Positions 1 through 64,000 of a stretch of 64,000 nucleotides of DNA are shown here, in pieces. The position numbers were made by a program, and so were the translations under genes. The stretch is taken from assembly GCF_900105655.1 (NCBI RefSeq), contig NZ_LT629787.1:372001-436000 (forward strand), written 5' to 3'. This DNA is from Halopseudomonas salegens (GTDB taxonomy: Bacteria; Pseudomonadota; Gammaproteobacteria; Pseudomonadales; Pseudomonadaceae). Below the pieces are notes generated by a model. It was not told the origin of the DNA and ran no database searches. It saw only the letters and a list, made by a program, of their open reading frames with translations. Position 1 is the first letter of the stretch, and every line of letters begins with the position of its first letter.

Positions 1-597
1 ATTCCAGGTGCAGCGGTTGATCGTATGGACGAACTAGCATGGTGACTCTACGAGCATTGGCTCTGCGCAAACCGCCCGCGTTAAGGCCTCATCTCACGAA
101 AAATAGGCGGTAAAGCCAGATTTCAGGCAGAAAAGCACTTAAATGGTCAGGAAGAATCAGAAGCACATTCGATCGGCGATTCATTCGAGGTAGCTTGGGC
201 CTGTCCGGTTAGATATTAACCCCGTTCTCTAGCTAGTGCTTCTCCTATGCCTCGAATTTTCAGCGAGAGAGTGGGAATTATGTTGCGTTGAGCAGCAGCT
301 ACATTTACTATCCATCCGGAACGCAAGTATCCTGTGCGGCGAATGGATGTATCTACGCTCTTGGACTTTGCGTTTCCATTGGTAGAGCTTCATACGATGT
401 GGATGCGGAGCTAACTCAGGCGGGTTGAGAGTCGAGATAACGGGCATACGACGGCCCTCTTATTCCGGCTTAAGAGGGATAAGCAGGTGCAGCGGGTAAC
501 CGCACCGCTATGTGTATCGAAACCTGTGCTAGCGCTCAATAAATACAAAAACCTTCCAGCAATGAAAATGAATGATTGGGAAAGGTCGGAGCAGTCT
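1..597. other. Left-edge stretch without a confident gene
   Basis: No complete gene could be supported here. A 60-codon open frame on the plus strand (about 237-428) reads like protein (Gly/Ser/Tyr-rich) but has no start codon and follows a stop, so it may be the tail of a decayed gene. An opposite-strand frame over 229-447 has a His/Arg/Ser-rich composition typical of a shadow. The promoter of the following DUF1302 gene must lie in this stretch, but no clear -35/-10 pair stands out. Confidence 0.4.
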
Positions 598-2430
598 ATG
601 AAAACAACAAAGAATCAACCTACACCATCACGGTTCCTCACAAAAAATAATCCGGCATACGCCTTCGGAGCTTTGAGCCAAGCAAAGCCGCGTTTGCTTC
701 TTTTGTCATTTTTTGGCGCGGCTTCTCTAATGGTTACCCCTACCGCCAGTGTTGAAGCAGTTGAGCTTGATGTGGCGGGCTGGGAAGGGTCTGTAGATAC
801 CGTTTTGACGTATGGCACTGTTTATCGGATGCAGGAACCTAGCGGAAAATCGATAGCTTCCTCAAACGGGGGCGATGTAGACAATGGGCCTCTGGCTTCG
901 GATGATGCAAATTTAAACTTTCGCAAAGGCGACTTGGTATCTGAAGTCGCGAAGGTGGTATCTGAACTGCAATTGCAGAAAGACAATTACGGTTTATTTG
1001 TGCGTGGCAGGGCATTTTACGACTTCGAGCTGATGGATGACGATCGGCGTCATCGAGAGATCAGCGATGACGGGTTGGATCTGGCAGGCTCAGGGGTTGA
1101 GTTACTGGATGCATTTGTCCAGGGTAGTTGGGACTTGGGTGAGCGGCCGCTCAGTGTTCGGGTTGGGCGTCAGGTCGTAAATTGGGGTGAAGCCCTATAC
1201 GCGCAAAATGGGATTGCAGCCACTAACCCCTATGATTTGAGTGCATTGCGAGCGCCTGGTTCTCAGTTGAGGGAAGCCTTCATCCCCACCGAGATGTTGT
1301 TCGGATCTTTCGGGCTGACTGATAATTTAAACCTTTCGGGGTATTGGCAACCAGGGTCCGCTTGGGAACCGGTAAGGCTTGATCCATGCGGCAGCTTTTT
1401 CAGTACCAATGACATCGTTGGAGATAGTCAATGTGACTATTTACCCGTAGCGTCACTGCAAGAGTTGATCACTGGCGCCGTATTGGGAAGTCCAACTGCG
1501 TTCGATAGTCCTGACGAGCTCAGAGCCTATCTAGACGGCGTTCCAGGCCCATTGCAAGGTCTGGCGGGGCCGCTACTTGCTTCTACTTTTATACCTCGTG
1601 CGGAAGATGTAGAGCCAGACGGAAGTCAGTACGGTCTTTCCCTGAGGTGGTTCGCACCAGAACTAAACCAGACTGAGTTTGGGCTGTATTACCTGAGATA
1701 TCACAGCCAAGCGCCTGTCGTGAGCGCCTCTGCTGCAAATGTTATCCCGACACCACTGGGCTTCTTCCCGGATGCCAGCAGCGCGACCTATTTTGCTGAG
1801 TACGTGGGCCGCCGCGACCTCTACGGTTTCAGTTTCAATACATCCATAACCGGTGGTCCGCTCGAGGGCGTCGCGGTTGCCGGGGAGCTAAGCTACCGAC
1901 CAGACTCCGTAGTGTCCCTCTACACACCTGGAGCGGTGATCGCGCCGGCTGTTAATGGAAGCCAGCCTGCCGGGACTTATATTCCTGGTTATATTGAGCG
2001 GGACCGGATTCAAGCCTCAACCTCACTGTTATACATATCTTCACGAAGGCTGCTTGGCGCTGACTCTACAACGTTAATAGGTGAAGTTGCAGCCAACAGG
2101 GTCATGGGTAGCCTGCCGTCTGAATTACTGGACGATCCTCTTTTGCCAGGTGGCTTTACTAACAGCTCTTGGGGCACGACCCTTTCCGCCGCGTTTACTT
2201 ACGAGAATGTTTTAGATGTGTTCCGTGTCACACCCTCGGTAAGCGCTTATGCCGCCATCAACGGCAGAAATGGAGCAAACAATGAAGGCCAGCGGGCCTA
2301 CTCGCTACAAGTGAATGCTCTCTATAAAGACTCCATCGGTGGGGGGGTCAGCTATACGGCGTATCACGGCGGCGGCCGTTCGGATCGCGACCGTGATTTT
2401 TTAAGTCTATTTGCAAGCTATAGCTTCTGA
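598..2430 (+). CDS. DUF1302 family outer-membrane protein
   Basis: A 610-aa protein with a basic N-terminus, a hydrophobic stretch around residues 30-50 and then an acidic, aromatic-rich, beta-barrel-like body ending in Tyr-Ser-Phe, a typical outer-membrane barrel C-terminus. Motifs such as VGRQVVNWGEALY and the N-P-Y-D-L-S segment are characteristic of DUF1302. The open frame extends upstream to a GTG at 487, but the ATG at 598 has a GGAG-type ribosome site five bases upstream and gives a sensible signal peptide, so it is preferred. It is followed after 8 bases by a DUF1329 gene; the two families are habitually paired in Pseudomonas-type genomes, often beside RND exporters and lipid or steroid catabolism genes. 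The exact substrate is unknown. Base composition is lower in GC than the genes from 5.9 kb onward, which fits acquired DNA. Confidence 0.85.
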   Translation: MKTTKNQPTPSRFLTKNNPAYAFGALSQAKPRLLLLSFFGAASLMVTPTASVEAVELDVAGWEGSVDTVLTYGTVYRMQEPSGKSIASSNGGDVDNGPLASDDANLNFRKGDLVSEVAKVVSELQLQKDNYGLFVRGRAFYDFELMDDDRRHREISDDGLDLAGSGVELLDAFVQGSWDLGERPLSVRVGRQVVNWGEALYAQNGIAATNPYDLSALRAPGSQLREAFIPTEMLFGSFGLTDNLNLSGYWQPGSAWEPVRLDPCGSFFSTNDIVGDSQCDYLPVASLQELITGAVLGSPTAFDSPDELRAYLDGVPGPLQGLAGPLLASTFIPRAEDVEPDGSQYGLSLRWFAPELNQTEFGLYYLRYHSQAPVVSASAANVIPTPLGFFPDASSATYFAEYVGRRDLYGFSFNTSITGGPLEGVAVAGELSYRPDSVVSLYTPGAVIAPAVNGSQPAGTYIPGYIERDRIQASTSLLYISSRRLLGADSTTLIGEVAANRVMGSLPSELLDDPLLPGGFTNSSWGTTLSAAFTYENVLDVFRVTPSVSAYAAINGRNGANNEGQRAYSLQVNALYKDSIGGGVSYTAYHGGGRSDRDRDFLSLFASYSF

Positions 2431-2438
2431 GGTGCGTA

Positions 2439-3785
2439 ATGAAGAACAATCAGAAAATTAGAACGTTGCTGTTGGTTTCCGCTATTGGCTCATTTTATTT
2501 TGGTGCGGTCGCACATGCGGCGACGGCGAGCCGGTTGGGCGAAGACCTGACTCCTATGGGAGCGGAGAGAGCAGGCAATGCTGAGGGCACTATCCCCGCC
2601 TGGACCGGTGGATTGTCGAAAGATGAAAATGCCGCTGATCCCGAGTCAGGTTATAAAAACCCCTTCGCAGGCGAAACTCCAGTTTTTACCATTACTGCAG
2701 ATAACTTTGAGGATTACAGAGATAATTTGAGTGAAGGGCAAGTGGCCATGCTCAAACGATATCCGGATACGTGGAAACTACCCGTATACCCCACTCATCG
2801 CTCAGCTTCTTACCCTCAAGAAATTTACGATGCAGTGAGGAGTAATGTTGACACCGCCCGTTTGGAAAACGACGGTAATAGTGTTAGCGGGGTCAACTTT
2901 GTGACTCCTTTTCCCATAGCGGAAAACGCGAAAGAATTGATGTGGAACCATTTGATGCGTTACCGCGGCCGAGCAGTGGAGCATACGCTGGCGGGTCTCA
3001 CCAGCTATGGTGATGACTCTTTCAAGGTGCAAAAAAATAAGTTTACCTACCTCTTCAATAAGGACGTCACATCCGAAGAAGATGGCAATATCCTCTTTTA
3101 TTATTTGCTAGAGACTCTATTGCCGGCGCGCGAGGCGGGCACCTTAGTGCTGGTGCATGATACCGTTGATCCGCTCGGAGCTCCGCGCCAGTCGTGGTTG
3201 TATAGCCCAGGACAGCGGCGTGTTCGGCGCGCCCCTACGGTCGGGTACGACACACCGACTGCGGGCGGGATGATCACTGTCGACGACTCGGACGTTTTTA
3301 GCGGTGCGATGGACAGATATGATTGGGAGCTCGTCGGGAAGAAAGAATTATATGTGCCATATAACAACTATGAGCTCGCTTCCAAGCAGCTGGATTACAG
3401 CGATATTATGGGTGCAAACCACATCAATCCTGAGCTTGCTCGGCACGAGCTTCATAGGGTTTGGCATGTCCGCGCCAAACTAAAGCCAGATGCACGCCAT
3501 ATCTATGCGCAGCGGGACTTCTATCTGGATGAAGATACATATCAAATAGTACTTGCAGATAGCAGGGATGTAAGAGGTGAGTTGTGGCGCGTGAGTTCTA
3601 TTTACACCATAAACTTTTATGATCAACCCTTACTTTGGAGTATTGCTCAGGTCATGAATGACCTGGTGTCTGGACGCTATATTGCGCTCGGTATGTCTAA
3701 CGAAGAGGATCCCTACGATTTTTCGCCAGGCGTAGAGGCACAAGATTTCACACCGTCGAACCTTCGCAGGTCTGGGTTTAGATAA
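2439..3785 (+). CDS. DUF1329 family periplasmic/outer-membrane protein
   Basis: A 448-aa protein with a signal peptide ending near His-Ala-Ala (residues 1-28). It is followed by the DUF1329 opening, seen as RLGEDLTPMGAERAGNAEG and IPAWTGGL, which is diagnostic of the family. Later segments (RRVRRAPTVGYDTP, ANHINPELARHELHRVW) are also family-typical. DUF1329 proteins have a LolA/LolB-like fold and are thought to handle lipophilic cargo in the periplasm with their DUF1302 partner. A GAGGTG ribosome site overlaps the stop of the preceding gene, so the two are cotranscribed and probably translationally coupled. Full length for the family. The cargo is not deducible from sequence. Confidence 0.88.
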   Translation: MKNNQKIRTLLLVSAIGSFYFGAVAHAATASRLGEDLTPMGAERAGNAEGTIPAWTGGLSKDENAADPESGYKNPFAGETPVFTITADNFEDYRDNLSEGQVAMLKRYPDTWKLPVYPTHRSASYPQEIYDAVRSNVDTARLENDGNSVSGVNFVTPFPIAENAKELMWNHLMRYRGRAVEHTLAGLTSYGDDSFKVQKNKFTYLFNKDVTSEEDGNILFYYLLETLLPAREAGTLVLVHDTVDPLGAPRQSWLYSPGQRRVRRAPTVGYDTPTAGGMITVDDSDVFSGAMDRYDWELVGKKELYVPYNNYELASKQLDYSDIMGANHINPELARHELHRVWHVRAKLKPDARHIYAQRDFYLDEDTYQIVLADSRDVRGELWRVSSIYTINFYDQPLLWSIAQVMNDLVSGRYIALGMSNEEDPYDFSPGVEAQDFTPSNLRRSGFR

Positions 3786-4163
3786 GGCGTGAGGGCCGGA
3801 GGACGAGATCAAGCGTACTCCGGCGCTGCAGTTCGGTTAACGTCTCTACGGCTTTTTAGTTTCTCCTAAAACGCTGTCACTGCTGCGGCCTTTCATGTGG
3901 CTCGACGTCGGAGAAATTCGAAGATTGAAGGTGCGGCGGTGGACCTCGGCAAACCTTTGGCCTGTTATAGAGGTAAAGGAAAGGCGCTAGCGGCGAGCCG
4001 TCGACAAATTGCCATATCTAAGCAAGTACAGTTTCTTATATGTGGCGGGAGCCAGACAAATAACGAGCTAATTTGCGCCCAGCCATTTGTGGCGGGTCAA
4101 TAACTAACTATCGATTTCCCATTGTGCTGCTTTGCTCATAAAGACCTCAATGAAGGTACTAAT
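3786..4163 (+). other. Intergenic region, no supported gene
   Basis: This stretch of almost 400 bases contains one 68-codon plus-strand frame starting with GTG at 3897. It is Arg/Lys/Gly-rich without recognisable features or a convincing ribosome site. I see no strong terminator hairpin. It probably holds the promoter for the carboxylesterase. Confidence 0.4.
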
Positions 4164-5702
4164 ATGTATTCTATTGTTGATATCGGATTGCATGCGGTCC
4201 GAACGGCTTTTTTACTCTTCCTCGTAGTATTTCCCGCTTGGGCGGATTCCTCGAAACCTGAAGCGGTGCTTTCACAGGGCGCCGTGCAGGGGCGACTCCA
4301 GGACGGTGTTGAGCGCTTTTTGGGTATCCCTTATGCCATTCCACCGGTTGGCAGTCATCGCTGGAAACCAGCCCAGCCTGTCGCGTCCCACGAAGGTGTA
4401 CTACATGCGGATAGCTACGGTGCAGCTTGTTTACAGCCTTCGCATCCTAGCTTACCAACATTAGAGATGAGTGAAGACTGCCTTACTCTCAACGTGTGGA
4501 GACCTGAAAAGTCAGACAAGCCCTTGCCTGTGATGGTATGGATTCACGGTGGTGGTTTCACTATGGGCAGTGGGCAGATACCCGGTGAAGTACTGGCCCG
4601 CGAAGGGGTCATTGTAGTGTCGTTCAATTACCGTTTGGGAGCGCTCGGCTTTTTCGCCCATCCAGAATTGGAAAGCTCCATTGCCAATTTTGGGCTAAGT
4701 GATGCGACCCTGGCATTGGAGTGGGTGCATAACAATATTGCCGCCTTGGGAGGAGATCCGGCCAATGTGACCCTGTTCGGGGTGTCCGCTGGAGGCATGA
4801 TGGTCAACATGTTGTTGGTGAGTGATCAGACCGAAGGTCTGTTCCAAAAGGCGATTGCTCAGAGTGGCTACATTACCTGGCCATTGCCTGTAACAGAGAA
4901 GGAAAAGGCGAAAGCAGTGCAGGACATTGATGGTCGAGATATGGAAACGGCCGAGCAGGAATGGAAAAAACTCGTGGACGCCGTAGTTCCAAACACCATG
5001 ACTCCAGACGCTTTGCGGGAGCTGGATGGTGGTGCGCTGGTTGCTACTGTGCAAGGCTTTTCTCGCCCCATCGTTGATGGTGTTACCCTTGAGGACCAGC
5101 CTTATCGCCTTGCCCAGACTCGCTCGCTGAGCGTCCCTCTGATTACCGGTGGCAATAGCTTCGAGGGTAGTATCATGCCTTACTCAGGCATAACTATGGG
5201 TCAATATCAGCAGTCGTGGGAAGGTCAGACCTCCACCTTCAACGAGCTTTACGCTAATGATCTTCAGCTTGATTCAAATCTCGCATACAGCCGCGCTTTT
5301 GGCGATGAGCGTTACCTGCTATCGGCATACTATTTAGCGCGGGCGTGGCAGGATAAAAAAGCGCCTGTGTGGTTGTACTACACAGATATCGCTGTATCAC
5401 CTGATATTCCAGGTGCGCCCCATGGCGTGGATCAAAAACTCCTATTTCATCCCGATGCATTACCTTCTGACGATGTAAAAAAGCTGGCGACAACTTTGCG
5501 AGACTACTGGATCAACTTTGCTACTTATGGCGATCCCAATGGTCAGAGCGAGAAAAGCTGGCCGTCTTACCGTCTGGAGGAGGAGAAGTGGCGAATCCTT
5601 GGTGGGGCTCACCAAACCGCTTCGGTAAAGCCAGAGACGATGGAAGTACTCCGACAGCGCATAGACGCGCGTGAGCCGCCACATTCTGACAAAACTAGGT
5701 AA
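4164..5702 (+). CDS. Secreted type-B carboxylesterase
   Basis: A 512-aa carboxylesterase/lipase of the type-B alpha/beta-hydrolase family. ATG 4164 is chosen over the upstream GTG at 4122: it has GAAGG about eight bases upstream and starts a clean signal peptide cut after PAWA. Visible landmarks are the N-terminal GxxxxFLGIPYA-type segment, the signature EDCLTLNVW, the oxyanion-hole HGGGF, the nucleophile elbow FGVSAGG (Ser208), a Glu in NSFEGS and a His in the GAPHGVD segment, which together form the catalytic triad. It should hydrolyse ester bonds of lipophilic or aromatic esters in the periplasm or outside the cell. Position next to the DUF1302/DUF1329 pair suggests a shared catabolic role for an imported ester, but that is inference. 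Confidence 0.9.
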   Translation: MYSIVDIGLHAVRTAFLLFLVVFPAWADSSKPEAVLSQGAVQGRLQDGVERFLGIPYAIPPVGSHRWKPAQPVASHEGVLHADSYGAACLQPSHPSLPTLEMSEDCLTLNVWRPEKSDKPLPVMVWIHGGGFTMGSGQIPGEVLAREGVIVVSFNYRLGALGFFAHPELESSIANFGLSDATLALEWVHNNIAALGGDPANVTLFGVSAGGMMVNMLLVSDQTEGLFQKAIAQSGYITWPLPVTEKEKAKAVQDIDGRDMETAEQEWKKLVDAVVPNTMTPDALRELDGGALVATVQGFSRPIVDGVTLEDQPYRLAQTRSLSVPLITGGNSFEGSIMPYSGITMGQYQQSWEGQTSTFNELYANDLQLDSNLAYSRAFGDERYLLSAYYLARAWQDKKAPVWLYYTDIAVSPDIPGAPHGVDQKLLFHPDALPSDDVKKLATTLRDYWINFATYGDPNGQSEKSWPSYRLEEEKWRILGGAHQTASVKPETMEVLRQRIDAREPPHSDKTR

Positions 5703-5869
5703 GTTTTATTAATTGCCCCTAATTTCGTAGAGCTGTGACGGTCTGCTTTCGGCGGCCAATAGCGGCCATTCAACGAGGCTACGAAACTAGGGCCGATTCA
5801 GAGTGATGAACGGTCTGCACTCAATAGCGGCATTTTGCTAGCGTCGCTGCGCCGCCACTGGAACCCCAA

Positions 5870-7492
5870 ATGCTCAAGAATCTCTCCCTGTCGTACAAGC
5901 TCGCTCTGCCGCCGGCTCTAGCCTTGCTGGGCCTCGTTCTGTACGTGGTTTATATCTCCTTTCAGCTGTCCATTACCGACGACAGGCTGACGGCGCTTGA
6001 ATCGCGCAGTTACCCTGCCCTGGAAACCGCCGACAAGGTTATTTTTCAGTTTTCGCGTCTGCCGGAGATTTTCAACAGCGCAGTCACCGCTGGCGAAGCG
6101 GCCATGCTCGACGAGGCACGCCAGCTCACCTCGTCCATCACAGCCGATCAAGAGAAACTCAAGACGTTGACGACCGGGCAACCCGCGCTCACCGAAGAGC
6201 TTGCGCGCTGGCAGGAGGCAATTAGTCGCTATGCGGAGAACGCTTCAAGCGCGTCGCTATCGCTAATTGAAGGCAACGCCACGTTCGAAGATCTGCGGCC
6301 CAGCCTGGACCGGATGGCAACAGATCTAGAACAGGCCCAGAGCTTGGGTACCGCTTTTCGGGCCAACGTGTATGCCGAATTTCAAAGCACCCTGGCCCTC
6401 ACCCGGGAAGATAACAGCGCCACCACCCGGCTGGGTATTACTCTGTGCCTGGTCCTTGTTGTACTGGTCAGCCTGGTCGCCATCGCCACGACGCGCAACA
6501 TCATGTCCAGCGTGCGCGGCGTGATCGAATCGCTCAAGGCGATTGCCAACGGCGATGGCGACCTTACCCGTCGAGTCAATGTCGACGCCCAGGACGAAAT
6601 CGGCGAGATGATCCGCCTCTTCAACGGTTTCCTTGACAAGTTGCAGAACACCATCAGCCAGATCGTCACGGCCGCAGGCCCGCTCGGAGAGGTCTCGCGC
6701 GAGCTGTATCGACTGACCCAGGACGCTTCCGGCCATGCGCGCTCCCAGCAAGGCCATACCGATTCAATCGGACGTGACATCCTGGCCATGACCGACACGA
6801 TTCAGGATGTAGCTCAGCGCTCGCAACGCGCCTCGGAACAAGCCGAGTCAGCGGCGCGCCAGGCCACTGTCGCCCGGAAGAATATTGGCTCGCTGTCTTC
6901 CAGCATCAATGATCTGGGCGACAGCGTGATAGGCGCAATGGAATCGATGGCCCGCCTGGAAGCCGAAACCCAGGAAGTGGGTTCAGTGCTGACTGTCATT
7001 CGTAACATCGCCGACCAGACCAACCTGTTGGCACTCAATGCAGCTATCGAGGCGGCGCGCGCTGGAGAACAGGGGCGCGGCTTCGCCGTGGTAGCGGATG
7101 AAGTGCGCAATCTGGCGCAAAAGACAGCTTCATCCACCAACGAAATACAGCAGATCATTCAACGACTCCAGCACAGCGCCAGCCAGGTGCTGGAAAACAT
7201 GACTGCCAATGGCACCAAGTCACAGCAAAGCATCCAGCGATCCGCTGAAGCTACGCAATCACTTGAAACCATCGCCGCAGCAGTCGATGAAATCAATCAA
7301 CTTAATGCCGGAATCGCCAATTATACGCAGGAGCAGATTGGCCTTTCAGCGTCCATCCAGCAGGAAACCCAAGTGTTGCAGCAGGACGCCCAAGCAACCG
7401 CCCAAGGGGCAGAAGCCACCGCACGCCTCGGCGAGCAACTGATCGGCACCGAAGATCATCTGCGAGCGGCCACCGCCCAATTTCGCGTTTAA
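5870..7492 (+). CDS. Methyl-accepting chemotaxis protein
   Basis: A 540-aa transmembrane chemoreceptor. An N-terminal membrane helix (about residues 10-32) is followed by a helical periplasmic sensor of roughly 150 residues and a second membrane helix near 188-207. A HAMP linker (about 208-262) and a cytoplasmic coiled-coil signalling domain come next. The hairpin tip carries the conserved [20 protein letters not shown] core followed by [15 protein letters not shown], the CheA/CheW contact region. No C-terminal CheR/CheB pentapeptide is present. The gene ends 21 bases before a porin gene and a PstS-like gene on the same strand, so the receptor may sense the ligand those two handle. GC content and codon use differ from the preceding carboxylesterase region. 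Confidence 0.93.
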
Positions 7493-7513
7493 CTTTTTAG
7501 GAGCACTAACTTA

Positions 7514-8674
7514 ATGACTATGATTCGCATGGTCGGCCTTGCCGCGTGCCTGGCTGCCACCCCCATCTTCGCATTGGAACAGGGCGAATATCGTTTTAAT
7601 GGCTTTGGCACAGTGGGCTTCAACCACCTGGGCGGAGAAGAAGAAGGCACCGGCTTCGGCGTTGAAGGCCAGACGAAAACATCCTGGCGTGGCGACGAGT
7701 TGTCCAAGCTGGGCGGTCAGAGCAGCTACGGCATAACCGACGACCTGAGCGCCACGCTGCAAGTGCTGGCACGCGCCAAACACGATAGCTGGGAAGTGAT
7801 GCCAGAATGGGCCTATCTGGCCTATCAGGCGAATGACAACCTGACACTGCGTGCTGGCCGCATGGGTACCAATTTCTACATGTACTCCGAGACCCTGAAT
7901 GTCGGCTTTACCTACCCCTGGCTGAGTCTGCCAACCGAGGTCTATGGCCAGGTGCAGCTTACCAATGCCGAAGGCGTCGACCTGATCTACAGCCACACCA
8001 CACCCTACGGTCAATTGGTCTTTCAGGCAGCGGCCGGACAGGCAAAAAACCGGGACCTGTATCTGTACGACACCATGCAGGACTTCGATTATGAAGATCG
8101 CATGTCAGCCAGCCTTCAACTGGCCACCAACCGCTTTGGCGATTTCCGCATAGGTTATTCCGAAGCCAACGTGACATTAGAAGCAAGTGAGCCAGTGACC
8201 GTCTTCACCGGCACGGGTTTTGGCCCCGGTACAGTAGACGTAAGCTCTGATGGCTTAAAGGGCAAGTACACGTCTATCGGTCATCGTTTTGATAACGGCA
8301 CCTACCTGACCTCCTCGGAAATTACCAAGTTGGTTATCGAGAACGATGGCAGCAAGGAAGCACTTGCCTACTACGTCATGGGTGGTCGACGTTTCGGGGA
8401 TTATCTGGGGCATCTGACCTTTGCCGAACGTAAGTCAGGTGGCCTGAGCCAGGACTCTTGGACTGTCGGCATGAACTACAGCCTGTTACCCAACGCGACC
8501 CTCAAGGGTGAGTACAAGCGCGTGTCAGCGGATGCCGGCTATGGTTCCTTCGACAACTCATTCCAGGATATCTACGACGCTGGCCTGCATCAGGCTACCG
8601 GCGGCGCGCTGGGTCAACCGCTGGAAAAGCGCGATGCTGACATCGTCAGCGTTGGTATCGACTTCGTATTCTGA
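7514..8674 (+). CDS. Outer-membrane porin-like beta-barrel
   Basis: A 386-aa protein with a short signal peptide cut near PIFA-LEQ. The body of alternating polar and aromatic strands ends in Val-Phe after a strand-like VGIDFVF, as outer-membrane barrels do. The pattern (FNGFGTVGFNHLGG at the N-terminus, LRAGRMG about residue 115) matches small porins of Pseudomonas and Vibrio that sit next to phosphate-binding-like proteins. An AGGAG ribosome site lies ten bases upstream of ATG 7514; ATG 7520 is an alternative. It lies between an MCP and a PstS-like gene, with intergenic gaps of 21 and 10 bases, so one transcription unit is likely. The transported solute is not identifiable. Confidence 0.75.
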   Translation: MTMIRMVGLAACLAATPIFALEQGEYRFNGFGTVGFNHLGGEEEGTGFGVEGQTKTSWRGDELSKLGGQSSYGITDDLSATLQVLARAKHDSWEVMPEWAYLAYQANDNLTLRAGRMGTNFYMYSETLNVGFTYPWLSLPTEVYGQVQLTNAEGVDLIYSHTTPYGQLVFQAAAGQAKNRDLYLYDTMQDFDYEDRMSASLQLATNRFGDFRIGYSEANVTLEASEPVTVFTGTGFGPGTVDVSSDGLKGKYTSIGHRFDNGTYLTSSEITKLVIENDGSKEALAYYVMGGRRFGDYLGHLTFAERKSGGLSQDSWTVGMNYSLLPNATLKGEYKRVSADAGYGSFDNSFQDIYDAGLHQATGGALGQPLEKRDADIVSVGIDFVF

Positions 8675-8684
8675 GGAACACCCT

Positions 8685-9080
8685 ATGAAACGTTTAATCT
8701 GTTCAATATTGCTTGGCGCTGCCTGCCTCGCGGCCAACGCCGAAGTAGCGGTGATCGTTAACCCGGCAGCGACAGCGGCACCCAGCCAATCCGAAGTAGC
8801 CAACATTTTCCTTGGCAAGGACAAGTCCCTGACCGCAGTCGACCAAGAAGGCTGGAACCCGACCAAGGAAGCCTTCTACACCGGCGCGACCAACAAGAAC
8901 GAAGCCCAGCTAAAATCCTACTGGTCCGGCTTGATTTTCACCGGCAAAGGCCAACCGCCCACAAGCGTCGCCGACGACAGTGCGGTTGTTGCCCAGGTTG
9001 CCAGCGACGCAGGCAAGATTGGTTACGTCGACCGCAGCGCAGTGACCGGCGATGTGAAAGTGCTTTTCATCCTGCCCTGA
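8685..9080 (+). CDS. Small PstS-like periplasmic substrate-binding protein
   Basis: A 131-aa protein with a signal peptide ending in ANA and an opening AEVAVIVNP. It then carries the segments SEVANIFLGK and GQPPTSVADD plus a C-terminal GKIGYVD, the pattern of short phosphate ABC transporter substrate-binding-like proteins. It is about half the length of true PstS and there is no ABC permease or ATPase beside it. It probably serves as a binding or sensing partner for the porin and the MCP upstream rather than as part of an importer. ATG 8685 has a GAGGA site eight bases upstream and follows the porin stop by 10 bases. A strong terminator follows directly. Confidence 0.8.
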   Translation: MKRLICSILLGAACLAANAEVAVIVNPAATAAPSQSEVANIFLGKDKSLTAVDQEGWNPTKEAFYTGATNKNEAQLKSYWSGLIFTGKGQPPTSVADDSAVVAQVASDAGKIGYVDRSAVTGDVKVLFILP

Positions 9081-9096
9081 TCTCGTCAGTTGATTG

Positions 9097-9125
9097 AAAA
9101 AAGCCGGCCTTGCGCCGGCTTTTTT
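9097..9125 (+). terminator. Rho-independent terminator of the MCP-porin-PstS-like unit
   Basis: A perfect 12-bp inverted repeat (AAAAAAGCCGGC / GCCGGCTTTTTT) with a five-base loop at 9109-9113, ending in a T-run, starting 16 bases after the stop of the PstS-like gene. The A/T flanks make it functional in both directions. Confidence 0.93.
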
Positions 9126-9393
9126 AATCAAGCGTCAGTAAGCGCTGACACCTCGCCGCGCTCACCTAACCCCGGTCAACGTCGCTCATTGTACCCAACG
9201 ATTGAATCGCCCCTGGTTTCTTAGACACCTTTGACCGTCCGCCGCTGGCCGAAAGCGCCCTGTGCCGAGGAGGTGTTACCGTCCTTAAGGAGCTAAGTTT
9301 GCAATGCTCAGACCTGGCATACAAAATCAGTTTTGGAACCATCATTTGGCCGTTGTCCACTGAGATAATGATCGGGTGGATGAGAAGGACGTA

Positions 9394-9798
9394 ATGACAA
9401 AAGATCAGATTGCTCAGTTGCTTGAGCTCGCCTGTCGCAGCACCAAATATCGCGACGTGGAGCGGGAAGATGCGATCTTGCAGGTTATCGAGTGGTCCGG
9501 TCTGTCCGACAGTGAGCTACTTGATATTATTGGCGCAGTGGGCCTGATCAGAACTTCTTTATCCCACGATACAGTCTTCATCAAGACAGACTACGGATAT
9601 CCAATAATTCAAGCCTTTAGGCTGGATAAGCTGATACATCGAAAGTTTACAGAGGATGGTTATCCAGCGCCGGATCACGCCGTTTTCAATGTCGAGCAGG
9701 AAACCGGTGGTGATCAGTGGTACCAGCTATCTGTAATCAGCGAGACGCACTACAAGCTGATCCTTGAGCACATATGCGAACACATCCACGGCACGTGA
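9394..9798 (+). CDS. Hypothetical protein
   Basis: A 134-aa acidic soluble protein with no signal peptide or membrane segment and no motif that I recognise. The N-terminal half is helical and amphipathic; the C-terminal half contains a WYQLSVISETHYKL segment. The frame opens at a GTG (9376), but ATG 9394 with an AAGGA-type site at a good distance is the likelier start. It stands alone between the terminator at 9.1 kb and the integrase, in DNA of lower GC, so it is probably cargo of the mobile element. No function can be proposed. Confidence 0.65.
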   Translation: MTKDQIAQLLELACRSTKYRDVEREDAILQVIEWSGLSDSELLDIIGAVGLIRTSLSHDTVFIKTDYGYPIIQAFRLDKLIHRKFTEDGYPAPDHAVFNVEQETGGDQWYQLSVISETHYKLILEHICEHIHGT

Positions 9799-9914
9799 CG
9801 GTTTCTACAGATGGCCTGTACCACATGGCATTTGATTCAAAGGTCGCGTCAGCTATCTTACGTGTTGGGGAGGGGCGTTCACCTGAGAAGCCCATTCATC
9901 GCTTTGATGTGTAG
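9774..9914 (+). CDS. Possible 46-aa small protein
   Basis: An ATG-started frame overlapping the last 25 bases of the preceding hypothetical gene in another frame. It encodes a mixed-composition peptide with a protein-like middle (GLYHMAFDSKVASAILRVGE). It would be translationally coupled to the preceding gene. It also overlaps by 19 bases the 3' end of the minus-strand gene at 9896-10111. There is only a weak ribosome site, so it may be a chance frame. Confidence 0.3.
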   Translation: MRTHPRHVTVSTDGLYHMAFDSKVASAILRVGEGRSPEKPIHRFDV

Positions 9915-10111
9915 CCGCCAAAATCCTCAGCTATTTTTTCAAACCAATCGGCGTTGTCCCGGTTGAAACGTGCTTTGTCTTCTGCCGTCATTGACGCTAG
10001 CAGCGCAATTTTTCGAGCTCGGTTTTCAGCCTTGATGCGACAGCCCGCTTCAAAGCCAGCGGGTATCTTTTCAAATTTCACCGGTGCCGTCTCCCAACTC
10101 CTAACGTCCAT
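9896..10111 (-). CDS. Small hypothetical protein downstream of the integrase
   Basis: A 71-aa hydrophilic, charged protein ending ADWFEKIAEDFGGYTSKR. The composition (balanced Lys/Arg/Glu/Asp, few rare residues) is protein-like, whereas the opposite-strand frame here is Ser-rich and shadow-like. Its ATG lies one base after the stop of another small minus-strand frame (10113-10268), which suggests translational coupling. Both lie in the same direction as, and just downstream of, the integrase, the place where excisionase-like or regulatory genes often sit. No recognisable helix-turn-helix is visible, so no role is assigned. Confidence 0.55.
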   Translation of the reverse strand: MDVRSWETAPVKFEKIPAGFEAGCRIKAENRARKIALLASMTAEDKARFNRDNADWFEKIAEDFGGYTSKR

Positions 10112-10112
10112 C

Positions 10113-10268
10113 TCAGAATATGTTGCTGTTGTGGTTTTCGTATGCCGCTATGAGTTCTCGCGTTTGATGTCGAGCAGCCCGCTCAGCATAACCCTCATTG
10201 AGAGTAGCCGCGTGATCAAGTGCAGGATGCTGCACTTTTCTTGATGAAGTGAATGGAAAGTGCAGCAT
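10113..10268 (-). CDS. Possible 40-51-aa small protein coupled to the next gene
   Basis: A minus-strand frame ending TTC-TGA one base before the ATG of the 71-aa gene. Its last 40 residues (from HPALDHAATLNEGYAER onward) are strongly protein-like. The start is uncertain: ATG at 10268 gives 51 aa, but this overlaps an inverted repeat (10226-10269), so the GTG at 10235 giving 40 aa is also plausible. Ribosome sites are weak for both. The function is unknown. It is likely cotranscribed with the 71-aa gene as part of the integrated element. Confidence 0.45.
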   Translation of the reverse strand: MLHFPFTSSRKVQHPALDHAATLNEGYAERAARHQTRELIAAYENHNSNIF

Positions 10269-10269
10269 C
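10218..10269. repeat. Triple AAGTGCAG motif forming two nested inverted repeats
   Basis: The motif AAGTGCAG(C/G)AT occurs three times in 52 bases: plus strand at 10218, minus strand at 10237, plus strand at 10257. The second and third copies make a perfect 13-bp inverted repeat (10226-10238 and 10257-10269) with an 18-base spacer. The first and second make an 8-bp repeat (10218-10225 and 10230-10237) with a four-base centre. It lies about 60 bases after the integrase stop, over the start of the small downstream frame. It could be an operator, an excisionase site or a structured leader. Confidence 0.7.
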
Positions 10270-10327
10270 GTTCACATTCCCGTTCGTATGGGGGGTGAAA
10301 GCGGTTGCTGATGCGTTCTGGCAGCTT

Positions 10328-11758
10328 TCAACTGATCTTAGGCTCTGACAATACGACTTCCCGGCCTCCGACCATGATGGTGCGAGGCGCATTGGGCTCG
10401 ATCTCAGCGGGTTTCGCTTTGCTTTTATTAACCTGAGGCGCTTCTTGGCCGTAAACCTTGATCCAATTCTTGTGGCCAAAGGCCTCTTTGAACAGATCGA
10501 GCAAGTATGCGTGCCAGTCGTTCAAGGCAGTCGCTTTTTCGTCGAAATAGGCATACCTGTCGTAAATCGCGTCCACGCTCAAATTGGCGTGATTCAAGAT
10601 TCGGCCTCGGACATCTTTGCCTAGACCTCGCCCGGACATGTGAGTTGTAGCCGTTCGGCGCAAATCGTGAGCAGTGGGCCTTGGGTATCCTTCAGCGATG
10701 CGAAGCAAGCCTTCCGATTTTACTAGCTCAGAGTTAGCGACGTAGGTGTCATAAAACCTGCGCATTGCTCGGTTCAGAGAAGGCTGAGTTTGGTGGAGTG
10801 TCCTATCTCTGCCAGGCAGAACCCAAGGGCTCGGCTCTTCGATATTGCCGCGCTTTTTGTGTTTTACCGCTTGAAGGAGATGGAGGTGCTCCAGGATCTT
10901 TCTCACGGGAGCCGATAGGGGGATCGCGATTGGGTTGTTGTTTTTCTCGAAACTGCCGGACCTGTCCCAGATCCCTTGGTCAAAATCGAGGTCTACCCAG
11001 CGCATGGCAGCGATGGTCCCCGAGCGTTGCGCAAGCATCAAGGACAGCAGTAGCGCGAAACGAGTCGATACGGTGATTGTAGGGCTCGCTAGTCGTTTTA
11101 AAAACCACACAATTTCATGCTTATTGAGAGCTCGCTCTCTCGGCGTTTCTTTCGCTATTTTTTTCATCTTCACCAGCGGTGTGGCTTCGATTATGTCGCG
11201 CTCTACGCAGAAATTGAACAGCGCCCGAACTACTGCTTGCAGGCGATTCGCTGCTACCGGCGCGGTTTTGGCTTTGTCATCCAGTAGAGCCAGAATCTGC
11301 CTGCGCTTGACATCTTGCAGCTTCATGTCCCCGATCGATTTTACAAAATCTTTCTTGAGCATTCGCTCGTCTTCTTTCCAGGATTTTTTACTGGTTTTGG
11401 CCCATTGCAGGTAAGTATCCACTGCATCAGCTACGGAGGGGCTTGTGCGGTACTCGAACAGTTCGAGCGTTTTTTTCTTACCCGGATCGACACCTTGCTC
11501 TACCAGTTGGGCCGCATGTCTGGATTTGGCTCGGGCATCCGCTAGTGACATCTTGGGGTAGGACCCCAGCGTGAGCCGGCGTGATTTGCCGTGAAAGCTA
11601 TAACACAGGATATAAGCAATTGATTTTTTGTTGACGCGTACGCCAAAAGTCCCTTGGCCATAGAGAGGCGGATCGAAGAATTCCTGACGGCCCTTTGCAG
11701 GGTCATATTTCAGCCGCTTCAGAAAGTGCTCTTTCAATGCGCCGCGGTCACTGGTCAT
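10328..11758 (-). CDS. P4-type tyrosine recombinase / integrase
   Basis: A 476-aa phage/island integrase. The N-terminal part is the DUF4102-type arm-binding domain (FGVRVNKKS, LTLGSYPKMSLADAR). It is followed by a SAM-like core-binding region and the catalytic domain. Catalytic residues are visible: Arg in AQRSGTIAAMRW, the HDLRRT box (HxxR), His in LNHANL and the nucleophile Tyr in DRYAYFDEK. It should catalyse site-specific insertion and excision of the element at tRNA-Thr. The gene reads away from the half tRNA at 11960-12008, with four GGGTAGG repeats between them. The length is slightly above the usual 400-450 aa owing to a Pro/Ala/Lys-rich tail. All catalytic residues are intact, so the element may still be mobile. 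Confidence 0.95.
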   Translation of the reverse strand: MTSDRGALKEHFLKRLKYDPAKGRQEFFDPPLYGQGTFGVRVNKKSIAYILCYSFHGKSRRLTLGSYPKMSLADARAKSRHAAQLVEQGVDPGKKKTLELFEYRTSPSVADAVDTYLQWAKTSKKSWKEDERMLKKDFVKSIGDMKLQDVKRRQILALLDDKAKTAPVAANRLQAVVRALFNFCVERDIIEATPLVKMKKIAKETPRERALNKHEIVWFLKRLASPTITVSTRFALLLSLMLAQRSGTIAAMRWVDLDFDQGIWDRSGSFEKNNNPIAIPLSAPVRKILEHLHLLQAVKHKKRGNIEEPSPWVLPGRDRTLHQTQPSLNRAMRRFYDTYVANSELVKSEGLLRIAEGYPRPTAHDLRRTATTHMSGRGLGKDVRGRILNHANLSVDAIYDRYAYFDEKATALNDWHAYLLDLFKEAFGHKNWIKVYGQEAPQVNKSKAKPAEIEPNAPRTIMVGGREVVLSEPKIS

Positions 11759-11771
11759 AGCGGATCCTTTT

Positions 11772-11825
11772 GGGTAGGTTTCGGGTAGGAGTTTAGCGCT
11801 TGGGGTAGGATTCGGGTAGGAGTTT
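11772..11825. repeat. Two 23-bp direct repeats with four GGGTAGG boxes
   Basis: GGGTAGG occurs at 11772, 11783, 11803 and 11814. This makes two copies of a 23-bp unit (11772-11794 and 11803-11825) differing at one base, with boxes 11 bp apart inside each unit and units 31 bp apart, so all boxes lie near one face of the helix. Position between the integrase start and the attachment site suggests arm-type integrase sites that also cover the integrase promoter. Confidence 0.8.
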
Positions 11826-11959
11826 GACAGTTTTTATTTCTTGGCTATACATCGCCTGTTTTGGGCGTTACAGATTAAAAAGCTATATAAAACAGAGTGA
11901 TAAGTGGTTAAAGTGGATTTCATCACGCTTGATTGGTCAGCGTTTATAGGGATATAACA

Positions 11960-12008
11960 CTGACTTGTAATCAGTAGGTCCCGAGTTCGACTCTTGGTGC
12001 CGGCACCA
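11960..12008 (+). other. 3' half of tRNA-Thr (TGT): attachment site, right element boundary
   Basis: The sequence from the anticodon stem (CTGACTTGTAATCAG at 11960-11974, anticodon TGT) through the variable region, T-arm (GTTCGA in the loop) and acceptor strand to CCA at 12008 is a good tRNA-Thr 3' half. The bases upstream carry no D-arm and no 5' acceptor strand able to pair with GCCGGCA, so this is not a complete tRNA. Such half copies are what integration into the 3' end of a tRNA gene leaves at the far end. The intact tRNA-Thr should lie at the other junction, left of this window. Confidence 0.8.
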
Positions 12009-12017
12009 TATTCTGCA

Positions 12018-12045
12018 AAAAGGCTCACCTTCGGGTGGGCCTTTT
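12018..12045 (+). terminator. Terminator of the tRNA-Thr transcript
   Basis: The inverted repeat AAAAGGCTCACC / GGTGGGCCTTTT has a TTCG tetraloop at 12030-12033 and one G-T pair, followed by more T. It starts nine bases after the CCA of the tRNA fragment. It is the native tRNA terminator and shows that host chromosome resumes here. Confidence 0.9.
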
Positions 12046-12311
12046 TTGTTTCTGCACCTGGTTTTTAGCGAGCTGTGTAATCATGTTTTGGCGGCATCAA
12101 CGCTGGCGATTGCTATCTCAAGCAAGGGGTTGAGGTTGGGGCGTTTCTGGAAAAAGCTACAGGCGATGAATAGCTTTTTCTCAATCCGCGACTGCTGTAT
12201 CTGATGATCAGTGATAGTAACGAGCGGCCGCCCTTTAAATGATTGGAGGTTCTCTGCGCACGGGTCGTCTGGCATTATCTGACGACGCCAAGAAAAAATC
12301 GGGGAGAGCAG

Positions 12312-12632
12312 ATGCAAGAAGCAATCGCAAGGCTGCGGCAGTTCCGGGATGAGCGGGATTGGAAGCAGTTTCACAATCCAAAGGATCTATCGCTGGCTTT
12401 GAGTATTGAAGCGGCAGAATTGTTGGAAGTATTCCTCTGGAAGTCGCCGGAGCAGGCTGATCTCAACAAGGTGAAAGAGGAGCTGGCCGACGTCATCGCC
12501 TATGCGCTGCTACTGGCAGACAGTTATGACCTGGATGTCGAAAAAATCGTTCTCGACAAGATTGCACTGAACGAAAAGAAATACCCGGTCAGCAAGGCCA
12601 AGGGCACGGCGACGAAGTACACCGAACTATGA
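12312..12632 (+). CDS. MazG-like nucleotide pyrophosphohydrolase
   Basis: A 106-aa all-alpha NTP pyrophosphohydrolase of the MazG/RS21-C6 type. It should hydrolyse (d)NTPs to NMP and pyrophosphate. The metal-binding ExxE...ExxD signature is present as IEAAELLEVFLW followed by EELADVIAYALL, and the N-terminal FRDERDWKQFHNPKDL segment is typical of the dCTPase-like branch. ATG 12312 follows a GGGGAGAG ribosome site. Its stop overlaps the start of the helicase-nuclease gene by four bases (ATGA), so the two are coupled. MazG-like enzymes are known for house-cleaning of odd nucleotides and for altering nucleotide pools in stress or phage defence. Here the tight pairing with a DNA/RNA-processing enzyme suggests a joint system. 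Confidence 0.88.
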   Translation: MQEAIARLRQFRDERDWKQFHNPKDLSLALSIEAAELLEVFLWKSPEQADLNKVKEELADVIAYALLLADSYDLDVEKIVLDKIALNEKKYPVSKAKGTATKYTEL

Positions 12633-14821
12633 GTCGCTCGCCAATGGTGGAGGTCCAGCGTTACCCGTTCAGCCGGGAAGCACTGGATGGCTTGCGCGAC
12701 AACGCCTTTGCCACCGGCAGCTGGCCTTTGGTGTACGTACTCAGTGACGAACAACAGCGGCGTGCCTACATTGGTGAAACCACCGATGCGCTTACCCGCA
12801 TGAGCACACACCTTAAGCATGACGACAAGCAGCTGCTTACCGCCGTGCATTTGATCACCAGCGAATACTTCAACAAATCCGCCACACTGGATGTTGAGTC
12901 GATGCTGATCAAATATATGGCTGCCGATGGCAAATACACCCTGATGAACGGCAATCTGGGGCTGGCAGATCACAATTATTACCAGCGGGACGCTCTATAC
13001 GATGAGGTGTTCCGGGAAGTATGGAATCGATTGATCGCCCGCGGTGTGGTTTCCCGCTCCCTTGAGCATCTGGATAATTCCGATGTATTCAAATACTCCC
13101 CCTACAAGGCTCTGTCATTCGATCAGCGCCAGGGTCTGCTCGCAATCATGCATGAGCTGCTCAACCCTGAGGTCAAGAACGTCGTGATCGAAGGGGGCGC
13201 CGGAACGGGCAAGTCGGTTCTGGCCATCTTTCTGTTCAAGCTGCTTAACTCGGAAAGCCATCGGCTGGACCTACGAGAGTTCAACGATCAGGAAGCCGAA
13301 ATCCAGTCGTTGGTGACCCGGCTCAAGGCCTTGATACCCACACCGCGAATGGCGCTGGTGGTGCCCATGACGTCGTTCCGCACTACGCTGAAAAAGGCCT
13401 TTAAACATGTCTCGGGTCTGAGCCCGAGTATGGTTATCAGCCCATCCGAGCTTGCCCGCCAACACTACGATATCGTGCTGGTGGACGAATCCCATCGGTT
13501 GCGCAAGCGGAAGAATCTGGGCGCCTATTTTGGCACCTTCGACAAGACCTGCGACGCGCTGGGTCTGGACAGGTACAGCTGTAGTGAGGTGGATTGGGTC
13601 TGTCAGCAGTCCAACAAAGCCATTTTCTTTTATGATCAGGGGCAATCCATCAAGCCCTCTGACGCAGACGTTGAGGTTTTCCTCACATTAAAAGCGGCCC
13701 CCGAATCCGTATCGCACCGGCTGCTGTCCCAATTCCGCGTCAAGGCAGGGCAGCCCTATGTCGACTTTGTCGACAATCTGCTCAATTGCCGTGTGGGTGG
13801 CGGCACTGTGTTCAAGGCCAAAAATTACCAGTTTGAGGTGTTCGACTCGCTCAGGGATATGGTGGATGCCATCAACGAGCAGGAGCAACAGCTTGGGCTG
13901 TCGCGGTTGATTGCAGGCTATGCCTGGCCGTGGGCGTCGAAGAAAGATCCAACCGCCTATGATATCGTCATCGGTGATGTCCAGCTGCGCTGGAACAGCA
14001 CCAACACGGACTGGATCAACAAACAGGGCTCACACCTGGAAGTCGGCTGCATTCATACCACGCAGGGTTACGATCTCAACTATGCCGGCATCATCTTCGG
14101 TGAAGAGATCCGCTATGACCCGGCAAGCCACTCGATTGTGATCGACAAGGACAGCTACTACGACCGCACTGGGGGCCAGGGCATCAAGGATCCGGCAGAG
14201 CTGAAGCAGTACATCATCAATATCTACCGGACCATCATGCTGCGAGGTATTCGCGGAACCTTTGTGTATGCCTGTGATGACGTTCTGCGTGACTATCTCA
14301 AGCAACACATTCCGGTGCACGCTGCCAGTAAGTCAGAGCCAGAAGCAGCCAAGGTCACAGAGCTTGTACCTTTCGTCAACGCGGTTCCGCTCTTTGACCT
14401 GCAAGTGGCTGCCGGCGATTTCAGTGACATGCAGACGGCAGAACACAGTGACTGGATTGCTGCGCCTGCCAGTGAACGGGTGCGTGAAGGTATGTTTGCC
14501 TGCCGGGTGATCGGGGAGTCCATGAATCGGGTTATCCCTAATGACTCCCTGTGCCTGTTCCGCCCGGACCCTGGCGGCTCACGCAATGGCAAAACCGTGC
14601 TCGTCGAGTGCATCGACACCATTGATGCAGACTCCGGCTCGCGATACACCGTCAAGGTGTACGAAAGCCTGAAAAGCCAGAATGAACATAGCTGGCAGCA
14701 CGCTTGTATTCGGCTGAAACCCAACTCCTATGATGACAACTTTCGAACCCTTGAGCTGACCGAAGATGAAGCTCTGAGGTATCGCGTGGTGGGGGAGTTT
14801 GTCTGTGTCATCGATCAATAA
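12629..14821 (+). CDS. GIY-YIG nuclease - DUF2075 helicase - S24 peptidase fusion
   Basis: A 730-aa three-part protein. Residues about 33-110 form a GIY-YIG endonuclease (VYVL, AYIGE at 46-50, Arg57, Glu90, Asn107). Residues about 160-560 are the DUF2075/Schlafen-group-3-like helicase, with Walker A GGAGTGKS (189-196) and Walker B VLVDESHR (283-290). A later TTQGYDLNYAG motif is typical of the family. Residues about 585-730 look like a LexA/UmuD/phage-repressor S24 peptidase: a VAAG cleavage-site match (Ala595-Gly596), the nucleophile in VIGESM (Ser631) and a general-base Lys in YTVKVYES (Lys676). The cleavage-to-Ser spacing matches LexA. The first two domains are a known combination. The self-cleaving tail suggests activation by RecA-ssDNA. 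It is coupled to the MazG-like gene by an ATGA overlap. The role in defence is inferred. Confidence 0.85.
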   Translation: MSRSPMVEVQRYPFSREALDGLRDNAFATGSWPLVYVLSDEQQRRAYIGETTDALTRMSTHLKHDDKQLLTAVHLITSEYFNKSATLDVESMLIKYMAADGKYTLMNGNLGLADHNYYQRDALYDEVFREVWNRLIARGVVSRSLEHLDNSDVFKYSPYKALSFDQRQGLLAIMHELLNPEVKNVVIEGGAGTGKSVLAIFLFKLLNSESHRLDLREFNDQEAEIQSLVTRLKALIPTPRMALVVPMTSFRTTLKKAFKHVSGLSPSMVISPSELARQHYDIVLVDESHRLRKRKNLGAYFGTFDKTCDALGLDRYSCSEVDWVCQQSNKAIFFYDQGQSIKPSDADVEVFLTLKAAPESVSHRLLSQFRVKAGQPYVDFVDNLLNCRVGGGTVFKAKNYQFEVFDSLRDMVDAINEQEQQLGLSRLIAGYAWPWASKKDPTAYDIVIGDVQLRWNSTNTDWINKQGSHLEVGCIHTTQGYDLNYAGIIFGEEIRYDPASHSIVIDKDSYYDRTGGQGIKDPAELKQYIINIYRTIMLRGIRGTFVYACDDVLRDYLKQHIPVHAASKSEPEAAKVTELVPFVNAVPLFDLQVAAGDFSDMQTAEHSDWIAAPASERVREGMFACRVIGESMNRVIPNDSLCLFRPDPGGSRNGKTVLVECIDTIDADSGSRYTVKVYESLKSQNEHSWQHACIRLKPNSYDDNFRTLELTEDEALRYRVVGEFVCVIDQ

Positions 14822-14926
14822 TTCATTTCCAGGCCTCACAAACTGAAGCCTTGTCGAAATGCTCATCCAGACCTGTAATCCGCCTTCCGACCCAGCTGGC
14901 CGATGGGAGTAGCCGCTGCATGATGG

Positions 14927-14969
14927 AACCAACTAAAAGGCTCACTTGAAGTGAGCCTTTTAGTTGGTT
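14927..14969. terminator. Long bidirectional terminator hairpin
   Basis: A perfect 19-bp inverted repeat (14927-14945 and 14951-14969) with a five-base loop, carrying an AAAAGG / CCTTTT stretch inside each arm. It lies between the convergent fusion gene and the minus-strand hydrolase and can stop transcripts from both sides. Confidence 0.85.
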
Positions 14970-15013
14970 CGTGGAATAGCTTCTGAAGCGGGAGATCACA
15001 AGAGTGCCAGTAA

Positions 15014-16057
15014 CTAGTCTCCCGCCAGCCCCTTGAGCAGCGCTTTATGAAAGCGTTCGGGCTGCTGGATTTGTGGCGAGTGTCCCAGGTCAGGAAATTC
15101 CACCAAGGTTGCCTGCGGAATAGACCCGGCCGCCTGTTCTCCCAGTACGTCGTAGCGTCCCAGAGTTTTCCGTATTTCCTCGGGGGCTTGTGATTTGCCG
15201 ATAGCGGTGTTGTCTTTCTCGCCAATCAATAACAAGGTTGGCATCTGGAGCTGGTCAAACTCATGCACTACCGGCTGTGTGAAGACCATATCCGAAGTCA
15301 GTGCCTGATTCCAGGCGACCAGTTCCTTGTCTTCACCGGCGTACATACCCGCCAACATGTCGACCCAGCGATCATATTCCGGCTCCCAGGTATCCACGTA
15401 ATAGGTGGACTTCTGATAAGCGCGTATCCCTTCGGCAGTTTTGCCCAGTTCGGCCTGATAATTTGCGTCAATACTCTGGTAGGGAACGCCAAGCGCCTTC
15501 CAGTCTTCCAGGCCGATCGGATTGACCATGACCAGTTGCTCCGTCAGCACCGGGTACATCAGCGCGAAGCGCGTTGCCAGCATGCCACCCATGGAGTGGC
15601 CCATAACGGTGACTTTCTCAACCTCAAGCCCTTCCAGCAATGCCTGAGTGTTGGCAGCCAACTGATGGAAGCTGAACTGGTAATGCTCGGGTTTCGACGA
15701 CTTGCAAAAGCCTATCTGATCCGGCGCAATGACCCGATACCCGGCTTTGTGCAGTTCGGCGATGGTAGCCTCCCAGGTGCCAGCGCAAAAATTCTTGCCA
15801 TGCATCAGCACCAGGGTCCTGCCGTTTGCGTTGTTCTCTTCCGGGTGAATGTCCAGATAGGCCATCTGCAGGTTCTGGCCCTGTGAGCGAAAGCTGAAGC
15901 GCTCGACCGGGTAGGCATATGCAAAGCCGGACAATTCGGCATCATAGGTAGACGTTTGACCGGTTACCTCGGCCGCAGCACCACCGATAAAACCGGCAGT
16001 CATGATACCGGCGGTACAAGCTGCCAGTAGCGTTCGCGTAATCAAGGGGGCTGTCAT
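15014..16057 (-). CDS. Secreted alpha/beta hydrolase
   Basis: A 347-aa periplasmic or secreted alpha/beta-hydrolase fold enzyme. A signal peptide ends near GGAAAEV (about residue 30). The oxyanion segment LMHGKNFCAGTW, nucleophile elbow MGHSMGG, acid in IGEKDNTA and His in PDLGHSPQ form a complete catalytic set. The closest family resemblance is to the epoxide hydrolase/haloperoxidase-like group, and the substrate is not predictable. An AGGAGAG ribosome site precedes the ATG. It is monocistronic, with a strong hairpin after its stop. Confidence 0.85.
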   Translation of the reverse strand: MTAPLITRTLLAACTAGIMTAGFIGGAAAEVTGQTSTYDAELSGFAYAYPVERFSFRSQGQNLQMAYLDIHPEENNANGRTLVLMHGKNFCAGTWEATIAELHKAGYRVIAPDQIGFCKSSKPEHYQFSFHQLAANTQALLEGLEVEKVTVMGHSMGGMLATRFALMYPVLTEQLVMVNPIGLEDWKALGVPYQSIDANYQAELGKTAEGIRAYQKSTYYVDTWEPEYDRWVDMLAGMYAGEDKELVAWNQALTSDMVFTQPVVHEFDQLQMPTLLLIGEKDNTAIGKSQAPEEIRKTLGRYDVLGEQAAGSIPQATLVEFPDLGHSPQIQQPERFHKALLKGLAGD

Positions 16058-16104
16058 GCTGCTCTCCTGTCATGGATGGGTAAAATAACCATACAGGAAT
16101 CGCA

Positions 16105-16361
16105 TTGGTTGGGCGCAATCCCCTCTGAACGCCGCCGTTCTGTTGGGCATTCCGGACAAGGGCATTGAGCAGAACGCTGACTCCGTACAAGAAACCCTCA
16201 GCAGGCTAAGGCGTTATTCGGAGTTTTCCAGTTTCCACACCACGGGGCTGGTTGGCAGCGGCGCCAGCTTCTAACAAGCCAATCTGCTGACGCAGGCCAC
16301 CCCGGGTGAGCTAATAGATGAGTTATTGGCGCAAATTCGCGTTATTTCACTTGACGTCTAA
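16105..16361 (+). pseudogene. Possible relic of a ~85-codon gene with one internal stop
   Basis: One frame reads through about 55 codons, stops at TAA 16272-16274, and continues open for 28 more codons to TAA 16359-16361. The translation on both sides of the stop is protein-like (GIPDKGIEQNADSVQETL before, TPGELIDELLAQI after). No start codon with a ribosome site is visible and I do not recognise the family. It lies in the 600-base gap between the hydrolase and the secretion locus. This could be a decayed gene or chance. Confidence 0.3.
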
Positions 16362-16664
16362 AGCTGTTGGTGACTAAGGGAGAACTTAATAAAGTGACCG
16401 GTTTTGGTTGACCGTGTCAGCATGAGTTCTCCTCAGTTGTTACCGAAAGTATGCTTTCCAGATTTTACGGATTCTCAACGACGCCTGACTACCTGCGGGG
16501 CGTTGCATCGACAACTACGACAGGGTGCGGTCGGCCGTTTTTTGATATGGATCAACAAACTGCCGCGTGGTCAGCTTTCGTCAGCTTTAGCGATTTATTG
16601 GCTGGTATAAGATATCAGATCGCCATATTTCTGCTATCAGACGAAACAATAAGGTCAGACCCAC

Positions 16665-18242
16665 ATGTTCAAGAAGTCGATTCTTGCAGTCTCGCTGACT
16701 GCTACCCTCAGTGCCTGCTCAGTAAATCCCCAGATTATTGCTCCCGCCGAGGTGGCCCAATCGTCCCGTGAGGATATGTCCTTGTTGTTCCGCGATCAGG
16801 CGGTCAGTGGTGCGGTGAGTCTGGATGAGGCCATTGCCCGGGCAGTATTGAACAACCGCGAGAAGAAGTTGAAAACCCTCGAAGCGGCGCTGGCTCAGGG
16901 GCAGATCGAAGTGGCCAGGCATGCCATGTTGCCCGAACTGACTGCGGCGGCAGGCTATTCGCGACGTAGTGAGTATGCGGCATCGGCCAGTGTGGTCTTT
17001 GATGACGGCAAGCCTGGCCCCCTGGGTGAGAACCCCTCTTATTCGGTCTCGCAGGATAAAAGCCGGCACACGGAAGATATCAGCTTTACCTGGAATGTAC
17101 TGGATTTCGGCCTTTCTTATGTGCGCGCCCAACAGCATGCCGATCGTTACCTGATCAGCAAGGAGAGGGAGCGCAAAGTGGTGCATAACATCACGCAGGA
17201 TGTGCGGGCTGCATACTGGCGTGCCGTCTCTGCCGAGCGCCTGCTGGTCAAGATTGATCCATTGATCGAGCAAGCCAGTGACGCTCTGGCCAATTCCCGT
17301 CAAGTGGAAAGCCAGCGCCTGCGGGCTCCGCTGGAAGCACTTTACTATCAGCGCGAGCTGCTGGACATCCTCCGTGCCCTGCAGGCCTTGCGTCTGGACC
17401 TGTCCGGTGCCAGAACAGAACTGGCCGGGCTCATGGGGCTGAAGCCGGGCACGGCTTTCGAGCTGGCGGATGTCGGTAATCCGTCCTTTACCATGCCGGA
17501 ACTGGGTGTGTCGCTGAACGAGATGGAGGAGCTGGCGCTGCAACAGCGTCCCGAACTGCTGGAAAGTCGCTATCAGCAACGCATTTCTGCCGCCGAAGCA
17601 CGGGCCGCTTTATTGGATATGTTGCCCGGGATCAACCTGACTGCGGGGGTCTATCAGGACAGCAATGATTACCTGCTCAACCAGGACTGGACCAGCTTTG
17701 GCGCGCAGGTCAGTTGGAATCTGTTCGACGTCTTCCGTGTAGGTACCGAACGGCGGCTGGCAAAGACTCGTGAAGCGCTGGCCGAGGAGCAGCGTCTGGC
17801 GTCCTCGATGACCGTGCTTACTCAGGTGCATTTGTCGCATATCCGCTATCAGCAGGCATTGAAGAGCTTTGATCTGGCGGACAGCTACCTGCAGGTGGCT
17901 CAGCGCATTGGCGAGCAAACGGCCAACGCTGCCTCCAGTCAGCGTTCCTCTGAGCTGGATAATATCCGCGAATCCCTGAACGCCTTGCTGGCCGAGCTGC
18001 GCCGTGATGTCGCTTATGCTGATCTGCAAAACAGCTATGGGCGAATTTTCGTCAGCATGGGGATGGATCTGCTGCCCGAAGGGTACACCGAGGTGACGCT
18101 GGAGGATCTGAGTGAGCAGATTCGCCAACGCTTTGCCGCCTGGCAGGCGCAGAAAACGCCGGTAGCAGAAGAGGCGCCGGCTGATGATGAGGTTGATGTT
18201 ACCCAGCAGCCGGCAATCGTTGCTGAAGGCAAGGTGGGTTGA
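16665..18242 (+). CDS. TolC-family outer-membrane efflux lipoprotein
   Basis: A 525-aa outer-membrane channel of the TolC/OMF class. The N-terminus is a lipoprotein signal (LSAC, Cys at about 18). The body has two repeated long coiled-coil regions (about 55-290 and 300-480) with the OMF pattern, for example VSLDEAIARAVLNNREKKL, FTWNVLDFGLSYVRA and VSWNLFDVFRVGTERR. The C-terminal 30 residues are acidic and Pro/Ala-rich. An AAGG site precedes ATG 16665. It overlaps the next adaptor gene by one base (TGATG) and opens the seven-gene locus. It should provide the outer-membrane conduit for export of the giant protein, or of another cargo handled by the three adaptors that follow. Confidence 0.9.
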   Translation: MFKKSILAVSLTATLSACSVNPQIIAPAEVAQSSREDMSLLFRDQAVSGAVSLDEAIARAVLNNREKKLKTLEAALAQGQIEVARHAMLPELTAAAGYSRRSEYAASASVVFDDGKPGPLGENPSYSVSQDKSRHTEDISFTWNVLDFGLSYVRAQQHADRYLISKERERKVVHNITQDVRAAYWRAVSAERLLVKIDPLIEQASDALANSRQVESQRLRAPLEALYYQRELLDILRALQALRLDLSGARTELAGLMGLKPGTAFELADVGNPSFTMPELGVSLNEMEELALQQRPELLESRYQQRISAAEARAALLDMLPGINLTAGVYQDSNDYLLNQDWTSFGAQVSWNLFDVFRVGTERRLAKTREALAEEQRLASSMTVLTQVHLSHIRYQQALKSFDLADSYLQVAQRIGEQTANAASSQRSSELDNIRESLNALLAELRRDVAYADLQNSYGRIFVSMGMDLLPEGYTEVTLEDLSEQIRQRFAAWQAQKTPVAEEAPADDEVDVTQQPAIVAEGKVG

Positions 18243-18973
18243 TGCGTTTATGGGCCAGTTTGCTGGTGCTTGCGGGGCTACTGCTCCCGGCGCTGGCGAA
18301 TGCCGACTATACGGCGCGGGCAGTTATAAAAGCCAGCCAGCGGGCGGTGCTTTCCGGCGAGCTGGCAGCGCGGGTCGAGCGTTTGCCCCTGCGGGCCGGT
18401 GATGCCTTCGCCAAGGGGGATGTGCTGGTGGCGCTGGACTGTGCGCTGTATCAGGCGCAGACCGAGAAGGTGTCAGCAGAGCTGCAGGCTGCGCGTATCC
18501 GGCGTGATAACGCCAGCGAGATGGAAGCGCTTAACGCCATTGGCGAGCTTGAAGTGGCATTGGCCATGTCTGACTTTGCCCAGGCCCGGGCCGCGCTGAC
18601 CATTGCGCGGCTGAATACGTCGCGCTGCAACATTCGTGCGCCCTGGGATGGTCGTGTGGTCAGTGTGTTGGTCAATGAACATGAAGTTATTCGCCAGCAA
18701 CAAGAACTGATCGAAGTGCTCTCTACGGGTGCTCTTGAGGCTGAAGTGGTGGTGCCGTCAGAGTGGCTGCGCTGGCTTAAGCCAGGTATGCCTCTGCAAT
18801 TGCTGGTGGAGAATATTGAAACAATGGCAGAGGCACGAGTGATTGCACTCAACCCGGCCATTGATGCGGTCAGTCAAACCGTGACGTTGCGAGCTGAACT
18901 GATCGATACCGGGTTGTTGGTACCCGGTATGAGCGCAAGTGCCAGGTTCATGCCCGAGGCTGAACACCCGTAA
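18242..18973 (+). CDS. Short HlyD/RND-type periplasmic adaptor
   Basis: A 243-aa membrane-fusion protein with an N-terminal signal peptide (LLLPALANA). A lipoyl-like half follows (VLSGELAARVERLPLRAGDAFAKGDVLVALD), then a short alpha-hairpin, the second lipoyl half (NIRAPWDGRVVSVLVNEHEVI) and a beta-barrel domain. It is shorter than ordinary RND or T1SS adaptors (350-450 aa). It lacks a transmembrane anchor after signal cleavage, so it may act as a periplasmic spacer. Coupled to the TolC gene; the giant-protein gene starts 53 bases downstream. Confidence 0.87.
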   Translation: MRLWASLLVLAGLLLPALANADYTARAVIKASQRAVLSGELAARVERLPLRAGDAFAKGDVLVALDCALYQAQTEKVSAELQAARIRRDNASEMEALNAIGELEVALAMSDFAQARAALTIARLNTSRCNIRAPWDGRVVSVLVNEHEVIRQQQELIEVLSTGALEAEVVVPSEWLRWLKPGMPLQLLVENIETMAEARVIALNPAIDAVSQTVTLRAELIDTGLLVPGMSASARFMPEAEHP

Positions 18974-19026
18974 AGATGTATCGCCCGGGGCTAGCAATAG
19001 GTGCCCGTCAGTAAGGGGAAGGGAAT

Positions 19027-22000
19027 ATGAGCAAGCAGAATAAAATCGGACAAAGTGGATTTCGTCGCAAGCCATTGATCATGGCCCTGGAGTCACGCAT
19101 TTTGCTCGATGGTGCGGTGATGGTTACAGCGGCTGAAGCCCTTTCAGACGTTGAGCTGCAGTCAGACGCAGTGCATGGCGAATCAGCCGAACAGAGTATG
19201 CATTTCGCCGCACCGACACCGGTCGGTCGCGAGTTGACAGTGCGTCGAGAAGTGGCGGTCATTGATACCAGTGTTGACGGCCATGAGGATTTGCTGGCTG
19301 AACTGGGTGCCTATACCGAAACCATCTTGATCGACGGTAGCGAGAACGGTCTGGAGCAGCTGGTTGCCGCTTTGCAGGGGCAGTCAGACATCGATGCTCT
19401 GCATATTCTTTCCCACGGTGAGCTGGGTGAGCTGCGCCTGGGCTCCCTGACCCTGAATGCCGATAATCTGGCGGCCAATAGCGAACTGCTGTCTACTCTT
19501 GGCCAGTCACTCAGTGACGATGCTGACCTGATGCTGTACGGCTGCTACGTGGGTGCCGAGCAACAAGGGCGTGGTTTTATTGATGCCCTGGCCGGAATCA
19601 CTGGTGCCGATGTGGCGGCTTCGGATGACTTGACCGGTGCAGCACGCCTGGGTGGGGATTGGGAACTGGAGGTGGAAAGCGGAGCTATTGAAACCTTTGC
19701 CCTGACTTCAACGGATTTTGACAGCGTATTGGCTCCGACCGTGAACGCGGTGGCGGATTCGGTGATTTACACCGAAGGCGGTGACCCTGTCACCATTGAT
19801 ACCGGCATCAGCTTCAGTGGTGGCGGTGACTACCGTGAAGGCTATATCCGTTTTTCCGTTGAAAACCCCACCAGTGGCGACCAGTTTGTATTGCAGGATG
19901 CCGATGACGTAAATGCCGAAGGCGCTATCTCGGTGGTAGGCATTGATGTCTATCGGGGTAATGGGTCGGACCGTGAACGTATTGGCTCGATTGACTCGGT
20001 GGAAAATGGCGTCAATGGGCAGCCGCTGAAGATTCTGCTGTCCTCGCCTTTGCCCAATTCGGGCTTTGAGGAAGGCACGGCCAACTGGACATTGTCTAGT
20101 CAGATTTATGGCGACAACCCGGGTGAAATCAATTTCGATAATTACGTTATACCGCTGGCCAACAACAGTGACTCCAATAGTGTTTATAACGGTGGGACAG
20201 GTACCACAAATGTGCAAGCCTCATCCGGTAGCTTTAGTCCGCAGGCCAGTATCTCAGCAGGAACTGGTGTGGACGGTACTCAAGCTCTTTATCTGAGAAG
20301 TTCAGGAAATATAGTCAGTACTGATCAGGATCCCTTTGGCAGCTTTCAGGCCGATGGCTACGGTTCGATTCATGGCCCCTATGCCACCAGTACTGTGATT
20401 ACGGTGGAGAATGGCGATTCCATCTCCCTGGATTTCAAGGCAGTTGGCAATACAGATGATTACGAAGTGTTCGGTTTGCTGCGGCGGGTGGATGGCAGTG
20501 GTAACTTTATCAGTGATAACCCGAATGATAGTGTCAATAACGTAGTGCTCTTTGCTGAACGTGGTGCTGATACAGGCGGTTTTGTCCGGGTGGATAAAAC
20601 CGGTTTGAGCGCGGGTGAGTATCGCTTCCAGTTTGTCGGGGGCACATACGACGGTACAGGCGGCCTTGCTGTTGGCTCCAATCTTTACGTTGACAACATC
20701 CGCCTCATCTCCAGTCAGCAGGTGACCGATACCGTCGCCAGCAAGATTGCTTCCCAGGTGACCTACCAGAGCACGGCCGATGACACAGAGGTGGAGCGCA
20801 CAATTACCATTGCTGCCAGAGACAGTGCCGGTGGTGTGGGTTCCGATACCATTACCCTGCAGGTAGAGCAGATCAACAATGCCCCATCTTTCTCGGGTGA
20901 TGCTACTTTGGCTGCTGTCAATGAAGATACGCTGTCACCTGCCGGCAGTAGCGTTGGTAGCCTGTTTGATGGCGTTTTTGATGACCCGGATGAGGCGTTC
21001 ACTCCACCGGATTCACTGTCCGGCATCATAGTGACCGGTGACAGCAGTGTTCCGGCACAAGGTGAGTGGCAATACAGCACTGATGGCAGCAACTGGTATG
21101 CCATTGGCGATGTCGCCGCTGACGATGGTCTGTTGCTCTCACGCGATGCCAGTCTGCGTTTTGTTCCGGCAGCCGACTATAACGGCACACCGGGTAGCCT
21201 GAATGTGCACGCGGTCGACAGTAGTCTTAACACTGTCATCTTTACCGATGGCACAAACCGGGTGTCCTTTGATACGACCGCTACCGGCGTAACCGGTGGT
21301 GAAAACGCGGTGTCGACCAGTGCCGTCAATCTGAATACCAGTATTACGCCAGTGGATGATGCCCCGGTTCTGGACCAGCCGGCGGCACAAGAGGTCAATG
21401 ATACTGATCAGCTGGATACCTTTGCCGAGCTGACCGGCACGCTCTCGGCATCCGATATTGATACGCCGGACAGTGAGCTGTTTTACGGTATTGATGGTGG
21501 CCAGAGCCTGGTGGAGGATGTTGCTCTGGCGGGTAGCTTCGGTACCTTGCGTGTGGTCAGGGCGACCGGCGAATACACCTATACGCCGGATTCTGAAGCC
21601 ATCAATGCCTTGACTACGGCAGAGGTCGACAGCTTTACCGTGACAGTAACCGATGGCACCACCACGGTATCGAAAACCCTTACTTTCAATATCAATGGCG
21701 CCAATGACGCCCCGGTATTTGGCACCATCACGGAAGTAGACGACACCACAACACCGCCTGACCTGAGCGGCGGTGTTGCGCCAGGGGATGGACTAGAAGT
21801 ACTGGATAACGGCCTGCTGCGTTTTGGCAGCAATGCTCAGGACTCCATCAACGCCATGACCGGCATGCTGGAGCAGCCGTTCTATTATGACAATGGTCAG
21901 GATTTCAAATTAACCTTTTCAGACTATGCGCTGAATTTGGCACTGGGCGTCAATGGTGACGGTGCCAGTGACTGGAATCTGAATGGCGATGTCAATCTGG

Positions 22001-25000
22001 CACCCTCTTTCAGCAACATCACTGTGGACACCAGTGGGTTCAGTGGCGGTAGCGGCACTCTGGTATGGCGCGGAGAGATCACTATCAACGGTGCCCAGCT
22101 GGCAGTGACGCATGTCTACGAGTTGCCGGCTAGCTCTGCCTATGTGGAAACTCGCACCTTTGTTACCAATATTGGCTCCAGTGAGGCTACCAATCTGCGG
22201 GTATGGGTGGGTACACAGGATGACTATATTGCCGGTTCAGACATGCCAGCGAAACAGAAGGGCAACCTGGTGGGTGGGTCTTTCGAAGTCAACACGGCGA
22301 CCGGTCAACAAGGGCAAGCGATCAAGGTATACAGTGATGATACGGCGGTACTGTTTTTCAGTACCTCCGAGAAAGCCGATACCATTATTGGTCGGGATTA
22401 TGGCTGGACGTTGACTGATACAAGGGACACGCCGGCGATTGACCCATCGCAATCGGTCTTCGATCAGCCGTCAGAGGATGGTGGCTATGCGCTCTTTGTC
22501 CGAATGGATGACTTGGCAGTCGGTGAAACCCAGAGTTTTGACTGGTTCTACGCCGCCGGCTCAACCCAGCAGATTGACGCCATTATCGCCGAGGTTTCAG
22601 CTGCAGCCTCTGCCAATCTGGTAGAAGGTGGGCAGCTAATTGAAAGTGGAGAATACGTTCTTTCCGATGTTGATACCGGGGACGTGGTAACCCTTGCACC
22701 CAGCTCAGTCAGTGCAGGGCAGTTTGACCCACAGGGTAATCCTGTTGCGCTGGGTTCAGCCGTGCCCGATCAGGCGACATTGCTGTCCATGTTGTCGGTT
22801 ACACCGACCACTGTAGTGGATGCTGCCAGTACCTCAGGTAATTTTGATTGGACCTTCGATGCCGGCTCGGAAGGATTTGATTTTCTGGCTCAGGGTGAAA
22901 CACTCAAGCTGGAGTATACCCTGACTGCGGAAGATTCCTTTGGTGCCACCGCCAGCCAGGTGGTAGAAGTGGTTATCGAAGGCATCAATGATGCACCGGT
23001 GGCGCAGAATGGTTCCGGCTCACTGGGTGAGAACGAGATTTTCAGTGCCAGTGTCGCGGCAACCGATGTAGACGGTAGCATTGCCAGTTATGCGCTGGTC
23101 AGTGGTGTCACCAGAGGGTCACTGGGCTTTAACGCCAACGGTACTTACAACTTTGATCCGGGCACAGATTTTGACTATCTGGCAGAGGGTGAAACCACTG
23201 CAGTAACCTTCACTTATCGGGCAACCGATAACCAGGGCGCCGTCAGTCAGGTGGCTACAGTGACCTTGACTGTTGTTGGCAGCAATGACGCGCCTGTGGT
23301 GAGTGCAGGCAGTGGTACTGCGGCCGAAAATGACAGCCTGGCTTCCAATGTGCCTGCTGCCACCGATGTGGATGGCAGCATTGTCGGTTACCAGCTGGTG
23401 ACCGATGTTGCCGAGGGTAGCCTGACATTCAATAGTGACGGTACCTACACCTTTGCAGCCAACAGTGACTTTGATGATCTGGCGGTCGGTGAAAGCAGAC
23501 AGGTCAGCTTCACCTACACCGCTACAGATAATGATGGTGCAGTCAGTGCTCCGGGAACAGTAACCTTTACGGTAACGGGTACCAATGATGTGCCGACCAT
23601 TTCGGCTGAAGCGGCGGCCCCTGTTAGCGAAGTCCCCGGTGATTCCAGCGCCCAGGACCTGAGCGATAGCGGCGAGATCACCTTTGACGATCTGGACACC
23701 ACCGATGTAGTGGACATCACCTTTGCCGGCAATAACGACATCAGCTGGAGTGGTGGCAGTCTCGATGGCACCCTGGCCAGCGCCCTGGTCGGTGGCTTCA
23801 GCATCCCGACCACCACCGACGCAGCAGCACCGGGCAGCGTGGACTGGACCTATGCGCTGAATGACGTCGACCTGGACTTCCTTGCAGCCGGTGAGACCAT
23901 CAGTTTCAGCTACACGATCACCGCGACCGACAGTCAGGGTGCCACGGACACGGATACCGTGACCTTTACCATCACCGGCACCAACGACGCGCCGACCATT
24001 TCGGCGGCAGCGGCCGATCCTGTTACCGAAGCCCCCGGTGATTCCAGTGCCCAGGACCTGAGCGATAGCGGTGAGATCACCTTTGACGATCTGGACACCA
24101 CCGATACGGTGGACATCACTTTCGCCAGCAATAACGACATCAGCTGGAGTGGTGGCAGTCTCGATGGCGCCCTGGCCAGCGCCCTGGTCGGTGGCTTCAG
24201 CATCCCGACCACCACCGACGCAGCAGCACCGGGCAGCGTGGACTGGACCTATGCGCTGAATGACGTCGACCTGGATTTCCTCGCAGTCGGTGAAACCATC
24301 AGTTTCAGCTACACGATCACCGCGACCGACAGTCAGGGTGCCACGGACACGGATACCGTGACCTTTACCATCACCGGTACCAACGACGCACCGACCATCT
24401 CGGCGGCAGCGGCAGATGGCATTACCGAGGAGCCCGGTGACTCCAGCAGTCAGGCGTTGAGCGACAGTGGCGTGGTCAGTTTTGATGATCTGGATGTCAA
24501 TGACACCCTGAGCATTACCGCAGTGAGCAACAACGACATCAGTTGGAGTGGCGGCACCCTGGATTCGGCCGTAGCCAATGCGCTGGTGGCGGGTTTCAGT
24601 ATTCCGGCGACCAGCGATGTAGCCCCGGGCAGCATTAACTGGAATTACGACGTCGCATCAGTGAATCTGGACTTCCTTGCCGAAGGCGAGACCATCAGCT
24701 TCAGCTACGACATCACTGCTACCGATAGCCAGGGAGCCACAGCCAGCGATACGGTGACCTTTACCATCACCGGTACCAACGATGCGCCGACCATCAGTGC
24801 CGAGGCCGCTGACCCCATCACTGAAGTGCCGGGCGATTCCAGCAGCCAGGCGTTGAGCGACAGTGGCGTGGTCAGTTTTGATGATCTGGATGTCAATGAC
24901 ACCCTGAGCATCACCGCGGCCAGTAACAATGACATTGTCTGGAGCGGCGGCACCCTGGATTCGGCCGTGGCCAATGCGCTGGTGGCGGGTTTCAGTATTC

Positions 25001-27585
25001 CCGAGACCACCGGTGCAGCAGCACCGGGTAGCACCAACTGGAGCTATGACGTCAACGCGGTAAACCTGGACTTCCTCGCTGCCGGTGAAACCATCACCTT
25101 CAGCTATACCCTGACGGCAACCGACGGCGAAGGGGCGACGGATACGGATACCGTGACCTTTACCATCACCGGTACCAACGATGCGCCGACGATCAATGCC
25201 GAGGCCGCTGACCCGATCACTGAAGTGCCGGGCGATTCCAGCAGCCAGGCGTTGAGCGACAGTGGCGTGGTCAGTTTTGATGATCTGGACGTCAATGACA
25301 CCCTGAGCATTACCGCAGTGAGCAACAACGACATCAGTTGGAGCGGCGGTACTCTGAATGCGGCGGTGGCCAATGCGCTGGTGGCGGGTTTCAGTATTCC
25401 GGCCAACGCTGATCTGGAGGCTCCCGGTACGCTGGAGTGGACCTATGCGGTCGGTGCGGTGAATCTGGATTTTCTCGCCGCAGGTGAAACCATTACCTTC
25501 AGTTATACCTTGACTGCAACGGATCCACAGGGTGCCACAGACACCACGACGGTCAGCTTCATCATTACCGGTACCAATGATGCACCGGTTGTTGAGGTTT
25601 CCCCGGCTGAAGTCATGGCCGAAGCTGGCGATGCCTCCGCACAAGTGTTGCGCCAATCCGGTACGGTTGGCCTCGGTGACAGTGATGTCAATGATGTCGA
25701 AACAGTCAGCTACGCGCATAACAATGATATCCGCTGGAGCGGTGGCAGCCTGGATGCTGTACTGGCGCAGCGTCTGCTGGCCGGTTTCAATATTCCGCCA
25801 ACCTCTTCAGCAGATACTCCGGTCACCATCAATTGGGACTATCTGGTCAATGGCGTGGATCTGGATTTCCTTGCGGTTGATGAAACTATTACCTTCAGCT
25901 ATACCGTGACGGTTACTGACAATCAGGGTGACAGTGATACCGCAGTGATTGATTTCCGCCTTGTTGGTACCAACGATGCACCGGAGATCGAAATCCAGGC
26001 CCCGCAAACCTTCGTCGAGGCAACGGATGCGGAAAGTCAGAGCCTGAACCAGTCCGGTCTGGTGCGGTTCAACGATCTGGACAGCAATGACCGCGTCAGC
26101 GTCCGTTTTGATAGCAACGATGATCTCGGCTGGCGTGATGCGACTGGCGAGATCGTAGCCAGTCTGCCGGCAGAGCTGGCCGAGCGTCTGCTGGCCGGTT
26201 TTACTGTGCCGCAGCCAAACGGTCTCGACGCACCGGGTGAATTGACCTGGCAGTACACGGCCAATGATCTGGATCTGGACTTTCTGGCAGCAGACAGCAC
26301 CATCAGCTTCAGTTATACGCTCACCGTCACTGACAATCAGGGGGCATCCAGCAGTAGCGTGATCAGCCTGCTGATTCGCGGCACCAACGACGGGCCGGTT
26401 GCCGATGCGCTGGACATTGATCAGGTATGGCAGCAGGGGCGGGAGTTCGGGCTGGATGTGGCCGACCGTTTCTCCGATGCTGATCATGGAGACACCTTGA
26501 CTTATGAGGTAACCGGCTTGCCCCGTGGGCTGGTTTACGATGCGCAGACAGGTGTGATCAGTGGCACAGCGACCGAGCCCGGGGTGTTCAATGTGCAGAT
26601 CACCGCCAGCGATGCACAGGGCGCTTCGGTCAGTCGCAGCTTCGGCATGACGGTAACTGCACTGGTATCTGAGGCCGAAGTGCCGACACCGCCACCGGCA
26701 CCGCAGCCAGCGCCTGAGGTAACGCCGCCGGCACCGACTCCGGTGGGTGATACGGGTACCGGACCGGGTTTGGATGCTGGCCTGATTTCGAACAATCCAG
26801 CAGGTAACAGCGTGATTGATGGCACCGGCTTTATGCCGCCTGGTATGCCTGATGGCGGCAATCAGGGTGGTGCTGAGCCTGCGGCCTCCATGCCGTTTGA
26901 CGTGGGTGAAGCTGACGGTAGTGGCGACGACAATGCCGGTGAAGACCTTAATGCCAACTCACCTCTGGCTGGTGGCGATACCGAGGGTTCATCGGCGCCT
27001 GCAGGTGATGACGTCGTACTGCTGTCGGAACCGGGAGCAGTAGCCATCGCCACCACTGGCGCTGATGGACGCACAAGCGTACGTGCGGCGGTTGATGTCA
27101 CCGTGGGTACTGATGGCGTGGTGAGCTTCACCGATGCCCAGCAGGAGGCCTTCAGTATCGTTGGTCTGACGGTATCCGGCATTGACCGGCCCGACAACGG
27201 ATCAGCCCTGATCCGGATTCAGGATTCCAACTCGGCTACGTCCCTGCAGGAGTACACGGGTAGTCTGGGCTCCGGTGAGCGGCTGCCTGACTGGATCAGC
27301 GTGGACCGCAATACCGGTGCCGTCAGCATCAATACGCCGCCGGATGGCGTGCGTGAGGTGGTGGTTCGGGTGCAGGCCATCGGCAGTGATGGTCAGGTGC
27401 GCATGCTGGAGCTGAAGCTGGATCTGGATGAGCTGTTCCGCCGTGCTGTCAGCCCTGACGTTGAGATTCAGGCTGAGCCTGAGCCGGAAACCGGCTTTGT
27501 GCCCTTGCAGGGTCAGTTTGAGGCTGAGCTGCAGGCTCGTGACGGCTATGGCGATCAGTTGTTGAGTTTGCTGCGATCAACCTGA
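19027..27585 (+). CDS. Giant exoprotein: LEPR-XLL, DUF4347, VCBS/cadherin-like repeats
   Basis: A 2852-aa acidic protein. It opens with a basic segment and an LEPR-XLL-like motif (LESRILLDG, 21-29), then DUF4347 at about 75-236. In DUF4347, HILSHG (His130) and LYGCYVG (Cys173) form a His/Cys pair spaced as in caspase-like clan CD peptidases. Next come beta-sandwich domains, two VCBS-like units, and seven units of about 133 residues (about 1519-2452) each opening with a GTND-type motif. A putative Ig domain, a Pro/Gly-rich linker and a C-terminal folded domain (about 2670-2852) follow. Few Cys; no Sec signal peptide and no RTX nonapeptides. An AAGGGGAAGG site precedes the ATG. A surface-attached or released adhesin-type protein is likely. 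The neighbours encode the probable exporter. Confidence 0.85.
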   Translation: MSKQNKIGQSGFRRKPLIMALESRILLDGAVMVTAAEALSDVELQSDAVHGESAEQSMHFAAPTPVGRELTVRREVAVIDTSVDGHEDLLAELGAYTETILIDGSENGLEQLVAALQGQSDIDALHILSHGELGELRLGSLTLNADNLAANSELLSTLGQSLSDDADLMLYGCYVGAEQQGRGFIDALAGITGADVAASDDLTGAARLGGDWELEVESGAIETFALTSTDFDSVLAPTVNAVADSVIYTEGGDPVTIDTGISFSGGGDYREGYIRFSVENPTSGDQFVLQDADDVNAEGAISVVGIDVYRGNGSDRERIGSIDSVENGVNGQPLKILLSSPLPNSGFEEGTANWTLSSQIYGDNPGEINFDNYVIPLANNSDSNSVYNGGTGTTNVQASSGSFSPQASISAGTGVDGTQALYLRSSGNIVSTDQDPFGSFQADGYGSIHGPYATSTVITVENGDSISLDFKAVGNTDDYEVFGLLRRVDGSGNFISDNPNDSVNNVVLFAERGADTGGFVRVDKTGLSAGEYRFQFVGGTYDGTGGLAVGSNLYVDNIRLISSQQVTDTVASKIASQVTYQSTADDTEVERTITIAARDSAGGVGSDTITLQVEQINNAPSFSGDATLAAVNEDTLSPAGSSVGSLFDGVFDDPDEAFTPPDSLSGIIVTGDSSVPAQGEWQYSTDGSNWYAIGDVAADDGLLLSRDASLRFVPAADYNGTPGSLNVHAVDSSLNTVIFTDGTNRVSFDTTATGVTGGENAVSTSAVNLNTSITPVDDAPVLDQPAAQEVNDTDQLDTFAELTGTLSASDIDTPDSELFYGIDGGQSLVEDVALAGSFGTLRVVRATGEYTYTPDSEAINALTTAEVDSFTVTVTDGTTTVSKTLTFNINGANDAPVFGTITEVDDTTTPPDLSGGVAPGDGLEVLDNGLLRFGSNAQDSINAMTGMLEQPFYYDNGQDFKLTFSDYALNLALGVNGDGASDWNLNGDVNLAPSFSNITVDTSGFSGGSGTLVWRGEITINGAQLAVTHVYELPASSAYVETRTFVTNIGSSEATNLRVWVGTQDDYIAGSDMPAKQKGNLVGGSFEVNTATGQQGQAIKVYSDDTAVLFFSTSEKADTIIGRDYGWTLTDTRDTPAIDPSQSVFDQPSEDGGYALFVRMDDLAVGETQSFDWFYAAGSTQQIDAIIAEVSAAASANLVEGGQLIESGEYVLSDVDTGDVVTLAPSSVSAGQFDPQGNPVALGSAVPDQATLLSMLSVTPTTVVDAASTSGNFDWTFDAGSEGFDFLAQGETLKLEYTLTAEDSFGATASQVVEVVIEGINDAPVAQNGSGSLGENEIFSASVAATDVDGSIASYALVSGVTRGSLGFNANGTYNFDPGTDFDYLAEGETTAVTFTYRATDNQGAVSQVATVTLTVVGSNDAPVVSAGSGTAAENDSLASNVPAATDVDGSIVGYQLVTDVAEGSLTFNSDGTYTFAANSDFDDLAVGESRQVSFTYTATDNDGAVSAPGTVTFTVTGTNDVPTISAEAAAPVSEVPGDSSAQDLSDSGEITFDDLDTTDVVDITFAGNNDISWSGGSLDGTLASALVGGFSIPTTTDAAAPGSVDWTYALNDVDLDFLAAGETISFSYTITATDSQGATDTDTVTFTITGTNDAPTISAAAADPVTEAPGDSSAQDLSDSGEITFDDLDTTDTVDITFASNNDISWSGGSLDGALASALVGGFSIPTTTDAAAPGSVDWTYALNDVDLDFLAVGETISFSYTITATDSQGATDTDTVTFTITGTNDAPTISAAAADGITEEPGDSSSQALSDSGVVSFDDLDVNDTLSITAVSNNDISWSGGTLDSAVANALVAGFSIPATSDVAPGSINWNYDVASVNLDFLAEGETISFSYDITATDSQGATASDTVTFTITGTNDAPTISAEAADPITEVPGDSSSQALSDSGVVSFDDLDVNDTLSITAASNNDIVWSGGTLDSAVANALVAGFSIPETTGAAAPGSTNWSYDVNAVNLDFLAAGETITFSYTLTATDGEGATDTDTVTFTITGTNDAPTINAEAADPITEVPGDSSSQALSDSGVVSFDDLDVNDTLSITAVSNNDISWSGGTLNAAVANALVAGFSIPANADLEAPGTLEWTYAVGAVNLDFLAAGETITFSYTLTATDPQGATDTTTVSFIITGTNDAPVVEVSPAEVMAEAGDASAQVLRQSGTVGLGDSDVNDVETVSYAHNNDIRWSGGSLDAVLAQRLLAGFNIPPTSSADTPVTINWDYLVNGVDLDFLAVDETITFSYTVTVTDNQGDSDTAVIDFRLVGTNDAPEIEIQAPQTFVEATDAESQSLNQSGLVRFNDLDSNDRVSVRFDSNDDLGWRDATGEIVASLPAELAERLLAGFTVPQPNGLDAPGELTWQYTANDLDLDFLAADSTISFSYTLTVTDNQGASSSSVISLLIRGTNDGPVADALDIDQVWQQGREFGLDVADRFSDADHGDTLTYEVTGLPRGLVYDAQTGVISGTATEPGVFNVQITASDAQGASVSRSFGMTVTALVSEAEVPTPPPAPQPAPEVTPPAPTPVGDTGTGPGLDAGLISNNPAGNSVIDGTGFMPPGMPDGGNQGGAEPAASMPFDVGEADGSGDDNAGEDLNANSPLAGGDTEGSSAPAGDDVVLLSEPGAVAIATTGADGRTSVRAAVDVTVGTDGVVSFTDAQQEAFSIVGLTVSGIDRPDNGSALIRIQDSNSATSLQEYTGSLGSGERLPDWISVDRNTGAVSINTPPDGVREVVVRVQAIGSDGQVRMLELKLDLDELFRRAVSPDVEIQAEPEPETGFVPLQGQFEAELQARDGYGDQLLSLLRST
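23581..26382 (+). repeat. Seven tandem ~399-bp repeats inside the giant gene
   Basis: Units begin at the ACCAAYGAYG codons at 23581, 23980, 24379, 24775, 25174, 25573 and 25969, with the next boundary at 26383. Periods are 399, 399, 396, 399, 399, 396 and 414 bases. Units 1 and 2 and units 3 to 5 share long identical DNA blocks, while units 6 and 7 are diverged. Each encodes a cadherin/VCBS-like domain of about 133 aa. Recent duplication or gene conversion is likely, and copy number may vary between strains. Confidence 0.9.
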
Positions 27586-27595
27586 GGAGACGCGG

Positions 27596-28936
27596 GTGAG
27601 TGACAAGGTTGCAGCGCTGCTGGGGCTGGAACAACAACTGCGCAAGGCATCAGACCTTGCGCAGTTGTTTTATACCCTGGTCAACCAGACAGGGCAGTGC
27701 GTGCCTTACGTACAATCCGTACTGGCTCAGGGTAGCGCGCTGGATGCCTTGTCGGTGGTGGCGGCCTCGGATGTGCCGACGGTCGACTTTACCGCCCCCT
27801 ATATCGTCTGGGTGGAACGGGTAATCAAATACCAGGTGGGCAGCGGGCTGGCCGCTCAGCAGGCCATATTGACGGCGGATGACCTGCCGGATAATGTGGC
27901 TGATGACTGGCGGGCTTTCGGTTTGCCGCCCTTTCTGCTCTGGCAGCCGCTGCCGGTAGAGGCGCGAGAGGGCAGCATTGCCGGTGTACATTTGCTGTTC
28001 AATGATCGCCGCTGGAGCGAGGCTGAGCTGGGTATCAGTCAGCATCTGGCCGCTTCCGCCGGGCATGCACTCTTTGCTCTGCGTCAGCAAAACCCCTGGC
28101 AGGGCTGGCGTCCGCGTTGGCGCAACCGGCGCCGTAACTGGATTATTCTGGCGATGCTGGCAGCATTGATGTTCTGGCCGGTGCGGGTCAGTGTGCTGGC
28201 GCCGGCACAGATCATTGCCCGTGAGCCCTGGGTAGCAACCGCCCCGCTTGATGGTGCCGTCGACCGGGTCATGGTTGAGCCGAACCAGGCCGTGGCTGAG
28301 GGTGAGGTGCTGGCCAACCTGCAGACCTCTGATCTGGCCAGCGCAGCAGAACTGGCTGATCAGGCGCTGCTGCTGGCCGAGGCCGAGCTGAAAACCGTGC
28401 AGCAAAGTGGCTTCCTTGATCCGCGACAAAAATCCCGTCTGGCTGAGCTGGAGACCACGGTGCGCATGCGCGAGATCGAGCGTGAGTACGCGCATCAGCG
28501 GTTGCAGCGGGCAAGTATCCGTGCCGCAGTCCCGGGCGTGGTGGTGCTGGACGACCCGGCAGCCTGGTCGGGGCGCCCGGTACAAACCGGCGAGCGGATT
28601 TTGCTGGTGGCAGATCCGCAGCGGGTGGAGATCGAGATCCGCTTGCCGGTCAAGGATGCGATTGCACTGGAAGAGCAGGCCGCGGTGCGCCTGTTTCTGG
28701 ATCGGGCGCCCTTGCAGCCCTTGTCCGGACAATTGCGCCATGCCGCCTATGAGCCCAGTGAAGACAGTGGCCAGCAGATGTTCTACCGTCTGGTGGCCAG
28801 TCTGGATGCGTCTGCCGAGCCCTTGCCGCGTCTGGGTATGCGGGGTACGGCAAAGGTCTATGGTGAGCGGGTGACGCTGTTTTTCTATCTGTTCCGGCGC
28901 CCTATCACGGCAGCGAGGCAGTGGATGGGATGGTAG
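27596..28936 (+). CDS. GAF-domain HlyD-type membrane adaptor
   Basis: A 446-aa inner-membrane adaptor. Residues 1-170 look like a cytoplasmic GAF-type domain. A Trp/Arg-rich linker leads into a single membrane helix (about 183-200). The periplasmic part is a HlyD-like barrel-sandwich (APLDGAVDRVMVEPNQAVAEGEVLANL), a short coiled coil and the second lipoyl half plus beta-barrel (RAAVPGVVVLDDPAAW). The GTG start at 27596 is supported by a GAGGAG site just after the stop of the giant gene. The cytoplasmic GAF-like part could sense a ligand or contact the cargo. It overlaps the next gene. Cytoplasmic extensions on adaptors are unusual. Confidence 0.82.
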   Translation: MSDKVAALLGLEQQLRKASDLAQLFYTLVNQTGQCVPYVQSVLAQGSALDALSVVAASDVPTVDFTAPYIVWVERVIKYQVGSGLAAQQAILTADDLPDNVADDWRAFGLPPFLLWQPLPVEAREGSIAGVHLLFNDRRWSEAELGISQHLAASAGHALFALRQQNPWQGWRPRWRNRRRNWIILAMLAALMFWPVRVSVLAPAQIIAREPWVATAPLDGAVDRVMVEPNQAVAEGEVLANLQTSDLASAAELADQALLLAEAELKTVQQSGFLDPRQKSRLAELETTVRMREIEREYAHQRLQRASIRAAVPGVVVLDDPAAWSGRPVQTGERILLVADPQRVEIEIRLPVKDAIALEEQAAVRLFLDRAPLQPLSGQLRHAAYEPSEDSGQQMFYRLVASLDASAEPLPRLGMRGTAKVYGERVTLFFYLFRRPITAARQWMGW

Positions 28937-31038
28937 CGGTACGCCTGTCAGCCCTGCGTCAGGATCTCAAGTTATTGCCCGGTGCGGCAGATGAGCAGGG
29001 GGCGCCGCGCTGGCTGCTCAGTGACCGGGTGCGTAACCGTTACTTTACCCTGGCCGAGGACGCCATTGCGCTGGTGCGCTATTGGCAGCCGGGCGTGACC
29101 GCCAGCGAACTGAGTGAGCAGCTGGCGAGCCAGGGGCTGGATTACGCCGAGGAGGATATCACCGCCTTCAACGATTTCCTGGTGGCCAATAATCTGGTGC
29201 AGGCGCGGACCGACGCGGCAGTGGGCTATTTTGTCGGCAAGGCCCGAGAGGCCCGCCCGCCCTGGTGGCAATGGCTGCTGCACAATTATCTGTTTATCCG
29301 TATTCCTTTGCTGCGGCCGGACCCCTGGTTACGGCAGCTGGCTGCTTTTCTCGCGCCCTTGCTGACCTCGCGTAGCGAACGTCTGGTGCTCCTGGCCGGG
29401 CTGGTTGGTGTGTTTCTGGTATTACGTCAGTGGGATGCCTTCGTTGCGACCTTCATGCATTTCTTCAGTTGGCAAGGTCTGCTGGGCTATGGCATCACCC
29501 TGGTACTGGTAAAAAGCGCCCATGAGTTGGGTCATGCGCTGGTGGCCAGCCGACTGGGTTGTCGGGTCTCCTCCATGGGGGTGGCCTTTCTGGTCATGTT
29601 CCCGGTGCTCTACACCGATACCACCGATGCCTGGCAGCTTCGCTCCCGGGTCGACCGCCTGCGGATTGTCACTGCCGGGGTTCGCACCGAACTGTATCTG
29701 GCACTGATTGCGACCCTGCTCTGGAGCTTGTTGCCCGATGGTGTTGTGCGCAGTGCGTGTTTCTTCGTCGCTACTACCAGCTGGGTGACTTCGCTACTGA
29801 TCAATATCACCCCTTTTATGCGCTTTGATGGTTATTTTGCCCTGTCCGACCTGATGGGAGTGGAAAACCTGCAACCCCGTGCCTTTGCCCTCGGCCGCTG
29901 GCAGCTGCGTCGCTGGTTGTGGGGGCTGCAGGACCCCGCGCCTGAGCCGCTGCCCAGACAGCGGGCGCGCTGGATGATTCTGTATGCCTGGGGGACCTGG
30001 ATTTATCGCTTTTTCCTGTTTATCGGTATTGCCTTGCTGGTTTACCACTTTTTCTTCAAGGTTTTGGGCATACTCCTGTTTGTCGTTGAAATTATCTGGT
30101 TTGTTCTTATGCCTGTGGCCAAGGAAATGCGTGTCTGGTGGGAACGGAAGGCGGACTTTTCCTGGTCCTGGCGCCGACGATTCTTGCTGGCAGTGCCGGT
30201 TATGCTGCTGCTCTGGCTGGCCCTGCCGTTAGCGGTTGATGTACAGGCGCCGGGCCTGCTGAAAGCGCAGCAACACCAGCGCGTCTTTGCTCCTGAAGCC
30301 GCCCAGGTGAGCGGCCTGCAGGTATCTCTGGGGCAGCGGGTTGTTGCGGATCAGGCGCTGCTTGAGTTGACCTCCCCGACGCTGGAAGAGCGTTGGCAGC
30401 TGGCCAGCCAGGAGCAGGCGCTGCTCGCGGTCAAATTACAGCGCCAGGCGGCCTCGCTGGAAGAAAAGGCTGCGCAGACGGCTAACCGACAGCGTTATCA
30501 GCAGTTGGAAGAGCGTCTGCGGGCGCTGGCGGAACAACGCGAGGGTCTGACTCTGCTTGCTCCCTTTGCCGGGCAGATCAGTTGGCTGGAAAGCCTGCAG
30601 CCCGGCCAGTGGGTGATGGCCGATCAGCCCCTGTTCAGCGTCACCCAACAAGGCAGTGCCCAGCTTGAGGCCTTTGTGCCCGAGCGTTATCTGGAGCTGC
30701 TGGAACCCGGCCAGCAGGCATTTTTCATTGCCGATCATGGGCAGCTACCCCGACTGCCGGCAGAACTGACGAGCATCGATCTTGGCGCCCTGCATGTGTT
30801 GCCCTATGCAGAGCTGTCCTCATTGTCTGGTGGGCCTATTGCGGTGCGGGCCGGGGCGCAGGGTTTGCAGCCACAGGATGCCTATTACCGGGTGCGCTTC
30901 GAGTTGCTGGATCCGGCTGTCGATCTCAGTAGCCTGCGCCTTACCGGCGAGCTGCTGATCAAGGGCAAGTCGCGCAGCTGGCTGGGCTTGCAGCTTCGAC
31001 GTGTGCTCTCGGTATTGGTCAGGGAGGGTGGTTTTTGA
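28930..31038 (+). CDS. M50-type membrane metalloprotease fused to HlyD-like adaptor
   Basis: About 702 aa (705 if the GTG at 28921 is used). The N-terminal 100 residues resemble a PqqD-like winged-helix fold. A multi-span membrane region follows with HELGH (201-205 counted from 28921) and a downstream FDGY (Asp303), the zinc ligands of site-2-protease/M50 enzymes. After the last membrane helix (about 420-440) a periplasmic barrel-sandwich domain starts (VQAPGLLKAQQHQRVFAPEAAQV), interrupted by a coiled coil and closed by a second half (LLAPFAGQISWLESLQPGQWV). The family is known from peptide/bacteriocin and exoprotein loci but its mechanism is unclear. It could process or energise export of the giant protein. 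The start overlaps the GAF-HlyD stop. Confidence 0.82.
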   Translation: MVAVRLSALRQDLKLLPGAADEQGAPRWLLSDRVRNRYFTLAEDAIALVRYWQPGVTASELSEQLASQGLDYAEEDITAFNDFLVANNLVQARTDAAVGYFVGKAREARPPWWQWLLHNYLFIRIPLLRPDPWLRQLAAFLAPLLTSRSERLVLLAGLVGVFLVLRQWDAFVATFMHFFSWQGLLGYGITLVLVKSAHELGHALVASRLGCRVSSMGVAFLVMFPVLYTDTTDAWQLRSRVDRLRIVTAGVRTELYLALIATLLWSLLPDGVVRSACFFVATTSWVTSLLINITPFMRFDGYFALSDLMGVENLQPRAFALGRWQLRRWLWGLQDPAPEPLPRQRARWMILYAWGTWIYRFFLFIGIALLVYHFFFKVLGILLFVVEIIWFVLMPVAKEMRVWWERKADFSWSWRRRFLLAVPVMLLLWLALPLAVDVQAPGLLKAQQHQRVFAPEAAQVSGLQVSLGQRVVADQALLELTSPTLEERWQLASQEQALLAVKLQRQAASLEEKAAQTANRQRYQQLEERLRALAEQREGLTLLAPFAGQISWLESLQPGQWVMADQPLFSVTQQGSAQLEAFVPERYLELLEPGQQAFFIADHGQLPRLPAELTSIDLGALHVLPYAELSSLSGGPIAVRAGAQGLQPQDAYYRVRFELLDPAVDLSSLRLTGELLIKGKSRSWLGLQLRRVLSVLVREGGF

Positions 31039-32969
31039 TCAGAGTGCTTTGCGCCCTGGCATTGCTGGTACTGGTATGGTCTGAAGCAAGCGCCACAGTC
31101 ACAGTGCTGGATCAGCGTGCGCTGACGCTGGATAGCGGTCAATTGTCAGTGCTTGAAGACCCAGGCAATGCAATGGATCTTGCGGCTGTCATGCAGGCCT
31201 ATGCTGCCGGTGACTTCATCCCGATTCCCGCTGGGCTGTCGGCCGGTTATAGCGATTCGGCATTCTGGATCAGTGCGAGGGTGCTCAGGCCGGCAGATGC
31301 AGCGCCCTTCTGGGCGCTGATGGCACAACCCTCCTACCTTGACCAGGTAGATGCCTACTGGCTGCAGCATGGCCGGCTGGTAGCCCACTGGGCTGCCGGT
31401 GACATGCAGCGAGACACGCAACATGACCTGCATCCACGGTTACACCTGGTCGGCGGCGAGTTGCCCACGGGCGAGCTGCAGTTGCTGGTCAGATTAAAGA
31501 CAACCAGCACCTCTATTCTGTTGTTGCAGTTGATTCCGCAGGAAAAGCTGGCTGCAGTGTTGGACAGCCGGGTGTTTTCCGAGGGCTTTTTTATCGGTTT
31601 GCTGGTTGTCATCCTGCTGATCAATCTGCTCAATGGCTTTTGGTTGCGCAAGTCGATATTTCTGTACTTTGTTGCCTATGAGGCAGGCCTGATCAGTGTG
31701 GTTTTACTTGCTTCTGGTCTGATTGAGAGCTGGTTTGTATCGGTGGATTCGGTCACAGCCAACAAATGGATGCAGTACGCGCTGGTGATCAATGGATTTC
31801 TGGCGTTTGTTTTCTTCTATCGTTTGCTGAGTTTTGTCAGTCGCTACCGACGCCTTATTGCCTCACTGTTCATGTGCGGAATAGGGTTGGTGGCTTTGGC
31901 ACTTTTTATGGTGCTTCAGGAGCGCTTTACGCAAGGTATGGCCTATGCCAGCTGGGGGCTGATGGTCCTGCCACCCCTGGTTATCTTGCCGCTCGCACTG
32001 CAGTGGCGAGTGTTTGATAGCGAGCAGATCGCGCGCGTATCGGGTTTTCTGGTGTTCAGCCTGCTGGTTGTGGCCAATGCTCTCTATGTCAGCGGACTCA
32101 TTCCAATGTCCCGCTACAGCATCATGATCGCGCCATTGTTGATACTCTCATGTCAGTTAATCCTGCACTTCGTATTGATGTTCAGTGTGCGCAAATCAGA
32201 ACGGGTGCTTGCCCAGACTCTATTGGAGGCACGTCAGGCGGAAGATCAGGCCAGCCTTGAACGGCAAACACGCAAAATGCACGAAACCTTTACGGCGATG
32301 TTTTCCCATGAAGTGCGTACCCCTTTGGCCATTATTGACAGTGCCGCTCAGTCCTTGCTGCGCCTGGAGGACAAGGCGGACGCCAGGCGGCAGCGAGAAT
32401 TACGTGTGCAGCGTCTGCGTGATGCGGTGAAGCGTATAGGCGATCTTTTGCAGATCAGCATTATGCGCAATCGCTTCGATCCGGCCGGGGATGAGGCAAG
32501 TATCGGCCATGATTATGACCTGCTTGCCCTGACAGAAAAATTGATCGACAGCTTCCCGGCTCTTCAGCAGGAACGGATACGCTTCAATACCTCTTTGAGT
32601 GAGTTGGAACTGCACACGAGCATTCCCGAAGAGCTGCTGGGTGTAGTGCTGCGCAACCTGCTGGACAATGCCCTGAAATACAGTCCCAGCCTGTTTCCGG
32701 TTCAGGTCTATATTGCCCGGGAGGAAGGTGGGGTGTGCTGGGCAGTTCGCGACTTCGGGCCGGGGCTGAGTGAGCATGTGCGCAAGCATATGTTTGATCG
32801 CTATTTTCGTGCCAATGAGGGTGCACAGGTACCAGGTCTTGGCCTGGGTTTGTATATTGTCAATGAACTGGTCTGGCGCTATGCATTGAAACTTGACGTT
32901 GATAGCGGTACGGAAGGTACCCGGATAGCTTGTTATATCCTTGATGCTGAGGAGGGCGACAATGCATGA
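31035..32969 (+). CDS. 7TMR-DISM sensor histidine kinase
   Basis: A 644-aa sensor kinase. After a signal peptide (VWSEASA) comes a 7TMR-DISMED2 extracytoplasmic beta domain (about 25-175, with YSDSAFWISARV), which commonly binds carbohydrates. A seven-helix 7TMR-DISM block (about 178-385) follows, then a coiled linker. HisKA has the phospho-acceptor His425 in FSHEVRTPLAIID, and the HATPase carries the N box NLLDNALKYS, DFGPGLS and GLGLGLYIV. The TTG start at 31035 overlaps the previous stop and has a GGGAGGGTGG site; GTG 31044 is an alternative. It should phosphorylate the following OmpR-type regulator. As the promoter-proximal genes are the export machinery, the pair most likely controls this locus. 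Confidence 0.9.
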   Translation: MIRVLCALALLVLVWSEASATVTVLDQRALTLDSGQLSVLEDPGNAMDLAAVMQAYAAGDFIPIPAGLSAGYSDSAFWISARVLRPADAAPFWALMAQPSYLDQVDAYWLQHGRLVAHWAAGDMQRDTQHDLHPRLHLVGGELPTGELQLLVRLKTTSTSILLLQLIPQEKLAAVLDSRVFSEGFFIGLLVVILLINLLNGFWLRKSIFLYFVAYEAGLISVVLLASGLIESWFVSVDSVTANKWMQYALVINGFLAFVFFYRLLSFVSRYRRLIASLFMCGIGLVALALFMVLQERFTQGMAYASWGLMVLPPLVILPLALQWRVFDSEQIARVSGFLVFSLLVVANALYVSGLIPMSRYSIMIAPLLILSCQLILHFVLMFSVRKSERVLAQTLLEARQAEDQASLERQTRKMHETFTAMFSHEVRTPLAIIDSAAQSLLRLEDKADARRQRELRVQRLRDAVKRIGDLLQISIMRNRFDPAGDEASIGHDYDLLALTEKLIDSFPALQQERIRFNTSLSELELHTSIPEELLGVVLRNLLDNALKYSPSLFPVQVYIAREEGGVCWAVRDFGPGLSEHVRKHMFDRYFRANEGAQVPGLGLGLYIVNELVWRYALKLDVDSGTEGTRIACYILDAEEGDNA

Positions 32970-33651
32970 AAGCCATCGCATTGCGGTACTGGAGGATAAC
33001 CCTCCCCTGCGAGAAGAGTTGCTTGATCTGCTGAACGATCAGGACTGGCAAGCGGTGGGCTTCAGTAGAGCAGCCGATTTCATGCAGGCACATCGAGCCA
33101 GTGCCTTTGATGTCTTGCTGCTTGACCTTGGTCTGCCAGATGCCGATGGACTTGAGGTGGCACAACAACTGAGTCGGCAACAGGATCCAATCGGGATTAT
33201 CATTCTCAGTGCCCGTGGCAGCCTGGATGACCGTGTACGCGGACTGATGGATGGTGCTGATGCCTATGTCGGAAAGCCGTTTGAGCATGCAGAGCTCTTG
33301 GGTTACATCACTGCCTTGCTACGTCGCAAGAGGCGGCAGCAGACTGAAGGCGCATGGTGTTTACAGCCCTCACGGATGCAGTTGTTGAGCCCGGAAGGGC
33401 GTATTGCTGTGGCGCTGACGGTTCAGGAAGTGCGGCTGATCAACGCCCTGGCAGCAGAACACCCCGAATCACTCTCGCGACAACAGATGATCCATGCTTT
33501 GGGTGAAGACTATCGCCTGTACGATGAGCGCCGTCTGGAGAAGCTGGTCAGCCGTTTGCGGCAAAAGTTGCTTGAATACTGTGATGACTGTCCGATCAAG
33601 GCGGTTCGCGGCAAAGGGTACATTTTTGCTGAACTTATCCGTAGCGAATAG
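32962..33651 (+). CDS. OmpR/PhoB-type response regulator
   Basis: A 229-aa regulator. The receiver domain (1-120) has the phospho-acceptor Asp55 in LLLDLGLPDADG, the acidic ELEDN-type pocket at the N-terminus and Lys in VGKPFEHAELL. A winged-helix DNA-binding domain follows (about 130-225) with the closing KLVSRLRQKL and AVRGKGYIF. ATG 32962 has a GAGGAGGG site and overlaps the kinase stop by eight bases, so the two are a coupled two-component pair. The upstream frame start at 32941 lacks a ribosome site. It ends 26 bases from the convergent rlhA. Confidence 0.92.
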   Translation: MHESHRIAVLEDNPPLREELLDLLNDQDWQAVGFSRAADFMQAHRASAFDVLLLDLGLPDADGLEVAQQLSRQQDPIGIIILSARGSLDDRVRGLMDGADAYVGKPFEHAELLGYITALLRRKRRQQTEGAWCLQPSRMQLLSPEGRIAVALTVQEVRLINALAAEHPESLSRQQMIHALGEDYRLYDERRLEKLVSRLRQKLLEYCDDCPIKAVRGKGYIFAELIRSE

Positions 33652-33676
33652 CTGGCAGGTCGCGCTTTTATTTCCG

Positions 33677-35677
33677 CTATCGCGGCTGCGCTTTGATCGT
33701 CTTGCGCAGCTCATCCGGAGTAATCGAGCCCACAATAGTGGCCTGACTGCCGGGTAACGGCTGGCGCAGGATATTGCCCTTGATCTTGCCGATCACATGC
33801 ATCTCGCAGGGTTTGCAGTCGAACTTCAGCGTCAGGGTTTCGTTGTCGTGCACCAGCTGCATGGGTTTGGCGTTACTGCGTACGCCGGTCACGCCCTTGG
33901 CCTGTTTCGGGCACATATTGAAGGAGAAGCGCAGGCAGTGCTTGGTGATCATCACTGGTACTTCGCTGGTTTCTTCATGTGCCTCGAAGGCGGCATCAAT
34001 CAGCTCGACGCCGAAACGCTGGTAGAAGGCGCGCGCCTTGTGGTTATACACGTTCGCCAGAAAACTCAGGTGTGAATCCGGGTAGATCGGTGGCGGTACG
34101 CTGATGGCTTGGCGGCTGCCACGTGGGTGGGCGGCCAGGCGAGCGTTATCCAACTGTTCGATCAGTGCGCGGCGCAGCGCCTTGAGGCGCGACAGCGGCA
34201 CGAAGGGTATTTCCACCAGTGCCAGTTCAATGCCTGCGCAGTGGTAGTGCGTATTACCCAGTTGGGTCAGCAGATCTTCGATCTGGCTGCGCGCCCGTTC
34301 GGTATTCTGCGCCGCTTCGAAGGGGCCTTCCAGCGTCTGGTTGACGGTCACGCCCTCTTCACTGCGTGCGTTGAGTTGCAATGCATTGGCGTCACCACCG
34401 AGTAACCAGCGCAGGCCAACGCGGCGTTCAGCGGAGGGTTTTTGCAGTGCCTGCTGCCAGTTGTGGTCAAGATTGCGGTTGAGCGTCTGGCCGGCGCGCG
34501 CGCGACGCAGCGCTGCAGGCAGTTCGTTGGGCTCGATGCGGTAATGCCAGCGCGGCTGGCCGCTCTCGTCCTGATGCTGGCTGAGCAGTTCCGCGATGTT
34601 GGCGCGAAAGCCCACTACCTCGCGCTTGACCAGCACATTGAGACCATCGCCGTTGTTCAGCGGCTCCTGGCTGCTGACCAGCAGGTCGTGCTTGCGTACC
34701 TGTTGCAGTTCACCGACCGGCAGTCCGGTAAAGGTCGGGGTATCGAAGGCGCCGATATCCAGCTTGCGTTCAGTCACGAAGTAGTCGGTGCTGCCACGAT
34801 GGAAGGTCTTGTCCGGGTCAGGCACAAAGAAGTGCTCACTGCGGCCGCTGGAGGCGCGCGCCAGATGCGGGCGTTCGGCGAGAACGGCATCCAGTTGCTG
34901 GCGGTACCAGGCAGTGATGTTCTTCACATAAGCGGCATCCTTGTAACGGCCTTCGATCTTGAACGAGCGGATGCCGGCATCCACCAGAGCACCCAGGTTG
35001 GCGGTCTGGTTGTTGTCCTTCATCGACAGCAGGTGTTTTTCATAGGCGACTACGCCGCCATGCTCGTCGGTCAGGGTGTAGGGCAGGCGACAGGCCTGCG
35101 AGCAATCACCGCGGTTGGCGCTGCGCCCGGTTTGTGCATGGGAGATATTGCACTGGCCGGAAAAAGCCACGCACAGGGCGCCGTGGACAAAGAACTCCAG
35201 CGGGGTGTCGACCGCCTGATGAATGCTGCGGATCTGTTCCAGGCTGAGTTCGCGTGCCAGTACCAGTTGCGAAAAACCGGCCTGGCCAAGAAACTTTGCT
35301 TTCTCCAGACTGCGGATGTCGCACTGGGTACTGGCGTGGATCTCGATCGGCGGGATGTCCATCTCCATAATGCCCATGTCCTGCACGATCAGCGCATCCA
35401 CTCCGGCATCGTATAGCTGGTGGATCAGCTGGCGCGCAGGTTCCAGTTCCTCATCGTGGAGGATGGTGTTGAGGGTGACGAAGACTCGCGCATGGTACTG
35501 GTGGGCAAAGGGCACCAGCGCGGCAATGTCGGCCACGCTGTTCGCCGCGTTGTGCCGCGCGCCAAAGCCGGGCCCGCCAATGTACACCGCATCGGCGCCA
35601 TGCAGGATGGCTTCGCGGGCAATGGCGGCATCACGCGCTGGACTGAGCAATTCGATATGGTGGGCAGGCAGGGACAT
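33677..35677 (-). CDS. rlhA: U32-family rRNA hydroxylation protein RlhA-like
   Basis: A 666-aa peptidase-U32-family protein. The N-terminal half has the U32 barrel with GADAVYIGG, an HASTQCDIRS segment and the family core GALCVAFSGQCNIS followed by NRGDCSQACRLPY, whose Cys residues bind an iron-sulfur cluster. The C-terminal half is the long extension (DUF3656-type) with further Cys (HCLRFSFNMCPKQ, CKPCEMH), which separates RlhA/YdcP from the shorter tRNA enzyme TrhP/YegQ. E. coli RlhA is 653 aa and is needed for 5-hydroxycytidine at 23S rRNA position 2501. Stand-alone gene, with no coupling to neighbours. Confidence 0.85.
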   Translation of the reverse strand: MSLPAHHIELLSPARDAAIAREAILHGADAVYIGGPGFGARHNAANSVADIAALVPFAHQYHARVFVTLNTILHDEELEPARQLIHQLYDAGVDALIVQDMGIMEMDIPPIEIHASTQCDIRSLEKAKFLGQAGFSQLVLARELSLEQIRSIHQAVDTPLEFFVHGALCVAFSGQCNISHAQTGRSANRGDCSQACRLPYTLTDEHGGVVAYEKHLLSMKDNNQTANLGALVDAGIRSFKIEGRYKDAAYVKNITAWYRQQLDAVLAERPHLARASSGRSEHFFVPDPDKTFHRGSTDYFVTERKLDIGAFDTPTFTGLPVGELQQVRKHDLLVSSQEPLNNGDGLNVLVKREVVGFRANIAELLSQHQDESGQPRWHYRIEPNELPAALRRARAGQTLNRNLDHNWQQALQKPSAERRVGLRWLLGGDANALQLNARSEEGVTVNQTLEGPFEAAQNTERARSQIEDLLTQLGNTHYHCAGIELALVEIPFVPLSRLKALRRALIEQLDNARLAAHPRGSRQAISVPPPIYPDSHLSFLANVYNHKARAFYQRFGVELIDAAFEAHEETSEVPVMITKHCLRFSFNMCPKQAKGVTGVRSNAKPMQLVHDNETLTLKFDCKPCEMHVIGKIKGNILRQPLPGSQATIVGSITPDELRKTIKAQPR

Positions 35678-35870
35678 GGCAGCAACCGTGGACAGATAAA
35701 GAGCGCATTGTAGCCGCGCCGCTGATTCACTGCATTACCCGTGCTGCCTTTCGCCGGCTCCGGGGAGCGGTTGGATGAGACTCTGATGCTGTGAAAAGCA
35801 GAATAACGGGTTGTGCCGGGACAATAATGCTGTTCGTTCTAAAGGTGGCTGTCTCTTGATTAAGCAGATT

Positions 35871-35888
35871 AATGAACTAAAGTTCATT
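35871..35888. promoter_or_regulatory. Palindromic operator candidate upstream of the lipase gene
   Basis: A perfect palindrome with 7-bp arms (AATGAAC / GTTCATT) and a TAAA centre, 79 bases before the lipase start. The size and symmetry suit a dimeric repressor of TetR or GntR type. No regulator gene is adjacent, so the binding protein is unknown. Confidence 0.4.
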
Positions 35889-35966
35889 GTGTCTCCTGGT
35901 CAGGCGTATTCCGTAAGTGTATTGGCTGGCTGGAGAGGAAAAGCATAACAACAACAGGAGTTTACG

Positions 35967-37382
35967 ATGTCCAGGCTGTACGCGTACAACATGCCCAAAG
36001 GGCGTTCTTTACCTTCACTGGTGATGCTGGCAGTGTCGGCCCTCACCTTGTCTGGTTGCCTGAGTGGTTCGTCCGGCAGCTCTTCCTCTGACGAACTCGC
36101 ACCGGCAATGCCTGAGCTGGATGCCGAGCGGGTCCGCCCGCTGGTTTTTGTGCATGGTCTGGCGGGTAGCGGGTCGCAGTACCAGACTCAGGCGCTGCGT
36201 TTCGCCAGCAACGGTTATCCCGAAGATCTGGTCCATGCTTTCGAGTACAGTACTGCCAGTCTTCCTGAAGTCATTGCTGCCGCAAGTGGCAGTCAGGCGG
36301 CCCCTCTGGACGCCTTTATCGATAATCTGTTGGCAACCCACGACCAGGAACAGGTTTATCTGGCTTGTCACTCGCTGGGTGTTACGGTCTGCAGTAATTA
36401 TCTGGGCAACCCCGATCACGCGGCCAAAGTTGCCGGTTTTGTCGGTATTGATGGTGCCACTAACGAGACCTGTCCGGGTGATGTGCCCTGTATGGGCGTC
36501 TATGTGAATGAGGCTGCCGAGTTGGGAGAGAACAATCTGTACCTGCCGGATGAAACGCATGTGCAGGTAGCTACCTCCGAGGCTTCCTTTGCCGGTCAGT
36601 TCGAATTCTTTACCGGAGTAGAGCCGGCTCGGACACAGATTCTGCCGGTTGACGGTGACATCAGCGTGAGTGGCAGGGCAGTGCTGTTTCCGGCCAACAG
36701 TGGTGCGGCGGGTACTACCTTGAACGTCTGGTCCATTGATCCGGCCACCGGGGACCGGCAGGGGAGCGATCCACTGGCTACAGCGGACATCGACGCTACT
36801 GGTGAGTGGGGACCCTTCAATCTTCAGGCGGGCGATCATTACGAGTTCCAGCTGCTGCGTCCTGGCCGTGCCGAACACCACTTTTATCGCCAGCCATTTT
36901 TGCGCAATGCCAATCTGGTGCGTTTCAATACGTCACCAGCCGGTTCGGATATTGAGACCAATACGCATACCGGGTCGGACCATGCCGCTTTGGTCATCAG
37001 CCGGGACATGGAGTGGTGGGGTGATCGTGGCGAGGACACGGATCGCCTGGAAATCGCCACCACCAGCGCACTCTGGCCGGATGAAGAGCCTTTTGACGTG
37101 CTGACCAATATAGATGTGAACAACGTCATTGGCATTCATGTACATGACGCGGAATCACATCCTGCGATCACCTCTGGTGAGCTGTTGCCCTACTTCCCGG
37201 ACCAACCCTTTCAGTCCGGGGTGGATGTGAACATGCCGGCAACCTCGCCACCAGACGGGGTGATAACCGTGACCAGCTATCCACGCGGCGACAGCAGCCG
37301 GCCACAGGTATTCAATGTACCCAACCGGGCGTCAGCGAGTCATCGCGTGTCGTTGATCTTCAACGATTTTGTGCAGGACTAG
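35967..37382 (+). CDS. Lipase/esterase lipoprotein with C-terminal beta domains
   Basis: A 471-aa outer-membrane lipoprotein: lipobox LSGC with Cys at about residue 31, then a Gly/Ser-rich tether. An alpha/beta-hydrolase domain (about 50-225) has the oxyanion segment VFVHGLAGSGSQY and nucleophile elbow ACHSLG, where Cys replaces the usual first Gly. The rest (about 225-471) is predicted beta-rich and resembles the lipid-binding C-terminal domain of the Archaeoglobus fulgidus (family X) lipase. A late IGIHVHDAESHP segment may supply the catalytic His. An AGGAG site precedes ATG 35967. Probably hydrolyses long-chain esters at the cell surface. Confidence 0.78.
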   Translation: MSRLYAYNMPKGRSLPSLVMLAVSALTLSGCLSGSSGSSSSDELAPAMPELDAERVRPLVFVHGLAGSGSQYQTQALRFASNGYPEDLVHAFEYSTASLPEVIAAASGSQAAPLDAFIDNLLATHDQEQVYLACHSLGVTVCSNYLGNPDHAAKVAGFVGIDGATNETCPGDVPCMGVYVNEAAELGENNLYLPDETHVQVATSEASFAGQFEFFTGVEPARTQILPVDGDISVSGRAVLFPANSGAAGTTLNVWSIDPATGDRQGSDPLATADIDATGEWGPFNLQAGDHYEFQLLRPGRAEHHFYRQPFLRNANLVRFNTSPAGSDIETNTHTGSDHAALVISRDMEWWGDRGEDTDRLEIATTSALWPDEEPFDVLTNIDVNNVIGIHVHDAESHPAITSGELLPYFPDQPFQSGVDVNMPATSPPDGVITVTSYPRGDSSRPQVFNVPNRASASHRVSLIFNDFVQD

Positions 37383-37812
37383 CCGAGGCGGTTTGCCAGC
37401 ACAATCCTTACCTTCACAGCAACATCGCCGATACTTGGCTATGTTGCTGCTTCTAAGGTGTTGCTGGTGTGTAGACGTTCAAGTGACGAAGAAAACAGCA
37501 ATTCCAGCTTCAATTGCCCGACACAATCAGGAATCGTGCAAGCCCTCGAAGCATACGCCCCGATAGTGTCAAAATAATATTCTTGTGGCATGCTCTCTTC
37601 ATTTGTGTCAGGATTCAGTCGCATCCTGCGTCAAAAATGCTGAGGAAGTATGCCATACAGTATTCTAGTGGCTTTCGGGGTGAGTCCCGGGATCATTAAG
37701 ATGGTTTTGCTTGTCCGCCTGTTGGGTCAATGTTGTGCTTTTGGGCCGATATCATCTATTACCCGTCAGTGTATTGAGCATTGCTTGAAGCCCTTTCTCA
37801 AGGGCGTAAATC
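37383..37812. other. Intergenic region upstream of the nfr operon
   Basis: A 430-base, AT-richer stretch with no supported gene; two short frames here look accidental. It separates the lipase from the nfr operon and must hold the operon promoter and leader. I could not pick a reliable -35/-10 pair and see no strong terminator for the lipase gene. Confidence 0.45.
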
Positions 37813-39978
37813 ATGAGTCTTGAATGGGTCGAGCTGCTGGCGTATGTCCTGTTCGGCTTTAAATGGCTTGCGTTTATTCTGGCTTGCGCGCTGTTGCTGA
37901 TGGGGCTGGATGACCTGTTCATTGATCTGTCTTACTGGTTGCGGACATTGTGGCGGCGTTTGCGAATTTATCGGCGCAACCCGTACGCCGATGAGCAACG
38001 GTTGTTTGAAGCTCGTGAGCAACCTCTGGCTGTTATGGTTCCTGCCTGGCAGGAAACCGGTGTTATCGGGCAGATGGCGCGGTTGGCTGCCAGTACTCTG
38101 GATTATGAGAACTATCAGATTTTTGTTGGCACCTACCCGAATGATCCAGCGACCCAGGCCGAGGTGGATGAAGTCTGTCAGCGCTTCCACAATGTGCATA
38201 AAGTCGTCTGTGCCCGTCCCGGTCCGACCAGCAAAGCTGACTGCCTGAACAACATAATTGATGCAATTTTGCGGTTTGAGCAGCAGGCCAGGATAGAGTT
38301 TGCAGGTTTTATTCTGCACGACGCGGAAGATGTCATATCGCCGCTGGAACTGAGATTGTTCAACTATCTTCTGCCGCGCAAGGACTTGATTCAGGTCCCC
38401 GTTTATCCATTTCCGCCCGCATGGCACGAGTTTACCGGCGGGCACTATATTGATGAGTTTGCTGAACAACATGGCAAGGATGTCGTGGTGCGTGAGGCCA
38501 TGGTTGGCCAGGTACCCAGTGCGGGTGTTGGTACCTGCTTCAGCCGCAGAGCAATCGCGGCTCTGTTGCAGGAAAAAGACGGTATCGCATTTGATGTGCA
38601 AAGCCTTACGGAAGATTACGAAATCGGTATGCGACTTGCCGAAAAAGGCATGTCGGGGATTTTTGCCCGTTTCATGGTCAGCGACCCGCGCTATGCGACT
38701 CATCGTGAGCATAAATTCGGGGTAGTGGCTCGCGCCAGTAAAGTGATTTGTGTACGAGAACACTTTCCCCGAACGTTCAGTCAAGCGGTTCGACAGAAAT
38801 CACGATGGATCATAGGCATTGTATTTCAGGGAATGCGTTCGATGGGGTGGAGTTCTCGTCCGCTGCTTAACTATTTTCTCTGGCGAGATCGTCGCGGCGG
38901 GATAACCAACTTGATCGGTTTTCTTGTCAATCTGGTTTTTCTCGTGGTGTTGTTGATGTGGCTTGTCGGCTGGGTGGTCGACGATGCCTGGCAGTTCCTT
39001 TCCTTGCTGGGTGGAAGCGACCTGCTGCGGTGGTTACTTATTTGCAACGGCATACTGTTGTTGAACCGGCTCTTTCAACGCTTTTATTTCGTCACTTCCT
39101 ACTACGGATTGTGGCAGGGCTTGCTATCTGCCCCACGCATGGTCTGGAGTAATGTGGTGAATTTCTTCGCTAACATCCGCGCCATCCGCCAGGTTCTGCT
39201 TGAAGGAGACCCACGCCGAGTGGCCTGGGACAAGACGGATCATGAGTTCCCTGAAATTGGCGAGCCAAAACGCATCCCGTTGGGTCAACGGCTGGTGGCT
39301 ATGGGGGCAATAAGCCAATCTGACCTGCAAGCCGCCTTGCTGGCAGGTGCTGGTCGACGCATTGGACGTGAGCTACTGTCGCGCGGTTTGATTACCAGCA
39401 CACAATTGGCCAAGGCATTGGCCGATCAGGCGGGGGCTGAATATTCCGAGTTATCGCCATTCAAACTGGATTCCGGCTTGATTGCGAGGTTGCCTGCCAG
39501 GTTGGCTCTGCGTTATGCAGTCTTGCCAATGGCTGAAGAGGGAAGAACTCTGGTGCTGGCGTCTGAGCGTGCTTTGAGCGAAGTGTCGATAGGTGCTCTT
39601 GCCCGCCAGTTAAGGCGTCCAGTCAGTTATCGCATTGTGCCGCAGGGGCGGGTAACTCTGGGGCTGCGGTATTGGTATGTCCAGCAGGCCAAAAAAGATG
39701 AACGGCTTGAAAGGCTGGCACAGCAGAGTTCGGATGAGACCTTGATGGAGGCTGTCTGCCGGCATCAGGTTATGCTGGGTGACCTGGTGCAGGAAATGGG
39801 TATGTTGCCATCAACCCTGTTTGCACAGGCGATGTTTGACTTTGACCCACTGCAACAATCGCTGGGTGAGTATCTGAAGCAGCGTGGACTGATCAGTAGT
39901 GAGTTGCTTGAGCAGGCGTTGCAGGAGCAAAAGGCTCAGCAGGCGTTGTCATGGCGAGCGCTGGAGGTTTTGCCATGA
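37813..39978 (+). CDS. nfrB: NfrB-like glycosyltransferase with c-di-GMP-binding MshEN domain
   Basis: A 721-aa inner-membrane protein. An N-terminal membrane helix is followed by a family-2 glycosyltransferase (about 70-350) with VMVPAWQETGVIG, HDAED, TEDYEIG and QKSRWIIG, the nucleotide-sugar, acceptor and QxxRW motifs. Two or three membrane helices come next (about 355-440). The C-terminus carries MshEN-type motifs (IPLGQRLVAMGAISQSDL, RIGRELLSRGLITSTQL, SLGEYLKQRGLISSELL), a known c-di-GMP-binding fold. This matches E. coli NfrB, which makes the N4 glycan receptor exopolysaccharide under c-di-GMP control. AAGGG precedes ATG 37813; the stop overlaps nfrA (ATGA). Confidence 0.9.
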   Translation: MSLEWVELLAYVLFGFKWLAFILACALLLMGLDDLFIDLSYWLRTLWRRLRIYRRNPYADEQRLFEAREQPLAVMVPAWQETGVIGQMARLAASTLDYENYQIFVGTYPNDPATQAEVDEVCQRFHNVHKVVCARPGPTSKADCLNNIIDAILRFEQQARIEFAGFILHDAEDVISPLELRLFNYLLPRKDLIQVPVYPFPPAWHEFTGGHYIDEFAEQHGKDVVVREAMVGQVPSAGVGTCFSRRAIAALLQEKDGIAFDVQSLTEDYEIGMRLAEKGMSGIFARFMVSDPRYATHREHKFGVVARASKVICVREHFPRTFSQAVRQKSRWIIGIVFQGMRSMGWSSRPLLNYFLWRDRRGGITNLIGFLVNLVFLVVLLMWLVGWVVDDAWQFLSLLGGSDLLRWLLICNGILLLNRLFQRFYFVTSYYGLWQGLLSAPRMVWSNVVNFFANIRAIRQVLLEGDPRRVAWDKTDHEFPEIGEPKRIPLGQRLVAMGAISQSDLQAALLAGAGRRIGRELLSRGLITSTQLAKALADQAGAEYSELSPFKLDSGLIARLPARLALRYAVLPMAEEGRTLVLASERALSEVSIGALARQLRRPVSYRIVPQGRVTLGLRYWYVQQAKKDERLERLAQQSSDETLMEAVCRHQVMLGDLVQEMGMLPSTLFAQAMFDFDPLQQSLGEYLKQRGLISSELLEQALQEQKAQQALSWRALEVLP

Positions 39979-42900
39979 GGATAATCCTGCTACTGCTGGT
40001 GTTGATAATGACTGGCAGCCCACTCACTGCTGCGAGTGATCTGAGTAACTTTCAGCAGTATCTGAGCCACCCTTACATGCATCGTGCCTATCAAGCGGTA
40101 GAGCAGAATGACTGGCCTGAAGTTCAGCGTCTTACTGAATATCTGGTTGGCCGTGTACCGGAGCATGAGGAGGCACGCTGGCTTCTGGTTGAGTCATTGC
40201 TTCGCCAGGAGCAGATAGATTCTGCCTTGATCGAACTGCAGGGGTTACCTGTCTCCGAACGCAGGCTTGAAACCGAGGTAGAACTGAAAATTCGTCTGGT
40301 TGTTCGCGGAAGGGTTGATCAGCCAGAGCTGCTGGCTTGGTTGGCCGAGGCTGATGACAGTGCCCATGTTCGTCTATGGCAGGCAAGAAATCAGTATATA
40401 CAGCGTGCTGAAGGCAATCAGGCGGCTTTGCAGTGGCTTGCATCTGCGCCGCTGCGTGATGGCCAGGCGTTACGCATGTGGCGTGCCGTTCTCGCAGAGC
40501 AGGTTGAAGATCATCAGCAGGTGATCAGTGACTTGTACCCCTTACTTGTTGCAGAGCAGTTGGATGAGGAGCAGTGGCAACGTCTGGGTATGGCGCTGCT
40601 GGCGGTGGTTGATTTCGAGGCTGCGACTGAACTGCTTGAAATGGCGCCCAATAGAGCGGTACGCCATGAGTTCGTTGACATGTTGATAGATAGAGCAATT
40701 GCTGTGCGTCGACATGAAGTGGCATTGCATTGGTTGTCGCAACGTCAACAGCTCACTGATAGTGAGAGTCAGGTGCTTTGGGAATTGGCTCGAGTCGAGG
40801 AGAATGTTGACCTGGTTGTCACTCTGGCCGAGACGCATGAGCAGGATTGTTTTGATACCGTCGAGTGGCTGTCTGTGCGGGCTGTTGATCAGGCTCGACA
40901 GGTTTTTCTGCGCTGCCGGGCGCAAGAGCACCCCCAGCGTTGGCTGGTGCTGGGTCTTGCCTTGCAGCTGCATGAGACGATGGCCAGTCGACCTTTGACA
41001 GGCCAATGGGAAGGTATTCGCCAGGAAGAATTGGTGCGGCATTGGCTGGCTGCTGATCAATCCTCGCAAGCGTTGACATGGTTGCAAAATCAGCCGGTTG
41101 TCAACGGTACCCGTGAGCGTCGCGCGCTGTTGCAGCAGCAGCTTGGCTTGCTTGATCAGGCGTTGGTCTCATGGTTGGCAATTTATCGCCGACAGGCAAC
41201 TTCACAGGCATTGGAGCAGGCTTCCTGGCTGATGGTGGAGGCTGGTGATCGTGAGGAGGCTCTGGCGTTGCTGCTGGATGCCTTCGAAAATCAACGGCAG
41301 AGCATGTCCGAGGCATCGCTGGGCCGTCTTGGCGAGCTGTTGGCTCAGCATCCCGGACCGCTTCCAGATATACAGATGTTGCTCCCGCAGCTGCCGTTGA
41401 CCAGTCGGTTGCTGTTGCTGGATCGGCTTGCTGACAGTGGTCGTTGCGACGAAGTTATCCCACATATTTCAAAGGTCCAGCGCCAACCAGCTGAATGGCG
41501 ACTTCTGGGTCAATGTGCGCATCCCGGTCGCCCCGGAGCAGCTGTCGTGTACCTGCGCAAGGCGGTTAATGGTGGTGATGCACTAGCCAAAAGGGCCCTG
41601 GCCTATGCGCTGTTCGAGGCTGGCGACGCCGACGAGGCCTGGCGGTTGTGGTTACAGTTGTCGCCGTCTTTAAACGCCCCGGAAGAATACATGGCCATGC
41701 TGCGGAGTGGTTTGGCTGCAGGCAACATTCTGCAGGCAGAACATAAATGGCAGCAGCTTGCACTCAATGCCGAGGTTGAATATTGGCGTCTTGGGGCCGC
41801 GTTGGCTCTGTCTGCTGGCGAGTATCAATTGGCTCTGGAGCGAGATCGGCGCGCGCTTTCGTTGCAGGAATCTGCCGAGGGTTTGCATGCAGCTGCCGCT
41901 TCCGCTCTGGCGGCGGGCGAGGATCGGCAGGCGTTAATCTGGCTGCAGCGAAGTCGCGAGCTTGCCCCCGATCAGCCGGCCTATCTGCTGGAACACGCGT
42001 ATTTGCTGGCGCGTCAGGCTGAGCACCAGGAGCGTGCGCGCGCAATACCTTTGTTGCAGCGAGCTGTCGAATTCTATCCGGAAGACTTCATGTTGCAGCA
42101 AACGCTGGCACAGTTGTTGAACGAACAATCTGAGCCGACGCTGGCCCGCGCCAGCCTGCGGCAAGCGATTGACCTGGTTGAGCCAGAGTTATGGGTGGCT
42201 GATCAGGATGGTAGTGAGCTGGCTCAGCGCAAATATGAGCTACGCCGAAGTCACGAGAGTTTGAGCCGCCGCAACAGTTTTACCGTGGCCAGCAGTTGGT
42301 CGCCCTTCAGTGTAGCCTCAGCAGGGCAGCCGTTGAGGGGAGAGAACTATCAGCTAGTGCTTTGGGATCATGCGCTCGGAGAAGAGCCCGTCAATAATGG
42401 CCGCACCCTGTCCGTTTATGGCAGAGCACTGACAGCAGCGGGACGTCGAGACAGTTATTTTGAAACTGCTGGTCTGGGGGTTGGTATACGCAGCAAGCCG
42501 CTGAGTAACCAGAATCTCAACCTGTACGCTGAGCTGTACAATGAGTCCGGGTTGCGGGGGCAAGGTGGACGTGGTTTTGACCTGTTGCTGCGGGCTACCG
42601 CTTCGTTGTTCGATCAGGGTGACTATCGCAATGACTGGCGTCCGGCAGAGCAGGGCTGGCATGAACGTTCTTTGTATCTGGACGCAGCCTGGTTCGTCGA
42701 TGCCGGAGAGCTTCAGCTGTTGGGGCGCTTCCAGCAAGGTTACAACTACAAGCTTGCAAATGACTCACCGCAAACCTTGATGCCCTATGGCTTTGTCCAA
42801 GGGGTAATGGATGGAAAGGATGAGGATCTGCGCATCGGTGCCGGCCTGCGCTGGCAGTATTGGTTTGACGATGATCGATACAACGCCTGGCGTGGGCGCT

Positions 42901-42992
42901 TTGCGGTTCGTGCAGAGTATCATCAGGGCTTGTCTGGCAGTCTGTATGATCGTCGCGGTGGTTGGTTGCTGGGTATGGAGGTGAACTGGTGA
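39975..42992 (+). CDS. nfrA: NfrA-like outer-membrane TPR/beta-barrel export protein
   Basis: A 1005-aa protein with a signal peptide (MTGSPLTAA). A very long helical TPR-like region (about 25-740) is rich in W-L-L and A-L-x-W-L repeats. The C-terminal part (about 760-1005) has barrel-like strands and closes with LLGMEVNW. This is the layout of E. coli NfrA, the outer-membrane protein that exports the NfrB polysaccharide and is needed for phage N4 adsorption. ATG 39975 is chosen because it overlaps the nfrB stop; the open frame extends 24 bases further upstream. It overlaps the DUF4434 gene by GTGA. Confidence 0.87.
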   Translation: MRIILLLLVLIMTGSPLTAASDLSNFQQYLSHPYMHRAYQAVEQNDWPEVQRLTEYLVGRVPEHEEARWLLVESLLRQEQIDSALIELQGLPVSERRLETEVELKIRLVVRGRVDQPELLAWLAEADDSAHVRLWQARNQYIQRAEGNQAALQWLASAPLRDGQALRMWRAVLAEQVEDHQQVISDLYPLLVAEQLDEEQWQRLGMALLAVVDFEAATELLEMAPNRAVRHEFVDMLIDRAIAVRRHEVALHWLSQRQQLTDSESQVLWELARVEENVDLVVTLAETHEQDCFDTVEWLSVRAVDQARQVFLRCRAQEHPQRWLVLGLALQLHETMASRPLTGQWEGIRQEELVRHWLAADQSSQALTWLQNQPVVNGTRERRALLQQQLGLLDQALVSWLAIYRRQATSQALEQASWLMVEAGDREEALALLLDAFENQRQSMSEASLGRLGELLAQHPGPLPDIQMLLPQLPLTSRLLLLDRLADSGRCDEVIPHISKVQRQPAEWRLLGQCAHPGRPGAAVVYLRKAVNGGDALAKRALAYALFEAGDADEAWRLWLQLSPSLNAPEEYMAMLRSGLAAGNILQAEHKWQQLALNAEVEYWRLGAALALSAGEYQLALERDRRALSLQESAEGLHAAAASALAAGEDRQALIWLQRSRELAPDQPAYLLEHAYLLARQAEHQERARAIPLLQRAVEFYPEDFMLQQTLAQLLNEQSEPTLARASLRQAIDLVEPELWVADQDGSELAQRKYELRRSHESLSRRNSFTVASSWSPFSVASAGQPLRGENYQLVLWDHALGEEPVNNGRTLSVYGRALTAAGRRDSYFETAGLGVGIRSKPLSNQNLNLYAELYNESGLRGQGGRGFDLLLRATASLFDQGDYRNDWRPAEQGWHERSLYLDAAWFVDAGELQLLGRFQQGYNYKLANDSPQTLMPYGFVQGVMDGKDEDLRIGAGLRWQYWFDDDRYNAWRGRFAVRAEYHQGLSGSLYDRRGGWLLGMEVNW

Positions 42993-43822
42993 GAACACTA
43001 TTGTTGTTGGCCTTGCTGTTCAGTCTCGAATTGAATGCAGCGCCTGTAATGTTCTATCAGCCGCTGAATCAGGATGCTGAGCTCTCCATATCTCAATGGC
43101 AGCAGCTCTGGGTTGCCACGCATGAGGCGGGTGTTGAAACGTTGATCGTCCAATGGACCCGGCATGATGACAGTGAATTTGCCAACGAGGACGGCTGGTT
43201 GATACCAGCCTTGCGGCAGGCAAATCAGGCAGGACTGGAGTTGGTGCTTGGGCTGCATTATCGTCCTGATTATTACAGTGTGATCCATCAGGCGGATGAC
43301 GATCGCTTGAAGTTTGCCTGGCACCGGTGGCTGGCTGAGGCTCTGAGCCGGTATCGGCGTCTGCGAGAGGTTAGCGACTTATCGGTGCATGGCTGGTACT
43401 TGCCACTGGAACTGGATGACAGGACCTACGCTAGTCGTCAAGCGCAGATTGAGCTGGTTGCCCAGTTGCAGTCTTTTGTAGGCCATCTCGACGCTCCATT
43501 GCACTTGAGCAGCTATAGCAATGCCAGCTTGACGCCTCGAACTCACGCACAATGGCTGGAGCGGTTGTCTGCGGTCGCGCAGGTCTGGTGGCAGGACGGC
43601 ATGGGCGCTGGTGTTCTGGACGAAGAAATATTACAAGCCTATCGCAAGGCATTGCCGTGCGATATCGGAATTGTCCATGAGGCCTTCAGTCGAGACAGTG
43701 GGCTGCACGAATCTTTCTCCGCTTCGCCGCGTGAGCCACAATCAAGTGCTGGCTGTAACCCGGCAGCATTGTTTTCTCTGCGCTATATGCCCTGGAGTAG
43801 CAAGATTCTTCGGCTTCCATGA
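42989..43822 (+). CDS. DUF4434 protein, YbcH-like partner of NfrAB
   Basis: A 277-aa protein with a signal peptide (LLLALLFSLELNAA) and the DUF4434 barrel opening MFYQPLNQDAELSISQWQQL, later LIVQWTRHDDSEF and ELDDRTY. DUF4434 is related to TIM-barrel glycoside hydrolases; E. coli carries ybcH next to nfrAB. It may trim or modify the exopolysaccharide in the periplasm. The GTG start at 42989 has a GGAGG site nine bases upstream and overlaps the nfrA stop. Confidence 0.8.
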   Translation: MRTLLLLALLFSLELNAAPVMFYQPLNQDAELSISQWQQLWVATHEAGVETLIVQWTRHDDSEFANEDGWLIPALRQANQAGLELVLGLHYRPDYYSVIHQADDDRLKFAWHRWLAEALSRYRRLREVSDLSVHGWYLPLELDDRTYASRQAQIELVAQLQSFVGHLDAPLHLSSYSNASLTPRTHAQWLERLSAVAQVWWQDGMGAGVLDEEILQAYRKALPCDIGIVHEAFSRDSGLHESFSASPREPQSSAGCNPAALFSLRYMPWSSKILRLP

Positions 43823-43862
43823 TTCGAATGTAACCAGTATATCCGTTCGAGACGACACATGG

Positions 43863-43891
43863 CGGCAGTGCGCATCATGTGCGCACTGCCG
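43863..43891. terminator. Hairpin between the nfr operon and the CheY-like gene
   Basis: A perfect 12-bp inverted repeat (CGGCAGTGCGCA / TGCGCACTGCCG) with a five-base TCATG loop, 40 bases after the DUF4434 stop and 23 bases from the convergent CheY-like stop. There is no clear T-run, so termination efficiency is uncertain. Confidence 0.6.
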
Positions 43892-43914
43892 AAGATGAGG
43901 TGACTGGTCAGCCT

Positions 43915-44280
43915 TCAGGCCGTCACCAGCTTCTGGATGGCGCCAATAATCCCGGGGCCGTTGAAAGGTTTGACGATCCAGCCCTTGACGCCGGCCGCCT
44001 TGCCGCGCTCTTTCATCTTCGGGCAGCTTTCTGTGGTCAGCATGATTATCGGGACCTTGCTCTGCAGCTCGCTGCGTGATTTTTCGGCCATGGTCAGGCC
44101 ATCCATATGCGGCATGTTGACGTCGCATATCACCAGTTTGATATGGGTATTGCGCTGCAGTTGTTGCAGACCATCACGGCCATCATTTGCGGTAATAACG
44201 GTCAGGTTCTGTTGCCGCAGGAAGCTGGCAACGTCATCGCGTACAGTGGCAGAATCATCAACTACAAGTATGGCAGACAT
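43915..44280 (-). CDS. CheY-like single-domain response regulator
   Basis: A 121-aa receiver domain. It has the acidic pair in LVVDDS, phospho-acceptor Asp53 in VICDVNMPHMDG, Thr in MLTTES and Lys in IVKPFNG, all the residues a CheY needs. ATG 44280 has a GAGGA site; the longer upstream frame has none. It lies 25 bases after the CheX-like gene on the same strand, so the phosphatase and its substrate are probably cotranscribed. The output partner is unknown. Confidence 0.9.
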   Translation of the reverse strand: MSAILVVDDSATVRDDVASFLRQQNLTVITANDGRDGLQQLQRNTHIKLVICDVNMPHMDGLTMAEKSRSELQSKVPIIMLTTESCPKMKERGKAAGVKGWIVKPFNGPGIIGAIQKLVTA

Positions 44281-44305
44281 GGGGTAATCCTCGGGGCTGT
44301 GGGAG

Positions 44306-44842
44306 TCAGAACAGTTCCAGTTCGCCGGTGCTTTCCGCATCATCAACGGTTTTAGTCACCAGTTGCAGTTCAAAGTCTTTGGGTAGCAGCAGCCAGCCGG
44401 TAATGCTCAGGCCGCGGCTGTCGTGGCAGCCGGCAACCAGCGGCAGGCGGCAACTGTCCAGCAATGTGGGCAGGCACTTGACGGACAAGGCGTGAGGGGT
44501 AGACATGCCCAGATTGGGCAAATGCTGGCCCAGTTGGCGTTTCAGGCTGCCGCAAAAGGTGTTGCCCATTTCCAGCAGGTGATCGTCCGTTACTTCGCAA
44601 GTCGCCCGAGTACTGTCGGTAATGACCAGCACCAGGCTGTGAAACTGGTAGCTGCTCAAACTGAGCAGGGTCAGGCTGGCGTTGTCGTTCGTCAGGTCGG
44701 CTGGCCACGCCTGAGCAGAGAGCGTCTGCGCACGGTGCAGGCTGGTGGTGCTGTCGTCCAGGCTGCGGCAGAGCATGCTGTCCAGTTGCTCCCGGGTTAC
44801 GGCATCCAGATGGCTGGTTTCAGGCTGCGCGTGCGTGAACAT
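44306..44842 (-). CDS. CheX-like CheY-P phosphatase
   Basis: A 178-aa soluble protein with a CheC/CheX-like core. The helix [19 protein letters not shown] holds the ExxN catalytic pair (Glu91, Asn94) that CheX uses to dephosphorylate CheY. The N-terminal 60 residues are variable. It starts inside the end of the MCP-like gene with a GGAGG ribosome site and lies before the CheY-like gene, so it probably turns off that regulator. Assignment rests on the motif and context. Confidence 0.7.
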
Positions 44843-45605
44843 GCTGAGCCTCCAGTTCCCGGGTGGCTTGATCCAGGGATTGGCACTGCAGGCGTAAATC
44901 CTGAATGGCAGTGTGAATCATCCGGCTGGATGCCTGAATATCCTGAAAGGTGGTGGTGGTCACGGCTGCACTTTGCAGCAGGCGTTCGGCATAACCGCTA
45001 TTCAGGGTCTCGGAGCGGTTGGCCAGACTGCGTACTTCTTCGGCGACAATGGCAAAGCCGCGGCCATGTTCACCAGCGCGGGCGGCTTCGATACTGGCGT
45101 TCAGCGCCAGCAGAATGGTTTGTTTGGTGATGGCAGCAAAGGCCTGACTTTCTTTCTGCATCGCCTGGTTGTGTTGCAGCATGACATCCAGATTGGCATT
45201 CCAGCGCTCGAAGGTATGCACGATCTGCCCCAGTTCATCTATCTCGCTGCTGAGCTGCTGCCAGCGTCGATTCAATGTCTGTATATCCTGCATACCTTGC
45301 TGCAGGTTGTTGAGCCGGTATTCATTGTGGCGGTCATCGGCCTGCTGATCATTCTGCAGTCGGCTGCGTTCCTGTTGCCATTGTCGCTGCTGTTGCTCCA
45401 GTTGTTGCTGTGCGGCGATCAGTTCGGTCTGCAGGCTGGCTTGCCGTTCCTCGCTGTGGGCACTGTGTTGCAAAGCGGTCTGTTCTGCCTGAGCCAGTCG
45501 GGCGATCTGCCCTTGCTGGCCGGTTACCAGCTGATGCTGCCGATACAGGCGCCACAGACTCAGGCCCAGCAGACTGGTCAGAATAATGGAAAGAACAATA
45601 AACAC
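44820..45605 (-). CDS. Short MCP-like signalling protein without a periplasmic sensor
   Basis: A 261-aa protein: an N-terminal membrane helix (about 2-20), a Gln-rich coiled coil (about 25-130) and a MCP hairpin tip [30 protein letters not shown]. No HAMP and no periplasmic domain. The frame opens at a TTG (45617), but GGAGG lies five bases before GTG 45605, which I take as the start. It overlaps the CheX-like gene by 23 bases and is divergent from the CBS-PAS-Hpt kinase. It may be a membrane scaffold for a dedicated chemosensory-like signalling complex rather than for motility. Confidence 0.82.
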
Positions 45606-45761
45606 GGCAGCCTCCAAAACAGAATGCGTCTAGAGTGGGAATGCTAGCCGGGTATGATGTCGTTTTGATGACGCCATAAATTCAGCGGAATGTCATCAGA
45701 CAGCAACAGCCGGCTTCTAGATTGAAGGCACTTTCCCATCATTGATACGAGAGCTGCCTTT

Positions 45762-47783
45762 ATGCCTGTTCAAGCCACTACCGCGATGAAACACGCAACT
45801 GAACTGCCCCAACCAAATCGGCGTTTTCATGATCCGCATGCCTTGCTGAAGAGCCTTGAGGGGCAGGGTAATCCGAGTATCTGGCGTGGGCTGGAAGTTA
45901 TTCGTCCGATCCTGGTCAGTACGGATATGCTGCAGGTACTGGAGGTGTTCCGTGACTACCAGCAGGAGCATTTTTTCCCGGTGCTGGATGCGCAAGCGCA
46001 GCCTCTTGGGCTGGTTTGCGAGCGCAGCCTGAAAGGTTATGTCTATTCACGCTTCGGCATGGCGCTGTTGGCCAATCGCGGGCAGCCCAAGCTGCTTGAG
46101 CATTTTCTCTCGGCATGCCCGACTGCCGAGCTGGATGACAGCACCGAGCAGGTATTGGAGAAGGTACATGCGCAGCCGAATGCCGAAGGCGTCATTATCA
46201 CCTGGCAGAGCATCTATATTGGATTTCTGCGCGCCCGCGCCCTGGTCGAACTGGCCCATGAGCAGCAGCTGGCGATTGTGCACCAGCACACGGCAACACT
46301 GGATGCGCGGAATCGTGAAATTCAGGCCGTTCTGCAAAACATGCAGCAGGGGATCTGTATCATCCAGCCGGACCTGACCCTGCATCAGGACTACTCGGCC
46401 CACCTGACCAGTATTCTGGCCCAGGATAACCTGGGTGGGCAGTCAGTCATGTCACTCCTCTTTGCGCGCAGTGCGCTTGGGGCTGATCAGCAGCAACAAA
46501 TCGAGGCGGCGTTGATGGCTGTACTCGAGCAGGACGCACTGCTTTACGAATGCAATGCCCATTACCTGCCCACCGAACTCAGGGTGGATTTCCCCGCAGA
46601 GAGCAAGTTGCTGGAGTTGCATTGGCGGCCGTTGCTGGATGCTGATGAGTGCGTCGAGCGCCTGATGCTGGTGGTTCGGGATGTTACCCGGATGCGGGCG
46701 CTGCAGGCTCAGGCCGATGAGCAACAGCGCGAACTGCAGTTGCTGGAAGAGATTCTTGGCGTAGCGCCTGATCGGTTCGCCGCTTTTCTGCAACAGTCCA
46801 GTCAGTGCATCGCGGCGCTGTTACAGACGGTTCCGGGCTGGCAGCCTGAAGACAATCAGCCGAAATGGCTGGCGGCCTATCGCGATGTGCATACCATCAA
46901 GGGTAACGCCCGCACTCTGGGTCTGTTGGCGGTAACCGACAGCTTGCACGCTGCTGAGCAGGCGTTGCAGGCACAGGACTGTCTGCAATTGCAGGCCGAG
47001 CTGGATCAGGTAATACAGGTCCTGGAGCGCTACCGGCGGGTACATGCAGAGCGGTTGTCTGGCTATAACAATGCGTCAACCCATTCGGGCAGGCAGATCG
47101 ATGCAGTGCTCTGGGATCAGTTGCAATTACTGGCAGCACAGCAGAAAAGCCCGGTATTGAGTGAGTTGCTGGCACAGGCGGGTGTGCCCCTGTTGCAGGA
47201 CTGGCTACAGGAAATTACAGCGGATTTACCTCGTCTGGCAGATGAGCTGGGCAAGCCGGCTCCGACTGTCCGTTTCTCCGGACGGCTGGACCGCACCCGT
47301 TTGCGAGCTGATTGCCTGCCGGCTTTGGCGGGCGCATTGACGCATATCATGCGCAACAGCCTGGATCACGGTATCGAACCTGCCGAAGAACGAGCCGATG
47401 CGGGCAAACCGCCTGCCGGTGCGCTGCACTGGCATGGCGATGTGCGGGATCACGGTTTTGTGCTGTCGCTGGCTGATGATGGTCGTGGGCTGAACCTGGC
47501 CAGGTTGGCTGACAAGGCGCATGCAGTCGGCATCAAGTCGGCTGGTGATCAGTGGCCGGCAAATGAAGTGGCTGAACTGATTTTTCATCCGGGTCTGAGC
47601 ACCGCAAACAGTGTCAGTATGACCTCTGGTCGGGGCGTCGGTATGGATGCCGTGCGGGCCAGCCTGGAGGCCATGGGCGGCAGGATTTCCCTCGAATTGC
47701 TCAAAGAAGAGCCCCTTGCCGGGGGCTGTCGTCCATTCCGGCTGCACCTGCATTTGCCGCCGGCCCTGTTGCTGGCGGCCTAA
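45762..47783 (+). CDS. CBS-PAS-Hpt-HATPase hybrid sensor kinase (CheA-like)
   Basis: A 673-aa soluble kinase. The N-terminal 165 residues look like a CBS-domain pair (PILVSTDMLQVLEVF, FPVLDAQAQPLGLV). A PAS-like region with coiled coils follows (about 185-330), then an Hpt domain with His377 in HTIKGNARTLG. A CheA-type ATPase domain carries the N box HIMRNSLDHGIE and ADDGRGLN, with SGRGVGMDAVRASL nearer the end. It ends after the ATPase and has no CheW-like regulatory domain, unlike true CheA. The divergent MCP/CheX/CheY-like genes are its likely partners. The start ATG 45762 has only a weak ribosome site. Confidence 0.8.
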   Translation: MPVQATTAMKHATELPQPNRRFHDPHALLKSLEGQGNPSIWRGLEVIRPILVSTDMLQVLEVFRDYQQEHFFPVLDAQAQPLGLVCERSLKGYVYSRFGMALLANRGQPKLLEHFLSACPTAELDDSTEQVLEKVHAQPNAEGVIITWQSIYIGFLRARALVELAHEQQLAIVHQHTATLDARNREIQAVLQNMQQGICIIQPDLTLHQDYSAHLTSILAQDNLGGQSVMSLLFARSALGADQQQQIEAALMAVLEQDALLYECNAHYLPTELRVDFPAESKLLELHWRPLLDADECVERLMLVVRDVTRMRALQAQADEQQRELQLLEEILGVAPDRFAAFLQQSSQCIAALLQTVPGWQPEDNQPKWLAAYRDVHTIKGNARTLGLLAVTDSLHAAEQALQAQDCLQLQAELDQVIQVLERYRRVHAERLSGYNNASTHSGRQIDAVLWDQLQLLAAQQKSPVLSELLAQAGVPLLQDWLQEITADLPRLADELGKPAPTVRFSGRLDRTRLRADCLPALAGALTHIMRNSLDHGIEPAEERADAGKPPAGALHWHGDVRDHGFVLSLADDGRGLNLARLADKAHAVGIKSAGDQWPANEVAELIFHPGLSTANSVSMTSGRGVGMDAVRASLEAMGGRISLELLKEEPLAGGCRPFRLHLHLPPALLLAA

Positions 47784-49429
47784 AGCAACCACCCCGTCAG
47801 TAGCAACACCAGAATCACTGCGATGCTGCTGGCCAGGGTGCGGCTGGCCCAGAAACGGTTCCAGCTGCGCTCGAATTGGCGGTAATGGTTGCGGGTTGGT
47901 TTGGGTGCCAATGATGGTTGTGGTGGTTGCAGCGTCAGGCCTTTCAGGCGCAATGACAATAGCAGTGCGGGATTCGGCAGGCGCTGCAGGCGTGGCGGCA
48001 GCTGCCATCCGAGTTGTATCAGCAGCACTGCAGCGCCGGCGGCCAACAGCAGTGGCCAGAGCGAACCCCAGATGGCATAGCTGGACAGGCTGGCAAGCAA
48101 CGCTTGCCGCATGTCTGGCAGAAGCAGGGGCAGCAGCAAGGGTGACAGGCACAGTAGCGCCCAGGGCAGCCACTGTCCGGGGGGCGGTGACTGGCTGTAC
48201 TCAGCCTGTTGCTGGCGGATGAGCCAGCCGGCACGCAATATCAGTGCACTGGTTGCCACCGAGCCCAGGCTAAGCAGGCCAAGCCAACCGGCTTGTGGGC
48301 CATCGGCGAAGGCGGTTTTCAGCAGGGCTTTGACCGTGCCGCCGCTGGTCAGCGGCAAGCCGCACAACGCCAGTGCCGGAATCAGCAGCAGGATCAGACT
48401 GGCGAGCGGTAAACGGTAATGTGCCCCGAGCCCGGCGCCCATGAATAATGCGCCTTTGGCCAGACCATGATGGCAAGCATACAGGGTCAGCAACACCGCC
48501 ATTGCCGGCCGGCTGTCGGGTATGTGCCAGGCCAGCGCCAGAATGATCAGCATATAGCCCATCTGGCTGACCGATGAATAGGCCAGAACGGTTTTGCTTT
48601 TGCTCTGAAGCAAACCCAGTACAACCCCCAGGAGGGCGCCGATCAGGCCAATGATGAGTAATGTCGGTGCCCAGCTGTACAGTAGCGGATCGTTTGCCGG
48701 CATAAAGCGCCAGAGCCCCAGAATACCCGCCTTGAGCATTACGCCTGAGAGCACTGCACTGGCTGCTGCCGGAGCAGCCGGGTGTGCCAGTGGCAACCAG
48801 ACATGCAGGGGCCAGAAACCGGCCTTGAGGCCAAAGCCGACCAGCAACAACCCGGCGGTCAGAGGGCCAAGGGGCACCTGTTGCCAGTCAGCGAGCAGCA
48901 ACAGGCCACCGGCTTCATGCACGCGCAGCATCAGCCCGGCATACAGCAGCATTTCGCCCAGAACCGCCAGTTGCAGATAAATTCGACCGGCCTGACGGGG
49001 TTTGGGGCCTCCCAGGTGAATCACCAGGCCGTAGGCGGCCAGACTCATCAAGGTGAAACCGATGTAAAAGCTGGCGGCATCCGCCGCAATAATCAACAGC
49101 AGGTTGCCGCTAAGCGCCAGCAGCCAGCAGGTCCAGAAGCGTCGGGCATGGGGATCGTTCTGCAAGTCGAAGCTGGCAAAACGGCTGGCGAGTAGCCACA
49201 GCAGGGCGCTGAAACCCAGCCAGGTCTGCCCGAGAGTGTCTGTCACCCCCCATTGCGCGCCGGGCCAGAGGAGGGGCAGAGTCAGGCTTGGTACAGGATG
49301 CAGGCTGAGCAACAAGGCAGGTAGCGCACTCAGCCACAGCCAGCCGCCAGCATGGCTGGGCAGGCGCCATATACTGGCGGCGGCGAGCAATGGCATCAGC
49401 GGTACCAGTATCCACAACAGCGTACTCAC
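47780..49429 (-). CDS. Mrp/NuoN-like antiporter subunit lacking the TM5 Glu
   Basis: A 549-aa membrane protein with about 14 helices of the proton-translocating NuoL/M/N family. It carries the helix-7 Lys (KAGFWPLHVWLPLAHPAAP) and VLAYSSVSQMGYM. In the helix that normally holds the key Glu the sequence is FYIGFTLMSL, so Thr126 stands where its two paralogues in this operon have Glu. The C-terminal 100 residues are basic with one last helix. GTG start at 49429 overlaps the previous stop (GTGA). It is the last gene of the operon and convergent with the kinase. Confidence 0.82.
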   Translation of the reverse strand: MSTLLWILVPLMPLLAAASIWRLPSHAGGWLWLSALPALLLSLHPVPSLTLPLLWPGAQWGVTDTLGQTWLGFSALLWLLASRFASFDLQNDPHARRFWTCWLLALSGNLLLIIAADAASFYIGFTLMSLAAYGLVIHLGGPKPRQAGRIYLQLAVLGEMLLYAGLMLRVHEAGGLLLLADWQQVPLGPLTAGLLLVGFGLKAGFWPLHVWLPLAHPAAPAAASAVLSGVMLKAGILGLWRFMPANDPLLYSWAPTLLIIGLIGALLGVVLGLLQSKSKTVLAYSSVSQMGYMLIILALAWHIPDSRPAMAVLLTLYACHHGLAKGALFMGAGLGAHYRLPLASLILLLIPALALCGLPLTSGGTVKALLKTAFADGPQAGWLGLLSLGSVATSALILRAGWLIRQQQAEYSQSPPPGQWLPWALLCLSPLLLPLLLPDMRQALLASLSSYAIWGSLWPLLLAAGAAVLLIQLGWQLPPRLQRLPNPALLLSLRLKGLTLQPPQPSLAPKPTRNHYRQFERSWNRFWASRTLASSIAVILVLLLTGWLL

Positions 49430-50943
49430 AGGCCAAACTCCCGGTTGATGATCAGTTGGCTCCAGGCCAGCGGGCTGATGCTGCTGGCAGCAAAAATACC
49501 CACCAGAACCGACAGGGTGGCGGTAAACAACATGGGCCAGAGCAGCATCCAGTGCGTTTCACCCAGCCCGGGGTGGCCATTACCGCGCTTGCTGTTGATC
49601 GTCCAGTTGTCTGCCGGGGAGGCAAACCAGCCGCGCCAGAGCGGTGGCAGAAAATAGGCTGCATTCAGCAGGCCGGAGAACACCAGTATCAACAGCACCC
49701 AGTTCTGTCCGGCTTCCAGCGCCCCCAGGCCGAGATACCATTTGCTGATAAAACCGGCGATCGGTGGCACGCCGATCATGCCCAGGGCGCCGATGGTAAA
49801 GGCCAGCATGGTCAGGGGCATGCGTCGGCCGACCCCGTTCATGTCGCGTATATCATGGATGCCCAGGGTCTCGGCAAAATTGCCGGCACAATAGAACAGG
49901 GTGACTTTCATCAAACCCTGATGGACCAGGTGCACCAGGGCGCCAACGGCAGCAATCGGCCCCATCAGGGCCACGCCCAGAGTGATATAGGACACCTGGC
50001 TGATGGTCGAATAGGCCAGACGCTTTTTCAGTTTGGTTTGTTGCAGAGCGCGCAGCGAGCCATAAATGATGGTCGCAGCTGCCAGTGCCAGCAGGGGTAT
50101 ATTCAGGCCCAGCGCCTGCACCGGCTCTACGCCGTAAACATCATAGACCACGCGGACAATACCGAAGGCCCCAGCCTTGACCACGGCAACCGCGTGCAAC
50201 AGGGCGCTGACCGGCGCCGGGGCAACCATGGCCTGCGGCAGCCAGCCGTGCAGTGGCAATAAGGCGGCCTTGACGCCCAGCCCGGCAATCAGCAGGCCAA
50301 AGGCCAGGATCAGGCTGGGATCATGCTCGCCGAGCAAGGGGCCAAGATAGCCACCGGGAACAAAGTCCGGGCTGCCGGTCAGGCTGTGCAACAGCGCCAC
50401 GCCCATCAACAGTAGCGCACCACCGCCAAGGGTGTAGGCCAGATAGACGCGCCCGGCCCGCAGCGCCGCCTGGGTGCCGCGATGCACCACGAGTGGAAAG
50501 GTGGCCAGTGTCAGCAGTTCATAAAACAACAGGAAACTGACCAGGTTGCCGGCCAGCGCCAGGCCAACGGTGGCGCTGACGCAGAGGCTGAAATAGCCAA
50601 AGAATCGGGAGCGCAGGGGTGAGTCTTCCAGATAGCCGATGGCATAAATGGTGGTTGCCATCCAGAGTACGGTGGACAGGCTGACAAATTGCAGGGACAG
50701 CGCATCGCCCTGCAGAATGAGTCCGCCAGCAGGAAGGAAGGGCAAGGTAAAGCGGAAGCTCAGTCCCTGATTGACGCCCCACAGCATGAGCAGTACCAGA
50801 CCAAGCTTGAGTACTACACCGAAGAGATTGAGAGCAATGCGCAGGCGTACCTGATCTTCACGCAGGGTAAAGATCAGCAGCCCCGGAATCAGTGAGCTGA
50901 GCAAGATAGCCAGGGGCAGCCAGCTGGTCCAGTTCGCAGTCAT
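49426..50943 (-). CDS. Mrp antiporter NuoL/MrpD-like subunit
   Basis: A 505-aa, 14-helix member of the proton-translocating NuoL/M/N family. The helix-5 Glu is present in LLFYELLTLATFP, the helix-7 Lys in KAALLPLHGWLPQAM, and RLAYSTISQVSY and LVHQGLMKVTLF follow. The frame extends upstream to 51153 inside the previous gene, but ATG 50943 overlaps that gene's stop (ATGA) and gives the normal N-terminus. It should conduct protons or sodium in the complex. Which of the three paralogues replaces the N-terminal half of MrpA cannot be settled here. Confidence 0.87.
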   Translation of the reverse strand: MTANWTSWLPLAILLSSLIPGLLIFTLREDQVRLRIALNLFGVVLKLGLVLLMLWGVNQGLSFRFTLPFLPAGGLILQGDALSLQFVSLSTVLWMATTIYAIGYLEDSPLRSRFFGYFSLCVSATVGLALAGNLVSFLLFYELLTLATFPLVVHRGTQAALRAGRVYLAYTLGGGALLLMGVALLHSLTGSPDFVPGGYLGPLLGEHDPSLILAFGLLIAGLGVKAALLPLHGWLPQAMVAPAPVSALLHAVAVVKAGAFGIVRVVYDVYGVEPVQALGLNIPLLALAAATIIYGSLRALQQTKLKKRLAYSTISQVSYITLGVALMGPIAAVGALVHLVHQGLMKVTLFYCAGNFAETLGIHDIRDMNGVGRRMPLTMLAFTIGALGMIGVPPIAGFISKWYLGLGALEAGQNWVLLILVFSGLLNAAYFLPPLWRGWFASPADNWTINSKRGNGHPGLGETHWMLLWPMLFTATLSVLVGIFAASSISPLAWSQLIINREFGL

Positions 50944-52364
50944 GGCTGCATCCCCGACAGCCACTGGATCAGGGGCTCGGCGATCAGAGCCATACCCCAG
51001 ACCAGTAACGCCGGCAACAGGGCCAGCCACTGGGCAAAATGATCCGGGTTGTAGTCCGGCGGGGTCGGGTCGGCGCGATTGAATGACAATGCCACCACGC
51101 GAAAGACATAGGCAGCGCTGACCAGAGTACCGAGCAAGACGGCAAAGGCCCATGGCCAGTGCCAGGGATTATCAAACAGCGGCATCAGCAGAATCCATTT
51201 GGCCAGAAACCCGCCGCTGGGTGGCAGTCCAATCAGACTGCCACCGGCTACTGCAAAGGCAAACATGGCAACCGGCATCGTCTGCGTTGCACCTTTGAGG
51301 GCGCTGACCCGCCGGCTGCCGAGGGTCGCCTGCATTTCACCCGCGGCAAGAAACATGGATGCCTTGGCCAGCCCATGAGCCAGTACGAAAAACCACAGCG
51401 CGGCACTCAGACGACTGTCCTGCCACTGTAGCAACAGGCCAAGGGCGAGCAGTGCATAGCCCAACTGAGCCACGGTGGAGTAGGCAACCAGGGTTTTCAG
51501 ATAGGGCGTGCGCAGCGCCGACCAGCCACCGGCAATCAACGCAACCACGCCAGCCAGCGCAAACAGCATGCCTGCCTGACGCGCCAGTTCGTTATCTGCC
51601 AGGCTGATCCACAGCCACCAGAGAATAAACAGTGGCCCCTTGACCACCAGCGCCGACAATAGTGCACTCACCGCTGTGGGTGCGCTGGCGTGCGCGGCCG
51701 GGAGCCATTGATGCAGGGGCCAGAGAGCCGCTTTCAGCATCAGTCCAAGGGTCATCAGCAGCAGTGCCAGCCGGGTCGTGTGGCTGCCGTCGGCCAGCTC
51801 TGCCAGCAGACGGATATCCAGCACGCCGTATTGCCCGTAAAGCAGCGCTACGCCAAGCAGGTAGCACAGCGAGGCAGCCAGTGACAGCAGCAGATAACGC
51901 AGCGCCGGACCATAGGCTTTGGGCCCGGAGATGACGACCAGGGCCACCGCAACCAGACCCAGCAGTTCCAGGGTGACGTACCAGTTGAACAGGTCGGTGG
52001 ATAGCCAGAGCGCACACAGGCTGGTGTGCAACAAGGTCGACAATGGCCAGAAGTCGGTATCCCGTGTCTGGCTATGCCGGCTGCGTGCGGCATAGACGGA
52101 TACCAGCAAATGAATCAGGGCAGTGAATACCAACAGCAGCGCGCTGAGAGGATTGAGTTCAAAGCGGATCCCCAGCGGACTGTCCCAGCCAGCCAGTGCA
52201 AGGGATTGTGTGCCCGATTGCATGACTGACAAAAGGGCCGCGCCAGCAGCGAGCAAGCTGACAGCGTTGCTGACGATAACCAGGCTGGCCAGCCGGGCGC
52301 GCAACAATAACAGCAGCAAACTGGTAGCCAGGGGTAGCAGCAAGCTGAGCAGTGCTGCATTCAT
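50940..52364 (-). CDS. Mrp antiporter MrpD-like subunit
   Basis: A 474-aa member of the proton-translocating family with the helix-5 Glu in YVTLELLGLVA, helix-7 Lys in KAALWPLHQWLPAAH, then LVAYSTVAQLGY and LAHGLAKASMFL. Of the three large paralogues it follows the MrpC-like gene directly, the normal MrpD position. ATGA overlaps link it to the genes on both sides. Full length for MrpD (about 490 aa). Confidence 0.87.
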   Translation of the reverse strand: MNAALLSLLLPLATSLLLLLLRARLASLVIVSNAVSLLAAGAALLSVMQSGTQSLALAGWDSPLGIRFELNPLSALLLVFTALIHLLVSVYAARSRHSQTRDTDFWPLSTLLHTSLCALWLSTDLFNWYVTLELLGLVAVALVVISGPKAYGPALRYLLLSLAASLCYLLGVALLYGQYGVLDIRLLAELADGSHTTRLALLLMTLGLMLKAALWPLHQWLPAAHASAPTAVSALLSALVVKGPLFILWWLWISLADNELARQAGMLFALAGVVALIAGGWSALRTPYLKTLVAYSTVAQLGYALLALGLLLQWQDSRLSAALWFFVLAHGLAKASMFLAAGEMQATLGSRRVSALKGATQTMPVAMFAFAVAGGSLIGLPPSGGFLAKWILLMPLFDNPWHWPWAFAVLLGTLVSAAYVFRVVALSFNRADPTPPDYNPDHFAQWLALLPALLVWGMALIAEPLIQWLSGMQP

Positions 52365-52639
52365 TGTTTGCGCTCCCGGTCGGCCAGGGCGCTGGCAAGG
52401 CGCAGAGCAAAAGCGGTGGCACTGGCGGCGACGACCAGCCCGGTCACCACCAGCGCTTGCAGCACTGGATCAATCGGTTGCACTCGACTGGCCAGGGCGA
52501 CCATGACCATGAAAACGCCAGCGCCCATGATATTGACGGCCATGATGCGTCTGAGCGGATGGCTTTGCCGGAGCAAGCCATGCAGGCCGAGCACCCAGAG
52601 CGTAATGCCGGCCAGCAGATACAGGAGCAGACTGCTCAT
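52361..52639 (-). CDS. mrpC: Mrp antiporter subunit C (NuoK-like)
   Basis: A 92-aa three-helix membrane protein with the NuoK/MrpC pattern: LHGLLRQSHPLRRIMAVNIM in the first half and DPVLQALVVTGLVVAASATA in the second. Slightly shorter than usual MrpC (110 aa). Overlaps both neighbours by four bases (ATGA), as expected for a coupled subunit. Confidence 0.88.
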   Translation of the reverse strand: MSSLLLYLLAGITLWVLGLHGLLRQSHPLRRIMAVNIMGAGVFMVMVALASRVQPIDPVLQALVVTGLVVAASATAFALRLASALADRERKQ

Positions 52640-53553
52640 GGCTCCACCTCATTACCTTCGCCAACAACCAGCAGAGTCAGGCTGGCGGCAATCGACAAGG
52701 TGGCGGCAATTTCGATCAGTATTATCAGGGTGCTGTTCCAGCCGGCGGGATAGACCAGCCAGCCCTGGCCCAGCCAGGCGGTTGTTGCAGCAACCATGAC
52801 AAATACGCCGGCGCCCATCAGTACCAGCACTCGCATACTTGCCCGCTGCCATCCGAGGGCCGGCAACAAGCCGGCCAGGCGCAGCACAACAGCACCCGCA
52901 GCGAGTACTGCCCCGGCCTGAAAAGCGCCGCCCGGGGCGTGACTGCCGCGCCATAACAGGTAACCGGCGAGCACTACCGCAATGGGGACCAGTACACGGC
53001 TCCAGGCACTGAGCAATGGCCAGGGCGTTGCGTACTGACGTCGGACGACGTGTAGCTGGCGCAGACCCAGCAGCGCGAGCAATACCACCACAAGTTCCAG
53101 CAAGGTATCCCAGGCGCGATAGTTCAGCAGTACGGCAGTCACTGGATGGCTGACGCCGGTAGTATCCAGCTGTGCCATGACCTGTTCAGGTAACGGCTGC
53201 GATCCTGACAGCAAAGGCAATGCGCCGCGCATTAACAAGGCCAGTACCAGCAGACCGAGTAGCAGGCTGCCGGCGCTGGCAAGCCGGTGCGATTCGGACC
53301 TGTGTTCAGTAGCAGCTCCAGCCAGTGCCGCAAGCAACATGACGCCAATCAGGCCAGCGCCGATGGCGGCTTCGGCCAGCGCCAGATCCATTGCTCCCAG
53401 TCGTGCCCAGGTCAATGCAAGCATCAGCCCGAAGACGATAAACAGCACCACTCCGGTATAGAGCCGGGCACTGTGCATGGCACTACAAGCCAGACCGATC
53501 AACAGTCCGATCAGGCTGAGGTCAAACAGCAGTTCAGTCGTCGCCACTGACAT
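52636..53553 (-). CDS. Fused MrpA C-terminal (DUF4040) - MrpB subunit
   Basis: A 305-aa membrane protein. Residues about 1-110 match the C-terminal MrpA/MbhD-type domain (DUF4040), with ALAEAAIGAGLIGVMLLAAL; residues about 165-300 match MrpB, with RGSHAPGGAFQAGAVLAAGAVV. In classical Mrp operons the first part is the tail of the 800-900 aa MrpA and MrpB is separate. Here the MrpA N-terminal half is missing and must be supplied by one of the paralogues downstream. It overlaps MrpG by 20 bases and MrpC by four. Confidence 0.83.
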   Translation of the reverse strand: MSVATTELLFDLSLIGLLIGLACSAMHSARLYTGVVLFIVFGLMLALTWARLGAMDLALAEAAIGAGLIGVMLLAALAGAATEHRSESHRLASAGSLLLGLLVLALLMRGALPLLSGSQPLPEQVMAQLDTTGVSHPVTAVLLNYRAWDTLLELVVVLLALLGLRQLHVVRRQYATPWPLLSAWSRVLVPIAVVLAGYLLWRGSHAPGGAFQAGAVLAAGAVVLRLAGLLPALGWQRASMRVLVLMGAGVFVMVAATTAWLGQGWLVYPAGWNSTLIILIEIAATLSIAASLTLLVVGEGNEVEP

Positions 53554-53839
53554 CCTCCTCCTGATCCTGCTGATAGCGGGCCAGCAACTGGCAGGCGGTT
53601 GCCCCCGAGGCCATCACCAGTAACCAGATCAGCAACATCAGGCCAACTGCCTGGAGGTTGTCACTGCGCAATGACAGGCCGATAAACAACAACCCCAGCC
53701 CCAGAGTGTCGGCTTTGGTCACCGCATGCAGGCGGCAGTAGATATCCGGAAAGCGCAGCAGGCCGACAGTACCGGCGACAAAGAAAAACACGCTGGCGCC
53801 GAGAAACGGCCAGCTCAACCAGAGCAGCCAGTCAGTCAT
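53534..53839 (-). CDS. mrpG: Mrp antiporter subunit G
   Basis: A 101-aa membrane protein with the MrpG signature GTVGLLRFPDIYCRLHAVTKADTLG and three helices. ATG 53839 overlaps the MrpF gene by eight bases; the longer upstream frame is Cys/Arg-rich and unlikely. The C-terminus is acidic. Normal length for the family. Confidence 0.9.
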   Translation of the reverse strand: MTDWLLWLSWPFLGASVFFFVAGTVGLLRFPDIYCRLHAVTKADTLGLGLLFIGLSLRSDNLQAVGLMLLIWLLVMASGATACQLLARYQQDQEEDVSGDD

Positions 53840-54080
53840 TGTGCCTCCGCAGCAGCTGCACCAAGGCAATCGACAGTACCGCCGCCAACAGGGCAAGTAT
53901 CAGAGCGGCATCCAGCAGCGGTGGCTGGCGCTGAATATGGGCCAGGAGCATGAGCACGGCAGCGCCACTGGTGCCAAAAAGTTGCACGGCGAGCAGACGA
54001 TCAGCCCGCGTCGGTCCTCGCCAGATGCGCCAGAGACCGGCGGTTATGCTCAGCAGCAGGATAGCGGCAAAAAGCATCAT
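53832..54080 (-). CDS. mrpF: Mrp antiporter subunit F
   Basis: An 82-aa, three-helix protein with the MrpF pattern: WRGPTRADRLLAVQLFGTSG after the first helix, then DAALILALLAAVLSIALVQL. It overlaps MrpE by four bases (ATGA) and MrpG by eight. Family length is 80-95 aa. Confidence 0.9.
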   Translation of the reverse strand: MMLFAAILLLSITAGLWRIWRGPTRADRLLAVQLFGTSGAAVLMLLAHIQRQPPLLDAALILALLAAVLSIALVQLLRRHND

Positions 54081-54583
54081 CGCGAGCTCACCTCAGGCAG
54101 CATTGCAGCCAGCAAGTCTTCCATGCGCGCCACAGTTTTTTGCCAGGGTTGCTGTTGGTCCAATACATGCAGCTGCAAGTAACCGTCGCTGAATCGTGAC
54201 GACAGGGTGCCCGGCATCAGTCCGACGATGGCTGATAGCAACAGGTGAACCTGAGGGTTGGTGGATTGCAATTCATGGCGCACCCAGGCCGGATCAACCG
54301 GTAAGCGCGGGTGCAATGCCCGGCGTGCAACATCCCAGCCACCGAGTAGCAGTTCGGTGAGGAAAAAAACCAGCAGGCTGGGCAATCGGGTCAGGCGCAA
54401 ATACCAGGGTGTGGCTTGCAACCAGCAGGACAACAAGGTCGCCGCGGCAATGACCGGTAAACCCAGGTACCAGCCACTGCCACCGCTGAGCAGTATCCAC
54501 AGTGTGGCGTGCAGCAATAGCCAGAAAGGGCTGTTGCGCAGTTTCAGGCTGAATGGAGGGCGTGGTTCGGCGGCGAGAGTCAC
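54077..54583 (-). CDS. mrpE: Mrp antiporter subunit E, first gene of the operon
   Basis: A 168-aa protein with two N-terminal helices and the MrpE fold: FFLTELLLGGWDVARRALHP, then VGLMPGTLSSRFSDGYLQLHVLD. The GTG start at 54583 has an AGGAAG ribosome site. All eight genes down to 47780 overlap, so one transcript starting here is expected. The promoter must lie within about 160 bases that also serve the divergent UbiB-like gene. Confidence 0.88.
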   Translation of the reverse strand: MTLAAEPRPPFSLKLRNSPFWLLLHATLWILLSGGSGWYLGLPVIAAATLLSCWLQATPWYLRLTRLPSLLVFFLTELLLGGWDVARRALHPRLPVDPAWVRHELQSTNPQVHLLLSAIVGLMPGTLSSRFSDGYLQLHVLDQQQPWQKTVARMEDLLAAMLPEVSSR

Positions 54584-54744
54584 GGTGCTTCCTGTTGCGC
54601 ACTAGGCTGACCATAGTAGGTAAAAGCCTGCGTCGACTCAATTGCTGGCACCAGCGCGGTCGTCATTTTTTCTTACCATTGGCATTTGTCGTCTGCGTCA
54701 GGGCTACGCATGCTGTGTGTCACCAAATCCTGAGCCTGACAAGC

Positions 54745-56025
54745 ATGCCTGTATCGCGCAAGACACCCCGTCGTTCGGCCCTTGGCCGTTTCTGGCAGCT
54801 TGGCACCACCAGTGCACGGGTGGCCGGTGGTGTGTTGCGCCAGCGCATCTTGCCGGGGCATAAGGCGATGGACTGGCAGCCGACTGCTGATCTGTTGCGT
54901 GATGCCTTGGGGGATATGAAGGGGCCGGTACTCAAGCTGGGGCAGATGGCGGCGCAGTGGGAGTCAGTCTTGCCGGCACCGATTTGTCAGGCCCTCAGTC
55001 ATCTGCAATCGCAGGTGCCGTCCTTGCCATTTACGGCGTTCGAGCAGGTGCTGGATGACGCCTATGCTGGCGGCTGGTGCGAGCATTTTTCCCGGATAGC
55101 CCCCGAGCCCTTCGCCGCTGCATCACTGGGGCAGGTACATCGGGCGCAAACAGCTGATGGCCAGGCGGTCATCATCAAGCTGCAATACCCGGGCATGGCA
55201 GATATCTGCCGGGCTGATCTGCAACAGTTACGCCGGCTGTTGCCATTGGGTCGCTTGCTGCGCGCGCCGGCGAAGGCGCTGGAGCAGGTCTACCAGGAGC
55301 TGGCGCGGGCGGTGCGCGCCGAGCTGGATTATGCCCGCGAGCTGGAGACCCTGCAGCGTTATGCGCAGCACTTTCAGGCTGCGCCCGGTGTGCTTATTCC
55401 CCAGCCGGTATCGGCGCTTTGCCGGCCGGGTATTCTGGTTATGCAGGAAGTCCGTGGTGCGCCGCTGGCAACCAGTGGTTCGGCACCCTTGCCAGTGCGT
55501 CAGTTGCTCGCAGAGCGTCTGATCGACTGGCTTTGTTCGCAAGTTGTCGAGCTGGGGCTGCTGCATGTCGATCCGCATCCGGGCAATTTTGCCTGGACGC
55601 CCGAGGGCGAGCTGATTGTCTACGACTTCGGTGCCGTCCATGCGCTCCCGGCCCGCTTGTTGAATGCCTATGTGGCCAGTTTCCGGGCCTTGCAGGCGGG
55701 TGACCCCCATCGACTGGAAGCGGCCTTTCAGCAACTGGGCGCGCGCCAGGCCACGAGCCCGGTGCCCTGGTCCTTTTATCGTGAGCTGTCGGCCCTGTTG
55801 CAGCCGCAGCTGCAGCCAGGCGCAACCTGGGATTTCGCTGCAGCGCCGCTGCACCAGCAACTGACGCGCATCATTCCGGAAGGTTTTGCCGCTCTGGGCA
55901 GTTTGCAGCCGGCGGCTGACACCTTGCTGGTCAATCGCGCGCTGGAAGGGCATTACTGGAACCTGCAGCGCCTGGCAGTGCCGGTCAGGCTGGCTGACCG
56001 GCTGGATGCTGCGCTGGCTGACTAG
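54745..56025 (+). CDS. UbiB/ABC1-family atypical kinase
   Basis: A 426-aa protein of the AarF/UbiB/ABC1 family. It has the family KxGQ motif ([13 protein letters not shown]), an Ala-rich loop ([11 protein letters not shown]) in place of a Gly-rich one, the Lys in [16 protein letters not shown], the catalytic HVDPHPGNF and the metal-binding YDFGAV. The frame opens upstream at 54553, but that part overlaps the divergent operon start and is Arg/Cys-rich; ATG 54745 fits the family N-terminus, though without a strong ribosome site. It may act in ubiquinone or lipid metabolism. Its end overlaps a convergent MCP gene by four bases. Confidence 0.85.
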
Positions 56026-57662
56026 CTGATTTTGAAAAAGTTGACCTTGTGTTCCAGTTGATCAGCCAGGGTGCTCAGTTCACGGCTGGAAGCGGCAACC
56101 TGATCGGAGCCGGCCGAGCTTTCCAGCGTGGATTGATGTATCCGGCTGATATTGCGATTGACCTCTTCGGCCACCGCACTTTGTTCTTCTGCCGCGCTGG
56201 CAATTTGTGCGTTGAGGTCGTTGATGGCGCCTACTTCACGGCGAATGGTATCCAGCGCGGTTTCGGCTTCCCGTGTCTTGGTCACGGTTTGCTGGGCCAG
56301 TTCACGGCTGGTATGCATTACTTCGCTGGCGGCACTGGAGCCGGTTTGCAGGCGACCGATCATCTGCTGGATTTCGCTGGTTGACTGCTGTGTGCGAGTG
56401 GCCAGCGAGCGCACCTCGTCAGCAACCACGGCAAAGCCTCGGCCATGTTCGCCAGCACGGGCAGCTTCAATCGCAGCGTTCAATGCCAGCAAGTTGGTCT
56501 GTTCGGCGATGGCGTTGATCACATCAATGATCTTGCCGATTTCGACGCTATCCGCCGAGACTTTCTGCACCGATTCAGTGGCTTGTTCGAGAGTATCGGC
56601 CAATTGCTGGATAGCCAGAGCGGTATCCTGTACGACCCGGTTGCCGTTGCCGGCTTCGCTATCGGCATTGCGTGTGGCGCTGGCGGCATTGGCGGCGTAG
56701 CCGGCAACTTCATTGACGGTGGCGGCCATTTGTTCGACGGCGGTAGCCATTTGCTCTGCTTCACGGGATTGCAAGCGAATTTGCTGGTTGTTGTTGTCAG
56801 AGGTACTGCTCAACTCCAGTGATGCCTGGTTCAACCCGCGTACTGCCTGGTTGACTTCGCGGATGGTGCCGGACAGGTGTTTGTTCAGGCTTTGCAATTC
56901 GGCCATTACGCTTTTGTGGTAACGGGTATCGATGCGCTGGTCCAGCTCACCGTCTGCCAGGCGACGGATGATGTCGGCAACCGCATCCGGTTCGGCGCCC
57001 AGTACCGACTTCAGCCAGCGAATGATCAACACGCAGACGATAACACTGACAATAATGGCCAGCAGGGTAATGCCGAGCATGAACCATTGAAATCCGGAGG
57101 CTGTCTCCTGTACAGCTTGAATATCAGTACTGATCAGCGCTTCCTGATGATCAATATAGGCGTTGATGCGTTGCAGCCATTCGCTGTAAGCGGGTGAAAC
57201 TTCTTCCAGCAACAGCGCCTGTGCCGCTGCCAGCTGACCGCGAGCCTGGAGCTGGATGACCTCGTCGGTCAATGGCAAGGTGCGAGCCTCCGTTTGCTGG
57301 ATGGCGCTCAACAAACGCCGTTCTTCGGCGCTCGGGCTGTTGCGATCCAGCATCTCTTGCAGGGCGTTACCCGACTCCTGATAAAAGCCGGCCAATTGCT
57401 CAATCAGCTGCAATTGCTGGCGCACGCCGCGCGGCTCGTTGAGAAGGACCACGTCCCGAATGGCAATCGCCCGATCATGCACGCTGCCGCGAAAGTTGAT
57501 CGCGTAGCGCTGTTTCTGGCTGGCGGACTGATTGACTTCCTGCAGGGTTCTATCGATAAAGTCGACGCGGTTTATGCCGATAAGGGTAATGATCAACAGC
57601 AGTGTGAGTACCAGGCTGAAACCCAGGGCAAGGCGTTGAGCGACGGTCAGACGAGTGCGCAT
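56022..57662 (-). CDS. Methyl-accepting chemotaxis protein with four-helix sensor
   Basis: A 546-aa chemoreceptor. A first membrane helix (about 12-32) is followed by a four-helix-bundle-type periplasmic domain (about 35-185), a second helix (about 190-210) and HAMP with a [20 protein letters not shown] segment. The signalling domain has the tip [20 protein letters not shown] followed by [23 protein letters not shown] 57662 with an AAGGA site is preferred over the frame start at 57695. It ends NFFKIS, with no CheR pentapeptide. Ligand unknown. Confidence 0.92.
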
Positions 57663-57913
57663 AGGGGTGTCCTTGTAATTGCAAAATGATTGCATATATT
57701 TGTACTAAAACTATACATGAATATATTATTTGTACAAGGCGGAAATTTGTCGCCTGTTTTACGGCGCGAATTTTCTTTATTTATTGCTCTGCTGCGCTAT
57801 GCTGCAATACTGACTTAACATCACGTGACAAGTAGTGGCTCAGCGATATCACTTGCCGTCTTTGTCCCATCATTGCACGCTGCGGGCAGGTCTGCTCGCT
57901 AACGGAGAAATGG
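57663..57913. promoter_or_regulatory. Divergent AT-rich promoter region with ATTTGTAC repeats
   Basis: The 250 bases between the MCP gene and the GGDEF-EAL gene are clearly AT-richer than their neighbours. ATTTGTAC occurs twice (near 57699 and 57737) with several TATA-like stretches between. This is likely a shared control region for the two divergent genes, with the repeat a possible regulator site. Confidence 0.4.
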
Positions 57914-60559
57914 ATGCCGCTTCTGGTCAGTCCTGAAGAAGGCTTCAGACAATTGGCTGCCGGTGTCGCCAGCGCGCGTGGTGATGCCGCCTTCAGTCAA
58001 TTGTTGCGCGCCCTGGACAGTATCCTGCCGGCCTGTCACTGGATGATTGCCGAGTGTCAGCCGGACTATCGGCAAGCACGAAGTCTGGCTGTATTGAGCG
58101 GTGGGGAATTGCTGGACAATCGGCTGTTTGCAATTACTGCGGAACCCTATCGCCAAGCGCTGGCGCGTGGCTTTTTTCATGCTCCTGACGGTCTGCAGGA
58201 GAGCCTGCCGGACGATCCATTGCGCCAAGACTTTGCTGCTTGCAGTTGCGTTGCCCTGGCTCTGGGCAGTGACGGCCATAAGGGCGCCGGCCTGTTGGTC
58301 GGCTGGCACGATCAGCCCATGACGCTTGGTGCGCTTGAGCGTGAAGCTTTGCAGATTGCCGTCAGCCAGGCCAGTGTGGAGCTGTCACGGCGTCAGGCCG
58401 TCAGTGTCGCGCAGCATAATGAACACCGATTGCACGCCTTGATGAGTCATCTTCCGGGAATGGTGTATCGCTGTCAGCATGATGCTGACTGGACCATGGA
58501 TTTTGTCAGTCAGGGCGCTTATCAGTTGACGGGCTACCCGGTGGAACAATTGCTGCAGGATACTCGCCTGGCATTTGGCCGTCTGATCCATCCGGACGAC
58601 CGGGCTCGGGCCTTTGCCTGTGTCGACGAGGCAATTGCCGTACGTGCTCCCTATCAGTTGACCTATCGTTTGTTGACGGCTGATCGCGGCTACCGCTGGA
58701 TGTGGGAGCAGGGGCAGGCGGTTGAGGATGCCGAGGGCGGTATTGCTTATCTCGAAGGCTTTATCTCGGATGTTACCGAACAACAGCAGGCGCAGCGCAT
58801 TCAGCGTGCAGTCCTGCAGATTGCTACCGCCGTCACAGCGGCAGGCACCGATGATTATCTGCAGCGTCTGGTCGAAAAGCTGTGCGCGGTCCTGGCGTCG
58901 GATATCTGTTACATCGCTCGCCTGGTGCCGACCGGGCGTATGCAAGTACTGGCAGGGGTTGCCGAAGGTCAGGCAATGCCAATGTTTGATTATGACCCGT
59001 CTGGCCGTGCCTGCGAGCAAATTCTCAAGCAAGGCGAATTGGCCCTGAGCAGTGAGCAAGCGCTGGATCTGGACGACTTTCCCGAAGGCGCACATTTTCC
59101 CGTACATCACCTGATCGGTCGCCGGCTGGACAATGCGGCGGGCGACACGGTAGGCGTGCTGATAAGCATGCAGCGATCAACGCCTGAAGATCCCGAGTTT
59201 GCGACGTCGGTCTGTCGCATTCTGGCCAGTGGAGCGGCGGCGGAACTGGAGCGTCAGGGACATGACGTGCATATGCAGCGCCTGGCCTTCGTTGATGAGT
59301 TGACCGGGTTGCCGAACCGGGTGCGCTTTATCAACGAACTGGACAAGTACAGCGAGCAGGTGCCCAGGCCGCCCCTGGGGTTGCTGTTGATCGACCTGGC
59401 CCGGTTCAAGGAAATCAATGACAGTCTGGGGCATGAGATGGGTGACCACCTGTTGCAGGCGGTCAGTCGACGATTGCAGCAGTCCTGTTTTGCCGATGTA
59501 TTTCTTGCCCGCCTGGGGGGCGATGAGTTTGCCATGCTGTTGCCGCGAAGCAGCGAGGCAAATCTGCAGCGCCAGGTCAGTGAGTTGCGTCGTCAACTGG
59601 AGCTTCCGGTACGCTTGCACGGGCATGAATTCAGTCTGGAAGCCAACCTTGGCGCGGTGCTTTGTCGAGGTGACAGTAACTGGCAGCAGGGGCTATTGCA
59701 GCAGGCAAGCATTGCCCTGCATCACGCGAAAACCAGTGGCAACGGTTTTTGCCTGTTCAGTCGAGAACTGGGCGACCTGGTCAATCGCAAACATCGGATG
59801 CTGGAAAAGCTCCTTGAGGCACTGGCGCAGAATCGCCTGCAACTGTTTTTCCAGCCGCAAATTGATTTGCAGAACGGCCGTCTGTGTGGTGCAGAAGCCT
59901 TGTGCCGGTGGCAAGACGCAGAATGGGGTTGGGTCAGTCCGGCGGAGTTTATCGTGCTTGCCGAAGAGCGCGGCCTGATGCGCCAGTTAGGCGACTGGGT
60001 ACTGCGAGCGGCCTGCCGGCAATTGCTGGCGTGGCAGCAGGCCGGCCAAGTGCTCCCTGGGCGCTTGTCTCTCAACCTGTCAGCGCAACAGCTGGAAACG
60101 CCTGATCTGGCCAGCCATATTCGCAGTTGTTGTCATCCGCTGGATCCCTCTTTGCTGAATCTGGAGCTGACCGAAAGTGCGCTGGTGCGTGATCCTGATC
60201 AGGCAGTGTTGATTACCCGATCGCTGCGCGAAGCAGGTTTCCAGTTGGCAATTGATGACTTTGGCACTGGCTATTCGTCGCTCAGCTATCTCAAGCGCTT
60301 CGCCGCCGATACGCTGAAGATTGATATGTCCTTTGTGCGCGACATGCTGGTCGACAGTCATGATCGGGCAATTGTCGAGACCATTATTGCCATGGCTCGT
60401 GCACTGGGAATGCGTACTACTGCCGAAGGGGTCGAGCAGGCCGAGCAGGCTACGCTGTTGAAAAGCATGGGCTGCGATGAGGCCCAGGGCTATTATTACG
60501 GTCATGCTCTCGATGCAGACGACTTTACCCGGCAATGGTTGGACACTTCGACGGTCTGA
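57914..60559 (+). CDS. PAS-GAF-GGDEF-EAL c-di-GMP signalling protein
   Basis: An 881-aa soluble protein. The N-terminal 160 residues look like a GAF-type domain. A PAS-3 domain follows (about 175-290, with GMVYRCQHDADWTMDFVS and RWMWEQGQAV). A second GAF (about 300-440) comes before GGDEF (about 455-610). The cyclase site is intact (ARLGGDEF), but no RxxD inhibitory site precedes it. EAL (about 625-880) has GAEALCRW, ELTESALV, IDDFGTGYSSL, DTLKIDMSF and AEGVEQ, the residues needed for phosphodiesterase activity. The GGAGA site upstream of ATG 57914 fits. It could make or degrade c-di-GMP; NfrB and other receptors nearby could respond. Confidence 0.9.
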   Translation: MPLLVSPEEGFRQLAAGVASARGDAAFSQLLRALDSILPACHWMIAECQPDYRQARSLAVLSGGELLDNRLFAITAEPYRQALARGFFHAPDGLQESLPDDPLRQDFAACSCVALALGSDGHKGAGLLVGWHDQPMTLGALEREALQIAVSQASVELSRRQAVSVAQHNEHRLHALMSHLPGMVYRCQHDADWTMDFVSQGAYQLTGYPVEQLLQDTRLAFGRLIHPDDRARAFACVDEAIAVRAPYQLTYRLLTADRGYRWMWEQGQAVEDAEGGIAYLEGFISDVTEQQQAQRIQRAVLQIATAVTAAGTDDYLQRLVEKLCAVLASDICYIARLVPTGRMQVLAGVAEGQAMPMFDYDPSGRACEQILKQGELALSSEQALDLDDFPEGAHFPVHHLIGRRLDNAAGDTVGVLISMQRSTPEDPEFATSVCRILASGAAAELERQGHDVHMQRLAFVDELTGLPNRVRFINELDKYSEQVPRPPLGLLLIDLARFKEINDSLGHEMGDHLLQAVSRRLQQSCFADVFLARLGGDEFAMLLPRSSEANLQRQVSELRRQLELPVRLHGHEFSLEANLGAVLCRGDSNWQQGLLQQASIALHHAKTSGNGFCLFSRELGDLVNRKHRMLEKLLEALAQNRLQLFFQPQIDLQNGRLCGAEALCRWQDAEWGWVSPAEFIVLAEERGLMRQLGDWVLRAACRQLLAWQQAGQVLPGRLSLNLSAQQLETPDLASHIRSCCHPLDPSLLNLELTESALVRDPDQAVLITRSLREAGFQLAIDDFGTGYSSLSYLKRFAADTLKIDMSFVRDMLVDSHDRAIVETIIAMARALGMRTTAEGVEQAEQATLLKSMGCDEAQGYYYGHALDADDFTRQWLDTSTV

Positions 60560-60739
60560 CAATGTCAGGCGCTATGGGAATTGCGTCGTGGCCCACCTGG
60601 AATCATCTACACTCTACCTTGTATTCGCTGCTGAGCGTCTGCCTGTGCAGGTGCAGGGACAAGTTGTCGAAAGAGATATCCGCTATAGCGGTATCCACCG
60701 AGTGTGATCACGGTTGCTCAGGCAACCAGAGGAAGCGCA

Positions 60740-62773
60740 ATGCCGCTCATTACCGACCCGTCCTGGCAGTCTGACGAGGTGCCCGCCATCCAGCCGGTAG
60801 GCTGGGCGCTGGTGCTGGACAATGAGGCGCGCCAGGTCTTGCAGGTCAGCGCCAATTTACCCGAGTTTTTACCATTTAGCGTCGATCAGGCCCTGCTGTC
60901 AGGTGCGGAGGCTTTGCTTGGCCGTGGTCTGCTGCGCCGTGTGCACTCCGGTTTGCAGGGCCGTCCGCGCCTGGCCAGTGCGCTGAAATCCAGCCGTCAG
61001 GCGCAGGGTCGTACCGTGCGCTTCCAGGTCATGGCCTATCGCAGTGGTGACAATATCGTTGTTGAGTTCGAACCCTTGCCTCAGGTGGGAGGGCGGCGGT
61101 TGCTTTCCGAGGTCAATCATTGTCTGTTGCGTTTGGCTGCGGCTGATCAGCCAGGTCAGTTACTTGAAGAACTGGTCGCCAGCATGCAGTCGCTGACCGG
61201 CTATGCACGGGTACTGGTCTATCAGTTTGGCGATGACTGGCATGGTCAGGTCGTGGCTGAAGCGGGTGATGGACAAATGCCCAGCGTACGGGGCTTTCGC
61301 TTTCCTGCTGAGGAAATTCCGGAGCAGGCCCGGCGGCGCTATTGGCGTCATCCGCTGCGCACCATTCATGATGAGGCTGCTACGGCTGTGCCATTGGTCA
61401 GCCAGGTTACGGCGCTGACGCCTGTCGATTTGTCACTGGGCAATTTGCGCGCCCTGGCGCCATCGCACCGGCGCTATATGCGAGGCCTGGGCGTGCGCGC
61501 CTCGCTGTCGGTGGGTATTCTGGGCGAGCAAGCCTTGTGGGGCCTGGTGTCCTGTCACAACCCGCAGCCACTGTACCTGTCGCCAGCCATCCGCGATGCG
61601 GCAAGGGCGCTGGTGCAAATGGCCACGCAACGGATGTTCTTGCTGCAGGCGCGCACGGAGTCACGTTACCTGCAGCGCGTGATTGACAGTCGGCAACTGA
61701 TTTCAAAGGAACACGGTGGTTTGGTGGAGCCAGCGCAGTTGTTGCGCCGGCATGGGGCGGAATGGCTGGAACTCTTCCGGGCCGAAGGCTGTGCTCTGGT
61801 CATTCAGCAGCAAGCCCTGCGTCTGGGGCAGTTACCCGGCCAGGTGGCACTCTTGCACCTGACCCGCTGGCTGGAAACCGAGCATCCACAAGCCAGTGCC
61901 TGGAGTACCAGCAGTCTGGGGCTCGAGGGGCCGCAGGGTGTTGATTGCTGTCCCGGGTACTCCGGCTTGTTGGCGGTCAAGGTCCCCTTGTCGCGACAGC
62001 CGGGCTGGTTGCTGCTGTTTCGTGCCGAACGGATTGACCGCCAGCACTGGGCTGGTCCGCAGGAACTGGTGCCGGTGCAGGACGCCGTCACCGATATTCA
62101 GCCCTTGCCTGAGGGCCCTTTTGTTGCCTGGCAAGTCGAGTTGCGTCAACACAGTCTGCGCTGGTTGGCGATCGAGGAGCAGGCGGCCCAAGACCTGGCG
62201 GAAGATCTGGCCGTATCGGTCTCGGTGCAGGAAGTGGAGCAGTTGATGACCCAGTTGCAGCGTGCCAACGAGCAACTGGAAACCCTGGCGCATACGGACC
62301 CCTTGACCAGAATATGGAACCGCTACCGTATCGAGCAGGCCATCGATGCTGAGATCAGTGCCGGCGAGCGTTATGGGCGGGCCTTCTCGTTGCTGCTGTT
62401 TGATATTGATAACTTCAAGGCGGTGAATGATACCCATGGCCATGAACTGGGTGATCAGGTGTTGGCGAAAATGGCTGAAGTGGTCATGGGGGCCTTGCGC
62501 AGCTCCGATCTCTTTGGTCGTTGGGGTGGCGAGGAATTTATTGTGCTGGCGGTTGAAACCGGAGCTGCCGATGCCGGGCTGCTGGCTGAACGCCTGCGAG
62601 TCGCGGTGGCCGAGACGTCTTTTCCGCCATTGGCGCAGGTAACCATCAGTGTTGGCGCGGCGCGTTGGCAGTCGGGGGAAACCCGCAAGCAGCTGATTGC
62701 ACGTGCGGATCAGGCGATGTATCAGGCCAAGCAGGCGGGCCGCAACCAGACGGTATTGGCCCGCGCTGACTGA
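60740..62773 (+). CDS. Bacteriophytochrome-like PAS-GAF-PHY diguanylate cyclase
   Basis: A 677-aa protein. The N-terminal PAS-2-type (about 15-110) has VPAIQPVGWALVLD, matching the IQPHG region of phytochromes. The GAF domain (about 125-300) has FPAEEIPEQAR, RALAPSHRRYMRGLGVRASL and WGLVSCHN. A PHY-like region follows, then a C-terminal GGDEF (about 520-677) with active GGEEF and RSSD (RxxD I-site) five residues upstream. The biliverdin-binding Cys at the N-terminus is absent, the PASDIP motif is altered (Glu192 at the Asp position) and the second His of CHH is Asn274, while His243 and Tyr246 are kept. It may bind a different or no chromophore. ATG 60740 has a GGAAG site. Confidence 0.87.
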   Translation: MPLITDPSWQSDEVPAIQPVGWALVLDNEARQVLQVSANLPEFLPFSVDQALLSGAEALLGRGLLRRVHSGLQGRPRLASALKSSRQAQGRTVRFQVMAYRSGDNIVVEFEPLPQVGGRRLLSEVNHCLLRLAAADQPGQLLEELVASMQSLTGYARVLVYQFGDDWHGQVVAEAGDGQMPSVRGFRFPAEEIPEQARRRYWRHPLRTIHDEAATAVPLVSQVTALTPVDLSLGNLRALAPSHRRYMRGLGVRASLSVGILGEQALWGLVSCHNPQPLYLSPAIRDAARALVQMATQRMFLLQARTESRYLQRVIDSRQLISKEHGGLVEPAQLLRRHGAEWLELFRAEGCALVIQQQALRLGQLPGQVALLHLTRWLETEHPQASAWSTSSLGLEGPQGVDCCPGYSGLLAVKVPLSRQPGWLLLFRAERIDRQHWAGPQELVPVQDAVTDIQPLPEGPFVAWQVELRQHSLRWLAIEEQAAQDLAEDLAVSVSVQEVEQLMTQLQRANEQLETLAHTDPLTRIWNRYRIEQAIDAEISAGERYGRAFSLLLFDIDNFKAVNDTHGHELGDQVLAKMAEVVMGALRSSDLFGRWGGEEFIVLAVETGAADAGLLAERLRVAVAETSFPPLAQVTISVGAARWQSGETRKQLIARADQAMYQAKQAGRNQTVLARAD

Positions 62774-62880
62774 CCATACCGCTGACTAATGGGTCATCAT
62801 TTGTCATATTAAACTCGCTGCCGTCAGGACGCAGAGCAGGTATCTTGATTGCCTGACATGCCCCTGATGGAGGATTTTGT

Positions 62881-64000
62881 GTGAGTGATCTGACTGCTTT
62901 TCGCCAGGACGTACGGGCCTGGCTGGAAGACAACTGTCCATTGAGTATGCGTGAGCCGGCTACCAGTGATGCCGATTTCTGCTGGGGTGGGCGCAACTTC
63001 CAGTTCCAGAGTGCCGATCAGAAGTTGTGGCTTGAACGCATGGCCGAGCGCGGCTGGACCGCACCGGACTGGCCGACCGAGTACGGCGGTGGTGGCTTGA
63101 GCCGGGCGGAAACCAAGGTGTTGCAGGAAGAAATGGCGCGCATCAAGGCACGTGCGCCGTTGTCCAGCTTTGGTGTCTGGATGATCGGCCCGGCGATTCT
63201 CAAGTTCGGCTCGGAGGAGCTCAAGCGTCAGCATCTGCCTCCGATCATTCGCGGTGAGATTCGCTGGTGTCAGGGCTATAGCGAACCCGGTGCCGGTTCT
63301 GACCTGGCCGGCCTGCAGACCAAGGCCGAAGATCAGGGCGATCACTTTATCGTCAATGGCCAGAAAATCTGGACCTCCTATGCCGACAAAGCTGACTGGA
63401 TGTTCTGTCTGGTGCGCACCAATACCGAAGCCAAGAAGCAACTGGGTATCAGTCTGGTGCTCTTTGACATGACCACGCCAGGTGTCTCGACCCGCCCGAT
63501 CAAGCTGATTTCCGGCAGCTCGCCCTTCTGCGAGACCTTCCTCGATAACGTCAAGGTCGAGAAAAGCCAGGTGGTCGGTGAGATCAACGCCGGCTGGACC
63601 ATCGCCAAGTATCTGCTGACCCATGAGCGGGAAATGATTGGTGGCATGGGCCGCACGGCGGCTGGTCAGAAAACCCTGTCACAGATTGCCGTCGAAGCCG
63701 TCGGGTTGGAGCAGGGCAGGTTGGCAGATGGCTATCTGCGCAGCGAATTGACGCGCTGGGATCTTGATTCAGAAGCCTTTGCCCTGACCGCGGAGCGCGT
63801 GCTGGACGAGGCCAAGGCCGGGCAGGGCGTTGGTGCGGCCTCGGCGGTGCTCAAGTATTACGGTACCGAGCTGAACAAGCGCCGCCAGGAGCTGTTGATT
63901 GCCCTGCATGGTAGCGATGCCATGATCTGGGACGGTGAAGCCAGCAACAACGGCGCCATGCCGCGTGCCTGGCTGCGCTCCAAGGGCAACTCGATCGAGG
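62881..64000 (+). CDS. Acyl-CoA dehydrogenase, truncated by window end
   Basis: An open frame from GTG 62881 to the window edge (373 codons seen). A GGAGG site lies seven bases upstream. It has the acyl-CoA dehydrogenase N-terminal helical domain (FRQDVRAWLEDNCP), the flavin-binding signature WCQGYSEPGAGSDLAG, KIWTSYADKADW and the C-terminal helical domain up to GEASNNGAMPRAWL. It should oxidise an acyl-CoA thioester with FAD, passing electrons to ETF. The expected total length is about 390-400 aa, so only a short tail is missing. Substrate chain length cannot be read from the sequence. Confidence 0.93.
   Translation, partial: MSDLTAFRQDVRAWLEDNCPLSMREPATSDADFCWGGRNFQFQSADQKLWLERMAERGWTAPDWPTEYGGGGLSRAETKVLQEEMARIKARAPLSSFGVWMIGPAILKFGSEELKRQHLPPIIRGEIRWCQGYSEPGAGSDLAGLQTKAEDQGDHFIVNGQKIWTSYADKADWMFCLVRTNTEAKKQLGISLVLFDMTTPGVSTRPIKLISGSSPFCETFLDNVKVEKSQVVGEINAGWTIAKYLLTHEREMIGGMGRTAAGQKTLSQIAVEAVGLEQGRLADGYLRSELTRWDLDSEAFALTAERVLDEAKAGQGVGAASAVLKYYGTELNKRRQELLIALHGSDAMIWDGEASNNGAMPRAWLRSKGNSIE

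Follow-up and report, generated by a model that had tools for sequence, protein, structure and literature searches.

A conserved pair of HlyD-fusion proteins in Pseudomonadota and their candidate role in exporting and processing giant surface proteins

Among described systems, type I secretion (HlyBD-TolC, LapEBC) comes close to the locus considered here, as it also combines a TolC-family channel and HlyD adaptors with an adjoining, very large, repeat-rich surface protein. Known type I systems of this shape use an ATP-driven pump. In contrast, our locus has no ABC transporter, and three curated models find none over cut-off in its home genome; it has three adaptors, two of which are fused to other domains; and its cargo carries an N-terminal motif as well as a C-terminal motif that is not of the RTX type. 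Tripartite efflux systems (MacAB-TolC, EmrAB-TolC) differ in that the module contains no MacB, MFS or RND subunit. RiPP systems with PqqD/RRE domains and M50 leader proteases (daptide HExxH, YydH/LiaK), where PqqD-type domains bind leader peptides, share with our locus the pairing of a PqqD-like domain and an M50 metalloprotease. However, the protein described here, M50-HlyD, scores under both cut-offs (150.1 bits against 300 for the daptide HExxH protease model NF041824 and 28 bits against 225 for the LiaK model), it is fused to HlyD, and its presumed substrate is no peptide but a protein thousands of residues long. The LapA adhesin with LapD and LapG offers a further parallel: it too is a giant protein with an N-terminal region that might be cleaved or kept back, and it too is accompanied by a membrane protein that has a sensory domain; the protease domains of the module are instead of the M50 and caspase-like types. 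The proposed export route is, to our knowledge, not listed in textbooks, and a literature search, with subscription papers and bioRxiv mostly outside its coverage, found the gene set nowhere described.

Layout of the locus and conservation of its core

In the window, by which we mean the whole stretch of 64,000 nucleotides of Halopseudomonas salegens DNA that was analysed, seven plus-strand frames follow one another with overlaps or short gaps. The frame coordinates and the Pfam and NCBIfam matches thus bear out the single-strand, seven-gene cluster of the initial annotation. The first frame (16665-18242, 525 amino acids) encodes a TolC-family outer-membrane factor with a PF02321 match of 2e-38; it is far under the TIGR01844 cut-off (48 of 225 bits), and its lipoprotein-like N-terminus has a lipobox, LSAC, read by eye. 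A short periplasmic HlyD/MFP adaptor follows (18239-18973, 244 amino acids; HlyD_3 and HlyD_D23), with a signal-like N-terminus (hydropathy 1.97) and a score of 105.5 bits against the RND_mfp model TIGR01730 (cut-off 94.9). The giant cargo of 2852 amino acids (19027-27585) has a LEPR-XLL start, a DUF4347 domain and VCBS, cadherin-like and tandem-95 repeats. Next come GAF-HlyD (27596-28936, 446 amino acids; HlyD_3), composed of a GAF-like N-terminus, one membrane helix (hydropathy 2.16) and an HlyD adaptor, and M50-HlyD (28921-31038, 705 amino acids; Peptidase_M50 and HlyD_3), in which a PqqD-like domain and a predicted intramembrane metalloprotease precede the adaptor. Pfam places all three adaptors in the HlyD family, and none of them reaches the TIGR01843 cut-off of 208.65 (best 35.3). 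The GAF label was right for the family, where Pfam (E ≤ 1) finds GAF_2 in 9 and GAF in 8 of 45 aligned GAF-HlyD members, but the window copy gave no Pfam GAF match at E ≤ 10, HMMER filters discarding most weak matches.

Relatives of M50-HlyD are encoded by about one fifth of the Pseudomonadota genomes sampled (88 of 398), and 77 of these genomes have the strong group to which the window belongs. GAF-HlyD lies beside M50-HlyD in 130 of the 136 strong-group loci, the window included, and directly upstream in 128; this linkage exceeds chance, and at 80% identity it holds for 78 of 84 representatives. A same-strand short HlyD is present in at least 117 of the 136 loci, TolC in at least 67 and DUF4347 in at least 69, these counts being lower bounds from loci mostly of 22 kb or less, many of them cut. 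One carrier is Pseudomonas fluorescens FW300-N2E3 (L063), whose cut locus shows no TolC gene. At 25 of 44 places DUF4347 lay no further than 20 kb from M50-HlyD, always on the same strand (25/25). In raw counts that ignore kinship, genomes with both proteins, with M50-HlyD only and with DUF4347 only numbered 26, 13 and 8 of 145, and 75, 13 and 20 of 398. The co-occurrence that the initial annotation had suggested looking for is thus found, and it supports a distinct module, conserved far beyond the genus of the window. Judged by sequence, GAF-HlyD and M50-HlyD make up the conserved core, and the periplasmic HlyD, the TolC lipoprotein and the giant cargo accompany it. Of the 'distinct exporter' first proposed, the distinct and conserved module stands on genomic co-occurrence, while export itself is a prediction.

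The last two frames of the cluster encode a 7TMR-DISM sensor histidine kinase (31035-32969, 644 amino acids) and an OmpR/PhoB-type response regulator (32941-33651, 236 amino acids), both assigned by Pfam and NCBIfam. They had been counted as members, but within 100 loci, a set to which the 40 held-out loci used below do not belong, strong same-strand copies occur only in the window and in one other locus (L146, genome G037), and we regard the pair as a local addition outside the core.

Domains of M50-HlyD and of the cargo

M50-HlyD matches PF02163 with 33.6 bits (cut-off 27.2), and the motifs of an intramembrane zinc protease appear to be intact in its sequence. The HExxH zinc motif (H201-H205; 29521-29535, plus strand) is present in all 136 strong-group and all 5 weak-group frames, with H201, E202 and H205 invariant across 68 aligned rows, and a distal NxxPxxxxDG motif is present in 134 of the 136 strong-group frames. 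In the structure model HExxH sits in a helix, and the protein has the motif features of an M50 site-2 protease.

The initial annotation missed what sequence and model indicate to be a PqqD-like domain, of the RiPP-recognition type, at the start of M50-HlyD (residues ∼10-95; 28948-29205, plus strand). The evidence consists of the order of elements in the model, Pfam matches in relatives and hhalign. The model has a beta-beta-beta-alpha-alpha-alpha order that fits the winged-helix fold of PqqD/RRE domains, and hhalign to PqqD gave 91.6%, whereas none of four control regions exceeded 0.7%. Pfam PqqD opens 8 of 48 M50-HlyD relatives, all in the weaker group, with six over cut-off and one in a neighbouring frame; the domain is below Pfam detection in the window protein and is absent from the first 25 Pfam families listed for 68 relatives. 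No solved PqqD was matched to this fold, because profile A4 gave only chance-level matches to solved structures and the VIA-align rows for M50-HlyD span residues 436-692 only, with the N-terminal domain outside them. Matches to designed TIM barrels were set aside as chance.

The cargo begins with a candidate export or recognition signal, LESRILLDGA (residues 21-30; 19087-19116, plus strand). Its first 77 residues score 19.3 bits against the LEPR-XLL model NF012209 (cut-off 17), the copy reading LESR, and sequence comparison indicates that a LExR-x-x-(F/L)DGA-like motif is conserved at cargo N-termini. The motif was read in 13 of 13 linked cargoes and in none of eight DUF4347 proteins from genomes without M50-HlyD, using a pattern that was loosened after the three misses of a stricter one had been read; the stricter form matched 10 of 13, and the contrast to 0/8 has a p value of 0.001 with 10/13 and of 4.9e-6 with 13/13. 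The invariant glutamate, arginine and aspartate prove nothing, because those alignment rows were chosen by the motif. In a held-out set of 40 loci, three of which (L174, L176 and L180) have an M50-HlyD with 90% identity or more to that of loci analysed earlier, the motif was found in 10 of 11 versus 1 of 439; the figure was 8 of 9 with near-copies removed and 7 of 8 at 75% identity.

DUF4347 was rejected as the export signal, since all eight copies read in genomes without M50-HlyD lack LExR, and LExR is retained in L147, L039 and L177, whose cargoes have no DUF4347 match. By sequence, therefore, the LExR start tracks the exporter and not DUF4347. This gives real support to the earlier idea that LEPR-XLL is a signal; a role in recognition or processing would rest on analogy. 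With a KD19 maximum between 0.64 and 1.49 across 25 frames (1.49 for the window cargo), the leader shows only moderate hydrophobicity and so presents no clear S2P substrate helix. LEPR-XLL may not be restricted to the module in every organism: a Vibrio giant protein is reported to combine a LEPR-XLL start with an RTX region at its C-terminus (PMC10868602).

The initial annotation also saw no C-terminal signal. This was correct for RTX, as no RTX family in Pfam or NCBIfam matches the cargo, but relatives share a non-RTX C-terminal motif. It occurs in 34 of 46 hand-picked cargoes versus 1 of 2300 controls, and since the pattern was written after viewing the same 46 cargoes, the weight falls on the held-out loci alone, with 8 of 17 versus 10 of 630, also 8 of 17 without near-copies and 7 of 16 at 75% identity, with several of the misses being near-matches by eye. 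The window cargo has a loose copy, GFVPLQGQF, identified by eye (27493-27519, plus strand), that fails the strict form.

DUF4347 itself (19252-19704, plus strand) has, by its AlphaFold2 model, the alpha-beta fold of caspases and CHAT, a second feature missed at first, and its sequence keeps a conserved pair of His and Cys. Foldseek and VIA-align both matched the model to Tce1, CHAT and caspases, and H130, G131 and C173 are invariant in 33 aligned rows. The predicted fold and the putative catalytic residues H130 and C173 are those of a clan CD (caspase-like) cysteine peptidase; the nearest known proteins are CHAT/Craspase, the type VI secretion protein Tce1 and TcdB-type CPD.

Possible routes of export

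Taken together, the sequence data make it about an even call that the locus is a module dedicated to exporting and processing giant surface proteins, outside curated type I secretion. The lack of an energiser, the moderate hydrophobicity of the leader, the Vibrio protein and a higher frequency of LssB-type ABCs in genomes with M50-HlyD, given below, weigh against this reading. By analogy with RiPP systems, the PqqD-like domain would most likely capture the start motif, and the cargo would then travel via the adaptors to TolC. The PqqD-like and GAF-like domains would face the cytosol, where the former may bind the LExR leader and the GAF domain may gate the process on a cytosolic ligand. The M50 site could trim or release the leader, the adaptors and TolC would pass the chain out, and outside the cell the caspase-like DUF4347 head might cut itself or a neighbour. 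The module encodes no energiser, and for the inner-membrane step we assume a housekeeping driving force, either SecA/Sec or the proton-motive force.

In its complete form this would be a new secretion system of Pseudomonadota, in which a cytosolic RiPP-type domain, covalently linked to an intramembrane protease and a periplasmic adaptor, reads the LExR leader and a GAF-gated adaptor ring hands a caspase-headed fibre to TolC and the surface, with no ABC, RND or MFS pump. We consider that complete form less likely than not. Were it true, giant surface proteins would, as a large class, leave the bacterial cell by a separate route with its own short signal, and a sequence rule would predict such cargoes. 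PqqD-type leader recognition would extend from small peptides to giant proteins, the RiPP leader logic being reused, and caspase-like heads would be displayed by many bacteria, including many Pseudomonas. A sharp energetic question would also follow, namely how a chain of thousands of residues crosses two membranes without a dedicated pump.

A less probable reading is that export occurs in two steps. The leader would be an unusual Sec/SRP signal or anchor that takes the cargo through Sec to the periplasm, M50 would remove it, and the adaptors and TolC would act only at the outer membrane, where they would either move the protein across or keep it in place. The lack of an inner-membrane energiser in the module fits this reading, as do the moderate hydrophobicity of the window leader and the Sec-like starts, seen by eye, of two DUF4347 proteins from genomes without M50-HlyD (L196 and L197). 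However, the hydrophobic stretch of the leader contains Glu, Arg and Asp and is below the short HlyD signal in hydropathy, and two of the adaptors are fused to domains expected in the cytosol, which suggests capture before crossing.

It is unlikely that the module retains cargo at the surface and regulates its release in the manner of LapD/LapG, with export left to another system, GAF sensing a ligand, and release by proteolysis or signalling under the control of M50 and the caspase-like head. In favour are the pair of protease-type domains, the GAF-type sensor domain and the C-terminal hydrophobic helix of three weak-group cargoes, which might retain them at the membrane; yet a transport route, TolC with three adaptors, is present, and nearby ABCs of the exporter type are not constant.

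The initial annotation asked whether an ABC transporter is always absent nearby: none is constant, and exporter-type ABCs lie in 7 of 136 loci on either strand. The claim of no ABC stands for the module, and in the home genome (G000), which is complete, no protein passed the cut-off of the curated type I models LssB, HlyB and PrtD among the best 7, 37 and 46 candidates scored; an unlinked energiser could still serve. Six PF00664 proteins are encoded there, of which four were classed, none as type I, and two lie outside the classification. The same three models found nothing over cut-off in G020 and G014, making three of 17 strong-group genomes in the order sample, with 7 candidates per genome in one round. 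A constant type I partner thus finds no support in these three genomes, yet LssB-type ABCs are enriched where the module is present (21 of 39 M50-HlyD genomes versus 27 of 106 others, one of the 48, G003, falling below cut-off). Exporter ABCs outside type I, such as MsbA, are a possible energiser.

Least probable of all is an ordinary type I system with its ABC subunit encoded elsewhere, the module supplying adaptors, outer-membrane factor and processing protease: the LssB enrichment, a C-terminal motif that could be a type I-like signal, the VCBS repeats and a T1SS-143 match below cut-off (54.7 against 66.05 bits) speak for it, and the three genomes without a curated type I ABC and the rarity of ABC exporters in the loci speak against it. 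Four loci that would suit it (L019, the cut locus L048, L061 and L075) carry a same-strand exporter-type ABC 2.5-6.4 kb upstream of the short HlyD.

Composition and distribution of the module

The proposed seven-gene export locus lies on the + strand at 16665-33651, its frames having exactly the coordinates of the initial annotation. The family assignments made there also held, except that the GAF domain is recognisable only in relatives and not in this copy. The LEPR-XLL match of the cargo (19027-27585, 2852 aa) is genuine (19.3 bits against a cut-off of 17), though the window copy reads LESRILLDGA. A Pfam scan of twenty other window proteins detected no domain of an ABC, RND or MFS transporter; frames such as 42962-43822 and 60704-62773 lay outside the scan. 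The region immediately before the module (10328-14821) resembles a genomic-island border, with a phage-type integrase (10328-11758, − strand), a tRNA (11936-12005) and a Schlafen-group-3-like helicase (within 10328-14821). Further along (37813-42992), an MshEN-domain glycosyltransferase is followed by an NfrA_C/TPR protein in an NfrB/NfrA-like pair.

M50-HlyD relatives are encoded in at least 582 stretches in one scan of genome contigs. The best 80 of these, retained as loci, include many Pseudomonas as well as Chromobacterium, Variovorax, Paraburkholderia, Nitrospirillum and Methylococcaceae records. In a protein search, 6709 among 7999 scored candidates had E <= 1e-3. An M50-HlyD profile (A1, built from 68 sequences) matched 39 of the 145 genomes of an order sample (E <= 1e-35) and 88 of the 398 of a phylum sample (E <= 1e-80, two candidates scored per genome). 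Its scores form two groups: the strong one, over 600 bits, holds 23 of 48 places in the order sample and 77/398 genomes in the phylum sample, and the weaker one lies mostly at 230-340 bits, with two at 450-500. M50-HlyD and DUF4347 occurred together in 26 order-sample genomes, with 13 having only the former and 8 only the latter; the phylum sample gave 75 with both, 13 and 20 with one, and 290 with neither. The samples overlap, 78/88 M50-HlyD genomes, 85/95 DUF4347 genomes and 66 sharing both being new in the phylum sample. DUF4347 was within 20 kb of M50-HlyD at 25/44 places, on the same strand in all 25.

We compared 141 loci (the window, the 80 best matches, 20 more and 40 held out), of which 136 have a strong M50-HlyD frame at a 450-bit threshold. 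GAF-HlyD is present in 130 of the 136 and directly upstream of M50-HlyD in 128. A same-strand short HlyD was found in 117, TolC in 67 and DUF4347 in 69; these are minimum counts, as no locus apart from the window exceeds 22 kb and many are incomplete. Exporter-type ABC frames, on either strand, occur in only 7/136. The set is redundant, and among 84 representatives at 80% identity the counts were 78 for GAF-HlyD and 3 for ABC. In one genome (G026) the module is split over contigs, with TolC, short HlyD and cargo on one and the GAF-HlyD/M50-HlyD pair on another. No description of this gene set was found in the literature searched.

Conserved termini of the cargo

In an alignment of 33 cargoes, the invariant E, R and D of the N-terminal LExR motif are uninformative because the rows had been chosen by motif. 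Rows chosen without regard to the motif include 13 cargoes, that of the window among them, read from the 25 linked DUF4347 places of the order sample. A first, stricter pattern matched 10/13, missing MEERLLYSA (L137), LEQRILFDGA (L141) and LEKRYLFDGA (L142), and a looser pattern, set after inspecting these misses, matched 13/13. The looser pattern was absent from all eight DUF4347 places in genomes without M50-HlyD, some of which begin with Sec-like sequences by eye. The contrast gave Fisher p 4.9e-6 (13/13) or 0.001 (10/13), ignoring phylogeny. From 11 unlinked DUF4347 places in genomes with M50-HlyD, four proteins (five places) were read; the motif was present in G026 and G037 and absent in G049 and G057. 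Three cargoes without a DUF4347 match (L147, L039 and L177) retain it.

With the looser pattern fixed in advance, the 40 held-out loci had the motif in 10/11 N-complete adhesin-like giant frames, as against 1/439 other stop-to-stop frames (300-900 aa); giant frames that differed in composition or matched another module component were excluded. The single miss (L179) seems by eye to be antisense. Removing three held-out loci that are near-copies of earlier ones leaves 8/9. The loosened pattern, near-copies and motif-picked alignment weaken single figures, not their common pattern. The motif type also tracks the M50 group, with DGA in most strong-group cargoes and SA in the weak-group cargoes of L135, L136, L137 and L144.

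The initial annotation saw no C-terminal RTX signal; to read this as an unconserved C-terminus would be wrong, since a C-terminal motif is conserved in relatives. The pattern [GA][KRAQEN]xx[LF]xx[QE][LMF], starting 19-70 residues before the end, was found in 34/46 hand-picked cargoes versus 1/2300 internal windows, having been derived from those same 46. In held-out cargoes it was found in 8/17 versus 10/630 (p 1.3e-9; the same without near-copies). The window cargo has just GFVPLQGQF. Unlike strong-group cargoes, three weak-group ones (L135:10935-16040, L137:8557-12582(-) and L144:2264-10813(-)) end in a hydrophobic stretch and an LPxWxxxDPxxxL tail, which could be a membrane anchor.

The cargo at L147:116-8398 has an LEQR start, no DUF4347 match and an EELGH stretch in its first domain, which may be a different peptidase-like head; the L039 cargo start resembles it. 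DUF4347 giant proteins without LExR, with similar, outer-membrane-barrel-like ends, were seen in L196, L197 and L202. M50-HlyD is missing from the first two genomes, whose proteins start Sec-like by eye, and is located elsewhere in the third. One DUF4347 (G149:C1:2731072-2731572) sits within a 14,920-residue open frame.

Domains of the M50-HlyD protein

The AlphaFold2 model of M50-HlyD (28921-31038, 705 aa; mean pLDDT 88) opens with three strands followed by three helices (residues 17-89), which is the element order of the PqqD/RRE fold. In a genome search, Pfam PqqD matched the start of 8/48 M50-HlyD places, every one in the weaker group, at 21.7 to 32.7 bits (six over the cut-off of 23.4); in G068 the match sits in a separate frame just upstream. 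By hhalign, the N-terminal A1 columns (window included) matched 15 PqqD domains with a probability of 91.6% (E 8e-7), 15 of 30 PqqD loci, open on both strands, having been left out of the profile; four other regions of module proteins gave <=0.7%. PqqD matches also occur in frames not recognised as M50-HlyD (G073:C1:2034221, 413 residues; G086:C175:2289, 677; G060:C11:313275, 835). An HExxH, invariant in 68 rows, lies within the helix bundle that follows, and the C-terminal part has a fold like MacA, EmrA and MexA. Receptor-like, protease and adaptor domains are thus combined in one chain.

Gene content and order, domain make-up, the intact protease motif and signal conservation are all backed by sequence. 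In the route we propose, the LExR leader would be captured by the PqqD-like domain and trimmed by the M50 protease, the GAF domain may gate the process, and the cargo would pass through the adaptors and TolC. The topology of the module proteins and protease activity of the cargo head are likewise predicted. In mode of action, the module would resemble a tripartite route coupled to TolC, its front end being RiPP-style.

ABC transporters and classification

The home genome (G000; one contig of 3,796,005 bases, completeness 100) encodes six PF00664 proteins. Four were classified: one was over the MsbA cut-off, one over an MsbA-related one and two over none listed, and none passed a type I secretion model. 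The other two adjoin each other and are CydDC-like by position alone. Genome searches with the curated type I ABC models LssB, HlyB and PrtD, which scored the best 7, 37 and 46 candidates, detected nothing in G000 at the E-values applied, and no candidate listed for this genome exceeded a cut-off. Since the module does not pass the ABC test that defines type I secretion, we do not class it as such.

Among the 17 order-sample genomes with a strong M50-HlyD, 11 have LssB over cut-off. The other six include one with HlyB (G071), two with PrtD (G043 and G044) and three with none of the models over cut-off (G000, G020 and G014). LssB was commoner with M50-HlyD (21/39 genomes versus 27/106 others; odds ratio 3.4, p 0.0025, ignoring phylogeny, and with one of the 48, G003, below cut-off), which counts against reading the module as ABC-free. 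Of the seven ABC frames, four, from Pseudomonas loci (L019, L048, L061 and L075), are on the module strand and precede the short HlyD gene by 2.5-6.4 kb. In L061 (1137-6146), the ABC neighbours resemble TolC and HlyD by eye, an arrangement reminiscent of lapEBC.
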